From the NCBI RefSeq assembly GCF_039543825.1, contig NZ_BAABKM010000002.1, positions 2,884,133 through 2,948,132 on the forward strand: DNA of 64,000 bases. Reading direction: 5' to 3'. Below the pieces are notes generated by a model. The model was not told where the DNA came from. It saw nothing but the letters and a program-made list of their open reading frames with translations, and ran no database searches. The stretch is from Nocardioides conyzicola (GTDB lineage Bacteria; Actinomycetota; Actinomycetes; Propionibacteriales; Nocardioidaceae). The stretch's first letter is position 1. The number at the start of each line of letters is the position of its first letter. Positions 1 through 64,000 of the stretch are shown piece by piece. Made by a program: the position numbers and the translations under genes.

Positions 1-415
1 CGGCGACGACCGAGTTGATCATCCCGACGAGGCCCATCCGCTGGCCGTCCTCGGGGGAGAAGATCGTGACGCCGCTCGCGCGCAGCCGCTCGATCTCGTC
101 GTGGACGATGACCCCGCCACCGCCGCCGACCACCTTGACGTGGCCGGCGCCCTGGGCGCGGAGCGACTCGACGAGGTACTCGAAGTACTCGATGTGGCCG
201 CCCTGGTAGGACGACACCGCCACGCCCTGCGCGTCCTCCTCGAGCGCCGCGCTCACGACCTCCTGGACGGAGCGGTTGTGCCCGAGATGGATCACCTCGC
301 ACCCCTGGCTCTGGAAGATCCGCCGCATGATGTTGATCGAGGCGTCGTGCCCGTCGAACAGGCTGGACGCCGTGACCAGGCGGATCGGGTGCGTGGGGAC
401 GTGGAGATCGGGCAT
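1..415 (-). CDS. icmF: IcmF-type fused isobutyryl-CoA mutase, N-terminal part
   Basis: Partial gene, cut by the window edge; about 138 N-terminal residues are present. The protein begins [16 protein letters not shown] and shows the B12-binding signature DGHDA followed by [11 protein letters not shown], then SSYQGGH and a glycine-rich [10 protein letters not shown] strand. This is the N-terminal cobalamin domain of the mutase fusions in which B12 domain, MeaI-type GTPase chaperone and mutase large subunit lie in one chain. In family members the enzyme isomerises isobutyryl-CoA and n-butyryl-CoA (some act on isovaleryl/pivalyl-CoA) in acyl-CoA catabolism. The GTPase and mutase parts are outside the window, so the fusion is inferred from similarity of this domain. 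The ATG at 415 is the start used; a tandem palindromic operator lies 34-75 bp upstream. Confidence 0.85.
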
Positions 416-448
416 GGGCGGGGTCTCCCGGTGGTCGACGAGCGCGAT

Positions 449-490
449 TAGTAGGACGTCCTACTACTTGGATACTAGGACGTCCTACTA
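449..490. promoter_or_regulatory. Tandem palindromic operators upstream of icmF
   Basis: Two near-identical 18-bp palindromes, TAGTAGGACGTCCTACTA at 449-466 (perfect) and TACTAGGACGTCCTACTA at 473-490 (one mismatched pair), have centres 24 bp apart. They are AT-rich islands in a GC-rich background and lie between the divergent icmF and secreted-protein genes. The layout suits a TetR-type dimeric repressor of the acyl-CoA mutase gene; the regulator itself is not in the window. Seen directly: the palindromes. Inferred: their role. Confidence 0.75.
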
Positions 491-622
491 AATCCGTCAC
501 GTCGGCGGCCCAGGGCGCGGTGTCGACGGACGTGGTCCGTCCCCCAAGCCGGCTCCCAGTCCGCCCCAAGTGCCGGGCCGCAAGGTGCTCCCGAACCGAA
601 CATCGATCCCGGGAGCATCCTC

Positions 623-2599
623 GTGAACACCACCCTCCGACGCCGGTCGACCACCACCGTGGTCGCCACCGTCGCCCTCGCCGTCGCCCTCGGCACGGCT
701 CCGAACCCCGCCGCAGCCCTCGTGCCGGACGTGCCGGTCACGATCATCGCGTCGCCGAGCACGCCTGCCGTCACCGACCTGGTCACCACCGCGGACGGGA
801 CGCAGTACGCCGGCATGTACAGCTCCAACGGCACGTACGGCATCTCCCGGGTCGCCCGGCACGCGCCGGACGGCGACTGGGAGCCGCCGGTCGAGCTGTC
901 CCACCCGACCGTCCATGCGTCGGGCGCGGCCCTCGCCGTACGTCCCGACGGCGGTGTCGCCGCCGTGTGGGCGGAGTTCCCGGTCGGCAACCCGTCGGTC
1001 TGGTACGCCGACCGCGCCGCGGACGGCGCCTGGTCGACACCGGTCCGGCTGACCGCCGACGGACGTGACCCGAGGGTGGCCGTCGCCACCGACGGCACCG
1101 CCCTCGTCGTCTGGCGCACCGGTTCGACCTACCGGATCGCCAGCGCCGTGCGCCCGCCCGAGGGGGAGTGGTCGGCCCCGACGACCGTCTCGGCGGCCGA
1201 CGGCTCGGCCGCCAGCGATCCCGAGGTGGCCTTCGACGGCGCCGGCAACGCGGTGGCGGTCTGGCAGAAGATCGCCGGCACCGGTCCCGGGATCTACAAG
1301 GTCCAGTCCGCTCGGCTCCCCAGTGGTGGCGCGTGGAGCGACCCGTTCGACGTCTCCGTGCCCCAGGCGGAGACCGCCAGCGAGAGCACGGTCGTGGTCG
1401 ATCAAGCCGGGCTCGCGACGGCCGCGTGGGTGCAGTACTCCGCGGTCGACGAGCAACACCACATCGGACGGATCCAGTCCGCCGTGCTCGCGCCCGACGC
1501 CCAGACCTGGACCGCAGCGGTCGACCTCTCCGACGCGGACGCCGACGCCCGCACCGTCTCGGTGGACGTCGCTGCCGACGGCGTGGTCACGGCGGCCTGG
1601 CCGGAGGTGGCCGACGGTTCCACGACGATCCGGTCGGCTCGCCGTACGACGGGCGCCTGGTCGCCCACGGCCAGCATCGGCGCCGCCGAGCAGGCGATCA
1701 CCGGTCGCAGTGAGGGGATCGCCCTCGACGTCGAGCCCGGCGGCCGGGCCGTCGCGAGCTGGATCCGAAGCACCGCGGACGGCCCGTGGGTCGTCCAGGT
1801 CGCCACGGCCGGCGCCGACGGCGCCTGGGCGACAGCCCGGCCGGCCACCACGGGAGGGATCGCAAGCCGTCCCTACGTCGCGGTCGACGGCGACGGGGAC
1901 GTCGACGCGGTGTGGACCCACCTCGAGTCCGGCTACCGCGTGGCGGCCGCGTTCCTGGACCGGACGGCGCCCGTCATCGGCCAGGTGACGATCCCCGAGG
2001 CCGCAGGCACGGACGCCGAGGTCGCCTTCGCCGTCGAGGCGAGCGACCGGTGGACCGACATCGCCGGCGTCAGCTGGGACTTCGGAGACGGCGCGACCGG
2101 CACCGGCACCGAGACCAGCCACGCCTACGCGGCCGGCGGCAGCTACCCGGTGAGCGTCACGGTGACCGACGGGTCGGGCAACACCGCGTCGCGCTCCGGC
2201 ACCGTCGTCGTCATCGACCCGACGCCCACGCCGACCCCGACGCCCACGCCGACCCCGGGGGCGACCGCGCCGAGCATCGAGTCGGCCACGCTCACCAGCA
2301 CCCGGATCCGCGCCCTCGGCGCTCGGGTGAAGGCGCCGCGTCGCACCCGCCTCGAGCTCGAGCTCAGCGGACCGGCGACGGTCACGGTCACGGTCGCCGG
2401 CAAGCGCCGCGGGCTGCCGACCGCCACCGTCACCCGCTCGCTGCGGGCGGGCAGCTCGAGCATCGCCATCAGTGCCCGGATCGGGAAGCGCACCCTCCGC
2501 CCCGGTCGGTACCTCGTGACCGTCGTCGCTGCCAACGCGACCGGTGCGAGCAAGCCTGCGCGTGTCGTGCTGAAGGTGGTCAGGTCACCGCGTCGATGA
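623..2599 (+). CDS. Secreted repeat protein with PKD domain
   Basis: A 658-residue exported protein. It has a basic N-terminus, a hydrophobic signal segment (about residues 13-35) ending near AAALVPD, and then some 400 residues of short repeats in which alternating W and DG/AVW motifs recur roughly every 50 residues, resembling a beta-propeller. A PKD domain (WDFGDGATGTG near residue 485) follows, then a PT-rich linker (about 532-546) and a basic C-terminal beta domain of about 100 residues. The start is a GTG with GGGAG eight bases upstream. Such proteins are usually extracellular or wall-associated; no enzymatic motif was recognised. Its 3' end overlaps the opposing oxidoreductase gene by 20 bp. 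Confidence 0.75.
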   Translation: MNTTLRRRSTTTVVATVALAVALGTAPNPAAALVPDVPVTIIASPSTPAVTDLVTTADGTQYAGMYSSNGTYGISRVARHAPDGDWEPPVELSHPTVHASGAALAVRPDGGVAAVWAEFPVGNPSVWYADRAADGAWSTPVRLTADGRDPRVAVATDGTALVVWRTGSTYRIASAVRPPEGEWSAPTTVSAADGSAASDPEVAFDGAGNAVAVWQKIAGTGPGIYKVQSARLPSGGAWSDPFDVSVPQAETASESTVVVDQAGLATAAWVQYSAVDEQHHIGRIQSAVLAPDAQTWTAAVDLSDADADARTVSVDVAADGVVTAAWPEVADGSTTIRSARRTTGAWSPTASIGAAEQAITGRSEGIALDVEPGGRAVASWIRSTADGPWVVQVATAGADGAWATARPATTGGIASRPYVAVDGDGDVDAVWTHLESGYRVAAAFLDRTAPVIGQVTIPEAAGTDAEVAFAVEASDRWTDIAGVSWDFGDGATGTGTETSHAYAAGGSYPVSVTVTDGSGNTASRSGTVVVIDPTPTPTPTPTPTPGATAPSIESATLTSTRIRALGARVKAPRRTRLELELSGPATVTVTVAGKRRGLPTATVTRSLRAGSSSIAISARIGKRTLRPGRYLVTVVAANATGASKPARVVLKVVRSPRR

Positions 2600-3317
2600 G
2601 CGGGCGGGGGTCGGGGTCGTGCTCGGTTGCTTGCAGGATGACCGTGTCGGCCCCGGCGTCCGCGAGCTCGGCCACCCGGTCCGACACGACGGCGGGGTCG
2701 CTGATCTCGGTGTAGACCGCGACCTGCCGGTCCGGACCGACCAGCTCCCGCGCGCGGCGTACGACGGCGGGGTCGACGACCGAGTCGAGCAGGACGCCGT
2801 CGGAGACCTCGCCGGCCAGCGCCACCGATCTCGGCCCGCGGGCGCCGATGAGCAGCGTCGGCGGGGTCGCGGGAGGCCAGTCGAGCGCGACCCGGTCGAG
2901 GTGGACGTAGCGGCCGGAGACGTCGACCGTCTCACCGGCGAGGAGCGCGCGTACGGCGACGGTGTGCTCGCGCAGCAGCGTCATCGGGGACTCCACTGCG
3001 GCGCCGACCTGCGCCATCCAGTCCTGGACGCCGTGCCCGAGCACCATCGTCAGCCGGTCCGGGAAGACGCGCGCCAGGGTCGCGATCTCCATCGCGGCCA
3101 GCGCCGGGTTGCGCAGCGGCACCGGCAGCAGGCCGACGCCGACCCGCAGCCGGGTGGACCAGGCGAGGGCCAGTGCCGCGGCGGTCAGGCCGCCCTCGAG
3201 GAAGCAGTCCTCCCACAGCCAGAGCTCGGCGAGGCCGGCCTGCTCGGCGTACTCCACCACCGAGCGGAGCTCCTCGGGCGGTGACTGCGGTCGGAAGACG
3301 ACGCCGACCGCGGTCAC
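2580..3317 (-). CDS. LLM-class (F420-dependent type) oxidoreductase
   Basis: A 245-residue luciferase-like monooxygenase fold protein. It begins MTAVGVVFRPQSPPEEL and shows typical family segments: LWLWEDCF, LRVGVGLLPVPLRNP, a GHGVQDWM loop and LLIGARGPRSVALAGE in the C-terminal half. Many actinobacterial members use coenzyme F420, but the cofactor cannot be read with certainty here. At 245 residues it is shorter than the usual 300-350. The GTG start overlaps the stop of the upstream desaturase gene (GTGA, 3314-3317), so the two are translationally coupled. Substrate unknown; the desaturase partner suggests lipid metabolism. Confidence 0.75.
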   Translation of the reverse strand: MTAVGVVFRPQSPPEELRSVVEYAEQAGLAELWLWEDCFLEGGLTAAALALAWSTRLRVGVGLLPVPLRNPALAAMEIATLARVFPDRLTMVLGHGVQDWMAQVGAAVESPMTLLREHTVAVRALLAGETVDVSGRYVHLDRVALDWPPATPPTLLIGARGPRSVALAGEVSDGVLLDSVVDPAVVRRARELVGPDRQVAVYTEISDPAVVSDRVAELADAGADTVILQATEHDPDPRPLIDAVT

Positions 3318-4267
3318 GACGCGACGATGTCCGGGACGACCCCGTCGTCGCGGGCGGCCGTGCGGGCGCGGTTCTCGGCCCGCCGGTCGACGAACTTCGT
3401 CGCCTGGGCGTCGAGCGCCTCGAGGAAGGCGGCGAGCTCGGTCCGCGCCTGCTCGCCCTCCGGGCCGAGATCGGTGCGGTCGAAGACGTTCCAGTGCCGC
3501 AGCACCGGCATGATCACGTCGTCGTGGTGGAGCCGCAGGTCGTAGATGCCGGCCTTCGCGATCATCATCGAGCTGCGCCGGAAGCCCGCCATCGTGGCGC
3601 CCGGCATCTCGAAGCCGATGACCTCCTTGGCGATCGCCTGCATCGTCGCGTCCGGCGCGATCTCCAGCGCCGCGGCGACGATGTTGCGGTAGAAGACCAT
3701 GTGCAGGTTCTCGTCCTTGGAGATCCGGGCGAGCATCCGGTCGGCGATCGGGTCGCCGGTCACCTTGCCGGTGTTGCGGTGCGAGACCCGGGTGGCGAGC
3801 TCCTGGAACGACACATAGGTGACCGCCTCCAGCGCGGTCTTGTCGCCGGAGTCGTAGCCGGAGGTCATGTAGTCCATCCGGGCCCGCTCGAGCTCGACCG
3901 GGTCGACGCCGCGGGTGACGACGAGGTAGTCGCGCATGGCGATGCCGTGGCGGTTCTCCTCCGCGGTCCAGCGTCCGACCCACGTGCCCCACGCGCCGTC
4001 GCGGCCGAAGCGCGTGGCGATCTCGCGGTGGTACGACGGCAGGTTGTCCTCGGTCAGCAGGTTGGTGAACATCGCGGCCTTCGCCGTCTCCGAGAGCTGC
4101 GACTGCTCGGGCGCCCAGTCCTCGCCGCCGAGGAACGCGAAGTCGCGGCCCTGGCTCCACGGGACGTAGTCGTGGGGATGCCACTCCTGGGCGATCGCCA
4201 GGTGGCGGTCGAGGTTCTCGGCCACGACGGGCTCGAGCTCCTCGAGCAGGTGCTCCGGTGTGTTCAC
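3314..4267 (-). CDS. Acyl-ACP desaturase (soluble, di-iron)
   Basis: A 317-residue member of the fatty acid desaturase type 2 family, which introduces double bonds into acyl-ACP with a di-iron centre. The ferritin-like helices carry the expected iron ligands: EExxH in TAEENRHGIAMRDY and DExxH in KDENLHMVFYRN, about 110 residues apart. The length fits mycobacterial DesA1/DesA2-like proteins. The GTG start has a GAGGGAG ribosome binding site. It is the first gene of a two-gene unit with the coupled luciferase-like oxidoreductase. In actinobacteria the family supplies unsaturated membrane or envelope lipids. The exact regiochemistry cannot be inferred. Confidence 0.85.
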   Translation of the reverse strand: MNTPEHLLEELEPVVAENLDRHLAIAQEWHPHDYVPWSQGRDFAFLGGEDWAPEQSQLSETAKAAMFTNLLTEDNLPSYHREIATRFGRDGAWGTWVGRWTAEENRHGIAMRDYLVVTRGVDPVELERARMDYMTSGYDSGDKTALEAVTYVSFQELATRVSHRNTGKVTGDPIADRMLARISKDENLHMVFYRNIVAAALEIAPDATMQAIAKEVIGFEMPGATMAGFRRSSMMIAKAGIYDLRLHHDDVIMPVLRHWNVFDRTDLGPEGEQARTELAAFLEALDAQATKFVDRRAENRARTAARDDGVVPDIVAS

Positions 4268-4315
4268 GTGGTCTCCCTCGGATGCTCGGCCCCGTCCTCG
4301 GAGACTAGCGCCCGG

Positions 4316-6841
<2,526 letters not shown>

Positions 6842-6912
6842 CCGCGGCTCCCTTCCCCTGCGCGCAGCGTATCCGGGCCGCCGGGTATCGGTGGGTACCT
6901 ACGACCGGTACC

Positions 6913-6918
6913 TAGAAT
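6913..6918 (+). promoter_or_regulatory. -10 box of leaderless esterase gene
   Basis: TAGAAT followed by seven bases and the ATG at 6926. This spacing would place transcription initiation at or next to the start codon. No convincing -35 hexamer was found. Confidence 0.5.
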
Positions 6919-6925
6919 CGGTGCC

Positions 6926-7900
6926 ATGAGCAGCAAGCTGCGTCCCGGCGTCCGGGCACTCGACACGTTCCTGAAGGCGAACCCGGCGATGTCGGTGGCC
7001 CGGATGACCAACGAGCAGCTGCAGCGGGCCCAGACGGCCGTGATCCCGGACGGCGGGGTCACCTCGCTCTTCCTCGGGAAGCTGCAGAAGGGCGTCGACG
7101 TACGCTCGACCACCTTCGCGGCGCGGCACGGCGACCTCCCGCTGCGGATCTACACCCCGCAGGCCTGGTCGCGCACCGCGCGCCCGGTGGTGCTCAACTT
7201 CCACGGGGGCGGCTTCGTGCTCGGCAGCGCCCGCCAGTGTGACTGGAGCTGCAGCATCGTGGCCAAGGAGCTGGACGCGATCGTGGTGTCCGTCGACTAC
7301 CGCCTGGCGCCGACGCACCGCTACCCGGCCGGTCTGCTCGACTGCGTCGACGCCCTGCAGTGGGTGGCCGAGCACGCACCCGACCTCGGCGGCGACCCCG
7401 GCCGGATCGGCGTGATGGGCGACAGCGCCGGCGGCAACCTGGCCGCCGTCGTCGCGATCATCGCCCGCGACGACTCCGGACCAGCGGTGGCGCACCAGGC
7501 GCTGATCTACCCGGTCACCGACATGACCGAGGCGCTGGCCGAGGACGCGTCGTACCTCGACAACACCGACCGCGGGATCGTGCTGTCCAACGAGGACATG
7601 GAGGTCTTCCAGGACTTCTACGTCACCGAGGCGGACGACCTCACCGACTACCGGCTCTCCCCGATCCTGGCGCCGGACCTCTCCGGGCTGCCGCCGGCGG
7701 TCATCGTGGTCGCCGGCCTCGACCCGCTGCACGACAGCGGCGTGCGCTACGCGCAGGCGCTGGCCGACGCCGGCAACGAGGTGACCGTGGAGGACTTCCA
7801 CGTGATGCCGCACGGGTTCGTCAGCTTCCCCTACTTCAGCGTCAGCGCCCGACCCGCGATGGACGCGATCGTGGCCTCACAGCGGGCTGCCCTCTACTAG
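6926..7900 (+). CDS. Alpha/beta hydrolase, HSL/GDSAGG esterase family
   Basis: A 324-residue esterase/lipase of the hormone-sensitive-lipase-like family. It has the oxyanion-hole motif HGGGF, the nucleophile elbow [10 protein letters not shown], and a catalytic Asp (GLDPLHDSG) and His (PHGFVSF) near the C-terminus. It probably hydrolyses short acyl esters in the cytoplasm; no signal peptide is seen. The ATG lies seven bases after TAGAAT (6913-6918) and has no Shine-Dalgarno, so the transcript is probably leaderless. It sits between two paralogous hybrid kinases and its 3' end overlaps the second by 24 bp. Confidence 0.85.
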
Positions 7901-10063
7901 GACGGCCGCCCACCGCTCGAGCGCGGCTGCCACCGCCGCCCTCGAGATCGGCTTCGACACGTAGTCGTCCATCCCGGCGGCCAGGCATCGCTCCCGGTCG
8001 CCGTCGACCGCGCTCGCCGTCATCGCGACGACCGGGGTGCGCCTGCCGCCGGTCTCCCGGGACCGGATCTCGCGCGTCGCGGCGAGCCCGTCGAGGACCG
8101 GCATCTGCACGTCCATGAACACCACGTCGTAGTCCCGGACCGCCATGGCTGCCAGGGCGGCGGCGCCGTCGTCGGCCAGGTCGACCTCGTAGCCGCACGC
8201 GCGGACGATGCCCTCGGCGACGATCTGGTTGATCTCCCCGTCCTCGACGACCAGGACGCGACCGCGGAGGGGGACCGGCTCAGCAGCCGGAGGGGGTACG
8301 ACGGGCGCGACTGCCGGGGTCGGGACGGCGGGTGCGTCGGCGCCGACGCCGAACGGCACCGCGAACCAGAAGCTGCTGCCGCGGCCGAGCTCGCTGTCCA
8401 CGTCGAGGGTCCCGCCCATGGCGCCCACGAGCTGGCGGCAGATCGCGAGGCCCAGCCCGGTGCCGCCGTACCGGCGCGTGGTGGAGGAGTCCGCCTGCGA
8501 GAACGGCTCGAAGAGTCGCGCCCGGTCCTCGGCGTCGATGCCGATGCCCGTGTCGGTGACCTCGAACCGGACCGTCATGGTGTCCGCGTCGCCCGCGGGG
8601 ACACCGGTGCCGTCCCAGAGGGTCGTGCGCGCCGTCGGCCGCGCACTGATGGTGACCTGGCCGCTCTCGGTGAACTTGACCGCGTTGCTGGCGAGGTTGA
8701 GCAGCACCTGCCGCAGCCGCGCCGGGTCGCCGCGGAGCCGGTGCGGCAGCGCCGGCGAGCAGGTCACGACCAGCCCCAGGTCCTGCGCGCCCGCCGACTC
8801 GGCCACCAGCATGGCGACCTCGTCGACCAGCCGGACCGGGTCGAAGTCGATGGTCTCCAGCTCGAGGTGGCCGGCCTCGACCTTCGAGAAGTCGAGGATG
8901 TCGTTGATGACCGTGAGCAACGCGTCCCCCGCCGTCCTGACGCCCTCGGCGTAGGTGCGCTGCCGCGGGTCGAGGTCGGAGGCCAGGAGCAGACCGGTCA
9001 GGCCGATCACGCCGTTCATCGGCGTGCGGATCTCGTGGCTCATCGTCGCCAGGAACTCCGACTTCGCGCGGGAGGCGTCGAGCGCGGCGTCGCGGGCGGC
9101 GGCGAGCTCGGAGCGCGCCTCGCTCTCGGACCGCAGCAGGCGCGCGGTGCGCACGAAGGTGAGGGCGACCAGCGCCAGCGTGCCGAGGAGCATCGTCGAC
9201 GGGTTGATGTGCAGGCCGACGCCTGCCCCGAACGACCACAGGGCGGTCGGGACCAGCAGCGGCACGATCGCGATGAGCAGCTTGCCGAGGGTCCGTCGGT
9301 GCTCCGGGTCGAGCGGCGCCGCCGCGACGGGCGGCACCGGCGGGCGCAGGGTGGCCGTGGCGAGGACCATCCCGCTGAGCATCCAGCCCGCCTCGACGAG
9401 CGCCGAGTAGGTGCCCTCGATGGCGAGCAGGTAGTAGCCGAGGTCGGCGGCCAGCCAGCACCAGATGCCGACCGCGAGGGGCACGCCGACGGCATGCCGG
9501 GTCCGGGCGTGCACGAGGGCCCGCACCGCGAGCCCGATCAGCAGCGCGTCGAGGACCGGGTAGGCCACCCACGCGAGCCGGGCGAACTCCCGGTCGGTGT
9601 CGCCGGCGGCGAGCTGGTCGACCGTGCAGGTCCAGACCACCAGCACGCTGACCACGGTCACCGTGACCACGTCGAGCAGCGCGTCGGGTGCGTAGCGGCG
9701 GTCGCCGCGTCGGCCGACGGTCATCGCGACCAGCGTGCCGACCAGGCACAGGTAGCCGAGCAGGTACGGCGCGTCCGCGACCGCTCGGTCGCCGTCGTCG
9801 CCCGTCATCCAGGAGTGGACGACGAGGGCGGCGTCGCCGATCACGGCCAGGGTGAGGCTCGCGGAGAGCAGCGCGGGCACCAGCCGGCGACGAGGGGCGG
9901 CGCTCAGGGTGCCGGCCCACGCCAGGATGACCGGGATGACGTTGCCGAGGAGGTACGTCGCGTCGGCGGCCGTCCCGGAGGGCCCGGCCAGGTGGGTCGC
10001 GGTGACGAGGAGCTCGACCGCCCACAGGCAGCGCACGATCACGACGCGGTGGAGTCTTCCCAC
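7877..10063 (-). CDS. Membrane hybrid histidine kinase with one receiver domain
   Basis: A 728-residue paralogue of the kinase at 4316-6841. It shares the multi-helix membrane sensor (both have a YLLG motif after the first helix), the HisKA motif [13 protein letters not shown] (His near residue 339) and the HATPase boxes DTGIGI and GGTGLGLAI. It ends in a single receiver domain (Asp in DVQMPVLDG, about residue 649), so the first receiver of its paralogue is missing. I chose the GTG at 10063 because it aligns with the paralogue's start and follows a G-rich ribosome binding site; an upstream ATG at 10096 is an alternative. The 3' end overlaps the opposing esterase gene by 24 bp. Confidence 0.85.
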
Positions 10064-10147
10064 AGCGCACCCCCCCTCCCCGCGCACTTCCCCCATGACG
10101 AGGTGCCCTTCAGCGGCACCACCCAAACTCTTCGGCGCTGGCGCGCC

Positions 10148-11386
10148 TCACTGCTCAGCCGAGGACTGACGCATGTGGGCGGGGACGACGGCCAGGGCGG
10201 CGACGGCCAGCAGGGCGGCGCCGGCGAACACGTAGAAGCCCCACGGGTAGGCGATCCCGGCCGTGACGAGAGCACCGGTGATGGACGGGCCGACGATGGC
10301 GCCGACGCGGCCGATGCCGGCGGCGAGGCCGAGGGCGGTGCCCCGGATCTCGGGCGGGTAGAGGTGCCCGACGAACGCGTAGACCAGCACCTGGGCGCTG
10401 AAGACGAAGATGCCGGTGAGCAGCACCGCGGCGTACACGAGCAGCTCGTTGTGCATCTTGATGCTCAGCAGGGCGAGGAAGAGCGCCGCCAGGCCGAACC
10501 ACAGGAGCACCGTCGGCTTGTTGCCGCGGGCGTCGGAGATGGTGCCGGCGAGCAGCAGGCCGATCACCGCGCCGATGTTGAGCAGCAGCAGGAGCGTGGT
10601 GCCGGCCTTGATGGAGTAGCCGGCCTCGCCCATCATCTTCGGCAGCCAGGTGTTGAGGCCGTAGACGAGCAGGAGCCCCATGAACGACGCGACCCAGAGG
10701 CCGAGGCTGACCCGCAGGTAGCCGCCGCGCACGACGTCCGCGAAGGTGGCCGACGGCTTCTCGCGCGCCTCGAGGAAGGTCTCGGACTCGGGGAGCTTCG
10801 CCCACATCACGGGCAGTACGGCGAGGCCCGCGACGCCGCCGATCACGAACATCGCCTCCCAGCCCCACGCATCGATCACCCAGAGCGCCAGGAGCGCGGT
10901 GACGACGGCGCCGACGTGGTAGCCCGTCATCACCCGGGTGACCGCCTTGCCGTTGCTGCCGGACGGCGCGTACTCCGACATGAAGGTCAGCGCGATCGGC
11001 AGGCACGCGCCGAGGCCGAAGCCGGCGAGCAGCCGCAGCGTGATGAAGGTGTTGACGTCGGGCGCGAACGCGACCGCGATCGTGAAGACGGAGAACCACG
11101 CGATGCAGGCGATCAGGGTCCGACGGCGTCCGACCCGGTCCGTGACCGGACCGATCAGGGCGGCGCCGATGCCGACGCCGACCAGGCCGATGGTGGACGC
11201 CGTGGTGAGGGAGGCGTCGGTGAAGCCGAGGTCGCCCGACTTGCTGAGCGTCGGGATGACGGCGCCCATCACGACGAGGTCGAAGCCGTCGAGCGCGACG
11301 GCGAGCCAGCAGAGGGCGACGGGCCAGAGGCCTCCGGCCGACGGCGTACGTCGGGCCGTGGCGGCGGGCCTGGTGGAGGTGGACAT
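10148..11386 (-). CDS. MFS transporter, aromatic acid:H+ symporter type
   Basis: A 412-residue major facilitator with twelve predicted membrane helices. The first helix carries LDGFDLVVMGAVIPTL, the DGFD signature typical of the aromatic acid:H+ symporter family (PcaK/BenK-like), and the loop 2-3 motif is GPVTDRVGRRRTL. It likely imports an aromatic or related carboxylate; the substrate cannot be fixed. The ATG start has GGGAAAGG upstream. It diverges from an FAD dehydrogenase gene across a 143-bp region containing a 17-bp inverted repeat, so both may serve one pathway. Confidence 0.82.
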   Translation of the reverse strand: MSTSTRPAATARRTPSAGGLWPVALCWLAVALDGFDLVVMGAVIPTLSKSGDLGFTDASLTTASTIGLVGVGIGAALIGPVTDRVGRRRTLIACIAWFSVFTIAVAFAPDVNTFITLRLLAGFGLGACLPIALTFMSEYAPSGSNGKAVTRVMTGYHVGAVVTALLALWVIDAWGWEAMFVIGGVAGLAVLPVMWAKLPESETFLEAREKPSATFADVVRGGYLRVSLGLWVASFMGLLLVYGLNTWLPKMMGEAGYSIKAGTTLLLLLNIGAVIGLLLAGTISDARGNKPTVLLWFGLAALFLALLSIKMHNELLVYAAVLLTGIFVFSAQVLVYAFVGHLYPPEIRGTALGLAAGIGRVGAIVGPSITGALVTAGIAYPWGFYVFAGAALLAVAALAVVPAHMRQSSAEQ

Positions 11387-11452
11387 GGCGGAGCCTTTCC
11401 CGAGAGGTGTGTCCACACGGTGTCCCGAACGAGACGCCGCTCACACGCGACG

Positions 11453-11469
11453 CTTCCGCTGACCGGAAG
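11453..11469. promoter_or_regulatory. Inverted repeat between MFS and FAD dehydrogenase genes
   Basis: CTTCCG-CTGAC-CGGAAG forms a perfect 6-bp inverted repeat with a 5-base spacer in the divergent promoter region. It is a candidate operator; no regulator gene is adjacent. Confidence 0.4.
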
Positions 11470-11529
11470 TCGTGACCGATGGGTAACCTTCGTCACTTCT
11501 CGCGGTCGCGACATGCGAGGATCGCGCTC

Positions 11530-13191
11530 GTGAGCACGAGTGCGGAGACCAGTGACGTCATCGTGGTGGGCGCCGGCCTGGCCGGTCTTGCCGCCGCGGC
11601 CGAGGTGGCGGACGCCGGCAAGAGCGTCCTCCTGCTGGACCAGGAGCCGGAGCAGTCCCTCGGCGGCCAGGCCTTCTGGAGCCTGGGCGGGCTGTTCTTC
11701 GTGGACAGCCCCGAGCAGCGCCGGATGGGCATCAAGGACTCCCGCGACCTCGCGATGCAGGACTGGCTGGGCAGCGCCCAGTTCGACCGCGAGGAGGACC
11801 GTTGGCCGCGCCGCTGGGCCGAGGCGTACGTCGACTTCGCGTCCGGCGAGAAGCGCGCGTGGCTGCGCGAGATGGGCCACCGGACCTTCCCGATCGTCGG
11901 CTGGGCCGAGCGCGGCGACGGCCGTGCCGACGGCCACGGCAACTCGGTCCCGCGCTTCCACATCACCTGGGGCACCGGCCCCGGCGTGGTCGACCCGTTC
12001 GAGCGGCGGGTGCGTGAGCACGCGGCGACCGGGCGCCTGCGCTTCGGCTTCCGGCACCAGGTGGACGACCTGCTGATCGAGGACGGCGCCGTGGTCGGCG
12101 TCCGCGGCACCCTGCTGGAGCCCTCCGCGATCGAGCGCGGCAAGGCCAGCAGCCGGGTCGCCGTCGGCGAGTTCGAGCTCCGTGCGCAGGCCGTGATCGT
12201 CACGAGCGGCGGCATCGGCGGCAACCACGACCTGGTCCGCAAGACCTGGCCCAAGCGGCTCGGCTCGCCCCCGAAGACGATGGTGGCCGGCGTCCCGGCC
12301 CACGTCGACGGGCGGATGCTCGGCATCACCGAGGCGGCCGGCGCCCGGGTCATCAACCCGGACCGGATGTGGCACTACGTCGAGGGCATCCGCAACTGGG
12401 ACCCGATCTGGGCCAACCACGGCATCCGGATCCTGCCCGGCCCGTCGTCCCTGTGGCTGGACGCGACCGGCAAGCGCCTGCCCGCGCCGTACTTCCCGGG
12501 CTTCGACACCCTCGGCACGCTGACCCACCTGCGGTCGACGGGCCACGACTACTCGTGGTTCGTGCTGACGCAGAAGATCATCGAGAAGGAGTTCGCCCTC
12601 TCGGGCTCCGAGCAGAACCCCGACCTCACCGGCAAGGACATCAAGCTCCTGCTCAGCCGGGTGAAGAAGGGAGCGCCGGGGCCGATCGAGGCGTTCAAGC
12701 AGCACGGCGACGACTTCGTCGTGGCGGACAACCTCGGAGACCTGGTGCGCGGCATGAACCAGGTCGGCGACAGGGCGATGATCGTCGAGGCCGAGCTGCG
12801 CGAGCTGATCGAGGCGCGCGACCGCGAGATCGACAACACCTTCACCAAGGACGCGCAGGTCACCGCGATCCGCGGCGCCCGTACCTACCGCGGCGACAAG
12901 CTGATCCGGGTCGCCACCCCGCACAAGCTGCTCGACCCGAAGGCCGGCCCCCTCATCGCCGTACGCCTCAACATCCTGACCCGCAAGACGCTCGGCGGCC
13001 TGGAGACCGACCTCGACGGCCGCTGCCTGACGTCCGACGGCACCCCGTTGCCCGGGCTGTACGCCGCGGGTGAGGTCAACGGCTTCGGCGGCGGCGGGAT
13101 GATGGGCTACAACGCCCTCGAGGGCACCTTCCTCGGTGGCTGTCTCTTCTCGGGGCGTACGGCGGGCCGCGCGGCCGCCCGGGCGGTCTGA
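11530..13191 (+). CDS. FAD-binding dehydrogenase (3-ketosteroid dehydrogenase/fumarate reductase-like)
   Basis: A 553-residue flavoprotein with an N-terminal dinucleotide-binding motif (VVGAGLAGLAAAAEVADAG), then LLLDQEP, and a C-terminal FAD-closing segment (GLYAAGEVNGFGGGGMMG). The arrangement matches the FAD_binding_2 family that includes ketosteroid dehydrogenases and fumarate-reductase flavoproteins; the LGGQAFWSLGG segment fits its FAD-binding dehydrogenase subgroup. The reaction is probably alkene formation or reduction on a cyclic or carboxylic substrate, but the substrate is unknown. The GTG at 11530 gives a compact N-terminus before the FAD motif. It diverges from the MFS transporter. 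Confidence 0.8.
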   Translation: MSTSAETSDVIVVGAGLAGLAAAAEVADAGKSVLLLDQEPEQSLGGQAFWSLGGLFFVDSPEQRRMGIKDSRDLAMQDWLGSAQFDREEDRWPRRWAEAYVDFASGEKRAWLREMGHRTFPIVGWAERGDGRADGHGNSVPRFHITWGTGPGVVDPFERRVREHAATGRLRFGFRHQVDDLLIEDGAVVGVRGTLLEPSAIERGKASSRVAVGEFELRAQAVIVTSGGIGGNHDLVRKTWPKRLGSPPKTMVAGVPAHVDGRMLGITEAAGARVINPDRMWHYVEGIRNWDPIWANHGIRILPGPSSLWLDATGKRLPAPYFPGFDTLGTLTHLRSTGHDYSWFVLTQKIIEKEFALSGSEQNPDLTGKDIKLLLSRVKKGAPGPIEAFKQHGDDFVVADNLGDLVRGMNQVGDRAMIVEAELRELIEARDREIDNTFTKDAQVTAIRGARTYRGDKLIRVATPHKLLDPKAGPLIAVRLNILTRKTLGGLETDLDGRCLTSDGTPLPGLYAAGEVNGFGGGGMMGYNALEGTFLGGCLFSGRTAGRAAARAV

Positions 13192-13204
13192 GCCGGTCCG
13201 TCGC

Positions 13205-13528
13205 TCAGTGCGCGCCGGTCAGGTTGAGGCCGACGACGCCGGCGACGATCAGAGCCAGGGAGGCCGCCTTGACCCAGGTGAAGGACTCGCCGAGGAAGAC
13301 CAGCCCGACGACGGCCACGAGCGCCGTGCCGGCTCCGGCCCAGATCGCGTAGGTCACCGACACCGGCAGGGTCCGCACGATCACCGTGAGCAGCCAGATC
13401 GACCCCGCGTAGCCGGCGACGACGAGCACCGTCCAGCCGGGCGACGTGAAGCCGTCGGTCCGCGGGAGCAGGGCGGTGGCGACGACCTCGACGACGATGG
13501 CGAGGCCGAGGAGCACTGCGGTGAGCAC
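13205..13528 (-). CDS. Small multidrug resistance (SMR) family efflux protein
   Basis: A 107-residue, four-helix protein of the EmrE/SugE family. The membrane-embedded acidic residue is present in the first helix (IVVEVVAT, Glu14), and the segments SVTYAIWAGAGTAL and GLVFLGESF match the family. Such proteins work as antiparallel dimers, exchanging protons for cationic compounds or guanidinium. The GTG start has GAAAGG at good spacing. It diverges from a TetR regulator with two matching operators between them, so induction by an exported compound is likely. Confidence 0.9.
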   Translation of the reverse strand: MLTAVLLGLAIVVEVVATALLPRTDGFTSPGWTVLVVAGYAGSIWLLTVIVRTLPVSVTYAIWAGAGTALVAVVGLVFLGESFTWVKAASLALIVAGVVGLNLTGAH

Positions 13529-13550
13529 GATCTGAACCTTTCGAGACGAC

Positions 13551-13593
13551 GTAGCAGTCGCTACGTTTCGAGATCAAATGTAGCACTCGCTAC
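13551..13593. promoter_or_regulatory. Two operators in the SMR/tetR divergent promoter
   Basis: GTAGC-AGTC-GCTAC at 13551-13564 and GTAGC-ACTC-GCTAC at 13580-13593 are two 14-bp inverted repeats 29 bp apart. The second overlaps the -10 box TACGCT (13591-13596) of tetR. The first overlaps the likely -10 of the SMR gene, downstream of TTGATC (reverse strand, 13577-13572). The layout fits repression of both genes by the adjacent TetR protein. Confidence 0.75.
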
Positions 13594-13602
13594 GCTGGTC
13601 GG

Positions 13603-14151
13603 GTGAACCGTCGCGACGAGCTGCTGGACCAGGTCACCGACCACGTCCTCGAGCACGGGCTCATCGGGCTGACCCTGCGCCCGCTCGCAGCGGCGATCGG
13701 CACCAGCGACCGGATGCTCATCTACCACTTCGGCAGCCGTGACGGGCTGGTGTCGGCGGTCGTCGCCTGCGCGGGGGACCGCAGCGTCGTCGCCGTCGAC
13801 GCGCTCCCCGCTGCCAGGTCGGTCAGGGCCGCGGTGAACGCCCTCTGGGCGGCGTACGGGACCGCACCGCTCAACGGGTGCATGGACCTCTACGTGCAGG
13901 CGGCCGCCACCGGGCTGTTCGGCAGCGAGCCCTACCTCAGCGAGGCGCGCGCCAGCAACGCGCGCTGGGCCGCCGCGCTCGGCGACTACCTCGTGCGCAG
14001 CGGTGCCCCGCGTCGGAGGGCGGGCCGGATCGTCACGCTGGTCGACTCGGCGCTCTACGGCTTCCACCTCGACCTCGCCACCGACCGCCCCGACGAGCTG
14101 GCGCGGGGCGTCGACGACCTGGCCGTGGCCGCCCAGCGGCTGGCGGACTGA
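13603..14151 (+). CDS. TetR-family transcriptional regulator
   Basis: A 182-residue regulator. The N-terminal helix-turn-helix is visible in LTLRPLAAAIGTSDRMLIYHFGSRDGLV (positions about 26-53), with the ..YHFGSRDGL recognition-helix end typical of TetR. The C-terminal ligand domain is not specific. The GTG start lies six bases after TACGCT, without a ribosome binding site, so the transcript is probably leaderless. It is divergent from the SMR efflux gene and the two operators between them are its likely targets, including its own promoter. Confidence 0.88.
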   Translation: MNRRDELLDQVTDHVLEHGLIGLTLRPLAAAIGTSDRMLIYHFGSRDGLVSAVVACAGDRSVVAVDALPAARSVRAAVNALWAAYGTAPLNGCMDLYVQAAATGLFGSEPYLSEARASNARWAAALGDYLVRSGAPRRRAGRIVTLVDSALYGFHLDLATDRPDELARGVDDLAVAAQRLAD

Positions 14152-14175
14152 CGCGACCGGCAGGCGGTGGACTGC

Positions 14176-14703
14176 TCAGGCGTCCGGCGTGGCCGCTCGG
14201 CGTCGCCGGGACGTGGTCGACCGCGGCGGCCGGGCGCGCATCCGCTCGAGCACCGGCTCCAGCAGCGCGGTGAGGGCCGTGACGTCGTCGTCCGAGAGGG
14301 TGGCGAAGAGCAGGTCGCGCAGCACCTCGACGTGTCCGGGCAGGGCCTCGGTCAGCCGGGTCCGGCCGGCGGCGGTGATCGTCAGCGTGACGCCCCGGTC
14401 GTCGTCGGGCGACGGGCTGCGCTCGACCCAGCCCGCCTTCTCCATCTGGCCCGCCTGGTAGGTCAGCCCGCTGCGGCTGTAGACGACCTCGTCGGCGAGC
14501 TCGGTCATGCGCAGGCTGCCGGTGGGGGAGTCCAGCCCGAGGCGGGCCAGCACCTTGAACTGCACGTAGGTCAGGTCGGCGGCCTCGCGCAGCTGCTGCT
14601 CGACGTGGTGCCGCAGCAGGCCCGCCACGTCCATCAGCCCGAAGTAGGCGCGCAGCTGGGACTCGTCGAGGGGGAGGTCGTCGTACGGCTCGGCGAAGGT
14701 CAC
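14176..14703 (-). CDS. MarR-family transcriptional regulator
   Basis: A 175-residue winged-helix regulator. The core includes YVQFKVLARLG, then GSLRMTELADEVVYSRSGLTYQAGQMEKAGWV (recognition helix), and the wing DDRGVTLTITAAGRTRL, all diagnostic of MarR. The GTG start is six bases after TAGGGT (reverse strand 14715-14710), again a leaderless layout. Three palindromes lie between it and the divergent NADP oxidoreductase gene, which it probably represses along with itself until an electrophile or phenolic ligand is bound; the ligand is inferred only from the family. Confidence 0.88.
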   Translation of the reverse strand: MTFAEPYDDLPLDESQLRAYFGLMDVAGLLRHHVEQQLREAADLTYVQFKVLARLGLDSPTGSLRMTELADEVVYSRSGLTYQAGQMEKAGWVERSPSPDDDRGVTLTITAAGRTRLTEALPGHVEVLRDLLFATLSDDDVTALTALLEPVLERMRARPPRSTTSRRRRAATPDA

Positions 14704-14718
14704 GCCTGCACCCTACGG

Positions 14719-14796
14719 TCGAATGTTCACATTCGAAACACTTGCTTCGAATTCAAAGCACGAGTACCGTCGGACATGTGCTTCGGATTCGAAGCA
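14719..14796. promoter_or_regulatory. Three palindromic MarR operators
   Basis: TCGAATGTTCACATTCGA (14719-14736, 7-bp arms), TGCTTCGAATTCAAAGCA (14743-14760, one mismatched pair) and TGCTTCGGATTCGAAGCA (14779-14796, one mismatched pair) lie in the marR/oxidoreductase divergent region, with centres 24 and 36 bp apart. The last two clearly share one sequence; the first shares the TCGAAT core. Autoregulation by the adjacent MarR is the simplest reading. Confidence 0.72.
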
Positions 14797-14822
14797 TCTG
14801 GAACCCACTGAAGGAGCAGACC

Positions 14823-15770
14823 ATGAAGGCGATCCGATTCCACGAGTACGGCGACCCGGAGGTGCTGCGCCTCGACGAGGTCGACCTGCCGCAGCCCGGG
14901 ACGGGCCAGGTGCGGGTGCGCGTCGCCGCCACGTCGTTCAACGGCGTCGACGGCAACATCCGGGCCGGGCGCATGCAGGGCCCGATGCCCATGGCGCTGC
15001 CGCACGTCCCCGGCCTCGACGTGGCCGGCACCGTCGACGCGCTCGGCGAGGGCGTCGAGACGCTGGCAGTGGGCGACCGCGTCATCGGGTTCCTGCCCTT
15101 CGGTGACGACGGTGCCACGGCCGAGTACGTCGTGGCGGCAGCCGACGGCCTCGCCGCCGCCCCGACCTCCATCCCGCTCGCCGACGCGGCCGCCCTGCCC
15201 GTGGTCGGGCTCACCGCCTGGCAGGCGCTCTTCGAGCACGGCGACCTCCAGGCGGGGCAGCGGATCCTCGTCAACGGTGCCAGCGGCGCCGTGGGTGGCT
15301 ATGCCGTCCAGCTGGCCAAGGCGGCGGGCGCGCACGTCATCGCCACCGCGAGTCCCCGCACCCGCGGGCAGGTCGAGAAGCAGGGGGCGGACGAGGTCGT
15401 CGACCACACCTCCGGGGACGTGAGCACCTCGGTCCGCGAGCCGGTCGACGCGCTGCTCAACCTGGCCCCGGTCAGTCCCGACCAGCTCAGTGCGCTCGCC
15501 GGCGTCGTCCGCGACGGCGGGGTCATCGTCAACACCACGGTCTGGATGCCGGCCCCGTCCGACGAGAGCCGCGGCGTGCGCGGCATCGACCTGTACGTCC
15601 GCAGCGACGCCACCCAGCTCGCCGAGCTGGCCGCCCGGGTCGACCGGGGTGAGCTCACGGTCGACATCGCCGAGCGCGTCCCGATGACGGACCTGGCGTC
15701 CGTCCACACCCGTGCCGCGGACGGCACGCTCGGCGGCAAGGTCATCGTCCTGCCGACGCTGGACCGGTGA
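14823..15770 (+). CDS. NADP-dependent quinone oxidoreductase-like protein (zinc-independent MDR)
   Basis: A 315-residue medium-chain reductase. It starts MKAIRFHEYGDPEVLRL, has the domain junction PHVPGLDVAGTV, the family segment ALPVVGLTAWQALFEHG, and the Rossmann motif NGASGAVGGYAVQLAKAAGA. Zinc-ligand cysteines are absent, placing it with the quinone oxidoreductase branch, which reduces quinones or enones with NADPH. The ATG has GAAGGAG seven bases upstream. Control by the divergent MarR across three operators suggests an electrophile or oxidant stress response. Confidence 0.85.
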   Translation: MKAIRFHEYGDPEVLRLDEVDLPQPGTGQVRVRVAATSFNGVDGNIRAGRMQGPMPMALPHVPGLDVAGTVDALGEGVETLAVGDRVIGFLPFGDDGATAEYVVAAADGLAAAPTSIPLADAAALPVVGLTAWQALFEHGDLQAGQRILVNGASGAVGGYAVQLAKAAGAHVIATASPRTRGQVEKQGADEVVDHTSGDVSTSVREPVDALLNLAPVSPDQLSALAGVVRDGGVIVNTTVWMPAPSDESRGVRGIDLYVRSDATQLAELAARVDRGELTVDIAERVPMTDLASVHTRAADGTLGGKVIVLPTLDR

Positions 15771-15796
15771 CCCCACCGCAACACTGAGCGGCCACA

Positions 15797-16501
15797 ATGG
15801 CGGCCGTGACCGACCGCCTCGCCGCCGTACCCCTCGAGCGCATGCACCTGTGGCTGATGCTCGTGCTGACCTTCACCACGGGGATCGTGGACGCCGTCGG
15901 CTACCTCGGCCTCGACAAGGTCTTCACCGGCAACATGACCGGCAACGTGGTGATCCTCGGCATGGCGCTCGCCGGCGCGGCCGGCCTGCCGATCGTCGGC
16001 CCGGTCCTGGCGCTGCTCGGCTTCATGGCCGGTGCCGCGCTCGGCGGCCGGCTGCTGCGCCGGGCCGGCGGCGCCTGGACGCACCTGACCACCGGCCTCT
16101 TCGCCGGTGTCGGCGTGCTGATGCTCGCGCTGGCGGTCACGCTCATGGTGGCGGGCGAGGACCCGGAGCGTTGGCTCGCGCTGATCGTGACCACGCTGCT
16201 CGGTGGGGCGATGGGGGCCCAGGCGGCGACGGCGCGGTTCATCGCGGTCAAGGACGTCACCACCGTGGTCGTGACGTCCACGATCACCGGTCTGGCCGCC
16301 GACTCGGCGCTCGGCGGCGGCAAGGGCAGCGGCAGCGGGCGCCGCGCCCTCGCCGTGGTGCTGATCCTCGCCGGAGCCGCCGTCGGTGCGGCCCTGCTGC
16401 GCTGGCACACCGGAGCGGGCCTGGTGCTCGCGGGCGTGATCGTGCTGGTGGCCACCGTGGTCGGCTCCCTGCACGCGCAGGCCCACGTCCGCGTCGGCTG
16501 A
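15797..16501 (+). CDS. DUF1275 (YoaK) family membrane protein
   Basis: A 234-residue protein with about six membrane helices. The family hallmark GIVDAVGYLGLDKVFTGNMTGN is in the first third, and a glycine-rich loop (LGGGKGSGSGRR) precedes the last two helices. The biochemical role of the family is not established. It begins 26 bp after the upstream oxidoreductase stop and may be co-transcribed. The ATG at 15797 has only a weak GAGCGG upstream; a GTG at 15806 is an alternative start. Confidence 0.8.
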   Translation: MAAVTDRLAAVPLERMHLWLMLVLTFTTGIVDAVGYLGLDKVFTGNMTGNVVILGMALAGAAGLPIVGPVLALLGFMAGAALGGRLLRRAGGAWTHLTTGLFAGVGVLMLALAVTLMVAGEDPERWLALIVTTLLGGAMGAQAATARFIAVKDVTTVVVTSTITGLAADSALGGGKGSGSGRRALAVVLILAGAAVGAALLRWHTGAGLVLAGVIVLVATVVGSLHAQAHVRVG

Positions 16502-16511
16502 TCCGGTCGGG

Positions 16512-17186
16512 TCAGGCCGGTCGGGGGACCCGCTTCACGAGCCGGCCGATCTTGTCGATCCGGTGCTCGGGGTTGCCGTACCGGTCCGTCCAGTAGTTGC
16601 CGCGGGCGTGGTCCTCCGGGGTCGCGCAGGTGGAGATGGTGATGTAGGCGTGGTGCGGCTTCTTGCCGGGCTTGCCCGGCACCGCCGCCCGCTGGGCCCG
16701 CAGCGACTTCGCCGACCGGAAGGAGACCCACCGGGTCCCGACGATGCGGTAGACGTAGCGCCACTTGCCCATGTCGACCAGCACCCGGTCCCCCTTGCGC
16801 AGCGACGGGGTGTTGTGGAAGATCCCGCCGTGCGACGTCCGGTGCGCGGCGACCTGGTAGTTGCCGAGCCCGCCCGGACCGGTGCCACCCTCGGGTCCGT
16901 GGGAGCTGGCCGCGATGCCCCGGTTCTGGATTTTCGTCCCCGGCCCGTCGTCGGTCTTGCCGCGGTAGGCGACGACGAGCAGGCGGTGGATCCGGGGGAG
17001 CTTCGGGATCGTGAGCCGCGCGTTGTAGGGCTTGCCGCTGCTGTAGTGCGGCTCCCGGGTCTCGTGCGGTGCGGCCTGGGCGACGCTCGGCGTACCGACC
17101 AGGACGCTGGCGACCGCGGCCACCACCCCGATCGCGATCCGGTGGGGAGTCAGGTGCATACGGGGCTCGTACCCACCCCGCGACAC
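16512..17186 (-). CDS. Class E-like sortase
   Basis: A 224-residue secreted or membrane-anchored transpeptidase. After an N-terminal hydrophobic segment ending PSVAQAAP come the catalytic His in VAAHRTSHG, the Cys in STCATPEDH and the Arg in NPEHRIDKIG, completing the sortase His-Cys-Arg triad. The housekeeping class E/F enzymes of high-GC actinobacteria attach LAXTG-type surface proteins, and this protein fits their size. I chose the GTG at 17186 because GGGAAGG sits seven bases upstream; an ATG at 17159 would give the same mature protein. No sorting-signal substrate was recognised nearby. Confidence 0.85.
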   Translation of the reverse strand: MSRGGYEPRMHLTPHRIAIGVVAAVASVLVGTPSVAQAAPHETREPHYSSGKPYNARLTIPKLPRIHRLLVVAYRGKTDDGPGTKIQNRGIAASSHGPEGGTGPGGLGNYQVAAHRTSHGGIFHNTPSLRKGDRVLVDMGKWRYVYRIVGTRWVSFRSAKSLRAQRAAVPGKPGKKPHHAYITISTCATPEDHARGNYWTDRYGNPEHRIDKIGRLVKRVPRPA

Positions 17187-17211
17187 CGAGAACCTTCCCG
17201 GGCCGCCCGCG

Positions 17212-18012
17212 CTAGCGGTCGGCGCTGAGCCCGAACCGCGTCAGCACCAGGCTCTCGCAGAGCTGGGCCACCATGTAGAGGACGACCGACACCAGGGTGA
17301 CGACCACGAGGAGCGCCCAGACCAGGTCGTACTGGTAGAGCGCGAGCGCCTGGTTGATCGCCTTCCCGACGCTGTCCGGGGTCGTGTAGAACTCGGCGAT
17401 CAGCGCACCGGTGACCGCGCCCGGCACCGAGATCCGGATCGCGGCGAAGACGGACGGGACCGCCGTCGGGTAGGCGACGCGACGCAGCACGTCCCAGGTC
17501 GAGCCGCCGTACACGTGCACGACGTCGCTCATCTGCGCGGTGACCGAGCGCAGCCCGTAGGAGATGGTCACCAGCGCCGGGAAGAACACCACGATCCCGC
17601 TCATCACCGCCACGGTCGCGAAGCCGTTGCCGAAGACGAGGGTGATGATCGGCGCCAGCGCGACCAGCGGGACGGTGCGCACGATCATCGCGACCGGCAT
17701 GGTCGCCGCCTCGACACCGCGGGAGAGGTACGTCGCGGTCGCGACCGTGGTCGCCGCCACCAGGCCCGCCACGAAGCCGATGCCGGCGTCGAGGAGGGTC
17801 TGCCACAGCGGGTGGAGGACGGAGGACCGGTTGTCGGACGCGCCCTTGTCGCTGAAGAGGAAGTGGAGGACGTCGCTCGGCCTGCGGACCACCAGGGGGC
17901 TCACGTCGGAGACCTCGAGGATGACCAGCCAGAGCACGACCAGGCAGGCCAGCACGAAGAGCAGGTTGAGCAGCGGCCGGACCGCCGGCCGGAGGAGCTC
18001 GAGGGCCTTCAT
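17212..18012 (-). CDS. ABC transporter permease (NitT/TauT type), second permease
   Basis: A 266-residue inner-membrane permease with six helices and the BPD_transp_1 domain. The EAA-type loop that contacts the ATPase is visible in VHVYGGSTWDVLRRVAYPTAVP followed by FAAIRISVPGAVTGALIAEF, characteristic of SsuC/TauC/ThiX. Last gene of the four-gene importer. Its ATG overlaps the stop of the preceding permease by one base (TGATG at 18010-18014). Two different permeases imply a heterodimeric channel, as in some pyrimidine and vitamin-precursor importers. Substrate is discussed with the binding protein. Confidence 0.88.
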   Translation of the reverse strand: MKALELLRPAVRPLLNLLFVLACLVVLWLVILEVSDVSPLVVRRPSDVLHFLFSDKGASDNRSSVLHPLWQTLLDAGIGFVAGLVAATTVATATYLSRGVEAATMPVAMIVRTVPLVALAPIITLVFGNGFATVAVMSGIVVFFPALVTISYGLRSVTAQMSDVVHVYGGSTWDVLRRVAYPTAVPSVFAAIRISVPGAVTGALIAEFYTTPDSVGKAINQALALYQYDLVWALLVVVTLVSVVLYMVAQLCESLVLTRFGLSADR

Positions 18013-18800
18013 CACGGGGTTCCCTTCGACCAGGGAGTGACGGCCCGACCCATCAGCCCGATGATGAAGTAGGCGAGGCCGGAGACGATCGCGCAGCTGA
18101 ACCCGAGGGTCCACACCAGCGCGGTCTCGCGGTTGTTCTGGGCGAGGTAGAGCGACGGGCCGACCCCGATGACGAGGTGCTTGTCGAAGTACTCGCCCAG
18201 CAGGGCGCCCAGGAACGCAGCGGGCGCTGCGATCTGGAGCGTGGTGAAGAGCGCGGGCAGCGAGGCGATCACCCGGACGCGGGTGAACTGCTGCCACCGG
18301 CTGCCGCCGTACACCTCGACCACGTCCAGGCTGGTCTGGTCGGCGGAGCGGAAGCCGAGCACGGCGCCGACGACGGTGGTGAAGATGACCGAGATCGCGG
18401 CCAGGTCGGTCGCGGTGGCGGACGTGCCGCCCTCGACCGGGATGTCGTTGACGACGATCAGGATCGGCGCGAGCACGACGATGGGCAGGCAGTAGGTGAT
18501 CACCGCGAACTGCATGATCACCGGCGCCAGCCGCGGCACCAGCATCACGACCACCGCGAGCACCAGGGCGATGGCGACGCCGTACAGGTAGCCCTTCGCG
18601 GCCTCCTCGAGGGTGACCGAGAAGATCTTGCGGTAGTAGCCGAAGCCGCGCTCGTGGAACTTGTCGACGACGTCGACCGGCGTCGGGATCTGGTGGCCGG
18701 CGAGGAACGTGGTCGCCGCCAGCCACCAGAACGCGAGCAGCACGACGATGCCGAGCACGCCGACCCCGATGGTGTGCAGCCGCTCTCGGGAGAGACGCAT
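18012..18800 (-). CDS. ABC transporter permease (NitT/TauT type), first permease
   Basis: A 262-residue permease with six hydrophobic segments. The coupling loop reads VEVYGGSRWQQFTRVRVIASLP followed by FTTLQIAAPAAFLGALLGEYF, the NitT/TauT permease pattern. It is homologous but not identical to the next permease, so the channel is probably a heterodimer. The ATG overlaps the upstream ATPase stop by one base, and its own stop overlaps the next start in the same way, giving tight translational coupling through the operon. Confidence 0.88.
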   Translation of the reverse strand: MRLSRERLHTIGVGVLGIVVLLAFWWLAATTFLAGHQIPTPVDVVDKFHERGFGYYRKIFSVTLEEAAKGYLYGVAIALVLAVVVMLVPRLAPVIMQFAVITYCLPIVVLAPILIVVNDIPVEGGTSATATDLAAISVIFTTVVGAVLGFRSADQTSLDVVEVYGGSRWQQFTRVRVIASLPALFTTLQIAAPAAFLGALLGEYFDKHLVIGVGPSLYLAQNNRETALVWTLGFSCAIVSGLAYFIIGLMGRAVTPWSKGTP

Positions 18801-19627
18801 CAGCTGTTCTCCTCCACGGCGGCCCCGCCCGCACCGAAGAGCAGCTCGGAGGCCTGGTCGTGCAGGGCGTGGAACTCCGGTGTCCGCATCATCTCGCGCG
18901 TCCGCGGCCGGGGGAGGTCGACCGTGATGATCTCCTTGACCCGACCGGGCCGAGGGCTCATCACCGCCACCTCGTCGGAGAGGAAGATCGCCTCGCTGAT
19001 GCCGTGCGTGACCATCAGCGTGGTGGCGGGCTTCTCCGTCCAGATCCGGAGCAGCTCGAGGTTGAGCCGCTGCCGCGTCATGTCGTCGAGGGCGCCGAAG
19101 GGCTCGTCGAGCAGCAGCACGCTCGGCTTGACCACCAGGGAACGGGCGATCGACACGCGCTGCCGCATGCCGCCCGAGAGCTGCCCGGGCTTGGCCTTCT
19201 CGAAGCCTTCGAGGCCGACGAGCTTGATCAGCTCCTTGACCAGGGCCTCGTCCGGCTTCGTGCCGGAGACCTGGAACGGCAGCCGGATGTTGGACTCCAC
19301 GCTGCGCCAGGGGAGCAGGGCGGAGTCCTGGAAGGCGATGCCGAGCTCGTGGTCGCGGCGCAGCTCGTGCGGCGTCTTGCCGTCGACGATGGCGGTGCCC
19401 GAGGTCGCCTCCTCGAGCCCGGCGAGGATCCGCAGGATCGTGGACTTGCCGCAGCCCGAGGGGCCGAGGAGCGAGAGGAAGCTGCCCTTGTCGGTGTAGA
19501 GGGTGGTGTCCTGGAGGGCCTCCACCTTCTTGCGGCCGACCGAGAACGTCTTGCTGAGGCTGTCGATCCTGACGCCGGTGCCAGTGCTGGCCGGCACCGG
19601 CGTCAGGGATTCGTCGTGGAGTGTCAC
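18800..19627 (-). CDS. ABC transporter ATP-binding protein (SsuB/TauB-like)
   Basis: A 275-residue ATPase. All functional motifs are intact: Walker [11 protein letters not shown]-loop FQDSALLPW, signature [12 protein letters not shown], Walker [14 protein letters not shown] and switch His in VTHGISEA. This set and length match the nitrate/taurine/aliphatic sulfonate/pyrimidine-precursor importers. A GTG start lies 14 bp after the binding-protein stop. It energises the two downstream permeases. Confidence 0.9.
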
Positions 19628-19641
19628 GAGTTCGTCGTACC

Positions 19642-20763
19642 TCAGCCCTTGAGGGACGGGTCCTCTTCGTACACCGCGTCGATCAGCGACGTGTCGAAGA
19701 GGTCATCGGCACTGATGTCGATGCCGGCCGCCTTGATCGAGGTGATGTTGGCGTCGATCATCTCCGGGCTCATCGTGAACAGGCCGTTGGTCTCGGTCTC
19801 GTCGCTCTTGACCAGCAGCTCGCACTGCTGCTTGGCCTGCTCGACCTCCTTCTCGAGCTCCAGCGGCGGGTCGATCTCCTTGCCGTAGGTGTTGACCGCC
19901 AGCTCGGCGCCCGCCTTGTAGCCGGCGTCGCCGTCGCAGGCGTCGGTCCAGCCCTGGATCTCGGCCTTGAGGAACGCCTTCACCTCGTCGGGGTTGTTCT
20001 TGATCATGTCGTCGGTGGTGATCACGGTCTCGGCGACGAACGGCAGGCCGTTGTCGGCGAACGGCAGGTCGACGGTGTCGAAGCCGTGGCCCTTCACCAG
20101 CAGCGACTCGTTGGTCAGGTAGGCGACCAGGCCGTCGATCTGCTTGTCCTCGAGCGGCGAGACGTCGAACGAGTTCGGCACGATCGTCAGGCACTTCGGG
20201 TCGATGTCGTTGGCGCTGAGGAAGGCGTTGAAGAGGCTCAGGTTGGGGTCCTGGACGCCGATCTTCTTGCCGCACAGGTCGGCCGGGGTCGCGATGTTGC
20301 CCTTGTCGCCCAGCGACAGGATGCTGAACGGGTTCTTCTGGTACGTCGCGCCGACGATCTTCAGCGGGAACTTCGAGTTGGCGACGGCCGCGGCTGTCGA
20401 GACCGCGTTGCTCAGGCCGAACTCGGCCTTGCCGGTCGCGACGATCTCCTCCTGGGCGACCGGGCCCGGGAGCAGCGTGACCTTCGAGAAGCCGGCGTCC
20501 TTGTAGTAGCCCTTCGAGTCGGCGAGGAACTCACCCGCGAACTCCGAGTTCTTGATCCAGGACAGCTGGACGCTGACGTCGCCGTAGTCCCCGCCGCCGG
20601 CGGCCGCGGAGCTGGAGCCGCCCGAGGAGCCCTCGGAGCCGTCGGAGTCGGAGCCGCAGGCCGCGAGGCCTAGGGTGGCGACGGCGAGGACGGCGGTCAT
20701 GTGGAGCGCGGTGCGTCGGGCACCCCTGCGCGACAACCTGTTCGACCGGAACGGCAAGGTCAT
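19642..20763 (-). CDS. ABC transporter substrate-binding lipoprotein, NMT1/THI5 type
   Basis: A 373-residue lipoprotein. The N-terminus is basic and hydrophobic and ends in a lipobox, LGLAAC, followed by a Ser/Gly-rich linker. The mature part shows NMT1/THI5 features: [15 protein letters not shown], a glycine turn GPVAQEE, and [10 protein letters not shown]. Members bind thiamine pyrimidine precursors, riboflavin, sulfonates or other small ring compounds. The ATG has AGGAG eight bases upstream. A copy of the purine-island motif lies 127 bp upstream, so a purine-derived or ureide substrate is plausible. No thiamine or flavin riboswitch was seen in the leader. Confidence 0.82.
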
Positions 20764-20876
20764 GTGAGTTTCTCCTAGGTTCTGGCGCGACGGGTTTCCC
20801 TCCCCGGGCGCGGATCACGGGTGTCCGAGACGCGCTGAACGTAGGAGCGCCACGTTGCGGAACTTCGCGACCGACG

Positions 20877-20904
20877 TAACGCGAGCGTTAAAACGTTCGT
20901 TTCA
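20877..20904 (-). promoter_or_regulatory. Purine-island motif copy 1 with adjacent palindrome, upstream of ABC importer
   Basis: On the reverse strand TGAAACGAACGTTTT (20904-20890) matches the 15-bp motif found before uraD, the NCS1 permease and the FmdA-type amidase. A second palindrome, TAACGC-GA-GCGTTA (20877-20890), abuts it. Both lie about 115-140 bp before the binding-protein start. Confidence 0.6.
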
Positions 20905-21032
20905 GGAGCTCGGGTGAGGAAAGGGGTTCTCGAGACCGGGTCGACCACTGTCGTACGGCGGCCGACCCGTTCGTGGCAGAGGTGAGAGGCCGCCCAGGAC
21001 GGGCGTCCGCACCGTCACAGGAGATGAGACAG

Positions 21033-21851
21033 ATGCCGCACCCGGAGCCGGTCGCCCGCCGACTGTTCGACCTCACCGAGCCGATCTCGCTGGTCAACTT
21101 CTTCTCCGACGAGCCCAACGAGGCGATGGCGTCGCTCGGCTTCCGCGACTACTGGGACGGCTACTTCGCCGGACGTTCGGCACCCCTCGGACGGGTGCCC
21201 GCTGAGGTCGTCGACGCGGCGTTCTACAGCTTCGCGGACGGCGAGGTGGCCCGCCACATCCCCCACGTCTGGGAGACGACGACGCCGGAGGCCGCGCACG
21301 CCGCGCGCCAACGGGGCTGCGTCGCGGCGCTGCGGCGCATCCTCGGCGACCTGGTCGGGTCTCCCGTGCTCGCGCGGGCCGCCGAGCTCCTCGCCGCGGC
21401 ATCGACCAGTGCGCCGACCGAGGGACGGGTGATGTACGCCGGCCTGCGCGCCCTCCCGGTGCCCGAGGAGCCGGTCGCCCGGCTCTGGCACGCGGCCAAC
21501 ATGCTGCGTGAGCACCGCGGTGACGGCCACATCGTGGCCCTGATGGCCGAGCAGGTCGGCGGGACCGAGGCCCACGTGCTCAGCGCCCTCGACATGGGCG
21601 TCTACCCGGCCGAGTCCTTCGGCCGGATCCACCACCTCCCCGCGGCCAGGCTCGCCGCGGTCATGGACGGCCTGCGCGGTCGTGGTCTCCTCGATGCCGA
21701 CGGCCGGCTGACCGATGCCGGTCGCGCGACCAAGGCCCGGATCGAGCTCCTGACCGATGCGCTCGCGGAGGCGCCGTACGAGGCGTTGACGCCGGTCGAG
21801 CTCGACGAGCTGGTCGGTGCGCTCGAGCCGATCGCGAGCAGGCTCAGCTGA
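21033..21851 (+). CDS. SCO6745-family protein (helix-turn-helix-like)
   Basis: A 272-residue protein of an actinobacteria-specific family. It begins MPHPEPVARRLFDLTEPISLVNFF and ends in a helical region with a winged-helix-like pattern (LAAVMDGLRGRGLLDADGRLTDAG, about 210-240). The central half holds conserved ARLWHAANMLREHRGDGHIVAL. Function is not established; a regulatory or small-molecule-sensing role is suggested only by the HTH-like end. The start at 21033 has AGGAG nine bases upstream; an ATG at 21024 directly after the AGGAG is too close. Its 3' end overlaps helR by 8 bp. Confidence 0.72.
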   Translation: MPHPEPVARRLFDLTEPISLVNFFSDEPNEAMASLGFRDYWDGYFAGRSAPLGRVPAEVVDAAFYSFADGEVARHIPHVWETTTPEAAHAARQRGCVAALRRILGDLVGSPVLARAAELLAAASTSAPTEGRVMYAGLRALPVPEEPVARLWHAANMLREHRGDGHIVALMAEQVGGTEAHVLSALDMGVYPAESFGRIHHLPAARLAAVMDGLRGRGLLDADGRLTDAGRATKARIELLTDALAEAPYEALTPVELDELVGALEPIASRLS

Positions 21852-23988
21852 GGATCACCAGCTGCTGGGTCGCGCGCGTCATCGCGACGTAGCGGTCGAC
21901 GGCACCCTCGGTGCCGGTGCCGAAGGTTTCCGGGCCGACGAGGACGACCAGGTCGAACTCCAGCCCCTTCGACAGCTCGGGGGTGAGCGACCGGACGCGG
22001 GCCGTCGCGTCGTACGCGCCGTCGGTGCTGATCACGCACGCGATGCCCTCGTCGTGCTCGGCGAGCCAGCCGGCCAGGATCACGTCCAGCTCCGGCATGG
22101 ACCCGTGGACGACCGGGAGGCCGCTGCTGCGGATCGAGGTGGGGACGTTGGCGTCGGGGAGCACCGCGCGGATGACGGGCTCGGCCTCGGCCATCACCTC
22201 CTCCGGCGTCCGGTAGTTGATGCTGAGGGACGCCAGCTGCACCTGGTCGAGGCCGGCGCGCTCGAGCCGCTCCTGCCACGACTCCGTGAAGCCGTGCCGG
22301 GCCTGGGCGCGGTCGCCGACGATGGTGAAGCTGCGCGACGGGCAGCGGAGCAGCAGCATCTGCCACTCGGCGTCGGTCAGCTCCTGCGCCTCGTCGACCA
22401 CGATGTGCGCGAACGGGCCGGACAGCAGGTCCGGGTCGGTGGTGGGCAGGGCGTCCTGGTCCACGAGGGCGTCGCGGATGCCGCCCTGGCTGAGCTGGGC
22501 GTACAGGCCGTCCTCGTCCTCGAGCTGGAGGATGTCGTCGATCACCCGGTCCATCTGGGCGCGCTCGGCGGCGATCGCGGCGTCGCGCTGCCGCTTGCGC
22601 CGCGCGACCTCGGGGTCGCCCAGGCGCTGGCGCGCCGCGTCGAGGAGCGGCAGGTCGGAGACGGTCCACGCGTGGGGGTCGTCGCGCTGCAGCGCCCGGA
22701 CCTCGTCGGAGGTGAGCCACGGGGCGCACTTCCGCAGGTACGCCGGGACGTCCCACAGGTCGCCGACCAGGTCGGTCGGCTCGATGAGCGGCCAGGCGCG
22801 GGTGAGGGTCTCGCGCAGGTCGGCGTTCGCGGCCAGTGACCGTCGGAGCAGCTCGGGGCCGACCTCCTCGTCGTCGTACTTGTCGACCAGGATCGTGAGC
22901 AGCTCCTCCCAGATCTGGTCGCGCGCCTCGTTGTGCGGTGTGCCCGCCACCGACTCGAACGCCTCGACCCAGTCGGTGGTGCTCAGCCACAGGTCCACCC
23001 AGGGGGTCTCGACGTCCATGCCCTGGGTGGGCGGCTCCTCGTAGAGGCGTACGGCAGGCTCGATCGCGGCGACCATGCCCGCGGTCGCCTTGAGCCGCGC
23101 GACCTCCGGGTCCGTCTCGTAGGGCGCGGCAGCGCCCTCGGGCACGAGCTCTCGCAGCGTGCAGGTCTGCACCCCGTCCTCGCCGAGGCTGGGCAGCACG
23201 TCGCCGACGTACGCCAGGTAGGGCTGGTGCGGGCCGACGAACAGCACGCCGCCGCGGCGGTGGCCGAGCCGCGGGTCGGCGTACAGGAGGTACGCCGTGC
23301 GGTGCAGCGCGACCACGGTCTTGCCGGTGCCCGGGCCCCCGTCGACGACGAGGGTGCCGCGCGAGCTCGCGCGGATGATGGCGTCCTGGTCGGACTGGAT
23401 GGTGCCGAGGACGTCGCGCATCCGCGGCGACCGGGTGGAGCCGAGGCTGGCGATGAAGGCGGACTGGTCGTCGAGGGCCGCGGCGTGGCCCTCGAGCCCG
23501 TCGGCCGTGAACACCTCGTCCCAGTAGTCGCTGATCCGGCCCAGGGTCCACCGGTAGCGGCGGCGGCTGGCGAGACCCATCGGCTGGGCGTGGGTGGCGC
23601 CGAAGAAGGGCTCGGCCGCGGGCGCGCGCCAGTCGAGCAGCAGCGGGTTACCGGCGCTGTCGGTGAGGCCCAGGCGCCCGACGTACACAGGGTCTCCGCC
23701 GTCCGCGGGCACCATGTGGCCGAGGCAGAGGTCCAGCCCGAAGCGGCTCAGCGCGCGCCGGCGGGCGGTCAGCCGGTGCACCTCCTGGTCGCGGTCCAGC
23801 GCGTCCTGCCCCTCGCCGACGGGCGCCTTGCGGAGCTCGTCGAGCCGGCCGGACAGGTCGGCCAGCGACTGCTCCAGGCTCGCGGCGACGGCGGCGAAGT
23901 GCCGTTCGTCTGCGGCGATCAGGTCGGGGTCGGCCTTGGCGGCGAGGCTGTCCGGCAGCGTGAACGCGCTGGTCGTCGAGGGAGGCAC
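21844..23988 (-). CDS. helR: RNA polymerase recycling motor ATPase HelR
   Basis: A 714-residue UvrD/Rep-like ATPase of the HelD/HelR class. An N-terminal coiled coil (about residues 15-70) precedes an early domain; Walker A is GGPGTGKTVVALHRTAYLL, with Walker B as VVDEAQELTDAEWQMLLL, and C-terminal motifs SLSINYRTPEE, KGLEFDLVVLVGP and YVAMTRATQQL. In Streptomyces and Mycobacterium, HelR dislodges rifamycin and stalled RNA polymerase and gives rifamycin tolerance. A matching rifamycin-associated element lies 25 bp upstream. The GTG at 23988 is chosen because the reading frame above it runs through that element and a terminator; no clear ribosome binding site is visible. Confidence 0.85.
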   Translation of the reverse strand: MPPSTTSAFTLPDSLAAKADPDLIAADERHFAAVAASLEQSLADLSGRLDELRKAPVGEGQDALDRDQEVHRLTARRRALSRFGLDLCLGHMVPADGGDPVYVGRLGLTDSAGNPLLLDWRAPAAEPFFGATHAQPMGLASRRRYRWTLGRISDYWDEVFTADGLEGHAAALDDQSAFIASLGSTRSPRMRDVLGTIQSDQDAIIRASSRGTLVVDGGPGTGKTVVALHRTAYLLYADPRLGHRRGGVLFVGPHQPYLAYVGDVLPSLGEDGVQTCTLRELVPEGAAAPYETDPEVARLKATAGMVAAIEPAVRLYEEPPTQGMDVETPWVDLWLSTTDWVEAFESVAGTPHNEARDQIWEELLTILVDKYDDEEVGPELLRRSLAANADLRETLTRAWPLIEPTDLVGDLWDVPAYLRKCAPWLTSDEVRALQRDDPHAWTVSDLPLLDAARQRLGDPEVARRKRQRDAAIAAERAQMDRVIDDILQLEDEDGLYAQLSQGGIRDALVDQDALPTTDPDLLSGPFAHIVVDEAQELTDAEWQMLLLRCPSRSFTIVGDRAQARHGFTESWQERLERAGLDQVQLASLSINYRTPEEVMAEAEPVIRAVLPDANVPTSIRSSGLPVVHGSMPELDVILAGWLAEHDEGIACVISTDGAYDATARVRSLTPELSKGLEFDLVVLVGPETFGTGTEGAVDRYVAMTRATQQLVILS

Positions 23989-24012
23989 GTCGGGAGAGTC
24001 TGGGCCACGACC

Positions 24013-24034
24013 GGGGCCTTGCCGCAAGCCGGGG
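24013..24034 (-). promoter_or_regulatory. Rifamycin-associated element (RAE) upstream of helR
   Basis: Read on the reverse strand this contains GGCTTGCGGCAAGGCCCC, an inverted repeat around CTTGC-GGCAAG that matches my memory of the 19-bp RAE found before rifamycin-inactivating genes and helR. It lies just after a possible -10 box (TATAGC, 24045-24040) and before the helR start. Role inferred from the known element. Confidence 0.85.
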
Positions 24035-24055
24035 GGTCGGCTATACCTTGGAAGT

Positions 24056-24079
24056 GGAGAGACCCGGTCGGGCCTCTCC
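24056..24079 (-). terminator. Hairpin terminator after guanine deaminase
   Basis: A ten-base-pair stem with a four-base loop (arms GGAGAGGCCC and GGGTCTCTCC on the reverse strand, one G-T pair) starts nine bases after the deaminase stop. There is no T tract, which is normal for high-GC actinobacteria. It would separate the purine operon from helR. Confidence 0.7.
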
Positions 24080-24088
24080 TTCTCTGTG

Positions 24089-24556
24089 TCAGTACGCCGT
24101 GCGCTCGGTGTTGCTGAGCCACGCGTCGAACGGCGCGAACGCCTCGGGATGCCGCCCGGCCTCGACCGCTGTCGGCCAGGTCGAGCGGTCACGGGCGAAG
24201 AGCTCGTAGAACTCCCGGTCGTCGAAGCCACCTCGCGCGGCGTCGTGGCGGTCGGCGGCGTAGACGACCCGGTCGAGGCGGGCCCAGAGCGCGGCGGAGA
24301 CGCACAGCGGGCAAGGCTCGCACGACGTGTAGAGGACCGACCCGGCCAGCGAGAAGTCCCCGAGGTCGGCGCACGCGGTCCGGATCGCCAGCACCTCGGC
24401 GTGCGCGGTGGGGTCGTTGTCGCGGGTGACCCGGTTCTGCCCGGTCGCCAGCAGCGTCCCGTCCCGCACGATCACCGCGCCGAACGGACCACCTCCCTCG
24501 GCGACGTTGGCGACCGCGAGGTCGAGGGCCTGGGCGAGCCAGCGGTCGTCGGTCAT
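24089..24556 (-). CDS. guaD: Guanine deaminase (cytidine deaminase-like fold)
   Basis: A 155-residue zinc deaminase. The ligands are HAE in NDPTAHAEVLAIR and the pair in SCEPCPLC. The segment RVVYAADRHDAARGGFDD and the ordering match Bacillus-type GuaD rather than the tRNA adenosine deaminase branch. It hydrolyses guanine to xanthine plus ammonia, feeding the xanthine dehydrogenase encoded just upstream. The ATG overlaps the xanthine dehydrogenase stop (ATGA, 24553-24556). It is the last gene of the operon and is followed by a hairpin. A general nucleoside deaminase is the alternative, less likely in this context. Confidence 0.85.
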   Translation of the reverse strand: MTDDRWLAQALDLAVANVAEGGGPFGAVIVRDGTLLATGQNRVTRDNDPTAHAEVLAIRTACADLGDFSLAGSVLYTSCEPCPLCVSAALWARLDRVVYAADRHDAARGGFDDREFYELFARDRSTWPTAVEAGRHPEAFAPFDAWLSNTERTAY

Positions 24557-27153
24557 GTGGCCTCCTGGTTGGCGAGTCTCCAGAGCCGGTCGCGGCTCAT
24601 CGGCAGCTCGTGAGGGCGTACGCCGAGGGCGTCGCGCACGGCGTTGGCGATCGCGGGCGCCACCGGGTTGTACGGCGCCTCGCTCATCGACTTGGCTCCG
24701 CGCGGCCCGAGCTCGTCGTACGTGTCGGCGAAGAGCACCTCCGTCGGTGGCACGTCGGCCATCTGCGGGACCCGGTAGTGCCGGAAGGTGCGGGTGAGGA
24801 CCTCGCCGTCGCGGACCATGATCTCCTCCTGCAGCGCGCTGCCGAGCGCCTGCGCGACGCCGCCCTCGACCTGCCCGCGCAGCTGCTCGGGGTTGATCAC
24901 CCGGCCGGCGTCGACGGCGTGCACGGAGCGCAGCACGCGCAGCTCCCCGGTCAGCCGGTCGACCGCGACCCGGACGCCGTGGACGTTGAAGGCCACCGAC
25001 CGCGGCGTACCGGAGTGATGCCCAGAACGGCTCAACGGTGGGGTTTCACCGGCATCGAGGGCGGCGCGGAGCGTTCGCGCCGCGCGGGCGACCGCGGTGC
25101 CGGCGACGACCGAGCCGGTCGAGCCGAAGGCCCCGGTGTCGTACGCCGCCGCATCGGTGTCCGAGGAGTGCAGCCGGACCCGCGCGGGGTCGACGCCGAG
25201 CTCCTCCGCGACCAGCTGCACGTGGACGGTGGCCGACCCGTTGCCGAACTCCGCGCTCCCCACGCCGATCGTCACGGTGCCGTCCGCGTCCAGGCTGACC
25301 GTCGCCTCGCTGTGGTGGCCACGCGGCGGGATCGTGGCGATCATCGACGCCGCGACGCCCTCGCCGATCGCCCACCTCCCGCCAACGGGCGCCGGGGCGT
25401 CGTCGGTCGCGGCCAGCGCGCTCTCGACCAGGTCGAGGCACTGGTCGAGGCCGTAGCTGCCGAACACCAGGTCGGTGTCCGGCTCGCCGTTGACGACGAA
25501 CTCGTCGCCGGGGCGCACGACGTTGCGCCGGCGCAGCTCGACGGGGGAGATCCCCAGCTCGCGGGCCAGCTCGTCGAGCGCCGACTCGATCCCGAAGATC
25601 ACCTGGCCGAGCCCGTAGCCGCGGAAGGCCCCCGACGGCACGTGGTTGGTGTAGACCGCCTCGGCGTCGACCCGCTTGTTGGCGCACCGGTAGAGCGCCA
25701 CCGACTCGTGGCAGCCGTGGAAGAGCACCCCGACCGAGTGGTTGCCGTAGGCGCCCGCGTCGCTGAGCACGTCGACGACGAGCGCGGTCAGCACGCCGTC
25801 GGCGTCGGCGCCGGCTGTCACCGAGATCCGCATGGGGTGGCGGCTCGGCACGAGCGTGAACTGCTGCTCGCGGGTCAGCTCCAGCTGGACCGGTGCCTGC
25901 AGGCGGAGCACGGCGAGCGCGACCAGGTCCTCGACGAGCATCTCCTGCTTGCCGCCGAACCCGCCGCCCACGCGTGCCGCGATGACCCTGACCCGGTCCT
26001 CGTCCAGCCCCAGGACGTGGGCGAGCTCGGCGCGCACCAGGAACGGCACCTGGGTGCTCGCGCGGATCACCAGCCGCCCGTCCTCGTCGATCCAGCCGCG
26101 GGCGCCGTGGGTCTCCAGCGACGCGTGGGTGACCCGCGCGGTCCGCCAGGTCCCGGTCACGGTCGCGGCCGCCGCGGCCAGCCCGGCGGTCACGTCGCCG
26201 ATCTCGCCGTGGGTCTGCGCGACCACGTTGCGGTCGGGTTCCGCGATGCGGGAGGTGTCCGACGCCTTGTCGCCGTGCAGGAGCGGGGCACCGGCCGTGC
26301 GGGCGGCCTCGGGGTCGAAGACGGCCGGCAGGACGTCGTACTCGATGTCGATGAGGGACGCCGCGTGCTGTGCGGCGCCGACCGACTCGGCCACCACGGC
26401 GGCGACCCGCTGGCCGCGGAAGCGCACGACCTCGTCGAGCATCCGGGTGTCGTCCGGGTCGTCGAGGCGGCTCTCGTGGCGGGCGGTGGAGTAGAGCACG
26501 TCGGGGACGTCGTGGTGCGTGAGGACGAGGCGTACGCCGGGGGCCGCCTCGGCCCTGCTGGTGTCGATGCGGGTGATCCGGGCGTGGGCGTGCGGGCTCT
26601 GCACCAGCGCCAGGTGCAGCACGCCGGTCGTCGGCAGGTCGAGCGTGTAGGGCTCGGTGCCGGTGACGACCCGCGCGGCGGCCGGCGCTCCGAGCGAGGC
26701 GCCGAAGGCCGCGCCGTCGGCGGTCGCCGGGCCGACGTTGACCGTGCCGGACAGCGCGTCGCGGATCGAGCGGTAGCCGGTGCAGCGGCACAGGTTGCCC
26801 TTGAAGCACCGCGCGACGTCGGTCGGTGCGCCGGCTCCGGTGGCCGTCATGATGAAGCCGGCGGTGCAGAAGCCGCACTGGAACCCCGCGGCGTCGGCGA
26901 ACGCGCGCTGCACCGGGTGCGGGTCCTCCGGGGTGCCCAGGCCCGCCAGGGTCGTCACCTCGTGCTCGACGGCACGGGCGGCCGGGTAGAGGCAGGAGTG
27001 CACCGGCGCCCCGTCGACGTGGACGGTGCAGGCGCCGCAGTCGCCGGCGTCGCAGCCCTTCTTGACGTCCAGGCGCCCGGCCTCGCGCAGGAACGCGCGC
27101 AGGCACTGGCCCGGTGCGGGAGTCGCCTCGACCGGCTCGCCGTTGACCCTCAT
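24553..27153 (-). CDS. Xanthine dehydrogenase, fused [2Fe-2S] and molybdopterin subunits
   Basis: An 866-residue protein oxidising hypoxanthine/xanthine to urate. Residues 1-150 form the ferredoxin and helical 2Fe-2S domains, with Cys34, Cys39, Cys42 and Cys54 (CDAGDCGAC) and the second cluster in CGFCTAGF and CRCTGYRSI. From about 180 to the end is the aldehyde oxidase/xanthine dehydrogenase Mo domain, with RVGGGFGGK, SGAFRGYGLGQ and the C-terminal region GAKSMSEAPYNPVAPAIANAV, which should hold the catalytic Glu. The FAD domain is a separate gene upstream. The ATG at 27153 has GGAGG six bases away. An unusual 247-bp repeat-filled gap precedes it. No XdhC-type maturation gene is visible. Confidence 0.9.
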   Translation of the reverse strand: MRVNGEPVEATPAPGQCLRAFLREAGRLDVKKGCDAGDCGACTVHVDGAPVHSCLYPAARAVEHEVTTLAGLGTPEDPHPVQRAFADAAGFQCGFCTAGFIMTATGAGAPTDVARCFKGNLCRCTGYRSIRDALSGTVNVGPATADGAAFGASLGAPAAARVVTGTEPYTLDLPTTGVLHLALVQSPHAHARITRIDTSRAEAAPGVRLVLTHHDVPDVLYSTARHESRLDDPDDTRMLDEVVRFRGQRVAAVVAESVGAAQHAASLIDIEYDVLPAVFDPEAARTAGAPLLHGDKASDTSRIAEPDRNVVAQTHGEIGDVTAGLAAAAATVTGTWRTARVTHASLETHGARGWIDEDGRLVIRASTQVPFLVRAELAHVLGLDEDRVRVIAARVGGGFGGKQEMLVEDLVALAVLRLQAPVQLELTREQQFTLVPSRHPMRISVTAGADADGVLTALVVDVLSDAGAYGNHSVGVLFHGCHESVALYRCANKRVDAEAVYTNHVPSGAFRGYGLGQVIFGIESALDELARELGISPVELRRRNVVRPGDEFVVNGEPDTDLVFGSYGLDQCLDLVESALAATDDAPAPVGGRWAIGEGVAASMIATIPPRGHHSEATVSLDADGTVTIGVGSAEFGNGSATVHVQLVAEELGVDPARVRLHSSDTDAAAYDTGAFGSTGSVVAGTAVARAARTLRAALDAGETPPLSRSGHHSGTPRSVAFNVHGVRVAVDRLTGELRVLRSVHAVDAGRVINPEQLRGQVEGGVAQALGSALQEEIMVRDGEVLTRTFRHYRVPQMADVPPTEVLFADTYDELGPRGAKSMSEAPYNPVAPAIANAVRDALGVRPHELPMSRDRLWRLANQEAT

Positions 27154-27173
27154 ACCGGCCTCCGCGAGGCGGC

Positions 27174-27430
27174 GGTGAGCAGGCAACCGTTGGGGGTCGA
27201 CCTCCGCGGGGCGGTGGTGAGCAGGCAACCGTTTCGGGTCGCATGGTGCTCGAGAACGGTTGCTGACTCACCGCTCGCCGGCCCCAACCCGCTCATGACA
27301 GCAGCTCCGCTCGCACTGGCGGCGGTGAGCAGGCAACCGTTTCGGCTCGCGTGGTGCTCGAGAACGGTTGCTGACTCACCGCTCCCCGGCGTCCACCCGC
27401 TCATGACAGCAGCTCCGCCCGCACCTCGTG
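27174..27430. repeat. Tandemly duplicated inverted-repeat element
   Basis: Two 57-bp copies (27216-27272 and 27324-27380) each have arms GGTGAGCAGGCAACCGTT and AACGGTTGCTGACTCACC, able to form a hairpin with an ~18-bp stem (one-base bulge or mismatch) and a loop of about 21 bases. Their spacing is 108 bp and the flanks are also duplicated, including the last codons and stop of the FAD-subunit gene (27401 region copied at 27293). A third left arm alone lies at 27174-27191. No transposase is encoded. It sits inside the operon between the FAD subunit and xanthine dehydrogenase genes. Confidence 0.85.
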
Positions 27431-28162
27431 CGCCAGCAGACCGGTGACGTGGGCGCGCCAGTCGGCGGGGCCGTGCGGGTCGTCGTACCAGCAGTCGACC
27501 GCCGCGAGCCCGTCGTCGAGGTCGTCCACGTCGAGGACGACCGGGCGGGTGGTCGCGGCGGTGACGGTGATCCGCCGGCCGCAGCCGATGACGACGGCGG
27601 CGGCGCGGCCGAGCGGGGTGAGGGCGGTACGCCGGAAGGCCGACGGCAGCGAGAGCGACGCGGTGGGTACGTCGACCGCGCGGATCACCTCGCCCGGCCC
27701 GAGGGTCGTCGTACCGGCGCCGGTGACGAAGTCGACGACGGGCTCCTCGCGCTCGCCGCCGTCGGGTGTCCAGATGACGACGGCGCCGCCGAGCGCGGCC
27801 GTCAGCGAGATCATCGCGCCGGCGGGCAGCGCCAGCGCGAGGTTGCCGCCGACGGTGGCGACGTGCTGCACCTTCCACGACATCAGGAACGAGTCGGCGC
27901 TCGCCCGGGCCAGCGCGTCCGCAGCACCCCACGGTGCACCGAGCGCCCGCAGGACCGTGCAGGTCGCCCCGATCCGGAGCACGCCGGGCAGCTCCTCCCA
28001 GTCGGGCCAGCCGAGCGTCGTGAGGTCCACCAGGCCGCTGACCTCCGGCTGCGGCTCCGAGAAGAGCCAGGACCCGCCCGCGAGCAGCGCCTCGCCGGGC
28101 CCGAGCGCCAGGTCCTCGCGGCCCCGGGCGAGCCGGTGGCTGGTGACGGTGTGGAGGTCCAT
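27401..28162 (-). CDS. Xanthine dehydrogenase FAD-binding subunit
   Basis: A 253-residue flavoprotein subunit of the molybdopterin dehydrogenase FAD-binding family (CoxM/XdhB-like). The FAD-contacting motif is AGGSWLFSE near residue 28, followed by VDLTTLGWPDWEE, IGATCTVLRAL and, in the middle, VGGNLALALPAGAMISL, which corresponds to the TIGGN-type flavin loop. It transfers electrons from the Fe-S clusters of the fused subunit to NAD or another acceptor. The ATG at 28162 overlaps the preceding regulator's stop (TGATG) and has GAGG eight bases upstream; a GTG at 28165 is possible. Confidence 0.85.
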   Translation of the reverse strand: MDLHTVTSHRLARGREDLALGPGEALLAGGSWLFSEPQPEVSGLVDLTTLGWPDWEELPGVLRIGATCTVLRALGAPWGAADALARASADSFLMSWKVQHVATVGGNLALALPAGAMISLTAALGGAVVIWTPDGGEREEPVVDFVTGAGTTTLGPGEVIRAVDVPTASLSLPSAFRRTALTPLGRAAAVVIGCGRRITVTAATTRPVVLDVDDLDDGLAAVDCWYDDPHGPADWRAHVTGLLAHEVRAELLS

Positions 28163-28986
28163 CACTCGACCTCGGCGAGTCTTCCGTACGACGCGCTGAT
28201 GTCTGCGACCCGGTCACGGGCCGCCCGGCCCAGGGTCGAGAGCACGCCGTCGGCGAGCACGCTGACCAGGCTCATCGCGGCCGCGTAGCTGTCGAAGGCG
28301 AGCGTGCTGCTCACCGGGCACTCCAGCCAGTACGCCGCCGAGGCCGCGTGCCGGCGCGCCGTCGGGTCGCCCAGCAGCACGACGGTCGCGCCGGTGGCGG
28401 CGGCCTCGGTGAGGAAGCCGCCGAAGTCGGCCGGACGCCGCCGGAAGCCGACCATCACCACCGCGTCACCGGCGGCGAGGTCGGCGAGCTCCTCGCTGAT
28501 CACCTGGCCGGGCAGGGGCGCCAGGCGTACGTCGCCGCGCGCGTGGGCCAGCTGCTGGCGCAGGTGCAGCGCCACCGGGTGGCTGTTGCGCCAGCCGACG
28601 ACCAGCACCCGACGGGCACCGGCCAGCAGGGCGACGACCTCGCCGAGCGCCGGGCTCTCCAGCGCGACGCGCAGCGACTCCTGCTCGTGCGCGAGGTGGT
28701 CGACGGTGGTCGAGGCGCCGTCCAGCCGCCGGGGCTCGCCGGCGGACCGCAGCGCGCGCAGGTGGTCGCGGACCTCGTCGAAATCGGAGAAGCCCAGGCT
28801 GCGGAAGAGCCGGCTCATCGTCGCCTTGGACACGCCGGCGAGGTCGGCGAGCTCGGCGGAGCGGTAGGTCGCCAGGTCGTCCAGGTGCTCCAGCAGCGTC
28901 TCGGCCGCACGCCGCTCCTGCGGCGAGAGGACGGCGTACCGCTGCGTGATCCGCTCGTCGATCCGGCTGTCCAGGCGCTCACTCAC
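28162..28986 (-). CDS. MurR/RpiR-family transcriptional regulator
   Basis: A 274-residue regulator with an N-terminal HTH (about residues 15-90; ELADLAGVSKATMSRLFRSLGFSDFDEVR) and a C-terminal SIS domain beginning VLVVGWRNSHPVALHLRQQL. SIS domains usually bind phosphosugars; here a purine-pathway ligand is more likely from context. It lies in the middle of the ten-gene purine operon, with a GTGA overlap to allC upstream and a TGATG overlap to the FAD subunit downstream. An RpiR-type regulator is also known from Klebsiella hpx purine genes. It may control this operon, though no specific operator can be tied to it. Confidence 0.85.
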   Translation of the reverse strand: MSERLDSRIDERITQRYAVLSPQERRAAETLLEHLDDLATYRSAELADLAGVSKATMSRLFRSLGFSDFDEVRDHLRALRSAGEPRRLDGASTTVDHLAHEQESLRVALESPALGEVVALLAGARRVLVVGWRNSHPVALHLRQQLAHARGDVRLAPLPGQVISEELADLAAGDAVVMVGFRRRPADFGGFLTEAAATGATVVLLGDPTARRHAASAAYWLECPVSSTLAFDSYAAAMSLVSVLADGVLSTLGRAARDRVADISASYGRLAEVE

Positions 28987-30215
28987 CTTGCTGCCCCGAT
29001 CGTGGCCGCGACCTCGAGGACCGCTCGCTCCAGCGCGTCCAGCCCGGCGGCGACGTCGAGCTCGCGCACGTCCTCCTCCGGGTGGTGGCTGATGCCGTCG
29101 TGGCAGCGGACGAAGAGCATGCCGACATCGGTGGTCAGCCCGACCGCCATCGCGTCGTGGCCGGCCCGGCTCCACAGCCCCATCGGGTCGTCGTCGCCGG
29201 TGCTGCGGATGCCGGCCATCACTGCCTCCTGGAGCCAGGGTGCGCACGGCATCGCCGGCGCGTGGTGGGTCTCGCGGACCTCGAGCCGGAGCCCGCGGAC
29301 GGCGCACGCCGTCTCGATCTCCCCGAGCAGCGACGCCCACATCTCGTCGCGCTCGGCGTCGGTCGCGGCCCGGAGGTCGAGGCTGATGTCGGCGCGGCCG
29401 GGGATGACGTTGATCGCGCCGGGCTGCACCTCGATCCGGCCGACGGTCGCGATGCAGTCGGAGTCCCGTGCTCGCCGCTCGATCAGGACGATCGCCTCGC
29501 TGGCGCCGACGAGAGCATCGCGCCGGCGGTGGTACGGCGTACCACCCGCGTGGCGCGCCTCGCCCACGAAGCTCAGGCGGAAGCGGCGCGCCCCGGCGAT
29601 CGTCGTGACGTAGCCGAGCGAGCGGTCGGCGGCCTCGAGGTAGGGACCCTGCTCGATGTGCGCCTCGAGGTAGCCCACCAGGTCCCCGGGCGCGCGGGCG
29701 GTCTCGCCCACGCGGCGCGGGTCGAGGCCGAAGTCGAGGAACGCCTGGTGGAGCGTCATGCCGTCGCGGTCGCGGAGGTCCCACCAGTCCTCCTCCCAGA
29801 CGCCGGCGAACGCCTGGCTGCCGAGCAGCGCCTTGCCGAAGCGGGTGCCCTCCTCGTCGCTGAAGCCGATCACCTCGAGGGCGAAGGGCAGCTCCCGGTC
29901 GCGGAGGCGCTCGGCGACGGCGATCGCCATCACCACGCCGAGCATCCCGTCGTACGACCCGGCGTCCGGCACGGTGTCGAGGTGGGAGCCGACGAGCAGC
30001 GCCGGCAGCCCGGGCTCGCGCCCCTCGCGGCGGCCGCACTGGTTGCCGGCCGCGTCCTGCCAGGTGCGCAGCCCGGCCTGCTCCATCCACCGTCCGGTGA
30101 CGGCGTTGGCGCTGGCGTGCTCGCGGGAGAGGTAGACGCGCTCCAGCCGCGGCGGGTCGGCGGTGAACCGGTCCAGCTCGACGCAGCGGTCGAGGACCTC
30201 ACGAGCGGTCGTCAT
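28983..30215 (-). CDS. allC: Allantoate amidohydrolase (M20 family)
   Basis: A 410-residue zinc/manganese-dependent amidohydrolase. Metal ligands are recognisable in GSHLDTVPDAGSYDG (His, Asp), FSDEEGTRF (Glu-Glu) and HIEQGPYLE, with a further His in SRAGHDAMA. The Tyr-His pattern GEARHAGGTPYHRRRDAL marks the dimerisation region of the carbamoyl-amidase branch (AllC, ureidoglycolate amidohydrolase, beta-ureidopropionase). Given its neighbours, allantoate to ureidoglycine, CO2 and ammonia is the best call. The ATG overlaps the pucG stop (ATGA, 30212-30215). Confidence 0.87.
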   Translation of the reverse strand: MTTAREVLDRCVELDRFTADPPRLERVYLSREHASANAVTGRWMEQAGLRTWQDAAGNQCGRREGREPGLPALLVGSHLDTVPDAGSYDGMLGVVMAIAVAERLRDRELPFALEVIGFSDEEGTRFGKALLGSQAFAGVWEEDWWDLRDRDGMTLHQAFLDFGLDPRRVGETARAPGDLVGYLEAHIEQGPYLEAADRSLGYVTTIAGARRFRLSFVGEARHAGGTPYHRRRDALVGASEAIVLIERRARDSDCIATVGRIEVQPGAINVIPGRADISLDLRAATDAERDEMWASLLGEIETACAVRGLRLEVRETHHAPAMPCAPWLQEAVMAGIRSTGDDDPMGLWSRAGHDAMAVGLTTDVGMLFVRCHDGISHHPEEDVRELDVAAGLDALERAVLEVAATIGAAR

Positions 30216-31405
30216 GATGCGTACACCTCCTGGGCGGCCGTCACGCCGCCGGTGGTGCGCAGCACCTGCTCGAGAGCGGCCAGCGTCGTGAGCACGGCGT
30301 CGGTGCGGGCGTTGTAGCCCATGGTGCCGATGCGCCACACCTTGCCGTGGAGCGGGCCGAACGACGTGCCGATCTCGATGCCGAATTCCTCGAGCAGGAC
30401 GCCGCGGGTGCGGTCGCCGTCGACCCCGTCGGGGATCTCGACCGCGACCACGTTGTGCATCTTGTGGTCGACGTCGCCGAAGACGCGGAGCCCCAGCCCC
30501 TGCACGCCCTCGAGCATCGCCCGGCCGTGGAGCGCGTGCCGCTCGACCGCGGCGGCGAGTCCCTCCTCGACCAGCAGCCGCGCGCACTCGCGGGCGCCGT
30601 ACAACATGGTCGTCGCCTCGGTGTGGTGGTTGAGCCGGCGCGGTCCCCAGTAGTCCATGACCTGCGCGAGGTCGAGGTAGTTGCTGGCGATCCGCTCACC
30701 GTGGTCGACGTCGTCGTCGGACCTGATGCCCGCCTCCACGTGCTTGCGCGCGTTGATCACGTCGGCGGCGCGGTCGGAGACGGAGATGGGGGCGCTGCCG
30801 GACGGTCCGCCGAGGCACTTCTGCAGGCCGGCGGTGGCGACGTCGAGGCCCCACGCGTCCATCTCGAACTCGTTGCCGCCCAGCGAGGCGGTCGCGTCGC
30901 AGTAGAGCAGCACGTCGTGGCGCCGGCAGATCTCGCCGAGGTCGGCCAGCGGCTGGCACATCGTCGTGGACGTGTCGCCCTGGACCACCGCCAGCACCTT
31001 CGGCCGCACCCGTCGTACGGCGTCCTCGACCTGCTCGGCCGGGAACACCTCGCCCCACGGGACCTCGATGGTGTGGACCTCGGCGCGGCAGCGCTCGGCG
31101 ATCTCCACCAGCAGGTGGCCGAACCGTCCGAAGACCGGCACCAGCACCCGGTCGCCCGGCTCGAGGAGGCTGACGAGGGCCGCCTCGATGCCCGCGCGCG
31201 AGGTGCCGTCGACGAGGAACGTCTGCTCGTTGCGGGTGCCGAAGACCTCGCGGTAGAGCTCCATCGTCTCGTTCATGGTGGCGGTCATCCACGGGTCGTA
31301 CTGGCCGACGAGCTGGGCGGACATCGCCCGCAGCACGCGCGGGTCGGCGTTGATCGGGCCCGGCCCCATCAGCAACCGGGTCGGTGGGTCGATCGGACCG
31401 ATCAT
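30212..31405 (-). CDS. pucG: (S)-ureidoglycine--glyoxylate aminotransferase
   Basis: A 397-residue class V aminotransferase. Opening motif LLMGPGPINADPRVLRAM and QYDPWMTATMNE match PucG; the PLP lysine is in GLQKCLGGPSGSAP, preceded by CDATASLGG. PucG moves the amino group of ureidoglycine to glyoxylate, giving oxalurate and glycine, so the pathway here should produce oxalurate. Alanine-glyoxylate or serine-glyoxylate transaminase is the alternative. Start ATG has GAGGAGG upstream and overlaps the allantoinase stop (ATGA, 31402-31405). Confidence 0.88.
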   Translation of the reverse strand: MIGPIDPPTRLLMGPGPINADPRVLRAMSAQLVGQYDPWMTATMNETMELYREVFGTRNEQTFLVDGTSRAGIEAALVSLLEPGDRVLVPVFGRFGHLLVEIAERCRAEVHTIEVPWGEVFPAEQVEDAVRRVRPKVLAVVQGDTSTTMCQPLADLGEICRRHDVLLYCDATASLGGNEFEMDAWGLDVATAGLQKCLGGPSGSAPISVSDRAADVINARKHVEAGIRSDDDVDHGERIASNYLDLAQVMDYWGPRRLNHHTEATTMLYGARECARLLVEEGLAAAVERHALHGRAMLEGVQGLGLRVFGDVDHKMHNVVAVEIPDGVDGDRTRGVLLEEFGIEIGTSFGPLHGKVWRIGTMGYNARTDAVLTTLAALEQVLRTTGGVTAAQEVYAS

Positions 31406-32739
31406 GAGCCGGGCCTCCTCAGCTGTCGTCCCCACCGGTGGTCGGGATGCTCGACGTCGATCGCGTTGCCGCGCACCACGGAGCGGGTGATCCGGCCGCC
31501 GAAGCGGAGACCGTCGTACGCCGAGATCGGGTTGCGGTGGGCGAGCCGGGTGGCCTCGATGCGGAACTCGACGCCGCTGTCGTAGATCGCGAGGTCGGCG
31601 TCGGCGCCGACCTCGATCCGGCCCTTGGCGCCGAGACCGACGAGGTCGGCGGTGTTGCGCGACATCCACCGGCTGACGTCCGCGAGCGGGATGTTGCGGC
31701 GCCGCGCCTCCTGGGCGACCGCGCTGAAGCCGACCTGCAGGCCGGAGACGCCGCCCCACGCCTGCTGCAGGTCGCCGTCGCCCCGGCCCTTCTCCTCGGC
31801 GGTCGCGGGGGAGTGATCGCTGACGACCATGTCGATGACCCCGGCGCGCAGCCCCTGCCAGAGCTCCTCGCGGTTGCCGGCGTCGCGGATCGGCGGGCAG
31901 CACTTGAACTGCGACGAGCCGTCCGGGATCGTCTCGGCCGCGAAGCAGAGGTAGTGCGGGCAGGTCTCGACGGTGACCCGCAGCCCCTCGGCCTTGGCGT
32001 CGGCGATCGCGTCCAGCGCCCGGGCGCTCGACAGGTGCAGGACGTGCACCCGCGCGCCGGTCTCGCGCGCGCCGTCGAGGACGCGCTGGATCGCGGTCAG
32101 CTCGGCGGCGTCCGGCCGGGAGAGCAGGAAGTCGCGGTAGGCCCGGCCCGGGGTCGCGGGCGCGACCTCGAGGACCCCTGCGTCCTCCGCGTGCACGATC
32201 ATCAGCCCGTCGAAGCGCGCGATCTCGCTGAGCGCCGCGACGAACTGGTCGGGGTCGAGCGGCGGGAACTCATCGACCCCGCTCGGCGACAGGAAGCACT
32301 TGAAGCCGAAGACGCCGCTCTCCCACAGGGGTTCGAGGTCGGCCAGGTTGCCTGGGACGGCTCCTCCCCAGAAGCCGACGTCCACCATGAGCTCGCCGTC
32401 GGCGGCCTCCTGCTTGAGCCGCAGGTGCTCGACGGTGGTGGTCGGCGGGATGGAGTTGAGCGGCATGTCGACCAGGGTGGTGGCGCCGCCCAGGGCTCCG
32501 GCCTCGGTCGCCGACACGAAGCCCTCCCACTCGGTGCGCCCGGGCTCGTTGATGTGCACGTGGGTGTCCACGATGCCGGGCACGACGTACGCCGTGTCAG
32601 GTGCGCGCAGCACCACCCCGTCGACCTCGTGATCGACCGCCTCGATCGCCTCGATCCGGCCGTGGTGGACGAGGACCGTGGCCGGCGTGAAGGCACCGTC
32701 GACCAGCACCCGCTGGGCCTGTACGGCGTCGATGCGCAT
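31402..32739 (-). CDS. allB: Allantoinase
   Basis: A 445-residue cyclic amidohydrolase. Binuclear metal site: THVHINEPG, the carboxylated Lys in FGFKCFLSPSG, histidines in MIVHAED and VHVLHLSSA, and Asp in VVSDHSP. The CCPPIRDAGNREELW segment is typical of allantoinase and distinguishes it from dihydropyrimidinase. It opens the hydantoin ring of (S)-allantoin to allantoate. Start ATG with TGAGG; it begins five bases after the uricase stop, the only non-overlapping junction in this half of the operon. Confidence 0.92.
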   Translation of the reverse strand: MRIDAVQAQRVLVDGAFTPATVLVHHGRIEAIEAVDHEVDGVVLRAPDTAYVVPGIVDTHVHINEPGRTEWEGFVSATEAGALGGATTLVDMPLNSIPPTTTVEHLRLKQEAADGELMVDVGFWGGAVPGNLADLEPLWESGVFGFKCFLSPSGVDEFPPLDPDQFVAALSEIARFDGLMIVHAEDAGVLEVAPATPGRAYRDFLLSRPDAAELTAIQRVLDGARETGARVHVLHLSSARALDAIADAKAEGLRVTVETCPHYLCFAAETIPDGSSQFKCCPPIRDAGNREELWQGLRAGVIDMVVSDHSPATAEEKGRGDGDLQQAWGGVSGLQVGFSAVAQEARRRNIPLADVSRWMSRNTADLVGLGAKGRIEVGADADLAIYDSGVEFRIEATRLAHRNPISAYDGLRFGGRITRSVVRGNAIDVEHPDHRWGRQLRRPGS

Positions 32740-32744
32740 CGACC

Positions 32745-33587
32745 TCAGGCCCTCTCGCGCTGGACCGTGGCCTCGATCAGGCCGTACGGGCGGTCCGCCG
32801 CGAAGAAGACCTCGCCCGGGTTGTCGAGCCCGAAGGGCTGCAGGTCGACCAGGAAGTGGTGCTTGTTGGGGCAGGAGATGTGGATGCGCGCGATCTCCGG
32901 CACGGCGTCGAGGGCGGCGGCCCCCATGGCGTGGATGGTCTGCTGGAGCGCGAGGCTGTGGGTCGAGGCGAACGCGTCGAGCATCGCCGTGCGGACGACG
33001 TCGTACGCCGCGTCGTAGTCGACCGGCGCGGGCACACCGTCGTACTGCCAGGTCGCGGTCACGCTGGTCGCCAGGACGCGGTCGTCGGTCTCGGCCAGCG
33101 TGGTGTAGCGGTCGCGCGGGAAGCCGTGGAACTCGCTGCCCGTCGACTTGAGGACCACCAGGTCGGAGAGCCCGGCGCTGACCGTGGTCTGCTCGCCGTC
33201 GGTCTCGACCAGCGCCGTGCGGGTCTCCTGGCCGCTGCGGACGAAGGAGTGCCCGTTGGCGGGCAGCCGGTGCCACGCGTACTGCTCGGCGGCGAGCCAG
33301 GTGCCGGTGACCCACGCCTGGGCACGCCAGTGCGCGGCGAGCGCGAGCAGGAAGTCCTCGGGCGACGTGACGCCGTGCTCGCGGGCCAGGGCGTAGACGG
33401 TGTTCTTCTGGGTGTCGGTCGCGTGCACGTGGGAGTTGTCGCCCTCGGTGTACGCCGTCTCGAAGTCGCCGCGCAGCTGGCTCGTCACGTTGAGGTCGTG
33501 CAGCACGTGCTGGTCGCCGGCGCGGTCGACCTTGACGAGCCGCACCTCGGCCTTCCCGTGCTGGAGGTCGGTCAGCGAGTAGGCCAT
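32745..33587 (-). CDS. Urate oxidase (uricase)
   Basis: A 280-residue cofactor-free urate hydroxylase made of two T-fold domains. Diagnostic pieces include HATDTQKNTVYALA (active-site Thr/Lys), VLKSTGSEFHGF, DRVLATSVTATW and HISCPNKHHFLVDL near the C-terminus. It oxidises urate to 5-hydroxyisourate and peroxide. Equivalent to Bacillus pucL uricase domain, but here the OHCU decarboxylase is a separate gene. ATG overlaps the uraH stop by one base (TGATG). Confidence 0.93.
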   Translation of the reverse strand: MAYSLTDLQHGKAEVRLVKVDRAGDQHVLHDLNVTSQLRGDFETAYTEGDNSHVHATDTQKNTVYALAREHGVTSPEDFLLALAAHWRAQAWVTGTWLAAEQYAWHRLPANGHSFVRSGQETRTALVETDGEQTTVSAGLSDLVVLKSTGSEFHGFPRDRYTTLAETDDRVLATSVTATWQYDGVPAPVDYDAAYDVVRTAMLDAFASTHSLALQQTIHAMGAAALDAVPEIARIHISCPNKHHFLVDLQPFGLDNPGEVFFAADRPYGLIEATVQRERA

Positions 33588-33907
33588 CAGGACCCCCGGT
33601 AGGTGGTGTAGGAGTACGGGCTGAGCAGCACCGCCACGTGGTAGTGCGACTGCTCCGGGTCGACCGTGAACGACACCGCGACCTCGGGGTAGAAGGTGTC
33701 GCGCTGCGCCGCCGCGAAGTAGCCGCCGGTGTTGAAGACCAGCCCGTGCGTACCGGCACCGAGCTCGAGGTCGAAGGAGACCCGGCCGTCGGCGTCGGTC
33801 GTCGCCTCGGTGACCCGGCGGCCCTGCTCGTCGTACAGCATCACGTCGAGCGCGGCGGCGGGCACGCCGAGCACGGAGTCGAGGACGTGCGTGGAGAGGG
33901 TGCTCAT
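33587..33907 (-). CDS. uraH: 5-hydroxyisourate hydrolase (transthyretin-like)
   Basis: A 106-residue transthyretin-like protein. Family marks are STHVLDSVLGVPA at the N-terminus (catalytic His), the Arg in YDEQGRRVTE, HYHVAVLLSPYSYTTYRGS at the C-terminus, with the invariant YRGS end. It hydrolyses 5-hydroxyisourate to OHCU as a tetramer. No signal or peroxisomal targeting extension is present. ATG overlaps the uraD stop (ATGA, 33904-33907). Confidence 0.94.
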   Translation of the reverse strand: MSTLSTHVLDSVLGVPAAALDVMLYDEQGRRVTEATTDADGRVSFDLELGAGTHGLVFNTGGYFAAAQRDTFYPEVAVSFTVDPEQSHYHVAVLLSPYSYTTYRGS

Positions 33908-34398
33908 GCGAAAAGTCCTTCCAGGCGGAGCAGGGCGATCTCGCGCAGCTGTCCGGACGTCACGGCGATCTCGGTCTCGGGGTCGTTCGCGAGGCGCTCC
34001 TCGAGCAGCCCCAGGATCTCCTCGGCGCTGCGGCCGGCCGCCCGCACCAGGTAGATGCGGTCGAAGCGCTCCTCGTACGCCGCGTTGCCCTCCGCCAGCC
34101 GGCGCTGGACGTCGGCGTCGTGCGGGTCGACGGCGGCCTGCTCGCTGCGGGACATCCGCGCGCTGGTGCCGGTCCCCGCGTGCCGCTCACCGATCCGCGG
34201 GTGGTCGGCGAGGGCCCGCTCGACCTCGGCCGAGGTCCAGGTGCGGGCCTGGGCGTCGGCCGCGGAGAGCAGCTCGTCGAGCCCGGCGTACGGCCGGCCC
34301 CGGACGATCGCGCGCGCCCACGAGTCGATGTCGACGCACGGGCGCACGACGGCGTCCGCGTCCTCGGTCGGCATCGCGTTGAACTCGTCGAGTCGCAC
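33904..34398 (-). CDS. uraD: 2-oxo-4-hydroxy-4-carboxy-5-ureidoimidazoline decarboxylase
   Basis: A 164-residue all-helical decarboxylase producing (S)-allantoin. The catalytic motif ADHPRIGER is present, as is the C-terminal LREIALLRLEGL helix. It is the first gene of the ten-gene purine operon. The GTG start has GAGGAGG at ideal spacing. The purine-island motif lies 49 bp upstream. Confidence 0.9.
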   Translation of the reverse strand: MRLDEFNAMPTEDADAVVRPCVDIDSWARAIVRGRPYAGLDELLSAADAQARTWTSAEVERALADHPRIGERHAGTGTSARMSRSEQAAVDPHDADVQRRLAEGNAAYEERFDRIYLVRAAGRSAEEILGLLEERLANDPETEIAVTSGQLREIALLRLEGLFA

Positions 34399-34446
34399 AG
34401 TTCCTCCTCGGGCCGTGACACTAGGGATCCGATGTAAATCGGGACC

Positions 34447-34461
34447 GAAACAATCGTTTCA
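34447..34461 (-). promoter_or_regulatory. Purine-island motif copy 2, upstream of uraD operon
   Basis: TGAAACGATTGTTTC on the reverse strand; its core GAAAC-GATT-GTTTC is a perfect inverted repeat with a 4-base spacer. It lies in the promoter region of the main purine operon and is the most symmetric of the four copies. Confidence 0.75.
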
Positions 34462-34506
34462 GTGACGTTACGGTCTACCCGGTGGGGCCCTCGGGTCAAC
34501 GGCGGC

Positions 34507-35211
34507 TCAGGCGTAGGCCTTGGCCGGCGGGGTCGCGAACTCGCCGCGCTTGCCGGTGCGCAGGCCGAGGCGCACCAGCTTCTCCACCTCGAGCGTCGCC
34601 GCGGCCACGCCGTCGACCACGGGGACGCCCAGCTCGGCGGAGAGCCGCTGGCACAGGTCGGCCATGCCGGCGCACCCGAGCACGATCGCGTCCGAGCCGT
34701 CGCGGTCGAGCGCCGACCGGCAGGCGGCGAGGATCACGGCGTACGCCGCGGGGTCGGTCTCGAGCTCGACCACCGGGATCTCGCACGCGTGGACGCCGGC
34801 GCACGCGTCGGCGACGCCGTACTGGCGAGCGAGCTCCCACGTGTGCCCGATCGTGCGGGAGAGCGTCGTGACGACGCTGAACGTGCGGCCGAGGTACGCC
34901 GCGGTGCGCATCGCCGCCTCGGCGATCCCGACGACCGGCGCCGCCGCCAGCTCGCGCGACGCGAGCAGGCCCGGGTCGCCGAAGCAGGCGATGACGTGGC
35001 CGTCGTACCCGGCCAGCTCGGCGGCCGCGATCTCGGCGAGGACGCCCGGGACCGCCATCGCCTCGTCGTAGTGGCTCTCGACCGACGCCGGCCCGGTGGC
35101 CGGGTTGACCGCGTCGACGGTGACGCCCGGGCCGGCGACGGCCCGGGCGCACTCGCCGATCAGGGCGGTCATCGACGCCGTGGTGTTCGGGTTGACGACC
35201 AGGATCCGCAT
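34507..35211 (-). CDS. Asp/Glu/hydantoin racemase family, probable allantoin racemase
   Basis: A 234-residue racemase. The N-terminus MRILVVNPNTTASMT is the family signature, and the two catalytic cysteines are in ACFGDPGL and LGCAGM. Family members racemise hydantoins or allantoin. Because the gene is coupled to an NCS1 permease (TGATG overlap at 35209-35213) and sits next to allantoinase genes, allantoin racemisation, letting imported (R)-allantoin enter the (S)-specific pathway, is the best reading. A 5-substituted hydantoin racemase is the alternative. Confidence 0.82.
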   Translation of the reverse strand: MRILVVNPNTTASMTALIGECARAVAGPGVTVDAVNPATGPASVESHYDEAMAVPGVLAEIAAAELAGYDGHVIACFGDPGLLASRELAAAPVVGIAEAAMRTAAYLGRTFSVVTTLSRTIGHTWELARQYGVADACAGVHACEIPVVELETDPAAYAVILAACRSALDRDGSDAIVLGCAGMADLCQRLSAELGVPVVDGVAAATLEVEKLVRLGLRTGKRGEFATPPAKAYA

Positions 35212-36851
35212 CAGCCGGTCGCCGCCGCCCCGCCGGGGAGCTCGGCGCGGCTCATCGTCGCCTCGCCGGTGTTGATGGCGGCCAGCGCCGACACGCTCTC
35301 CTTGTCGGCGGCGGTCACGGGACCGGCGTGGCCGTCCGTCGGCTCGCCGAGGCCGGCGGCGCGGGCCAGGACGAGGTAGACGGTGAAGCCGAGACCGCAG
35401 CCCACGAACCACGCGTAGTTGGGCAGCCACTCGAGGACGTCGGTCTCGTTGGGGACGATCACGGAGGCGAGCGCGATGACACCGGTGATGACCACCGCCT
35501 TCACGGCGGCCATGTTGTATCCGTTGCGGTAGTAGTAGGTGCCCGCCTGGTCCATGGTGAAGAGGTCGTCGACGACGACCTGCTGCTTGCGCACCAGGTA
35601 GAAGTCGGCGATCAGGATCCCGAAGAGCGGTCCGATCAGGGCGCCGAGCAGGCCGAGCGTCCAGAAGATCGCGTCGGGGTTGTCGTACCAGTTCCAGGGC
35701 GTCAGCAGCACCGAGCCGACGGCCGCGATCATGCCGCCCATCCGCCAGCTGATCTTCTGCGGGTTGACGTGCGAGAAGTCGAACGCCGGCGAGATGAAGT
35801 TGGCGACGATGTTGATGCCGACCGTCGCGGTCACGAAGGTCAGGCCGCCCAGGATGATCGCGAAGGTGCTGTCGATCTGGTTGACCGTCTGGATCGGGTC
35901 GGTGATCAGCTCGCCGTACACCGGAACGGTCGCCGCCGCCGTGAGCACGGTGAGCAGCGAGAACATCACGAAGTTGACCGGCAGCCCCCAGAAGTTGCCC
36001 TTCTTCACCTGACCGAAGGTGCGGGCGTAGCGGGAGAAGTCACCGAAGTTGAGCATCGGGCCCGAGAAGTAGGCGACGACCACCGCGATCGCCCCGAGCA
36101 TGGTGGAGACGAGGGTCCAGCCGCCGAGGTCCTTGTCGGAGAGGTTGAGGTCGATGTCGAAGTCCGCCTTGTAGAGCAGGTAGCCGCAGAGCAGCACCAT
36201 CGCGACGTACACGGCGGGGCCGGCGAGGTCGATGAACCTGCGGATGGTGTCCATGCCGCGCCAGAAGAGCAGCGCCTGCAGGACCCAGAGGATCGCGTAG
36301 CTGACGTAGCCCAGGTAGGAGAGGCCGAGGAAGCCGTGGATGTCGACGTCCGCCCAGTCGGCCAGCCCGGGCCAGAGCTTGAGGAAGACGATGTTGAGCG
36401 ACTCGGCGGCGAGGAAGGTCTGGACGCCGTACCAGGCGACCGCGATCAGGCCGCGGATGATGGCCGGGATGTTGGCGCCGAGGACGCCGAACGACGCGCG
36501 GCTGATGACCGGGTAGGGCACGCCGGTGAGCTGGCTCGGCTTGGCGACCAGGTTGCAGAAGAACTGGACGATGCAGATACCGACGATCAGGCAGATGAAG
36601 ACCTGCCAGCTGGTGAGGCCGAGGGCGAACAGGCTGCCGGCGGTCAGGTAACCGCCGACGCTGTGCACGTCGGACATCCAGAAGGCGAAGATGTTGTAGG
36701 TGCCCCACGTCTGCTCCTTGAGCGGGGCGAGGTCCTCGTTGGTGAGCCGCGGGTCGTAGTCGCGCTTGGCGACGCCGCGGCCCGGTGGATAGCCGGCGGC
36801 CTCGACGAGGTCCGGCTCTGGTCGTCTGGCGCCCTGCTCGATGTCGGTCAT
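35211..36851 (-). CDS. NCS1-family permease (allantoin/hydantoin/purine type)
   Basis: A 546-residue transporter with twelve predicted helices. NCS1 features include TWGTYNIFAFWMSDVHSVGG in helix 1, the YPVISRASFGVLGANIPA loop, AVAWYGVQTFLAAESL in helix 3-4, and NFGDFSRYARTF. The residues resemble hydantoin/allantoin permeases (HyuP, PucI) more than cytosine permeases. Start at the ATG 36851 with GAGGAG; an upstream in-frame extension lacks a ribosome binding site. It forms a two-gene unit with the racemase. A purine-island motif lies 59 bp upstream, next to a TAGCGT -10 box. Confidence 0.87.
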   Translation of the reverse strand: MTDIEQGARRPEPDLVEAAGYPPGRGVAKRDYDPRLTNEDLAPLKEQTWGTYNIFAFWMSDVHSVGGYLTAGSLFALGLTSWQVFICLIVGICIVQFFCNLVAKPSQLTGVPYPVISRASFGVLGANIPAIIRGLIAVAWYGVQTFLAAESLNIVFLKLWPGLADWADVDIHGFLGLSYLGYVSYAILWVLQALLFWRGMDTIRRFIDLAGPAVYVAMVLLCGYLLYKADFDIDLNLSDKDLGGWTLVSTMLGAIAVVVAYFSGPMLNFGDFSRYARTFGQVKKGNFWGLPVNFVMFSLLTVLTAAATVPVYGELITDPIQTVNQIDSTFAIILGGLTFVTATVGINIVANFISPAFDFSHVNPQKISWRMGGMIAAVGSVLLTPWNWYDNPDAIFWTLGLLGALIGPLFGILIADFYLVRKQQVVVDDLFTMDQAGTYYYRNGYNMAAVKAVVITGVIALASVIVPNETDVLEWLPNYAWFVGCGLGFTVYLVLARAAGLGEPTDGHAGPVTAADKESVSALAAINTGEATMSRAELPGGAAATG

Positions 36852-36909
36852 GGGTTCTCCTCGGTCCTCGAGCGACACCCGTCGTCGCTGCCGTCCCGGG
36901 CGACGCTAG

Positions 36910-36924
36910 GAACCGGTTGTTTCA
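36910..36924 (-). promoter_or_regulatory. Purine-island motif copy 3, upstream of NCS1 permease
   Basis: TGAAACAACCGGTTC on the reverse strand, followed three bases after the core by TAGCGT, a plausible -10. Same position relative to a TAGCNT box as copy 4, which supports overlap with the promoter. Confidence 0.7.
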
Positions 36925-36971
36925 CCGACCCTTGGCCGCGGTGAACCCGACGTCACGGGAAAGATATAGGG

Positions 36972-37676
36972 CTATAGGAAGACGTCGGGATCGTCGCGGA
37001 AGGACGCGATCCCGTCCTTGAGGTGGGCGAAGTGGAGCGCCGACTCGGCGACGAGGGCGTCGGCGTCGCGGGCCACGAAGGCCGCCAGCATCCGGTCGTG
37101 GTCGTCGTGGAACGAGCGCCGGCCGACCTCGTCGACGCGCGACATGGGCCGGGCGGGCTCGGTCATGTTCCAGGCGCCCTCGTACATGTGCAGCAGCCGC
37201 TGCATCCGCGCCGGCGCGATCAGCGCCATGTGGAAGCGCCGCGACTCCGCGTGGTAGGCGCGTTCGTCGTCGCGCTCGATGGCTCCCGCCATCGCCTCGT
37301 GCGTCTCCCGGACCACCTCGTCGTCGGCGGCGGTCGCCGTGACCACGGCCGCCCGCAGGGCCGCGGCCTCGAGCGCCTGGCGGACGTCGTACAGCTCGGC
37401 GAACTCGACGAAGCTGAGCTTGGCGACGCTGTAGCCGACGTGCGGGATGTGCTCGACCAGGCCCTCCCCGAGGAGCTCCCGGAGCGCCTCCCGGACCGGG
37501 ATCTGGCTGACGCCGAAGAACTGCGCCACCGCCTCGATCGGGATCAGCGTCCCCGGTGGCTCGTCGCCGCCGAGGATCGCGTTGCGCAGGTCGTCGAGCA
37601 CCCGCGGGGCGCGAGCCCCCGGCGTCGAGTTGACGAGCCGCGCGGTGAAGATCGAGCGGCGCCGGGGTGCTGACAT
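36972..37676 (-). CDS. GntR-family (FCD) transcriptional regulator
   Basis: A 234-residue regulator with an N-terminal winged helix (residues about 25-90; AVAQFFGVSQIPVREALRELLGEGLVEHIPHVGYSV) and a C-terminal all-helical FCD ligand domain, with metal-binding type His/Asp pattern (ESRRFHMALI, HDDHDRMLAAF). It is the last gene of the unit FmdA-like amidase, AtzH-amidase, gntR, and lies only 9 bp after the amidase stop. It is the best candidate to bind the four 15-bp purine-island motifs, but this is inference from position; Klebsiella purine genes also use a GntR-type regulator (HpxS). Confidence 0.87.
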   Translation of the reverse strand: MSAPRRRSIFTARLVNSTPGARAPRVLDDLRNAILGGDEPPGTLIPIEAVAQFFGVSQIPVREALRELLGEGLVEHIPHVGYSVAKLSFVEFAELYDVRQALEAAALRAAVVTATAADDEVVRETHEAMAGAIERDDERAYHAESRRFHMALIAPARMQRLLHMYEGAWNMTEPARPMSRVDEVGRRSFHDDHDRMLAAFVARDADALVAESALHFAHLKDGIASFRDDPDVFL

Positions 37677-37685
37677 CGCCTCACC

Positions 37686-39182
37686 TCACCCGAGGTCGAC
37701 GGCGAGCTGGAGGAGGTCGCGGTCCCGTCCCGGTGCGGCGACCAGGCAGACCCCGACGGGCAGCCCGGCCGGGGTGCGGCGGGGGATGCTGACCGCGGGG
37801 AGGCCGGCCAGCCCGGCGAGGCAGGTGAGCGACATGGTGGCCGTGCGGACGGCGTCCAGGCCCTCGCCGACCAGCGGCGCGACCGAGGCGGCGGACGGCA
37901 GCACGAGCACCCGGTCGCGGACGAGCTCGCGGATGCGGTCCCGCGCCTCGTCGACCTGGTCCTGGGCGGCGACCGCGCGCTCGTCGTCGATCAGCGCCGC
38001 CGCCTCGAACCGACCGCGGACATCGGCGCCGAGCTCGTCGAGACGCGGCGCGATCCAGGCACCGCGCTCCTGCCAGGCCTCCCAGGCCTGCAGGGTCTGG
38101 AACGCCTGCAGCCAGGCCGGCAGGTCGGTGAGGTCCCAGGACTCGCGCATCGCGCCGTGCTCGGCGGCGTACCGGTCCACGACCGCGGCGACCTCCTCGC
38201 TGGCGATCGCGGTGAGACCCGGGACGCTGACCAGCTCGGCCGCCGGGTTGCGCGCGACCGGCGGGAGCAGCACGTCCCCGACCCGACGCAGCAGCTCGGC
38301 GCTGCGGGTCACCCAGCCGACGGTGTCGAAGGACCGGGAGAGCGGCATCAGGGCGTACGTCGACGCCGCGCCGTGGGTGGTGCGGATGCCGAAGAGACCC
38401 TGGTACGCCGCGGGCACGCGGATCGAGCCGCCGGTGTCGGTGCCGAGGCCGATGCTCGCGTGGCCGAGCGAGACCGCGCTCGACGAGCCCGACGTCGAGC
38501 CGCCGGAGATGCGCAGCGGAGCCTGGGGGTTCGGGGGAGTGCCGTAGTGCGCGTTGGTGCCGGCCAGGGAGTAGGCGAACTCGTCGGTGCGGGCGATCCC
38601 GCGGACCGAGGCCCCGGCCTCGAGCAGCTGCTCGACGGCCCGGGCGTGCACCGGCTCGGTCCGGGCGCCGGCCAGCCACGCGGGGTTGCCGGCCCCGATG
38701 CGCTGGCCCCGCACGGCGTACAGGTCCTTGACGGCGACGCTCTCGCCGTCGAGCGGACCGCTGTCGATCGGCGGGACGAGCGGGTCGCCGACGAGCCGCC
38801 AGATCCGGGTGTCGACCGCGGGTGCCGGGACGGAGACGTGGGCCGCGCTGACCCGCCAGCCGTCGCCCGTGCGGACCCAGAGCTGGGTCTGCTGGCCGCG
38901 ACCACCGCGCGCGAGCTCGGTGACCGCGACGACCAGCGCGTGGTCGTCGTCGACGGTCTGCACGTGGGTCTGCACGATCCGGCGCTGGGGGGCGCCGCCG
39001 CGGCTGCTGCGGAAGGCACTGATCTGGTCGTGGCCGACCAGGAGCCCGTTGGCGTCGCCGCGCAGGGTGGCCGGCCCGGGTGCGAAGAGGCGGTCGAGGG
39101 TCGGTACGTCGTCGGACATCAGCGCGCGCTCGTACTCCCAGAACGCCTCGACGAGCCCGTCGGGGACCGGTGCTTGGGTCAT
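37686..39182 (-). CDS. AtzH-like domain fused to amidase-signature hydrolase
   Basis: A 498-residue fusion. Residues 1-~125 form an AtzH/HpxZ-like SnoaL-fold domain (ends WVRTGDGWRVSAAHVSVP); residues ~140-498 are an amidase-signature enzyme with catalytic Lys in VAVKDLYAV, cis-Ser in SGGSTSGSSSAV and nucleophile Ser in GTDTGGSIRVPAAYQG. In Pseudomonas cyanuric acid degradation and Klebsiella hpx genes the two are separate proteins (AtzE/AtzH, HpxY/HpxZ). With pucG producing oxalurate, a role on oxalurate or another N-carbamoyl acid is likely; allophanate hydrolysis is an alternative. ATG overlaps the FmdA-like stop (ATGA). Confidence 0.85.
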   Translation of the reverse strand: MTQAPVPDGLVEAFWEYERALMSDDVPTLDRLFAPGPATLRGDANGLLVGHDQISAFRSSRGGAPQRRIVQTHVQTVDDDHALVVAVTELARGGRGQQTQLWVRTGDGWRVSAAHVSVPAPAVDTRIWRLVGDPLVPPIDSGPLDGESVAVKDLYAVRGQRIGAGNPAWLAGARTEPVHARAVEQLLEAGASVRGIARTDEFAYSLAGTNAHYGTPPNPQAPLRISGGSTSGSSSAVSLGHASIGLGTDTGGSIRVPAAYQGLFGIRTTHGAASTYALMPLSRSFDTVGWVTRSAELLRRVGDVLLPPVARNPAAELVSVPGLTAIASEEVAAVVDRYAAEHGAMRESWDLTDLPAWLQAFQTLQAWEAWQERGAWIAPRLDELGADVRGRFEAAALIDDERAVAAQDQVDEARDRIRELVRDRVLVLPSAASVAPLVGEGLDAVRTATMSLTCLAGLAGLPAVSIPRRTPAGLPVGVCLVAAPGRDRDLLQLAVDLG

Positions 39183-40255
39183 GGGTTCAGTGTGCCGAAG
39201 TCGGCCTTGCGGATGCGTGCGTGGACGCCCTTCACGACGTCGACGACCTGGGAGATGTCGAAGTCGGTGGCCGCCGAGAGGTAGGCGTAGGCCAGCGCCG
39301 GGTCCATCCCGTAGCGGCTCTGGAGCAGGGCGATCGCGGCGCGGACACAGTTCTGCACCGCGACGTCGAGGTCCTCGTCCATGCCCGTGGGCACGAGGTG
39401 CTCGGCGGTCTCGACGAGCGGCCCGGCGAGCTCGCCGAAGAGGCGTACGCCGTCCTCGCGCGGCACCACGTCGAGGCGGACGGTCGCCCGGAGGGAGGCC
39501 TCCATCGCGGTCAGCGACACCTCACCGTCGCCCTGGGCGAAGTGCGGGTCGCCGACGTACGCGAGCGCCCCCTCGACCTGGACCGGGAGGTAGAGCGTCG
39601 AGCCGACGGTGAGCAGGTTGACGTCGATGTTGCCGCCGTGCGGGCCGGGTGGCACCGAGTGCGGCCGCGCGTCCCCCGCGACGGCGACGCCCATGATCCC
39701 GAGGAAGGGGGCGAGCGGGAACTCGACCACGCGCTCGCCGCCCTGCCGGAGCGGCAGCTGCCCGTGGGTGCCCTGCTGGTTGACAGAGGCGAAGGCGCTG
39801 AAGACGTCGCCCTCGCGGGGGTACTCCCCGGGCAGCGCGCCCTTCCCGTGACGGTTGGAGATCACGCCGTACGGCACCCGCTGGAGGGTCTCGACCACCG
39901 TCATCGCGAGCAGGTCACCGGGACGCGCCCCCTCGACGCGGACCGGTCTGCTGACCACGTGCGGCCCGTCGACGCCGAACGTGTGCGGCAGCTCGCCGGC
40001 GGCGATCTCGATGGCGTCGTCGAGCACCCCGGCCACGTCGTACCGCCCGAAGAACGCCTTGGGGTCGCGCCCCTGGTCCTCGAGGATCCCCTCGTGGCTG
40101 ACCGTGTCGAACGTGACCTCGGTGCCCGGCTCCACGGTCAGCACGGCGTCGTCGGTGGCGCACGGCAGCCGCCCCCACAGCACGTGGTCCGGCGTCGAGG
40201 GCAGGTACGCCGACCCGCGGATCGGGCCCGACCCGGGCTGCAAGACGTCGCTCAT
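39179..40255 (-). CDS. Acetamidase/formamidase (FmdA/AmdA) family amidohydrolase
   Basis: A 358-residue member of the FmdA_AmdA family. Signature segments are PVRVEGARPGDLLAM, GPHGGNIDVNLLTVGSTLYLPV and GDPHFAQGDGEVS, which carry the zinc/metal and substrate residues in known formamidases. Members hydrolyse short aliphatic amides. As first gene of the unit with the AtzH-amidase and gntR, and preceded by a purine-island motif, it may release ammonia from oxamate or a similar small amide; that substrate is inference. Its ATG lies eight bases after TAGCCT, suggesting a leaderless transcript. Confidence 0.82.
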   Translation of the reverse strand: MSDVLQPGSGPIRGSAYLPSTPDHVLWGRLPCATDDAVLTVEPGTEVTFDTVSHEGILEDQGRDPKAFFGRYDVAGVLDDAIEIAAGELPHTFGVDGPHVVSRPVRVEGARPGDLLAMTVVETLQRVPYGVISNRHGKGALPGEYPREGDVFSAFASVNQQGTHGQLPLRQGGERVVEFPLAPFLGIMGVAVAGDARPHSVPPGPHGGNIDVNLLTVGSTLYLPVQVEGALAYVGDPHFAQGDGEVSLTAMEASLRATVRLDVVPREDGVRLFGELAGPLVETAEHLVPTGMDEDLDVAVQNCVRAAIALLQSRYGMDPALAYAYLSAATDFDISQVVDVVKGVHARIRKADFGTLNP

Positions 40256-40263
40256 GCCGGCCG

Positions 40264-40285
40264 AGGCTAGGCAACGCTTGTTTCA
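40264..40285 (-). promoter_or_regulatory. Promoter with purine-island motif copy 4
   Basis: TGAAACAAGCGTTGC (40285-40271, reverse strand) directly precedes a -10 box TAGCCT (40269-40264), which is eight bases before the ATG at 40255. The motif therefore fills the -10/-35 interval, where a bound protein would be expected to repress. Confidence 0.7.
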
Positions 40286-40311
40286 GGCGTGTTCCACGCC
40301 GGGTCCCGCGA

Positions 40312-42132
40312 TCAGCTGTAGAGGCGGTCCACCACGTCGGAGTACTTCGTGTTGACCACGCGCCGCTTGAGCTTGAGCGTCGGGGTGAGCTCCTCGGACT
40401 CGGCGGTCCACTCGACGCCGAGCAGCTCGAACGACTTCACCTGCTCGGGGCGGGAGAGCCGCTCGTTGGCGGCGTCGACGGCCTGCTGCACCATCGCCCG
40501 GATCTCCGGCTTCTCGGCGAGGTCGGCGAGGTCGGTGAACTCAATGCCCATCTGCTGCGCCATGATCGGCGCGATCTCGCCGTCGAGGGTGAGGATCGCG
40601 ACGACGTAGGGGCGGCTGTCGCCGATCGCCATGGCGTGGCCGATGAGCGGGGACTCCTTGAGGAAGTTCTCGATGTTGGACGGCGCGACGTTCTTGCCGG
40701 CGGAGGTGATGATCAGCTCCTTCTTGCGGTCGACCACGGCGAAGAAGCCGTCGTCGTCCAAGGTGCCGATGTCGCCGGTGTGCAGCCAGCCGTCGTCGTC
40801 GATGAGCGCGTGTGTGGCCTCGTCCTGCAGGTGGTAGCCCGGGGTGTTCACCGGACCGCGGACCAGGATCTCGCCGTCCTCGCCGAGCGTGATCTCCATG
40901 CCCGGGTTGGCCCGGCCGACGGTGCCGAGCTTGAACCCGCCCGGGCCGTTGGCGGTGACCGCACCGCAGGTCTCGGTCATGCCGTAGACGTCGTAGACCT
41001 TGAGCCCGAGGCCGGCCATGAACTTCGCGACGTCGAGCGGCATCGGCGCGGCGGCGGAGCCGGCCCACGTCACCTGGTCGAGCCCGAGCAGCAGCTTGAG
41101 GAACCCGAGGATCCCCTCCTCCGCCTGGCGGTAGCCCTCCTCGATCTCCGGCGTCATCACGCCACCGACCTCCTGGGCCTCGACCCAGGCGAGCGCGGCC
41201 GCCATGGCGGTCTCCACCATCTCGCGGTTGTCGGGATCGGCGGCGAGCTTGGCGGACAGCCCGGTCTTCATCTTCTCCCACACCCGGGGGACGCCGAAGA
41301 ACATCGTCGGGTGCACCTCGCCGAGGGTGGCGAGCAGCTGCGCCGGGTCGCCGATCGCGTGCACGTGCCCGCCGATGACCTGCGGACCGTAGAGCCCGAG
41401 GACCCGCTCGGCGATGTGGGCGAGCGGCAGGTAGCTGACGCCCGTCTGCGGCTCCGTCAGGCCGGACGACTCCTGGGTGCTGACGGTCTCGAAGAGCACG
41501 TTGTGGTGGGTCAGCACGACACCCTTGGGACTGCCCGTCGTGCCGGAGGTGTAGAGGATCGTCGCGGGAGACTCCGGGGTGAGCTCGGCGGCCCGCTCCT
41601 CGACCACGCGCGGGTGCGCGGCGCGGTACGCCGCCCCGGCGGCCACGAGACCGTCCCAGTCCTCGTCGATCATCACGACCGTGCGGACGCTGTCGACCTC
41701 GTCGAGGGCCTTGGCCCAGCGGGCCTTGTGGTCGGCGTTCTCGAGGAAGATCACCGTCGGCCGGGCCTGGCCCGCGATGTAGGCGATCTGCTCGGGGGAC
41801 AGCGTGTTGTAGATCGACATCGGCGTCGCCGCGGCATGCACGGCACCCATGTCGGCCAGGAAGTGCTCCATCCGGTTGTTGGCCATGATCGCGACCGTGT
41901 CGCCCGTCTGCACCCCCGCCTCGATCAGCCCGGCAGCGAGGTCGAGGGCGAGCTCACGCGTCTCGGTCCAGGTGAGCGTGCGCCAGGTCTCGCCCTCCGG
42001 CACGTGGTGCTTGTCGGAGTACGCCGGCTGGGCGCCGTACTGCGCAACGGTGTCGGCCAGGGCGTCGACGAGGGTGCGGCCCTCGACCTCCGCCTGGATG
42101 CGGGCTCGCTCGGTGAGTACGGCGTCGGACAT
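40312..42132 (-). CDS. Long-chain acyl-CoA synthetase (FadD15-like)
   Basis: A 606-residue AMP-forming ligase. The phosphate-binding loop is ATILYTSGTTGSPKGVVL; other boxes are VYDVYGMTETCGAV, GWLHTGDIGTLDDDGFFAVVDRKKELIITSAGKNVAP and the C-terminal lid ending LKLKRRVV. Length and lid match actinobacterial FadD15-type long-chain acyl-CoA synthetases. It activates fatty acids for beta-oxidation or lipid synthesis at the membrane face. ATG with GAGGAG. Next downstream of the acyl-CoA dehydrogenase unit, separated by 58 bp. Confidence 0.9.
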   Translation of the reverse strand: MSDAVLTERARIQAEVEGRTLVDALADTVAQYGAQPAYSDKHHVPEGETWRTLTWTETRELALDLAAGLIEAGVQTGDTVAIMANNRMEHFLADMGAVHAAATPMSIYNTLSPEQIAYIAGQARPTVIFLENADHKARWAKALDEVDSVRTVVMIDEDWDGLVAAGAAYRAAHPRVVEERAAELTPESPATILYTSGTTGSPKGVVLTHHNVLFETVSTQESSGLTEPQTGVSYLPLAHIAERVLGLYGPQVIGGHVHAIGDPAQLLATLGEVHPTMFFGVPRVWEKMKTGLSAKLAADPDNREMVETAMAAALAWVEAQEVGGVMTPEIEEGYRQAEEGILGFLKLLLGLDQVTWAGSAAAPMPLDVAKFMAGLGLKVYDVYGMTETCGAVTANGPGGFKLGTVGRANPGMEITLGEDGEILVRGPVNTPGYHLQDEATHALIDDDGWLHTGDIGTLDDDGFFAVVDRKKELIITSAGKNVAPSNIENFLKESPLIGHAMAIGDSRPYVVAILTLDGEIAPIMAQQMGIEFTDLADLAEKPEIRAMVQQAVDAANERLSRPEQVKSFELLGVEWTAESEELTPTLKLKRRVVNTKYSDVVDRLYS

Positions 42133-42190
42133 GGAGCATCTCCTCGGGGAAACGACAGCTCAGTGGCGTGCGTCACAGGGTAGCGGCGGA

Positions 42191-43339
42191 TCAAATTCCG
42201 AGGGAGCGTCCGATGATCTCCTTCTGGATCTCGGTCGTGCCGCCGTAGATCGTCTGGATCCGGCTGTCCGTGAAGGCCTTCGCGATCGGGTACTCCATCA
42301 TGTAGCCGTAGCCGCCGTGCAGCTGGACGCCGGCGTCGACGACCTGCTTCTGCAGCTCCGTGGTCCACCACTTCGCCATCGACGCCAGGGCGGGGTCGAC
42401 CTCGCCGGCGTTGAGCTTGAGGATGCAGTCGTTGATGAAGACCCGCGCGATGTGGGCGTGCGTCGCCATCTCGGCCAGCACGAAGCGGTTGTGCTGGAAG
42501 GACCCGATCGGCTTGCCGAAAGCGGTGCGCTCCTTGGCGTAGGCCAGCGAGATGTCGAGGACGTGCTCGATCGCGGCGACCGCCATCGCGGCGATCGAGA
42601 TCCGCTCCTGGCCGAGGTTCATCATCAGCGAGATGAAGCCCGAGCCCTCCTCGCCGAGGAGGTTCTCCTTGGGCACCTCGACGTTGTCGAAGAAGAGCTC
42701 GGCCGTGTCCTGGGCCTTCATGCCGACCTTGTCGAGGTTGCGGCCGCGCTCGAAGCCCGGCATGCCGCGCTCGACCACGAGCAGGCTGATGCCCTTGTGG
42801 CCCGCCTCGGGGTCGGTGCGACAGACCACGATGACCAGGTCGGACAGGATGCCGTTGCTGATGAACGTCTTCGAGCCGTTGAGCACGTAGTGATCGCCCT
42901 TGTCGACGGCCGACGTGCGGATGCCCTGCAGGTCGCTGCCGGCGCCGGGCTCGGTCATCGCGATCGACGAGATGATCTCGCCGCTGACGAGGCCGGGCAG
43001 CCAGCGCTGCTTCTGCTCGTCGGTCCCCAGTGCGGAGATGTAGGGGACGATGATGTCGCTGTGCACCGGGAAGCCGGGGCCGCTCGCGCCGACCCGGGCC
43101 ATCTCCTCGGCCACGACCGTGTTGTAGCGGAAGTCCTTGACCCCGGCCCCGCCGTACTCCTCGTCGACGTCGAAGCAGAGCAGCCCGGCCTCGCCCGCCT
43201 TGGTCCAGACCTCGCGGCTGACCTGGCCGTCCTTCTCCCACTGGTCGTGGAAGGGGACGACCTCCTTCTCCAGGAAGGTGCGGACGGAGGAGCGGAAGTC
43301 CTCGTGCTCCTGCTCGTAGATGCTCGGTCGAGTGCTCAT
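42191..43339 (-). CDS. Acyl-CoA dehydrogenase
   Basis: A 382-residue flavoprotein with the standard three-domain order. Visible are AMTEPGAGSDLQGIRT (FAD/substrate loop), the C-terminal FAD-binding RTAFGKPIGSFQHNRF, and the catalytic base Glu in IYGGTTEIQKEIIGRSL. It forms the trans-2-enoyl-CoA bond in acyl-CoA catabolism, passing electrons to ETF. Its ATG overlaps the preceding luciferase-like gene's stop (TGATG, 43337-43341), so the two are coupled. Chain-length preference cannot be read. Confidence 0.9.
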   Translation of the reverse strand: MSTRPSIYEQEHEDFRSSVRTFLEKEVVPFHDQWEKDGQVSREVWTKAGEAGLLCFDVDEEYGGAGVKDFRYNTVVAEEMARVGASGPGFPVHSDIIVPYISALGTDEQKQRWLPGLVSGEIISSIAMTEPGAGSDLQGIRTSAVDKGDHYVLNGSKTFISNGILSDLVIVVCRTDPEAGHKGISLLVVERGMPGFERGRNLDKVGMKAQDTAELFFDNVEVPKENLLGEEGSGFISLMMNLGQERISIAAMAVAAIEHVLDISLAYAKERTAFGKPIGSFQHNRFVLAEMATHAHIARVFINDCILKLNAGEVDPALASMAKWWTTELQKQVVDAGVQLHGGYGYMMEYPIAKAFTDSRIQTIYGGTTEIQKEIIGRSLGI

Positions 43340-44376
43340 CAGCTGACCCATTCCTTGATCTGCGCGACGGTGGCCACCGGGTCGTCCGACACGGGGGAGA
43401 TCTGCAGGTTGGTGACGCCGGCCTCGCGGAAGGCGGCGATCCGCTCCTGGACGTACGACGCCGGGCCGACCAGGTTGCCTGCCTCGAGCCACTCGGTGGG
43501 GACGAGGGCCTCGGCGTCGCGCTTGTTGCCGTCCAGGTAGAGGTCCTGGATCTGCTTCGCCTCCTTCTCGTACCCGTAGTGGCAGGCGAGCTCGTTGTAG
43601 AAGTTCTTGCCGCGGGCGCCCATGCCGCCGACGTACAGCGCGTACATCGGGCGCATGAAGTCGAGCAGCGCCTTCGTCTCGGGACCCTCGCCGATCGCGA
43701 CCATGCCGCCGGCGGAGATCTCGAGCGGGGCCAGGTCGGCGGAGCGCTTGGCGGTGCCCTTGGCGAGCGCGTCCCCCCAGACGGTCGTGGCCTTCTCGGG
43801 CAGGAAGAGGAAGGGCAGCCAGCCGTCGGCGACCTCGGCGGTCATCGCCACGTTGTTGTCGCCGAGCGACGCGACCCAGATCGGGATGGTGTTGCGCTCC
43901 ACCTTGGTGAGGATCTTGAGCGGCTTGCCGAGGCCGAGGCCCTGGTCGGCGGGGAGCGGCAGGGTGAAGATCTTGCCCTGGTGCTCGAGGCGCTCGCGGC
44001 GCAGGCCCTGGCGCAGGATCTGGATGACCTCGCGGGTGCGGCCGAGCGGCCGGTCGTAGGGCAGGCCGTGGAAGCCCTCGATCACCTGCGGGCCGGAGGC
44101 GCCGAGGCCGATCACGGCGCGGCCGCCGGACACGTTGTCGAGGCCGGCCGCGGTCTGCAGCAGCGCGCTCGGCGTACGCGAGAAGACGTTGAGGATGCCG
44201 GCGCCGATCTCGATGGTCTCGGTCTTGGCGGCCAGGTAGCCCATCAGCGTGGGGGAGTCGAAACCGTAGGCCTCGGCGACCCAGACGGTGTCCAGCCCCG
44301 CCTTCTCCAGGCCGACGACCTGGTCGGCGGCCTCGCGTGGGTTGCCGGAGTACAGGAGCGGTGTCGAGAGCTTCAT
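43339..44376 (-). CDS. LLM-class F420-dependent oxidoreductase
   Basis: A 345-residue luciferase-like protein starting MKLSTPLLYSGNPREAADQV. It has the family turn VWVAEAYGFDSPTLMGYLAAKT, a non-prolyl cis-peptide region IEIGAGILNVFSRTP, GRAVIGLGASGPQV and IPIWVASLGDNN. The length and motifs fit F420-dependent reductases of actinobacteria. The ATG follows TATGCT (44388-44383) by six bases, a leaderless layout, and a 19-bp inverted repeat covers that -10. Substrate unknown; it is coupled to an acyl-CoA dehydrogenase. Confidence 0.85.
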   Translation of the reverse strand: MKLSTPLLYSGNPREAADQVVGLEKAGLDTVWVAEAYGFDSPTLMGYLAAKTETIEIGAGILNVFSRTPSALLQTAAGLDNVSGGRAVIGLGASGPQVIEGFHGLPYDRPLGRTREVIQILRQGLRRERLEHQGKIFTLPLPADQGLGLGKPLKILTKVERNTIPIWVASLGDNNVAMTAEVADGWLPFLFLPEKATTVWGDALAKGTAKRSADLAPLEISAGGMVAIGEGPETKALLDFMRPMYALYVGGMGARGKNFYNELACHYGYEKEAKQIQDLYLDGNKRDAEALVPTEWLEAGNLVGPASYVQERIAAFREAGVTNLQISPVSDDPVATVAQIKEWVS

Positions 44377-44377
44377 T

Positions 44378-44396
44378 GTGACAGCATAACTGTCAC
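44378..44396 (-). promoter_or_regulatory. Inverted repeat over the -10 box of the LLM oxidoreductase
   Basis: GTGACAGCATAACTGTCAC (plus strand) is a perfect 7-bp inverted repeat with a 5-base spacer. It contains the reverse-strand -10 TATGCT and ends one base before the ATG at 44376, so a bound repressor would block initiation. TetR-type geometry; no regulator gene adjoins it. Confidence 0.7.
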
Positions 44397-44409
44397 GGTC
44401 GTGCCGGGG

Positions 44410-44535
44410 TCAACGGCCCGTCTCGACCATCCTGCCGATCTGGATGTGGACGATGCGGAAGACCCCCTGCTGGTCCCGGCCGAGGGTGAAGGTCGCCTCC
44501 CGCCCCGTAACGCGCTGGAGGTGACGAAAGGTTGT
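44410..44535 (-). pseudogene. Short 3' remnant of a coding sequence
   Basis: About 42 reverse-strand codons ending in TGA at 44412-44410 have almost only G or C at third positions, as real genes here do. They read ...GREATFTLGRDQQGVFRIVHIQIG... and stop in ETGR. The end resembles the C-terminus of a SnoaL/NTF2-like protein. Upstream the frame runs into a hairpin and tandem repeats; the only start is a GTG giving ~48 residues. It looks like a gene tail left by deletion, but a small real gene cannot be excluded. Confidence 0.4.
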
Positions 44536-44544
44536 CAGCCGGGT

Positions 44545-44653
44545 CCCGCACGACACGCCGCTTGCTCCCGGCGAGTCGTGCGGGTTTCGGCGGCCAGCCG
44601 GTGAAACCCGCGGCCAGCCAGGTGAAACCCGCGGCCAGCAAGGTGAAACCCGC
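44545..44653. repeat. Hairpin plus three tandem 20-21-bp repeats
   Basis: CCCGCACGAC (44545-44554) pairs with GTCGTGCGGG (44575-44584), with a further CGCCG/CGGCG pairing inside, giving a strong hairpin. It is followed by GGCCAGCCGGTGAAACCCGC (44592-44611) and two 21-bp copies at 44612-44632 and 44633-44653, the last abutting the stop codon of the ABC exporter gene. The hairpin may terminate that transcript; the tandem repeats have no evident role. Confidence 0.75.
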
Positions 44654-44655
44654 GA

Positions 44656-46398
44656 TCAGCCGCGCCCGTGCCAGCTGTCCCAGAGGGCGGCGTACGAGCC
44701 GCCGGCGGCGACCAGCTCGTCGTGCGAGCCGAGCTCGGCGATCCGGCCGTCCTCGACGACGGCGACCCGGTCGGCGTCGTGGGCCGAGAAGAGCCGGTGC
44801 GCGATCGCGATGACCGTGCGGCCCTCCAGTACGGCGGCCAGCGACCGCTCCAGGTGCCGGGCGGCCCGCGGGTCGATGAGCGACGTGGCCTCGTCGAGCA
44901 CCAGCGTGTGCGGGTCGGCGAGCACCAGGCGGGCCAGCGCGATCTGCTGGGCCTGGGCGGCGGTGACCGCGCGACCGCCGGAGCCGACCTCGGTGTCGAG
45001 CCCCTCGGGCAGCGCGTCGACCCAGTCGAGCGCGTCGACGGCGTCGAGCGCGCCGCGGACGTCGTCGTCGGTGGAGCCGGGCCGGGCGAGCACGAGGTTC
45101 TCCCGCACGGATCCCACGAACACGTGGTGCTCCTGGGTCACCAGCGCGACGTGGCCGCGCAGGTCGTCGAGCGGCAGCTCGGTGAGGCCGACCCCGCCGA
45201 CCGTGACCGCCCCGGTGCGCGGCGGGTGGATGCCCGCGAGCAGCCGGCCGAGCGTCGACTTGCCGGCGCCCGACGGGCCGACCATCGCGATCCGCTCACC
45301 GACCCCGACGGTGAGGTCGACGCCGTGCAGCACGTCGCGACCCTCGACGTACGAGAAGCGCACGTCGTCGGCTGCGATCTGCTCGCCCACGGGCTCGCGG
45401 CCGCTGACCTCGCGGTCGTCGGGCACCTGGGCGACGCCGAGCAGCCGGGCGAGCGACGCGGCACCGAGCTGGATCTCGTCGAGGATCGAGACGATCCGGT
45501 CCACCGGGTCGATCAGCATCTGCACGTAGAGCGTCGCGGCGGTCACCGCGCCCAGCGACACCTGCCCCTGCGTGTAGAGGTAGCCGCCGAAGAGCAGCGT
45601 CGCCACCGTCGGGATCAGGTAGGCGATCTCCATGTTGGGGAAGAAGACGGTGCGCAGGTAGAGCGTGTAGCGCTCGGCCCAGTACGACGTCCGGATGTCC
45701 TCGTCCATCGCGTCGATGCGCCGCTGGCCGAGGCGGAGCGCCTCCACCGTGCGGGCGCCCTCGACGGTCTCGGTGAGGGTCGCGTTGATGGTCGAGTACG
45801 TCGCGCTCTCGCGCAGGTAGCCGTCCTTGGCGCGGGCGAGGTACCAGCGCAGCCCGATCACCAGCGGAGGTACGCCGAGCAGGCAGGGCAGCGCCACCCA
45901 CCAGCCGACGCTGATCGCGGCGACGAACGTGAGGATCGCCGTGACGACCGCGATCGTCCACTCGGGCAGCGCCATCCGCACCGACCAGCCGAGCTGGTCG
46001 ACGTCGCGGCTCGTCCGGGTGAGCAGGTCGCCGGAGCCGGCGTCCTCGACGACGCCGACCGGGAGGGCGAGCGTGTTGTCGACGAAGTCCTCGCGGAGCT
46101 CGGCCAGCACCTGCTCGCCGAGCACCTGGCTGAGGTAGCGGGCGAAGCGGGTGAGCACGGTCTGCGCGACCAGGAACGCCGCGAGCAGGCCGATGATCCG
46201 GTCGACGTGGCCCACGGTCGTCCCCTGCTCCACGGCCTCGACCAGGCCGCCCAGCAGGCGCGGTGCGGCGAGGGCGGCGAGGGCGGCGGAGACGTGCAGG
46301 GCGAGCGCGCCGTACAGCATCTTCGGGTGCCGGCGGGCCAGCGCGGCGACGTACCGGCGGACCGTGCGGGTGTCGGCGACGGGGAGGTGCGTCGTCAT
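44656..46398 (-). CDS. ABC exporter half-transporter with intact Walker motifs and degenerate signature
   Basis: A 580-residue membrane-ATPase fusion: six helices in residues ~25-320 (ABC_membrane), then an ATPase. Walker A (GPSGAGKST, ~373), Walker B (LVLDEATSLID, ~499) and switch His (AIAHRLFSAHDAD, ~533) are intact, but the signature is AVTAAQAQQIALAR in place of LSGGQ. Its neighbour has the reverse pattern, so the two should form a heterodimer with one working ATP site. Substrate is unknown; lipid or drug export is common in the family. It lies 64 bp after the partner gene. Confidence 0.85.
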   Translation of the reverse strand: MTTHLPVADTRTVRRYVAALARRHPKMLYGALALHVSAALAALAAPRLLGGLVEAVEQGTTVGHVDRIIGLLAAFLVAQTVLTRFARYLSQVLGEQVLAELREDFVDNTLALPVGVVEDAGSGDLLTRTSRDVDQLGWSVRMALPEWTIAVVTAILTFVAAISVGWWVALPCLLGVPPLVIGLRWYLARAKDGYLRESATYSTINATLTETVEGARTVEALRLGQRRIDAMDEDIRTSYWAERYTLYLRTVFFPNMEIAYLIPTVATLLFGGYLYTQGQVSLGAVTAATLYVQMLIDPVDRIVSILDEIQLGAASLARLLGVAQVPDDREVSGREPVGEQIAADDVRFSYVEGRDVLHGVDLTVGVGERIAMVGPSGAGKSTLGRLLAGIHPPRTGAVTVGGVGLTELPLDDLRGHVALVTQEHHVFVGSVRENLVLARPGSTDDDVRGALDAVDALDWVDALPEGLDTEVGSGGRAVTAAQAQQIALARLVLADPHTLVLDEATSLIDPRAARHLERSLAAVLEGRTVIAIAHRLFSAHDADRVAVVEDGRIAELGSHDELVAAGGSYAALWDSWHGRG

Positions 46399-46462
46399 CG
46401 GGGTCCCTGCGGCGTTGTCTGCGGAGGAGCGAAGCGGAGGAGCGGGGAACGTCGTGGGGTGA

Positions 46463-48184
46463 TCATCGCGTCGTCACCTCCAGCTCGGACTCGCGGGTGA
46501 CGACGCGGCGGTACGCCGGGCTGGTCTCGAGCAGCTCGGTGTGGGTGCCGACCGCGACGATCCGCCCGCCGTCGAGGAGCGCGACCGTGTCCGCGGCGTC
46601 GAGCATCAGCGGGCTGGTGGAGGTGACCACGGTCGTGCGCCCCTCGCGGTGGCCGCGCAGCCGGGACGCGATCCGGGCCTCGGTGTGGGCGTCGACGGCC
46701 GAGGTCGGCTCGACGAGCACCAGGATCTCGGGGTCGGTGGTGAGCGCCCGGGCCAGCACCAGCCGCTGCCGCTGGCCGCCGGAGAAGGTGCGTCCACGCT
46801 CGGCGACCACCGTGTCCAGGCCGTCGGGCAGTGCCTCGAGCACGTCGGCCGCCGAGGCGGTGTCGAGGGCGCGGGCGACGTCGCCACGTCCCGACAGGTC
46901 GAGGCCGTCGCCCAACCGGCCGGAGAAGAACATCGCGGCGGTGTCGGAGACGACGATCCGCTCGCGGACCTCGGTGGGGTGCAGCGAGGTGAGGGGTACG
47001 CCGCCGAGCCGCACCTCGTCGTCGACCGGGGACGCGGCCATCCCGAGCCGGTCGGCGAGCTCGGCGGAGTCGTCCGGCTGCTCGCTGACGATGGCGGTCA
47101 GCAGCCCGGCGCGTACGACGAGCCCGGTGCGGGTGTCGACCAGGTCGGAGCCGGCGGCCGGCGACGGCGCGATCTCGGCGGGCACCGTGACCTCGGGCTC
47201 GAGCGAGAGCACGTGCACGATCCGGGTCGCCGCGACCCGGGCGCGGATGACCTTGTTGGCGTACTCCGTCGCGGTGCGCAGCGGGATCATCAGGAAGGCC
47301 GAGTAGCCGTAGAACGCGACCAGCTCGCCGGGCGTGATCGAGCCCTCCACGGCGTACCTCGCGCCGATCCAGACCACGACCACGACGAAGAGGCCGGGCA
47401 GGAAGACCTGCAGGGCGTCGAGCACCGACTGCAGCTTGGCGACCTGGACGCCGGCGGTCCGGGTGGTCTGCGACTCGCGGCGGTAGCGGTCGGCGAAGAC
47501 CTGCTCGCCGCCGATGCCGCGCAGGACGCGGAGGCCGCCGACGATGTCGCTGGCGGTGTTGGAGAGCCGGCCCATCAGGTGGCGCTGGTGGGCGGCGCGG
47601 CGCTGGAGCGGGCCGAGGATCGGTGCGACCCCGAGCATCAGCAGCGGCACGCCGACCAGCACGACGAGGCCGAGCGTCACGGAGGTGTTGAGCAGGATCA
47701 CCGAGACCACGAAGAACGACACGACCGCACCCGCGAACCGCGCGGACACGTCCATGACCTGTCCGACGTGCGACAGGTCGTTGGTGCCGATCGCGACGAC
47801 CTCGCCGGTCGACACCTTGCGCGGGAGCGTGCCGCCGAGGCGGGTGGCCTGGCGGGTGACGAGCTGGACGACGCGGTACGCCGCGATCAGCCAGTTGGTC
47901 ACCGCGAACCGGTGCCGCATGATGCCGGCGACCGCCTGGACCAGCCCGATCGCGAAGAGCACGGCGGCCCACTCGAGCAGCTGCCCGCGGTCCTTGGCGG
48001 CGATGCCGTCGTCGATGGCGTGACCGATCACGGCCGGCATCACGGCCTGCGCGCTCATCCAGACGATGCCGAAGAACATCCCGCCGACGAGGGTGCGCCA
48101 CTGCTGCCGCGCCATCCACCACAGGAAGCCGCCGGGTGTGCCGGTCTCCGCTTCACCGGGATGGTCGAGGGGGAGTCTGCGCAC
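46463..48184 (-). CDS. ABC exporter half-transporter with canonical signature and lost Walker A
   Basis: A 573-residue partner of the downstream gene: six-helix membrane domain, then an ATPase whose signature is intact (TFSGGQRQRLVLARAL, ~465) while Walker A is absent (the place near residue 360 reads AGLLTAIVSEQPDDSAELAD), Walker B is LVLVEPTSAVD without the aspartate, and the switch His region is VTSTSPLMLDAAD without His. Such loss is expected in the non-catalytic half of a heterodimeric exporter. GTG start at 48184, with GGAG close upstream. Confidence 0.83.
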   Translation of the reverse strand: MRRLPLDHPGEAETGTPGGFLWWMARQQWRTLVGGMFFGIVWMSAQAVMPAVIGHAIDDGIAAKDRGQLLEWAAVLFAIGLVQAVAGIMRHRFAVTNWLIAAYRVVQLVTRQATRLGGTLPRKVSTGEVVAIGTNDLSHVGQVMDVSARFAGAVVSFFVVSVILLNTSVTLGLVVLVGVPLLMLGVAPILGPLQRRAAHQRHLMGRLSNTASDIVGGLRVLRGIGGEQVFADRYRRESQTTRTAGVQVAKLQSVLDALQVFLPGLFVVVVVWIGARYAVEGSITPGELVAFYGYSAFLMIPLRTATEYANKVIRARVAATRIVHVLSLEPEVTVPAEIAPSPAAGSDLVDTRTGLVVRAGLLTAIVSEQPDDSAELADRLGMAASPVDDEVRLGGVPLTSLHPTEVRERIVVSDTAAMFFSGRLGDGLDLSGRGDVARALDTASAADVLEALPDGLDTVVAERGRTFSGGQRQRLVLARALTTDPEILVLVEPTSAVDAHTEARIASRLRGHREGRTTVVTSTSPLMLDAADTVALLDGGRIVAVGTHTELLETSPAYRRVVTRESELEVTTR

Positions 48185-48242
48185 TCCAGGACGCTAACGA
48201 CTCAACCCCTTCGTCAGCGAATTGTTTTCGCGGTGACGGGCG

Positions 48243-49181
48243 TCACCCGCTCGTGATCGTCTCGAGCATCCCGCAGGTCGCCCGCGCGAAGTCGATCGCG
48301 TTCTTCGCCCCCGGGACGCTCATCCGCAAGGTGATCTGGCCGGGCCTGCCGTCGAGGTGCAGGGCGATCTTGAACGCCGTCGCGCCGCCGGACTCCTGGA
48401 AGGCGTGGGCATCGCACCGGTTGGGCTTCAGCGGCAGCTCGATCCGGCTGGGGGCGTCGGTGCCCCTGATCGTGGCGTCCGGCCGCCAGGCGTCGGAGCC
48501 CACCGGGGCGAGCACGGGAGTGCCGGACACCGTGTCGATGGTCAGCGTGGCGCCCGCGACACCGGTGGGGCGTACGACGAGGGTCAGTGTGCTCGGGTCG
48601 CCCACCTTGCCGTCGAACGGCACCTGGTCGTCCCACGAGAGGTCCGCGACCTTGGCCACGGCGATCTCGAGGCACCGAGACGTCGCGTACCGGCCGGCCA
48701 CGTTGGTCTCGTCCGCGACCGGGACGGTGACGGACGTCCCGCCGTACTCGACCGTGACGGTGCCGGACCCCTTCGGGTGCCCGCACGCGGGCCGGGACGG
48801 GAGGTAGAGCGGGAAGCCGCGCTCGGACTGCGACGGGATGAAGCGCCCCTCGAGCCGGGTGCCGGTCAGCGTCGTCCGGTAGCGCGGGTCGCGGTAGGTG
48901 ATGCGGGTCGGGGTGATCCGGTCCGCGGTGTCGTTGTCGATCCACACCTCCATCCGGCCGGCGGCGGCGTCACGGGAGGACTGCCGCATGTCGGCGACCA
49001 GCTTCCCCGTGGGCGGCGGCTGGGTCGGCATCGGCAGCGGGCTCAGCGTGCGGATCGACCTCGACGGCGATGGCTCGGGAGAGCTCCCCGAGGTGCTCGA
49101 GGTGCCGGAGCAGGCGGACAGCGCCACCAGGAGGAGCCCGACGGCGACCGCCGCGTTCCGGCGTGGCCTCGTCACGTTCAT
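48243..49181 (-). CDS. Putative lipoprotein of unknown function
   Basis: A 312-residue exported protein. The N-terminus is basic, then hydrophobic, ending in lipobox LVALSAC followed by a Ser/Pro-rich linker (about residues 25-60). The rest is rich in beta-type segments; four Cys residues (ACGHP, SRCLEI, NRCDAH, ATCGM) may form disulfides. No domain was recognised. ATG with GTGAGG seven bases upstream. It is convergently independent of the ABC exporter genes, 58 bp downstream. Confidence 0.6.
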   Translation of the reverse strand: MNVTRPRRNAAVAVGLLLVALSACSGTSSTSGSSPEPSPSRSIRTLSPLPMPTQPPPTGKLVADMRQSSRDAAAGRMEVWIDNDTADRITPTRITYRDPRYRTTLTGTRLEGRFIPSQSERGFPLYLPSRPACGHPKGSGTVTVEYGGTSVTVPVADETNVAGRYATSRCLEIAVAKVADLSWDDQVPFDGKVGDPSTLTLVVRPTGVAGATLTIDTVSGTPVLAPVGSDAWRPDATIRGTDAPSRIELPLKPNRCDAHAFQESGGATAFKIALHLDGRPGQITLRMSVPGAKNAIDFARATCGMLETITSG

Positions 49182-49279
49182 CGGCGTCCTCACGCCGCCA
49201 TCGTCGCGCACGTCGGACCGCGACGTCCTGCGAAGCCGCTGAGGGGTTTCGCGGCGGTCCCTCGGGTCAGACTGCCCTG

Positions 49280-49831
49280 ATGATGAGACATCGGGCCGCG
49301 GTCGTGGTCGCCGCCCTCCTCGTCGGGCTGGCGGCGGGGTGTGGTGGTTCGGACGACGTCGAATCCGCGGGCCAGCCGAGCGGCACTCCCGCCGCCACCG
49401 TCAGCCTCGCGCCGCCGTCGTCCTTCGCCGACCTCTGTGACCGGGTGACCCAGGCCGATCTGTCGGCGGCCGCCGGGGTGGAGCTGTCGCCGGTCGCGTC
49501 CGACGATCCGGGGCAGACCTGCACCGCCGAGCCCGGCTCGGAGAGGCTGGCCGTGTCCTGGCGGCTGACGGTGCCGGCCGAGTCGCTCGACCAGGTCGCC
49601 ACCGACCTCCAGCTCGACCTGGACCGCCGGCCGGTGGAGTTGCCCGGCCACGTGGCGGCGGTGCTGCTGACCGGCGACCTGATGGACCAGCGGATCGCGC
49701 GGGTGGTCACGGTCACCGGTGGTCACACGGTCATGGTCGACGCCACGGCGAGCCGGCTCGACGACCGGGCCGCGGACGACGCACGCCTCGAGCGAGTGGC
49801 GCGGGAGGTGGCGGCGGCGTACGCCAGGTGA
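49280..49831 (+). CDS. Small putative lipoprotein
   Basis: A 183-residue protein with signal segment and lipobox GLAAGC at about residues 16-21, a Ser/Pro linker and a compact domain with two Cys residues (LCDRV, QTCTAEP). The layout resembles DUF3558-type actinobacterial lipoproteins, but the match is not certain. Two adjacent ATGs (49280, 49283) are possible; the sequence CAGACT lies six bases before the first, which would fit a leaderless transcript. Confidence 0.55.
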   Translation: MMRHRAAVVVAALLVGLAAGCGGSDDVESAGQPSGTPAATVSLAPPSSFADLCDRVTQADLSAAAGVELSPVASDDPGQTCTAEPGSERLAVSWRLTVPAESLDQVATDLQLDLDRRPVELPGHVAAVLLTGDLMDQRIARVVTVTGGHTVMVDATASRLDDRAADDARLERVAREVAAAYAR

Positions 49832-49833
49832 GC

Positions 49834-50376
49834 TCAGCCGGCGAGTCCGTCGACGACCTCGGCACCCGGCAGCTCGGCGGCGAGCCGGCCCGGGATGAGC
49901 AGCTTGGACCTGCGTACGCCGGAGCCGATCACCGCGACCTCGATGCCGAGGACCCGGGTGTCGACCAGCAGTCGCCACCCCTCGGGCAGCCCGACCGGTG
50001 TGATCCCGCCGTACTCCATGCCCGACTCCTCGACCGCACGGTCCATCGACAGGAACGACGCCTTGCGCACGTCGAGCGTCCGCTTCACCAGGTTGTTGAC
50101 GTCCGCGCGGGTGTCGGCGCGCACCAGGCAGGCGGCGACCCGCTCCTCGCCGTCGCGCCGACCTCCGACCACGACGCAGTTGGCGCCGGTGTCGAGGCCG
50201 AGGTCGTAGGCCTCCGACATCGCCGCGGTGTCCGCGATCGCGGGGTCGATCTCGACGACGCCGACCTCGCCGGCGTACGCCCAGCCGCGCAGCGCGGCTG
50301 CCACCGAGGGGGCCAGCAGGTCGGGGCGGTCCAGGGCGGGCACGGTCTCGAGTCGGCCCAGGGTGGGGGTGCTCAT
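49834..50376 (-). CDS. YbaK/EbsC-family aminoacyl-tRNA deacylase-like protein
   Basis: A 180-residue protein of the prolyl-tRNA editing (INS/YbaK) fold. Recognisable parts are GANCVVVGGRRDGEERVAACLVRADTRADVNNLVKRTL, the KASFLSMDRAVEESGMEYGGITPVGLP loop and LLVDTRVLG; the Lys-Ala-Ser-Phe and GGITPVGL motifs are typical. Members hydrolyse mischarged Cys- or Ala-tRNAPro. The start at 50376 gives MSTPTLGRL; a second ATG at 50385 is possible. Nothing nearby fixes the substrate. Confidence 0.82.
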   Translation of the reverse strand: MSTPTLGRLETVPALDRPDLLAPSVAAALRGWAYAGEVGVVEIDPAIADTAAMSEAYDLGLDTGANCVVVGGRRDGEERVAACLVRADTRADVNNLVKRTLDVRKASFLSMDRAVEESGMEYGGITPVGLPEGWRLLVDTRVLGIEVAVIGSGVRRSKLLIPGRLAAELPGAEVVDGLAG

Positions 50377-50473
50377 GGGGTCCATCTTGATGCACGGCCG
50401 GGAGCCCTCGCCGGTTATGCTCGCGAGCGAGAAGGACCGGCACACCAGGGGCACACGAGGGGCGGACGACGGC

Positions 50474-50977
50474 ATGGCACGCGGTGACCATGTCTACGTC
50501 CATCGCGGCCGCTACAGCCACCACGGGATCGACTGCGGTGACGGGACGGTGATCCACTACGTCCGGCCGCGGGTCGGCGTCCGCCGGGTCGCCCGGACCG
50601 CCTTCCAGGAGCTCGCGGGCGACGCGAAGGTGCACGTTCGCGCGTACGACGAGCGCGTGAGCCCCGACGAGACGATCCGCAACGCCGAGTCCCGCCTCGG
50701 TACGGCGAACTACCACCTGCTGCGCAACAACTGCGAGCACTTCGCGGCGTGGTGCTGCACCGGCCGCGCCGTCAGCGCGCAGGTCCGGCGGTGGCTGCTG
50801 GGCGCCCAGGGTGCGCTCGCGTCGTTCGTGGCGGCCGAGTCGATGGGCGCCCACCTCGCCCTGCTGGGCGCCGGGGCCGGCCTGGTAGCCGTGGTGCGGC
50901 CGATGGGCCGCCGGCGACGGTGGCAGCGGGCGACGTTCGTGGCCGAGGGTGTCGACGCGCACCCGATGGCCTCCTAG
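50474..50977 (+). CDS. LRAT-like (NlpC/P60-superfamily) protein
   Basis: A 167-residue protein with an LRAT fold core: RGDHVYVHRGRYSHHGIDCGDGTVIHY provides the catalytic-type His, and NCEHFAAWCCTG provides the Cys with adjacent HF. A hydrophobic segment (about 120-145) near the C-terminus may anchor it in the membrane, as in eukaryotic H-REV107-like acyltransferases. A lipid N-acyltransferase or thiol hydrolase activity is possible but not shown. Start ATG with GAGGGGCGG upstream; a TATGCT box lies some 55 bp earlier. It overlaps the next gene by one base (TAGTG). Confidence 0.75.
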   Translation: MARGDHVYVHRGRYSHHGIDCGDGTVIHYVRPRVGVRRVARTAFQELAGDAKVHVRAYDERVSPDETIRNAESRLGTANYHLLRNNCEHFAAWCCTGRAVSAQVRRWLLGAQGALASFVAAESMGAHLALLGAGAGLVAVVRPMGRRRRWQRATFVAEGVDAHPMAS

Positions 50978-51459
50978 TGCCGACCGCCCCCGGGGTCGGC
51001 CTCACCCGACGCCTCCTCGGTGAGGTCCTCCGCTTCCTCGCCGTCGGTGGCCTCGCCACCGCGGTGTCGCTGATCGGCTTCAACGCCCTGGTCCACGGGA
51101 CGCTGGTGCACGCGGCGCCGATGCACGACCAGCCCCTCGCGGCGTACGTCCTGGTCAACGTCCTCGCCGGCGCCGTCGCCTACGTGGGTATGCGGCTGTG
51201 GGCCTTCGGCCAGCGCGAGACCGCGGACCCGATGGAGAGCCTGGTGCGGTTCTTCGTCCTGGGTGCCGCGACGATGCTGATCCCGGTCGCCTGCCTGGCG
51301 GTCAGCCGCTACGTGCTGGGGCTGAGCGGGGCGCTGGCCGACAACATCTCGGCCAACGTGATCGGCCTCGGCCTGAGCACGGTGGCCCGGTTCTTCGCCT
51401 TCCGGCGCTACGTCTTCCTCGACGTCACCCCGCCGGTGGTCGAGCCCCGCGGCGCCTGA
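50977..51459 (+). CDS. GtrA-family membrane protein
   Basis: A 160-residue protein with four hydrophobic helices and the GtrA pattern: FLAVGGLATAVSLIGFNAL, NVLAGAVAYVGMRLWAFGQRE and ANVIGLGLSTVARFFAFRRYVF near the end. GtrA proteins help move polyprenyl-linked sugars across the membrane. The GTG start overlaps the upstream stop (TAGTG, 50975-50979), so it is coupled to the LRAT-like gene. No glycosyltransferase lies next to it here. Confidence 0.85.
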   Translation: MPTAPGVGLTRRLLGEVLRFLAVGGLATAVSLIGFNALVHGTLVHAAPMHDQPLAAYVLVNVLAGAVAYVGMRLWAFGQRETADPMESLVRFFVLGAATMLIPVACLAVSRYVLGLSGALADNISANVIGLGLSTVARFFAFRRYVFLDVTPPVVEPRGA

Positions 51460-51465
51460 CCGGGA

Positions 51466-51645
51466 CTAGCTCGACCGTGGCGTGTCGGAGTCGGGGCGGG
51501 CCGGCTTGTCGTCGGCGGAGATCTCCTCCTTGAAGATCCGCAGCGCCCGGCCGCTGCCGCGCGCCAGCTCGGGCAGCTTCTTCGCGCCGAAGAGGAAGAC
51601 CAGCACGACCAGCAAGATCAGCACCTCGGGTGCTCCCACGTCCAC
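51466..51645 (-). CDS. tatA: Twin-arginine translocase subunit TatA
   Basis: A 59-residue protein: one short N-terminal helix (EVLILLVVLVFLFGAKK), the FGAKKLPELARGSGRAL amphipathic helix that defines TatA, and a charged tail ending in PRSS. It is short even for TatA. GTG at 51645 follows TAGCGT (51657-51652) by six bases, indicating a leaderless transcript; a GTG six bases later is an alternative start. TatC is not in the window. Confidence 0.9.
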   Translation of the reverse strand: MDVGAPEVLILLVVLVFLFGAKKLPELARGSGRALRIFKEEISADDKPARPDSDTPRSS

Positions 51646-51752
51646 GCTCGCACGCTACTCCCGCCGGCCAACCCCCGAATGACCTTGCGCTGGTCACCGG
51701 GCGTTCACGTCGCTCGTGCCGTGCGGTCACGACCGCGGGCTGTGCTCGCAGC

Positions 51753-52751
51753 ATGCGGCAGGCTGACCCTCTCGTCATTGCACACCGTGGCGCATCGGGC
51801 TACCGCCCGGAGCACACGCTCGCGTCGTACCGCCTGGCGATCGCGCTCGGCGCCGACTACGTCGAGCCCGACCTCGTGTCCACGAAGGACGGCGTCCTGG
51901 TCGCGCGGCACGAGGCCGAGATCAGCCGGACGACGAACGTGGGGCGGCGCGGGGAGTTCGCGGACCGCCTGACCACCAAGGAGATCGACGGCCGCGCCGT
52001 GTCGGGCTGGTTCGTCGAGGACTTCACGCTCGCGGAGCTCAAGACGCTGCGTGCCGTCGAGCGGCTGCCGGAGCTGCGACCGCAGAACACGCGGTTCGAC
52101 GGGCGGTACGACATCCCGACGTTCGACGAGATCCTCGGGCTGGTGGCGGTCGAGTCGGAGCGGCTCGGCCGCGAGATCGGCGTCTACCCGGAGACGAAGA
52201 GCCCGGCGCACTTCGCCGGCCTCGGCCTCGCGCTGGAGGAGCCGCTGCTGGACACGCTCTCCGTCCACGGGTACGGCGCACCCGAGGCCCCTGTCTTCAT
52301 CCAGTCCTTCGACCCCACCAACCTCCAGTGGCTGCGGTCACGCACCGGGCTGCCGCTGGTCCAGCTGGTCGAGGCCACCGGTCGGGTCGACCTGGTGACC
52401 TCGACCGGCCTGCGGCGCGTGGCGCAGTGGGCCGATGCCGTCGGCGTGGCCAAGGACCTGGTCCTGCCGCGGCACCCGGGGACCGGCACGATCGGCGACC
52501 CGTCGTCGCTGGTGGCCGACGCGCACGCGGCCGGCCTGCAGGTCCACGTGTGGACCATGCGCGACGAGAACGCCTTCCTGCCCACCGGCTACCGACGCGG
52601 CGAGAGCCCGTCCGACCCCGGTGACTCGATCGAGGAGACGCAGGCGTTCCTCGACGCAGGGGTGGACGGGCTCTTCACGGACCAGCCGGACACGACGCTC
52701 GAGGCCAGGCGGCTTCACGCCTCCGGCATGAGGATCCAGGCGGCGATGTAG
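51753..52751 (+). CDS. Glycerophosphodiester phosphodiesterase
   Basis: A 332-residue GDPD with the TIM-barrel catalytic residues: HRGASGYRPEHT (His and Glu), VEPDLVSTKDG and ARHEAEI. It matches GlpQ-type enzymes that split glycerophosphodiesters into glycerol 3-phosphate and an alcohol. No clear signal peptide is present, so a cytoplasmic enzyme is likely. ATG six bases after TGTGCT, without a ribosome binding site. Its last 37 bp overlap the opposing PspC-domain gene. Confidence 0.88.
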   Translation: MRQADPLVIAHRGASGYRPEHTLASYRLAIALGADYVEPDLVSTKDGVLVARHEAEISRTTNVGRRGEFADRLTTKEIDGRAVSGWFVEDFTLAELKTLRAVERLPELRPQNTRFDGRYDIPTFDEILGLVAVESERLGREIGVYPETKSPAHFAGLGLALEEPLLDTLSVHGYGAPEAPVFIQSFDPTNLQWLRSRTGLPLVQLVEATGRVDLVTSTGLRRVAQWADAVGVAKDLVLPRHPGTGTIGDPSSLVADAHAAGLQVHVWTMRDENAFLPTGYRRGESPSDPGDSIEETQAFLDAGVDGLFTDQPDTTLEARRLHASGMRIQAAM

Positions 52752-52912
52752 GCCAGGGCGGCCGTGCCGCCCGTGAAGATCGTCGCGACGACGACGAGGA
52801 GCCGGACCAGGGTCGGGTCGAGCCCGAGGTAGTCGGCGATGCCGGAGCTCACCCCGCCGACCATCCGGTCGTCGCGGCGGCGGGTGAGGCGCTTGCTGGT
52901 GATGGCGTTCAT
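52715..52912 (-). CDS. Small PspC-domain membrane protein
   Basis: A 65-residue protein that is almost only a PspC domain: basic KRLTRRRDDRMVGGVSSGIADYLGLDPTLVRL, then a membrane helix and WILMPEA. PspC proteins relay envelope stress. Third gene of an overlapping operon with the two genes upstream (ATGA at 52909-52912); GAGGAG precedes the ATG. Confidence 0.88.
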   Translation of the reverse strand: MNAITSKRLTRRRDDRMVGGVSSGIADYLGLDPTLVRLLVVVATIFTGGTAALAYIAAWILMPEA

Positions 52913-53247
52913 CGGTTCTCCTCGTCGGTCTCGGTCTCCAGGACCGAGGTGTCGGTGGTGGTGTCGGTGCTGGTGTCAGGGGTGCTCGGGGAGTCGGCCG
53001 GCGGGATCCAGCCGACCTGGCGGGTGGTCCAGCGCTTGCTGCCGGACAGGCCGATGACGAGCAGGCCGGCGAGGCCCGCCAGCACCCACGGCAGCGGCAG
53101 CAGCCAGCGCACGTCGCCGTCGCCGACGACGTCACCCTGGATCAGGGCCCAGACGCCGACCAGGCCGAGGAAGGCGATCCCCATGACCAGGTGGCCGACG
53201 TTGACGGGGTGGCGTGCCGACTCGCGGTCGGTGGAGATGACGTTCAT
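52909..53247 (-). CDS. Small membrane protein of the PspC operon
   Basis: A 112-residue protein with two hydrophobic segments (about residues 18-38 and 50-68) and a Thr/Ser/Asp-rich C-terminal tail. It has no recognised domain. It is translationally coupled on both sides (ATGA at 53244-53247 and at 52909-52912), so it probably belongs to the PspC envelope-stress module. Confidence 0.65.
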   Translation of the reverse strand: MNVISTDRESARHPVNVGHLVMGIAFLGLVGVWALIQGDVVGDGDVRWLLPLPWVLAGLAGLLVIGLSGSKRWTTRQVGWIPPADSPSTPDTSTDTTTDTSVLETETDEENR

Positions 53248-54467
53248 CGGTGCACCTCGATCTGCCCGACGCTGAGCTGGGCGTTGATGGTGATCGCGGG
53301 GTCGGTGGCCGACCCGTTGAACTCGTTCTGCGAGATGTCGATCCCGCCGTGCTCCTGGCCGAAGAGCTCGATGTTGCCCGGACCGTTCACGTCGGCGTTA
53401 ACGGTGGCGGCGAGGCCGCGCGGCAGGATCACCTCGAGGTGCCCGAAGTCGGCGTCCAGCTCGATGGTGCGTCCGTCCAGCGCCGCCACGTCGGAGACGT
53501 CGCGCAGGTCGAGGACGATCTCGCCGGCATCGATGCGGTAGCTGTCCCGGAGGCCCGCGGACGAGGTGGGCGTCGGGGTGAGCGTCTCGCCGTCCCAGCG
53601 ATCGGCGGCTGTGGTGCCGGCCAGGACGACGGACGCGACCAGGCCCACGGCGATGATGCCGCCGGCTCGGCCGAAGAAGGAGCCGACCAGCAGCATCACG
53701 CCGCAGATCGCCACCGCGAGGGCCGGGTACGCGGGGCTGGCGATGTTCGCGCCGGCCAGGTCGGCGATGCCGAGGATGCCCTCGGCGAGCGCGATCAGGG
53801 CGAGCGTGAACCAGAAGAGGATCGGCCCGCGCTTGCGGGGGTTCGGCACCCGCTGGATGACCGGCGGCGCGACGTACGGCGGCGGCTGCGGCGGGTAGTA
53901 GGCCGGCGCGGGCGCGGCGGCGTACGGGTTCGCCTGCTCGGGAGCGGCGTACGTCGGTGCGTACGTCGGGGGGTACGTCGGCGCGCCGGGAGGCACCGGT
54001 GGGGTGGCCGGGTTGCTGCTGTTGCGGGTGAGCAGCCACAGGGCGATCAGCGCGACGACCGCGAGCGGCCAGGGGAACCAGAAGGCACCGCCCCAGCTGT
54101 TGCCGATCAGCGCGAGGGCGGCGAGCCCGCCGACGACGACCAGCACGATCGAGCGGGTGCGCTCGTCGAGGTTGATCGCCGCGCGCTGGTCGTTGTCGCC
54201 GGGCACCAGCAGCCAGCAGGCGCCGTACAGGATCAGGCCGGCGCCGCCGAAGAAGACCAGCACCACGAACGCGACGCGCAGCACGAGCGGGTCGATGTCG
54301 AGGTGGCGTCCGAGGCCGCCTGCGACACCGGCCACCTTGCGGTCGGTGATGGAGCGGCGCAGCCTGCCGAGGTCGCGGATCTGTTCTCCGCTGACCCGGG
54401 GGCCGCTGTCCCCGGTGGGGTCCTGCGGCGGCGGGCCGGATGGTGCTTCGGGCGGTGTCGTGGTCAT
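53244..54467 (-). CDS. PspC-domain protein with C-terminal LiaF/ToastRack-like beta domain
   Basis: A 407-residue protein. Residues ~33-92 are a PspC domain (SITDRKVAGVAGGLGRHLDIDPLVLRVAFVV). Further membrane helices follow, a Pro/Tyr-rich cytoplasmic linker (PPTYAPTYAAPEQANPY...), more helices and a C-terminal beta domain (ALDGRTIELDADFGHLEVILP, NVNGPGNIELFGQ) of the LiaF/ToastRack type. It diverges from a PspC-histidine kinase, so the two are probably a sensing pair. Confidence 0.85.
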   Translation of the reverse strand: MTTTPPEAPSGPPPQDPTGDSGPRVSGEQIRDLGRLRRSITDRKVAGVAGGLGRHLDIDPLVLRVAFVVLVFFGGAGLILYGACWLLVPGDNDQRAAINLDERTRSIVLVVVGGLAALALIGNSWGGAFWFPWPLAVVALIALWLLTRNSSNPATPPVPPGAPTYPPTYAPTYAAPEQANPYAAAPAPAYYPPQPPPYVAPPVIQRVPNPRKRGPILFWFTLALIALAEGILGIADLAGANIASPAYPALAVAICGVMLLVGSFFGRAGGIIAVGLVASVVLAGTTAADRWDGETLTPTPTSSAGLRDSYRIDAGEIVLDLRDVSDVAALDGRTIELDADFGHLEVILPRGLAATVNADVNGPGNIELFGQEHGGIDISQNEFNGSATDPAITINAQLSVGQIEVHR

Positions 54468-54611
54468 GCCTCAACAGTGCTGTCTCAACGGCCGCGGCAC
54501 CATCGGGGTCGCCCCTGATCCTCGCCGGGGTGGCGACCCCGGTGGTCAGGGTCCGGCCGGGGTCAGCCCTCATGGTCCGGGGCCCTTCGCTGTGTGACGA
54601 TTGACCCCACA

Positions 54612-55916
54612 ATGAGCAGCGCACGTGCCACCGCCGACGCAGGCGCGTCGGTCCCGACGGGGACTCGGCGCGCCTACCGCGACACGCAGGAGCCCATCCT
54701 CGGCGGCGTCGCCGCGGGGCTCGCCCGGCACCTCGGCTTCCCGGTGCTCTGGGTGCGGGCCGGCTTCGTGCTGGCCGCGCTGCTCGGCGGCTTCGGCATC
54801 GCGCTGTACGCCGGGCTCTGGTGGATGCTGCCGTCCGACCAGCGCTTCGAGACCGCCGCGCCGGGCATCGAGAGCGCCAGCCGCGGCGGCCGCCGCCCCG
54901 GGCGGATCCGGCGGCTCGGCGACGTCGGCCCGGCGATCGCCCTCGCGGCGCTCGGGTTCGGCGGGATCCTGCTGCTCGAGGCGGTGCTCGGCCGGGGCGC
55001 GGTCTTCTGGCCACTGGTGATGGGCATCGTCGGCGTGGCGCTGCTCTGGCGGCAGGCCGACGAGGCGCAGCGCGAGCGCTGGCTCGACGGCACCGGCCGG
55101 ATCGAGCCGATGCGCGTCGTCTTCGGCAACGGCGGCTGGGCGTCGTACGCCCGGGTCGCCGCCGGCGTCGGGCTGATCGTGATGGCGCTGGTCCTCTACT
55201 CGGCGCACGGCGGCTCGATCTCCCTGGCGCGCGACATCATCGTCGCGGCGCTGCTGACCGTCGTCGGGCTGGCGATCGTGATCGGGCCCTGGGTCTACCG
55301 GCTCGCCGCCGACCTCTCCGACGAGCGTGCCGAGCGGGTGCGCACCCAGGAGCGCGCCGACGTCGCGGCCCACCTGCACGACTCGGTCCTGCAGACGCTC
55401 GCCCTGATCCAGAAGAACGCCGACGACGGTGCCACCGTCGCCCGGCTGGCGCGGGCGCAGGAGCGCGACCTGCGCGGCTGGCTCTACGCCGGGGAGTCGA
55501 CCGACGAGCGCACCGTGGCCAGCGCGCTGCGCGGCGCCGCGGCCCGCACCGAGGACGAGTACGGCGTCTCGGTCGAGGTCGTCAACGTCGGCGACTGCGA
55601 CGTCGACGAGGGACTGCGCCCGATCGTGCACGCGACCGGCGAGGCGGTCACCAACGCCGCCAAGCACGCCGGCACCGGCAAGGTCGACGTCTACGCGGAG
55701 ATCACGGACGGGGCGGTCGACGTGTTCGTGCGTGACCGCGGCCGCGGGTTCGACCTGTCGACGGTGCCGGCGGACCGGTACGGCGTCCGCAACAGCATCA
55801 TCGACCGCATGCAGCGACACGGAGGCTCGGCCGAGGTCCGGTCGGAGCCCGGCGACGGGACCGAGGTGCGGCTGCACCTCGCTCGTCAGCCCCGACAGGA
55901 GGACGACCATGAGTGA
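54612..55916 (+). CDS. PspC-domain sensor histidine kinase
   Basis: A 434-residue kinase with an N-terminal PspC domain (about 25-85: RDTQEPILGGVAAGLARHLGFPVLWVRAGF), four membrane segments and a HisKA_3-like dimerisation helix, with His in AAHLHDSVLQTLALIQ, and HATPase (VTNAAKHAG; DRGRGFD; GDGTEVRL). The gene ends in an 8-bp overlap with its response regulator. Same domain order as actinobacterial MacS-like/LiaS-type kinases. ATG at 54612 chosen; a GTG at 54594 lies further upstream. Confidence 0.9.
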   Translation: MSSARATADAGASVPTGTRRAYRDTQEPILGGVAAGLARHLGFPVLWVRAGFVLAALLGGFGIALYAGLWWMLPSDQRFETAAPGIESASRGGRRPGRIRRLGDVGPAIALAALGFGGILLLEAVLGRGAVFWPLVMGIVGVALLWRQADEAQRERWLDGTGRIEPMRVVFGNGGWASYARVAAGVGLIVMALVLYSAHGGSISLARDIIVAALLTVVGLAIVIGPWVYRLAADLSDERAERVRTQERADVAAHLHDSVLQTLALIQKNADDGATVARLARAQERDLRGWLYAGESTDERTVASALRGAAARTEDEYGVSVEVVNVGDCDVDEGLRPIVHATGEAVTNAAKHAGTGKVDVYAEITDGAVDVFVRDRGRGFDLSTVPADRYGVRNSIIDRMQRHGGSAEVRSEPGDGTEVRLHLARQPRQEDDHE

Positions 55917-56580
55917 GCAGCGCGGCCCGGTGGGCATCGTCATCGTCGACGACCACGCGATGTTCCGCAGGGGTGTGCGCGCCGAGCTGGAGACCGTCGG
56001 CCGTGGCCTCGTCGACGTCCGGGCCGAGGCCGCCGACGTCGACGAGGCGATCGCGGCGGTCACGCAGCACCGGCCGCAGGTGGTGCTGCTCGACGTGCAC
56101 CTGCCGGGTGGGGGTGGCGTCGAGGTGATGCGGCGGATGACCCTCACCGGCGCCTCGCCGGACACCCGCTACCTCGCGCTCAGCGTCAGCGACGCCGCCG
56201 AGGACGTCATCGGCACCATCCGCGGCGGCGCCCGCGGCTACGTCACCAAGACGATCACCGGCCCCGAGCTGGTCCAGGCGATCGGCCGGGTCGCCGAGGG
56301 CGACGCCGTCTTCTCGCCGCGGTTGGCCGGCTTCGTGCTGGACGCCTTCTCCGGCTCCATCGACGTCGCCGCCGTCGACGAGGACCTGGACCGCCTCACC
56401 GAGCGCGAGCGGGAGGTGATGCGGCTCATCGCCCGCGGCTACGCCTACAAGGAGGTGGCCAAGGAGCTCTTCATCTCCATCAAGACCGTCGAGACCCACA
56501 TGTCGAGCGTGCTCCGCAAGCTGCAGCTCTCCTCGCGACACGAGCTCACGCGGTGGGCCTCGGACCGCCGCCTCCTGTGA
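55909..56580 (+). CDS. LuxR-type response regulator
   Basis: A 223-residue NarL/FixJ-type regulator: receiver domain with Asp in VVLLDVHLPGGGG, the DDH start VIVDDHAMFRRGV and Lys in YVTKTI, then a LuxR HTH (LTEREREVMRLIARGYAYKEVAKELFISIKTVETHMSSVLRKL). It receives phosphate from the PspC kinase in the same operon and likely controls the divergent PspC genes. ATG with AGGAGG; it overlaps the kinase stop by 8 bp. Confidence 0.93.
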   Translation: MSEQRGPVGIVIVDDHAMFRRGVRAELETVGRGLVDVRAEAADVDEAIAAVTQHRPQVVLLDVHLPGGGGVEVMRRMTLTGASPDTRYLALSVSDAAEDVIGTIRGGARGYVTKTITGPELVQAIGRVAEGDAVFSPRLAGFVLDAFSGSIDVAAVDEDLDRLTEREREVMRLIARGYAYKEVAKELFISIKTVETHMSSVLRKLQLSSRHELTRWASDRRLL

Positions 56581-56622
56581 GGCCTGCCGTTTCGCCTGGG
56601 GTGCCGGGGGTACGTACGGGCG

Positions 56623-58023
56623 GTGACTGCCACCGCTGACCATGAGCTGGACAAGCACGGCGAGAGCGAGCTGACGAGGTCGATCACCGGCCGCCTGCTC
56701 TTCTTCTACGTGCTCGGCGACGTGCTGGGCTCCGGCATCTACGTGCTGATCGGCCTGGTCGCCGGCGCGGTGGGCGGCGCCTTCTGGCTGGCGTTCGCCG
56801 TCGGAGTCACCGTCGCCACCATGACCGGGCTGGCGTACGCCGAGCTCGTGACGAAGTACCCGCAGGCTGCGGGGGCGGCGCTCTACGTCAACAAGGCGTT
56901 CGGCAACCGGTTCCTCACCTTCCTGATGGCCGTCTGCATGCTCTCCGCGTGCTTCGCGGCCGCAGGATCCCTCGCGACCGGCTTTGCGGCGTACTTCGAG
57001 GAGATCTGGGCCCTCCCGCCGGCGCTGCTGGTGTCGCTGGCGTTCATCGTCGTGCTCAGCATCGTCAACTACGTCGGCATCACCGAGTCGGCGGTCGCCA
57101 ACATGGCGATGACCTTCGTCGAGGTCGCCGGCCTGCTGCTCATCATGACCATCGGCATCGTGTACGTCGCCCAGGGCAAGGCCGACTTCGGGACGCTCAC
57201 CGAGCTGCACACGGACGCCAACCCGGTCCTCGGCGTGGTCGCCGGTGTCGCGCTCGCCTTCTTCGCGATGACCGGCTTCGAGAACGCCGCCAACGTCGCC
57301 GAGGAGACGGTCGACCCCCGGCGTACCTTCCCCCGCGCGCTGGTCGCCGGCATGGTGACCGCCGGCGTCGTCTACGTCCTGGTCGCGGTCACGGCAGCGC
57401 TCGTGGTCCCCATCAGCACGCTGGCCGACTCCGACGCCGCCCTGCTCGAGGTCGTCAAGGCCGACGTGCTGCCGTTCCCGGTCGGGTTCATGACCACGCT
57501 CTTCGCCGTGGTCGCGATGGTGGCCATCGCCAACACCACGCTGGTCTCCGTCGTCACCCAGTCGCGCATCCTCTACGGCATGGCCCGCGAGGACGTCGTC
57601 CCGGGCGCCTTCGCCCGGGTCCACTCGAGCCGGCGCAGCCCGTGGGTGGCGCTCTGCTTCGCCGGCCTGGTGGTCTGCTCGCTGCTCGTGGTCGGGTGGC
57701 TCCTCAACCAGGCCGGGGTCGGGCTGGACGTCGTCGCCCGGCTCGCCACCGTGACGGTCGTGTTCACCCTCTTCATCTACGCGTTGGTCATCCTGGCCTG
57801 CTTCCGCCTGCGTGGCACCGACGAGGACGGCGACCACTACCGGGCGCCGACCGTGCTCCTCGGCGTCGGGCTGGTCGGCAACCTCGTGCTCCTCGCGTAC
57901 GTCGTCTACGACGACCCGCACTCGCTGCTCTGGTGCGCCGGTCTGCTCGGGCTCGGGCTCGCGCTGTACGCCGCGGAACGGCTGGTCGGCACGCGCGACG
58001 CGCCTGTCACCGAGGCCGCCTGA
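56623..58023 (+). CDS. APC-family amino acid permease
   Basis: A 466-residue transporter with twelve predicted helices. The first helix has the APC glycine motif VLGDVLGSGIYVLIGLVAG, and FFAMTGFENAANVAEETVDPRRTFPRAL is the conserved loop after helix 6. Proton-coupled amino acid or polyamine uptake is likely. The GTG start is six bases after TACGTA (56611-56616). No other gene in the window points to its substrate. Confidence 0.85.
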   Translation: MTATADHELDKHGESELTRSITGRLLFFYVLGDVLGSGIYVLIGLVAGAVGGAFWLAFAVGVTVATMTGLAYAELVTKYPQAAGAALYVNKAFGNRFLTFLMAVCMLSACFAAAGSLATGFAAYFEEIWALPPALLVSLAFIVVLSIVNYVGITESAVANMAMTFVEVAGLLLIMTIGIVYVAQGKADFGTLTELHTDANPVLGVVAGVALAFFAMTGFENAANVAEETVDPRRTFPRALVAGMVTAGVVYVLVAVTAALVVPISTLADSDAALLEVVKADVLPFPVGFMTTLFAVVAMVAIANTTLVSVVTQSRILYGMAREDVVPGAFARVHSSRRSPWVALCFAGLVVCSLLVVGWLLNQAGVGLDVVARLATVTVVFTLFIYALVILACFRLRGTDEDGDHYRAPTVLLGVGLVGNLVLLAYVVYDDPHSLLWCAGLLGLGLALYAAERLVGTRDAPVTEAA

Positions 58024-58042
58024 CGCGCCCTAAGATGCGCGC

Positions 58043-58399
58043 ATGGAGTTCCTGCGGCACCTGCTGCTCGTCATCCATCTGCTCGGCTTCGCCGCCCTCT
58101 TCGGTGGCCTGGTGGCCCAGGCCCGCCGTCCGGAGAAGTCCGTCAACGGCGCGATGCGGGACGGGGCGGGCACGGCGTTCGTCGCCGGCCTCCTGCTCGT
58201 CGGCGTGATCGAGGCCGACGACGGCTCGCTGGACCACGCCAAGATCGCGGTCAAGACCCTGATCGGGCTGGTCATCCTCGTGCTGGTGATGGCCAACCTC
58301 CGCAAGGAGCGGATCGCCAACGGCCTGTGGGCGCTCCTCCTGCTGCTGACCGTCGCCAACGTGTGCGTCGCGGTCTTCTGGGCGCCCGCCCACACCTGA
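58043..58399 (+). CDS. Small membrane protein of unknown function
   Basis: A 118-residue protein with four hydrophobic segments: LLLVIHLLGFAALFGGLVAQ, GTAFVAGLLLVGVI, AVKTLIGLVILVLVMANL and LLLLLTVANVCVAVFW. It has the look of a conserved actinobacterial membrane protein, but I recognise no family function. ATG follows TAAGAT by six bases (leaderless layout). Confidence 0.7.
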   Translation: MEFLRHLLLVIHLLGFAALFGGLVAQARRPEKSVNGAMRDGAGTAFVAGLLLVGVIEADDGSLDHAKIAVKTLIGLVILVLVMANLRKERIANGLWALLLLLTVANVCVAVFWAPAHT

Positions 58400-58448
58400 T
58401 CCCTGCGCCGTCCGCACTGGGGGTCGGCCCACGTAGGCTGGGCCGGAG

Positions 58449-60860
58449 ATGAGTACGTCGATCCCGCTCCCCGGCCTCGAGTCCGTCGCGCCCTCCGATC
58501 CGCCACCGCGCCGGGGACCGAGCCGCGACGAGCTCCTCGAGGGACTCAACGAGCCGCAGCGCGCCGCCGTGATGCACGACGGCGCGCCCCTGCTGGTGGT
58601 CGCGGGTGCCGGCTCCGGCAAGACCCGGGTGCTGACCCGTCGGATCGCGTGGTTGATCTCCGAGCGGCGCGCGCACCCGGGCTCGATCCTCGCGATCACC
58701 TTCACCAACAAGGCCGCCGCCGAGATGAAGGAGCGCGTCGAGGAGCTGGTCGGCAAGCGGGCCCGGATCATGTGGGTGTCGACGTTCCACTCCGCCTGCG
58801 TGCGCATCCTGCGCAAGGAGTCCGACAAGCTCGGCTACAAGTCCAACTTCTCGATCTACGACGCCGCCGACCAGAAGCGGCTGATGACGCTGGTCTGCAA
58901 CGACCTCGACCTCGACCCCAAGCGCTTCCAGCCGGGCGCGATGCTGCACTGGGTCTCCAACCAGAAGAACGAGCTGCGCGACCCCGACGACGCCGCCAAG
59001 GACGCCCGCAACAACCTCGAGGAGACGTACGCCGCCGTCTACGCGACGTACCAGCGCCGGCTCCGCGAGGCCAACGCCCTCGACTTCGACGACCTGATCA
59101 TGGGCACGGTCCACCTCCTGCAGACCTACCCGGAGGTGCGCGAGACCTACCGGCGCCGGTTCCGGCACGTGCTGGTCGACGAGTACCAGGACACCAACCA
59201 CGCGCAGTACGCCTTGATCCACCAGCTCTGCGCCGACAACCCTGAGGAGACCGGCGACGCCGAGCGGGTCGAGGCCGCGGAGCTGATGGTGGTCGGCGAC
59301 GCCGACCAGTCGATCTACGCCTTCCGCGGCGCCAACATCCGCAACATCCTCGACTTCGAGCAGGACTTCCCCAACGCGACCTCGATCCTGCTCGAGCAGA
59401 ACTACCGCTCCACGCAGACCATCCTGAACGCCGCCAACGCGGTGATCGGCCACAACAAGGGCCGCAAGGAGAAGCGCTTGTGGTCCGACGCCGGCGACGG
59501 CGAGCGGATCGTCGGGTACGTCGCCGACGACGAGCGCGACGAGGCGCGGTTCGTCTCCGAGGAGATCGACCGGCTCACCGACAAGGGCGAGCTCCGGCCG
59601 GGCGACATGGCCGTCTTCTACCGCACCAACGCCCAGTCCCGGGTGTTCGAGGAGGTGTTCATCCGCACCGGCCAGCCCTACAAGGTCGTCGGCGGGGTTC
59701 GCTTCTACGAGCGCCGCGAGGTGCGCGACGCGCTGGCCTACCTGCGGATGCTGGTCAACCCCGCCGACCAGGTGTCGCTGCGCCGGATCCTCAACACTCC
59801 CAAGCGCGGCATCGGCGACCGTGCGGTCGCCTGCGTGCAGGCGCTGGCCGACCGGGACCGGACGACCTTCTGGGAGGCGCTGCGGCGTGCCGACGAGGCG
59901 CCGGGCCTGGCGACGCGGTCGTTGACCCAGATCCAGGCGTTCGTGGCGATGGTCGAGGAGCTCCAGTCGATGGTCGATGCCGGCGAGCGTGCCGACGTCG
60001 TGCTCGAGAGCGTGCTGGCGCGGTCCGGCTACCTGACCTGGCTCGAGGAGAGCGACGACCCGCAGGACGAGACCCGGCTGGAGAACCTCGCCGAGCTCGT
60101 CGCCGTGGCCCGCGAGTTCGCCGAGGACCCGCTCGCCGGGCCGTCCGCGGACCCGACCGACGTGGAGGCCGGGATCGTCGCGCCCGGCCTCGGCGACTTC
60201 CTCGAACGGGTCGCGCTCGTCGCCGACACCGACCAGCTCCCCGACGACGACCCCGACGACCAGGGCGTGGTCACGCTGATGACGCTGCACACCGCCAAGG
60301 GCCTGGAGTTCCCGGCGGTCTTCCTGACCGGCCTCGAGGACGGGGTCTTCCCGCACTCCCGGGCCCTGGGCGACCAGACCGAGCTGGAGGAGGAGCGGCG
60401 GCTCGCGTACGTCGGCGTCACCCGCGCCCGCTCCCGGCTCTACATCTCCCGCGCGGTCGTGCGCTCGGCCTGGGGCGCGCCGTCGCACAACCCCGGCTCC
60501 CGGTTCCTCGACGAGCTGCCGGTCGACCTGGTCGACTGGCGCCGCACCGAGGCCGCCCAGACCCAGTGGGGCCGTCCCGACCTCGCCAGCGGCTCGGCCG
60601 CCCGCCTCGGGGCGCCGACTGCTGCCGGCCGGCGCAACTTCTCAGCCGCCGCCGTCCGCGCCGACGCTGCCGCCCGGGCCAAGCCCGCGCGCGCGATCCC
60701 CAGCCTGGAGCCGGGTGACCGGGTGCTGCATGACTCGTTCGGCATGGGGACCGTGGTCGCCCTCGAGGGCGTCGACGAGAAGACCGTCGCCTCGATCGAC
60801 TTCGGCTCCGAGGGCGTCAAGCGCCTGCTGCTCCGCTACGCGCCGGTGGAGAAGCTCTGA
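58449..60860 (+). CDS. pcrA: ATP-dependent DNA helicase PcrA/UvrD
   Basis: An 803-residue superfamily 1 helicase. Motif order is complete: Walker A LVVAGAGSGKTRVLTRR, TFTNKAAAEMKER, VDEYQDTN, GDADQSIYAFRGA, LLEQNYRST, TLHTAKGLEFPAVFLTGLEDGVFPH and YVGVTRARSRLYIS. The C-terminal acidic/PRD tail ends GVKRLLLRYAPVEKL, typical of actinobacterial PcrA. It works in nucleotide excision repair and replication-fork rescue. ATG at 58449 with GGAG immediately before it and TAGGCT 15 bases upstream. Confidence 0.93.
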   Translation: MSTSIPLPGLESVAPSDPPPRRGPSRDELLEGLNEPQRAAVMHDGAPLLVVAGAGSGKTRVLTRRIAWLISERRAHPGSILAITFTNKAAAEMKERVEELVGKRARIMWVSTFHSACVRILRKESDKLGYKSNFSIYDAADQKRLMTLVCNDLDLDPKRFQPGAMLHWVSNQKNELRDPDDAAKDARNNLEETYAAVYATYQRRLREANALDFDDLIMGTVHLLQTYPEVRETYRRRFRHVLVDEYQDTNHAQYALIHQLCADNPEETGDAERVEAAELMVVGDADQSIYAFRGANIRNILDFEQDFPNATSILLEQNYRSTQTILNAANAVIGHNKGRKEKRLWSDAGDGERIVGYVADDERDEARFVSEEIDRLTDKGELRPGDMAVFYRTNAQSRVFEEVFIRTGQPYKVVGGVRFYERREVRDALAYLRMLVNPADQVSLRRILNTPKRGIGDRAVACVQALADRDRTTFWEALRRADEAPGLATRSLTQIQAFVAMVEELQSMVDAGERADVVLESVLARSGYLTWLEESDDPQDETRLENLAELVAVAREFAEDPLAGPSADPTDVEAGIVAPGLGDFLERVALVADTDQLPDDDPDDQGVVTLMTLHTAKGLEFPAVFLTGLEDGVFPHSRALGDQTELEEERRLAYVGVTRARSRLYISRAVVRSAWGAPSHNPGSRFLDELPVDLVDWRRTEAAQTQWGRPDLASGSAARLGAPTAAGRRNFSAAAVRADAAARAKPARAIPSLEPGDRVLHDSFGMGTVVALEGVDEKTVASIDFGSEGVKRLLLRYAPVEKL

Positions 60861-60953
60861 GTCGAGTCGGGACCTCTGACGGTCGAATCCGGACTTCTGG
60901 TCACGACAGCTGACCGAAACCCCCGACTGAAGCGTCAGAAGTCCCGACTCGAC
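60861..60953. repeat. Long inverted repeat at convergent gene ends
   Basis: A 21-base arm at 60861-60881 is complementary to 60933-60953 with one mismatch (shared core GTCGAGTCGGGAC). A third, degenerate copy of the same 18-mer follows the left arm in direct orientation at about 60882-60899 (GTCGAATCCGGACTTCTG). It starts right after the pcrA stop and ends seven bases before the M23 peptidase stop, so it may act as a bidirectional terminator; the extra half-site suggests a REP-like element. Confidence 0.75.
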
Positions 60954-60960
60954 CTGTGGG

Positions 60961-62001
60961 TCAGGGCTGGAGCCCGTGCACCACGAGCGCGGCGTACGGG
61001 TCGACCGGGTCGCCGCCGCCGGGGCGCACCTCGAGGTGCAGGTGCGGGCCGGTGACGTTGCCGGTCGAGCCGACGTAGCCGATCAGCTGGCCGCCGGTGA
61101 TCTGGTCGCCGACGTTGACGACGTACGACGTCTGGTGGCAGTACCAGAGCTCGGTGCCGTCTTCCAGGGTGATCACGGTCTTGTTGCCGTAGGCGCCGTC
61201 GTAGCCGACGGACGTCACGACGCCGTTGGCGACCGCGTGGATCTCGGTGCCGCTGGGCGCCGCGAAATCCAGGCCCGTGTGGAAGTGCGCCCACAGGCCG
61301 CTGTAGTCACCGAAGCGGGCGGTGAGGTGGTAGCCGGAGACGGGGAGCTGCCACTGGTTGAGCTTGAGCTTGGCGGCCTGCTGCTCCATCTGCTGGGCGT
61401 ACTTCGCGAGGGCGGCGTCACGCTGCTTGCTCTGCGCCTCGGCCTGGTTGACGAGCTTCTCGTCGGCCGCGTCGGCGAGCGCGTCGCGGCGGGAGTCCCG
61501 GCTGACCGTGCGCCGGTCCAGGAGGTTGACGCTGCCGATGCTGCTGGCGCCGCTGAGGGCGCTGGCCTGGCTGAAGCGGGGGGTGTCGTCGTCCTTGAGC
61601 CCGCCGGCCGCCGTGACCGCACCGCCGGCCGAGATCGCCAGCGCCGCGAGGCCCAGCATCATCGGGGCGCCGGGGACACCGCGGAAGAGCGGCGCGCGGG
61701 AGGAGCTGCGGCGGGCACCGGGCTTGGACGGGCCGGTGCGCGGGGTGTGCGCCGCGCGGACGCCGCCGATGCGGGAGGTCTGGTAGACGACCGGACGTTC
61801 GGCGAGCTCGGGAGGTGGGTACACCGTGACCGGCAGGACCAGGGTCTCCTCGTCCTCGCGGAGGACGACGGGGGCCGTGGAGGCAGCGGACGGGGCGGAC
61901 CGGCGGCCGGGCTTCTCAGCTCGGCGCTTCCCGACGACCTGGGTCGGGGGGTCCGAGGGACGGCGGCCGTGGCCGCGACGTTCCGCTCGGTGGTTACCCA
62001 T
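60961..62001 (-). CDS. M23-family (LysM-less) peptidoglycan endopeptidase
   Basis: A 346-residue protein with a basic, Pro-rich N-terminus, a single membrane segment at about residues 110-130, a coiled coil (residues ~190-220, KLVNQAEAQSKQRDAALAKYAQQMEQQAAKL) and a C-terminal M23 zinc domain with HFHTGLDFAAPSGTEIHAV and the catalytic GPHLHLEV. It probably cleaves peptidoglycan crosslinks outside the membrane. ATG at 62001 with GGAG 11 bases away. Convergent with pcrA across a 93-bp inverted repeat. Confidence 0.88.
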   Translation of the reverse strand: MGNHRAERRGHGRRPSDPPTQVVGKRRAEKPGRRSAPSAASTAPVVLREDEETLVLPVTVYPPPELAERPVVYQTSRIGGVRAAHTPRTGPSKPGARRSSSRAPLFRGVPGAPMMLGLAALAISAGGAVTAAGGLKDDDTPRFSQASALSGASSIGSVNLLDRRTVSRDSRRDALADAADEKLVNQAEAQSKQRDAALAKYAQQMEQQAAKLKLNQWQLPVSGYHLTARFGDYSGLWAHFHTGLDFAAPSGTEIHAVANGVVTSVGYDGAYGNKTVITLEDGTELWYCHQTSYVVNVGDQITGGQLIGYVGSTGNVTGPHLHLEVRPGGGDPVDPYAALVVHGLQP

Positions 62002-62357
62002 ACGTTTGTTTCTCCGCTGCTCGGGGTTCAGACGGCGAGGCCCGACTGTAACGGACTGATCACGGTGCCGCGAACTGAACGCCGGGAACTTGTGGACGAT
62101 TTTGGTCGGGACGACCCTCTCACGACTTGCGCCAGAAGCGACATCGGCCAGATGGACCCGCCTGAAACGACTCACCGCGACCGGGCGGCGGTGGTCTGTA
62201 CCGGGGCCGGTGACCGAGCCGGGTCCGTGCCGGACGTCACGTTGCCACGGCCTCGTCGTACTCCGTCACGCCGGACTAAGGTGCCAAGGACACCCCCGAG
62301 CGTGTGGCGGGCGTCTCGCGCGCCTGCCCGCTCCGACAACGAGGACTTGGTGGATCA
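62002..62357. other. Intergenic region between divergent M23 peptidase and sucC
   Basis: This 356-bp stretch has no convincing gene. It holds the M23 promoter, with -10 TACAGT (reverse, 62050-62045), and the sucC promoter, with TAAGGT at 62277-62282. I looked for a c-di-AMP (ydaO-type) riboswitch, common before actinobacterial wall hydrolases, and saw no matching core. Confidence 0.5.
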
Positions 62358-63527
62358 GTGGATCTGATGGAATTCCAGGCGAAGGAACTCTTCGCCAAGC
62401 ACGGCGTACCGGGCACGCCCGGCATCGTCGCCAACACCCCGGCCGAGGCCCGAGCCGCCGCCGAGCAGCTCGGCGTCTGCGTCGTCAAGGCGCAGGTCAA
62501 GGCCGGCGGCCGCGGCAAGGCGGGAGGCGTCAAGCTCGCCAAGACGCCCGACGAGGCCGAGCAGCACGCCACCGCGATCCTCGGCATGGAGATCAAGGGC
62601 CTCACGGTCAACCGGGTCCTCATCGCCCCGGCGGCGAGCATCGAGGAGGAGTACTACTTCTCCTTCCTGCTCGACCGCTCCAACCGGTCCTACCTCTGCA
62701 TCGCCAGCGTCGAGGGCGGTGTCGAGATCGAGGAGGTCGCGAAGACCAACCCGGACGCCGTGAAGCAGATCCCGATCGACGCCGGCACCGGTGTCGACGA
62801 GGCCAAGGCCCGCGAGATCGTCGCGGAGGTCGGCTTCCCGGAGGCGCTCACCGACCAGGCCGTGCAGACGGTCCTCGCCCTGTGGACGACCTTCGTCGAG
62901 GAGGACGCCACGCTCGTCGAGGTGAACCCGCTGGCCCGCCTGGCCGGTGACAAGCTCGAGGCGCTCGACGGCAAGGTCTCGCTCGACGAGAACGCCGAGT
63001 TCCGCCACCCGGAGCACGCCGAGTTCGAGGACAAGGCCGCGGCCGACCCGCTCGAGGCGAAGGCCAAGGAGAAGGGCCTCAACTACGTGAAGCTCGACGG
63101 TGCCGTGGGCATCATCGGCAACGGCGCGGGCCTGGTCATGTCGACGCTCGACGTCGTCGCGTACGCCGGTGAGGCGCACGGCGGGGTCAAGCCCGCCAAC
63201 TTCCTCGACATCGGTGGCGGCGCGTCCGCCCAGGTGATGGCCGACGGCCTCGACGTGATCCTCAACGACCCGCAGGTCAAGAGCGTGTTCGTGAACGTCT
63301 TCGGCGGCATCACGTCCTGCGACGCGGTGGCCAACGGCATCGTCGGCGCGCTCGAGATCCTCGGCGACGAGGCGAGCAAGCCCCTCGTCGTACGCCTCGA
63401 CGGCAACAACGTGGAGGAGGGCCGCCGCATCCTCGCGGAGGCCAACCACCCGCTGGTGACGCTGGTGGACACCATGGACGGTGCGGCCGACAAGGCTGCC
63501 GAGCTCGCGAACAAGGCAGGGGCCTGA
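62358..63527 (+). CDS. sucC: Succinyl-CoA ligase (ADP-forming) beta subunit
   Basis: A 389-residue TCA-cycle enzyme subunit. It begins [22 protein letters not shown] (from the GTG at 62358), has the ATP-grasp motif [20 protein letters not shown], and the ligase domain contains [11 protein letters not shown] and [11 protein letters not shown]. The ATG at 62367 would shorten it by three residues. It is followed two bases later by sucD. The enzyme makes ATP (or GTP) from succinyl-CoA. Confidence 0.96.
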
Positions 63528-63529
63528 AC

Positions 63530-64000
63530 ATGTCGATCTTCCTGAACAAGGACTCCAAGGTCATCGTCCAGGGCATCACCGGCGGTGAGGGCACCAAGCA
63601 CACCCGCCTGATGCTCAAGGCGGGGACCAACGTCGTCGGCGGCGTCAACGCCCGCAAGGCCGGCACCACCGTCACGCACCAGGACGCCGACGGCAACGAC
63701 GTCGAGCTGCCCGTCTTCGCCTCGGTCGCCGAGGCGATCAAGGAGACCGGCGCCGACGTGTCGGTCGCCTTCGTGCCGCCGGCCTTCACCAAGGACGCCG
63801 TGATCGAGGCCATCGACGCCGAGATCGGCCTGCTGGTGATCATCACCGAGGGCGTGCCGGTGCAGGACAGCGCCGAGTTCTGGGCCTACGCCCAGGGCAA
63901 GGCCACCCGCATCATCGGCCCGAACTGTCCCGGCATCATCACGCCGGGCGAGGCCCTCGCGGGCATCACGCCCGCCACGATCGCCGGCAAGGGCCCGGTC
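63530..64000 (+). CDS. sucD: Succinyl-CoA ligase alpha subunit, partial
   Basis: Partial at the window end; 157 residues are present. It starts [25 protein letters not shown], the CoA-binding domain opening of SucD, and continues with [24 protein letters not shown] and [14 protein letters not shown]. The phosphorylated His lies further downstream, outside the window. It begins two bases after the sucC stop and forms the same operon. Confidence 0.95.

Follow-up and report, generated by a model that had tools for sequence, protein, structure and literature searches.

We conclude with high confidence, from comparative sequence analysis, that the four copies of the palindrome TGAAAC-N4-GTTTCA in the analysed window (the whole 64,000-nucleotide stretch of DNA from the soil actinobacterium Nocardioides conyzicola) are the operators of the RpiR protein encoded within the main purine operon (28162..28986), and that this protein is an HpxU-type repressor with HTH_6 and SIS domains. 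We regard the system as an actinobacterial version of the HpxU regulon, much enlarged in extent. The original prediction of a purine/allantoin regulon is borne out, and the motif is conserved together with RpiR at uricase loci.

All four copies (20904-20890, 34461-34447, 36924-36910 and 40285-40271) were found exactly where they had been predicted, and each stands upstream of a transcription unit, at 126, 48, approximately 58 and 15 bp before the start codon, respectively. The original prediction also recorded an agreement between the strand of the motif and that of the genes, but because the motif is palindromic it reads identically on either strand and this agreement carries no evidence. Window features lie on the reverse strand unless otherwise noted, and -10 boxes were read by eye from the sequence, together with counts of TANNNT. 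Copy 1 (TGAAACGAACGTTTT, 20890..20904) heads an NMT1-type importer, consisting of a solute-binding protein (SBP; 19642..20763) and an ATPase with two permeases (17212..19627), and similar sites are found upstream of the SBP gene in loci L031, L046 and L053. This copy sits between the SBP gene and the 5' end of a forward-strand ORF (20973-21851) that matches the HTH_67 family (PF21863, E-value: 1.3e-84) and is directed away from the importer.

Copy 2 (TGAAACGATTGTTTC, 34447..34461) has perfect half-sites (GAAAC-GATT-GTTTC) and heads the main operon. In order, this unit encodes OHCU decarboxylase (uraD, 33904..34398), HIU hydrolase (33587..33907), uricase (32745..33587), allantoinase AllB (31402..32745; TIGR03178 above cut-off), ureidoglycine-glyoxylate aminotransferase (30212..31402; 71% identical to its counterpart in the K. 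pneumoniae hpx cluster, and with an enzyme of this activity as its best PDB match), allantoate amidohydrolase (28983..30248, start approximate; NF006775 above cut-off), RpiR, the FAD subunit of xanthine dehydrogenase (27401..28165), its fused Fe-S and Mo subunits (24553..27228, start approximate) and a cytidine-deaminase-family enzyme that, from its family and context, is probably a guanine deaminase (24089..24556). A degenerate second operator (34416..34431, matching at 8/12 positions) lies 30 bp downstream of copy 2 and overlaps a putative -10 box, TAGTGT (34418..34423); if this is the -10 of the uraD promoter, the 3' end of copy 2 falls on the -35 region. Further along this operon, a 107-nt unit that copies the terminal part of the gene for the FAD subunit is present in two tandem copies, 93% alike, between the two xanthine dehydrogenase genes (27210-27424). 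The unit contains an imperfect hairpin, whose folding energy over 27320-27400 is -40.6 kcal/mol (z -2.61); an exact pattern of the hairpin arms matches the genome solely at these two places.

Copy 3 (TGAAACAACCGGTTC, 36910..36924) lies upstream of genes for an NCS1 permease (35211..36878) and a protein of the Asp/Glu/hydantoin racemase family (34507..35214); the distance of approximately 58 bp takes ATG 36851 as the likelier permease start. An equal site is found upstream of ncs1 in locus L171 of genome G008. Copy 4 (TGAAACAAGCGTTGC, 40271..40285) heads genes for an FmdA-like amidase (39179..40255), which is a candidate replacement for HpxW, an AtzH-like/amidase fusion (37686..39182) and a GntR-FCD regulator (36972..37676). 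The fusion combines an HpxZ-like part (42%) with an HpxY-like part (31%) and is a probable oxalurate amidohydrolase. As originally predicted, copies 3 and 4 stand before a TAGCNT hexamer: the putative -10 boxes TAGCGT (36903..36908) and TAGCCT (40264..40269) each begin one base past the site. Because the fmdA ATG at 40255 is so near its putative -10, the mRNA is probably leaderless. According to PMC5270733, Bacillus forms oxalurate by way of ureidoglycine aminotransferase, and the HpxW of Klebsiella is an oxamate amidohydrolase; on this basis, the copy 4 unit plausibly finishes the oxalurate branch.

The evidence that carries the assignment to RpiR comes from uricase-centred loci of other Nocardioides genomes, in which the motif was sought with at most one mismatch. 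A 147-genome sample of the genus contained 44 RpiR-positive genomes with uricase, of which 40 were used (without G000, G016, G025 and G140), and 46 RpiR-negative genomes with uricase, of which 39 were used (without G068, G113, G128, G132, G148, G156 and G164). The RpiR match of G031 is a fragment and lies on a different contig from uricase. As these genomes overlap the separately named loci (L031 and L188, for example, are identical in sequence), the Nocardioides statistics were drawn from the genome sample only. Sites were present in 40/40 uricase loci of the RpiR-positive genomes (66 sites, 37 of them exact, in 656 kb) and in 0/39 of the RpiR-negative genomes (no site within one mismatch in 649 kb), a split with a Fisher p-value of 1.9e-23, uncorrected for kinship. 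Among 20 letter orders of the half-site, the motif ranked first in the RpiR-positive set, far ahead of the other 19, and had zero occurrences in the RpiR-negative set, and among spacers of 0-11 only a spacer of 4 was prominent in the RpiR-positive set (66 versus at most 5). One control order, ACGAA-N4-TTCGT, gave 28 one-mismatch sites in 19/39 RpiR-negative loci; it was dropped because these have similar letters and similar distances from uox, xdh or allB in related loci and were taken for conserved coding sequence.

Mapped onto the uricase tree, the presence of RpiR changes three times, as does that of the sites, and the two agree in 79/79 rows. As RpiR presence changes just three times, there are few independent events and a sign test cannot reach significance; its independent pairs (one starred pair, three on the best tree) are all in agreement. 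The cluster of genome G152 has kept the aminotransferase, allantoate amidohydrolase and xanthine dehydrogenase genes with no rpiR between them, and this locus has no site within one mismatch. A 14 kb contig of the same genome (C52, locus L250) carries two exact and two one-mismatch sites, and none of the 19 window genes has a match on it.

Promoter layout was counted over the 40 Nocardioides loci with duplicates removed, and 63/66 sites had an assignable gene start no more than 350 bp away. A TANNNT hexamer begins 1-2 bases past the site in 11/11 cases at fmdA, in 11/11 at the aminotransferase gene (ugat) and at the single ncs1 site. A uraD-assigned site is present in 34/40 RpiR-positive loci, and among the 37 uraD sites the hexamer begins 1-2 bases after the site in 7 and 22-23 bases after it in 23, with neither arrangement in the remaining 7. 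A TANNNT at 22-23 bases places the operator on the -35 region, so that both main layouts would be expected to block polymerase. Second operators (matching at least 8/12 positions) were found at 27-31 bp from 26% of 62 non-redundant Nocardioides sites, 55% of 67 other actinobacterial sites and 64% of 28 proteobacterial sites; at other distances the figures were 0-7%, except for 19% at 17-21 bp in Nocardioides. A spacing of 27-31 bp, or approximately three helical turns, is thus favoured for tandems in all three groups, while copies 1, 3 and 4 of the window have no partner of at least 8/12 positions at this distance. Because most operators abut or overlap a putative promoter, and many stand in such tandems, the layout fits steric repression.

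Of the alternatives, the one that survives best, although we consider it unlikely, is that RpiR acts at these sites as an activator, or as both repressor and activator. Copy 1 is well upstream of its putative -10 (approximately 46 nt), which leaves room for an activator and which simple occlusion fails to explain, and activators are described within the RpiR family (GlaR and the NanR of S. pneumoniae). Against this, the sites that abut a -10-like hexamer at every fmdA and ugat promoter counted leave little room for an activator, and HpxU is termed a repressor in the title of Guzman et al. 2013.

The original prediction had left the binder open between RpiR and the GntR-FCD protein, and the comparison favours the former. 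The gntR gene does lie between copies 3 and 4, it travels with the ncs1 and racemase genes, and a site is found near gntR in loci L171, L252 and L255. On the other hand, a GntR orthologue was found in only 9/147 genomes of the genus (one of them a weak match); it is present in 6 of the 40 motif-bearing genomes and missing from the other 34 (at an E-value of 1e-30). Furthermore, no site within one mismatch lies near gntR in the gntR-ncs1 units of L251, L253, L254 and L256. FCD regulators also usually bind a differently built operator. As the motif tracks RpiR and the GntR orthologue is rare, GntR was rejected as the binder of the four sites, a role that we consider very improbable for it.

The association of the motif with RpiR extends beyond the genus. 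We found 88 sites in 44 of 48 other actinobacterial loci around RpiR relatives and 32 sites in 12/12 proteobacterial loci, as compared to medians of 7 and 5, respectively, for the 19 other letter orders. Among 80 named loci that carry RpiR, 74 have a site within one mismatch and six (L045, L059, L068, L072, L073 and L097) have none; L045, L059 and L073 end before uraD, and L068 includes both uraD and fmdA. In L061 and L067, the single site is located at the SBP gene and none is found at uraD, while in Alloalcanivorax the sites are upstream of rpiR itself and of the aminotransferase gene. That sites precede differing genes in different lineages fits selection on the site rather than on its neighbours. 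It is also highly improbable that the sites are core promoter elements, such as the -35 of an alternative sigma factor: although their distance to TANNNT is fixed in two promoter classes, their dyad symmetry, the two distances to the -10 and the 27-31 bp tandems fit a dimeric protein, and site presence follows RpiR across two phyla.

Two plasmid loci were also noted. On a Cupriavidus oxalaticus plasmid (L267, 7912-7987), three sites stand exactly 30 bp apart just upstream of an HpxU-like rpiR gene. On a Rhizobium daejeonense plasmid (L265, 6008-6023), a one-mismatch site separates an RpiR gene from an importer-dihydropyrimidinase cluster that has a carbamoylase gene nearby; from this layout, the operator type may additionally serve hydantoin or pyrimidine breakdown.

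In the whole 4.96 Mb genome, the exact degenerate pattern has four matches, all in this window, and the reversed control pattern has none. The pattern was derived from the very sites that it matches, so a shuffle expectation of 0.00 offers no independent test; the comparisons with other genomes do. Allowing one mismatch to TGAAACN4GTTTC, there are nine distinct places in the genome, four of which are the window sites, all within approximately 20 kb. Of the other five, the first lies ahead of an rpoB-type gene, the second immediately precedes an MFS gene, the third is a few bases past the end of an MFS ORF, the fourth is inside a long ORF and the fifth was not placed. The gene preceded by the MFS site (2509710) was tried as a regulon member and rejected, as the match is independent of RpiR: a similar one occurs in G165, where RpiR has no match, and none occurs in G010 or G075, where it has one. 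With two mismatches allowed, the window has 9 matches versus 5.64 expected, but the genome-wide uniqueness of the exact pattern and its conservation in other genomes make a chance cluster of a short motif extremely improbable.

The original prediction had named no published counterpart for the motif, but the regulator groups with one that has been described. In Klebsiella pneumoniae, allantoate catabolism is under the control of an RpiR-type repressor, HpxU (Guzman et al. 2013, Int. Microbiol. 16:165-176, as cited in PMC10810197 and PMC7828314). The window RpiR matches PF01418 and PF01380 above cut-off (RpiR HTH and SIS domain), its predicted fold matches RpiR/SIS structures, including those of MurR and NanR, and it is 42% identical to the K. 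pneumoniae hpxU product. In a quick tree with long outgroup branches, from which two of 44 intended loci (L019 and L030) gave no row, a 37-row clade containing the HpxU proteins and the window RpiR is separated from 10 other RpiR rows with an SH-aLRT of 98. The recognition helix, GVSKAT(M/V)SRLF, is common to the window RpiR and HpxU, unlike that of the five other RpiR rows compared. An NCBIfam model for HpxU was matched by neither the window RpiR, nor the L108 protein, nor P0092 (an Erwinia protein named HpxU by NCBI), and HexR and the other RpiR-family NCBIfam models matched are far below cut-off on the window RpiR.

The neighbourhoods and operators of the two systems also correspond. The K. 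pneumoniae record contains an annotated hpx cluster with hpxU and the aminotransferase gene; hpxW and hpxF are unnamed there and were placed by comparison with an Enterobacterales locus (L108), which has a gamma-glutamyltranspeptidase-family gene and an SBP gene at the corresponding places. In K. pneumoniae, TGAAACGAAAGTTACA is located directly upstream of hpxU, TGAACGTTTCGTTTCA on the hpxW side and AGAATCTTTTGTTTCA upstream of the SBP gene (hpxF by position). These sites have 1-2 mismatches of 12, and three of the four such matches in 19.9 kb fall into the two gaps that flank hpxU. L108 encodes both ureidoglycine aminotransferase and allantoate amidohydrolase, as does the gene neighbourhood of the window RpiR and its relatives. 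The two systems have in common one regulator clade, the same recognition helix, similar operators (in Klebsiella, at hpxU and, judged by position, at hpxW and hpxF) and, as targets, ureidoglycine aminotransferase and an HpxY/HpxZ-like amidase. They differ in that the operators here additionally head the genes for uricase, HIU hydrolase, OHCU decarboxylase, allantoinase and xanthine dehydrogenase. Further operators of the window head an NMT1-type importer, where the Klebsiella hpx cluster has an amino-acid-type one, an NCS1 permease, and an FmdA-like amidase in the place that HpxW takes in hpx clusters.

The sensor domain sets this clade apart from its better-known relatives. HexR, MurR and NanR have an HTH_6 plus SIS layout and serve sugar-phosphate pathways. 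For HexR and MurR, these pathways are described in PMC5343134 and PMC7828314. The window RpiR lacks the phosphate-holding S-x-(S/T)-G-x-(S/T) loop of the SIS domain, and 37/37 clade rows instead have R182-R183-R184 in the phosphate-type loop and R133 in the first loop; an S-H-(T/S)-G-x-T loop is retained in 7/10 of the other RpiR rows. RccR of Pseudomonas aeruginosa (8ju9, 8k3b), which has the RpiR fold and is among the best PDB relatives of the search profile, has four phosphate-binding serines according to PMC10810197, and three of these (S183, S185 and S188) align with Gly180, Arg182 and Pro185 of the window RpiR. Invariant arginines in place of phosphosugar-binding loops would predict an anionic ureide effector. 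Another RpiR protein, encoded elsewhere in the genome that contains the window (L261, G000:C2:2165157-2165891), with 35% identity, also has altered SIS loops (GIRAS and MPRYP) and may sense something other than sugar phosphate.

Our proposed mechanism is that an RpiR dimer binds TGAAAC-N4-GTTTCA, often with two dimers (putatively as a tetramer) on operators approximately three helical turns apart. RNA polymerase would be blocked where the operator abuts the -10 (the fmdA, ugat and ncs1 type) or covers the -35 (the uraD type). A small anionic product of purine breakdown, such as allantoate, ureidoglycolate or oxalurate, would bind the rebuilt SIS pocket and release the repressor. As rpiR lies within the uraD operon, the regulator would control its own gene as well.

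Among the titles and abstract openings listed for open-licence papers, none describes actinobacterial purine catabolism as the regulon of an RpiR protein. What is new here is a probable regulon that runs from xanthine to oxalurate, together with importers, in Actinobacteria; its extent, the geometry of its operators, the rebuilt sensor pocket and the assignment to the pathway of two units whose function is unsettled all look new. A broader reading, which we hold tentatively and at slightly less than even confidence, is that the proteins of the HpxU clade form a branch of the sugar-phosphate RpiR family that senses ureides and spans Actinobacteria and Proteobacteria. Their SIS pocket would have been rebuilt around R133 and R182-R184 to recognise a purine product that is anionic and open-chain. 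Operators set approximately three helical turns apart would gate the pathway from xanthine to oxalurate and oxamate. Under the same reading, the FmdA-like enzyme would have replaced HpxW as the oxamate amidohydrolase and the NMT1-type system would be a ureide importer.

With these results, actinobacterial purine catabolism gains a candidate regulator, a candidate operator and a list of candidate targets. Two units of unsettled function, those of the FmdA-like amidase and the NMT1-type importer, are tied to the purine pathway. For the RpiR family, which is known for its sugar-phosphate sensors, a ureide-sensing branch is predicted.
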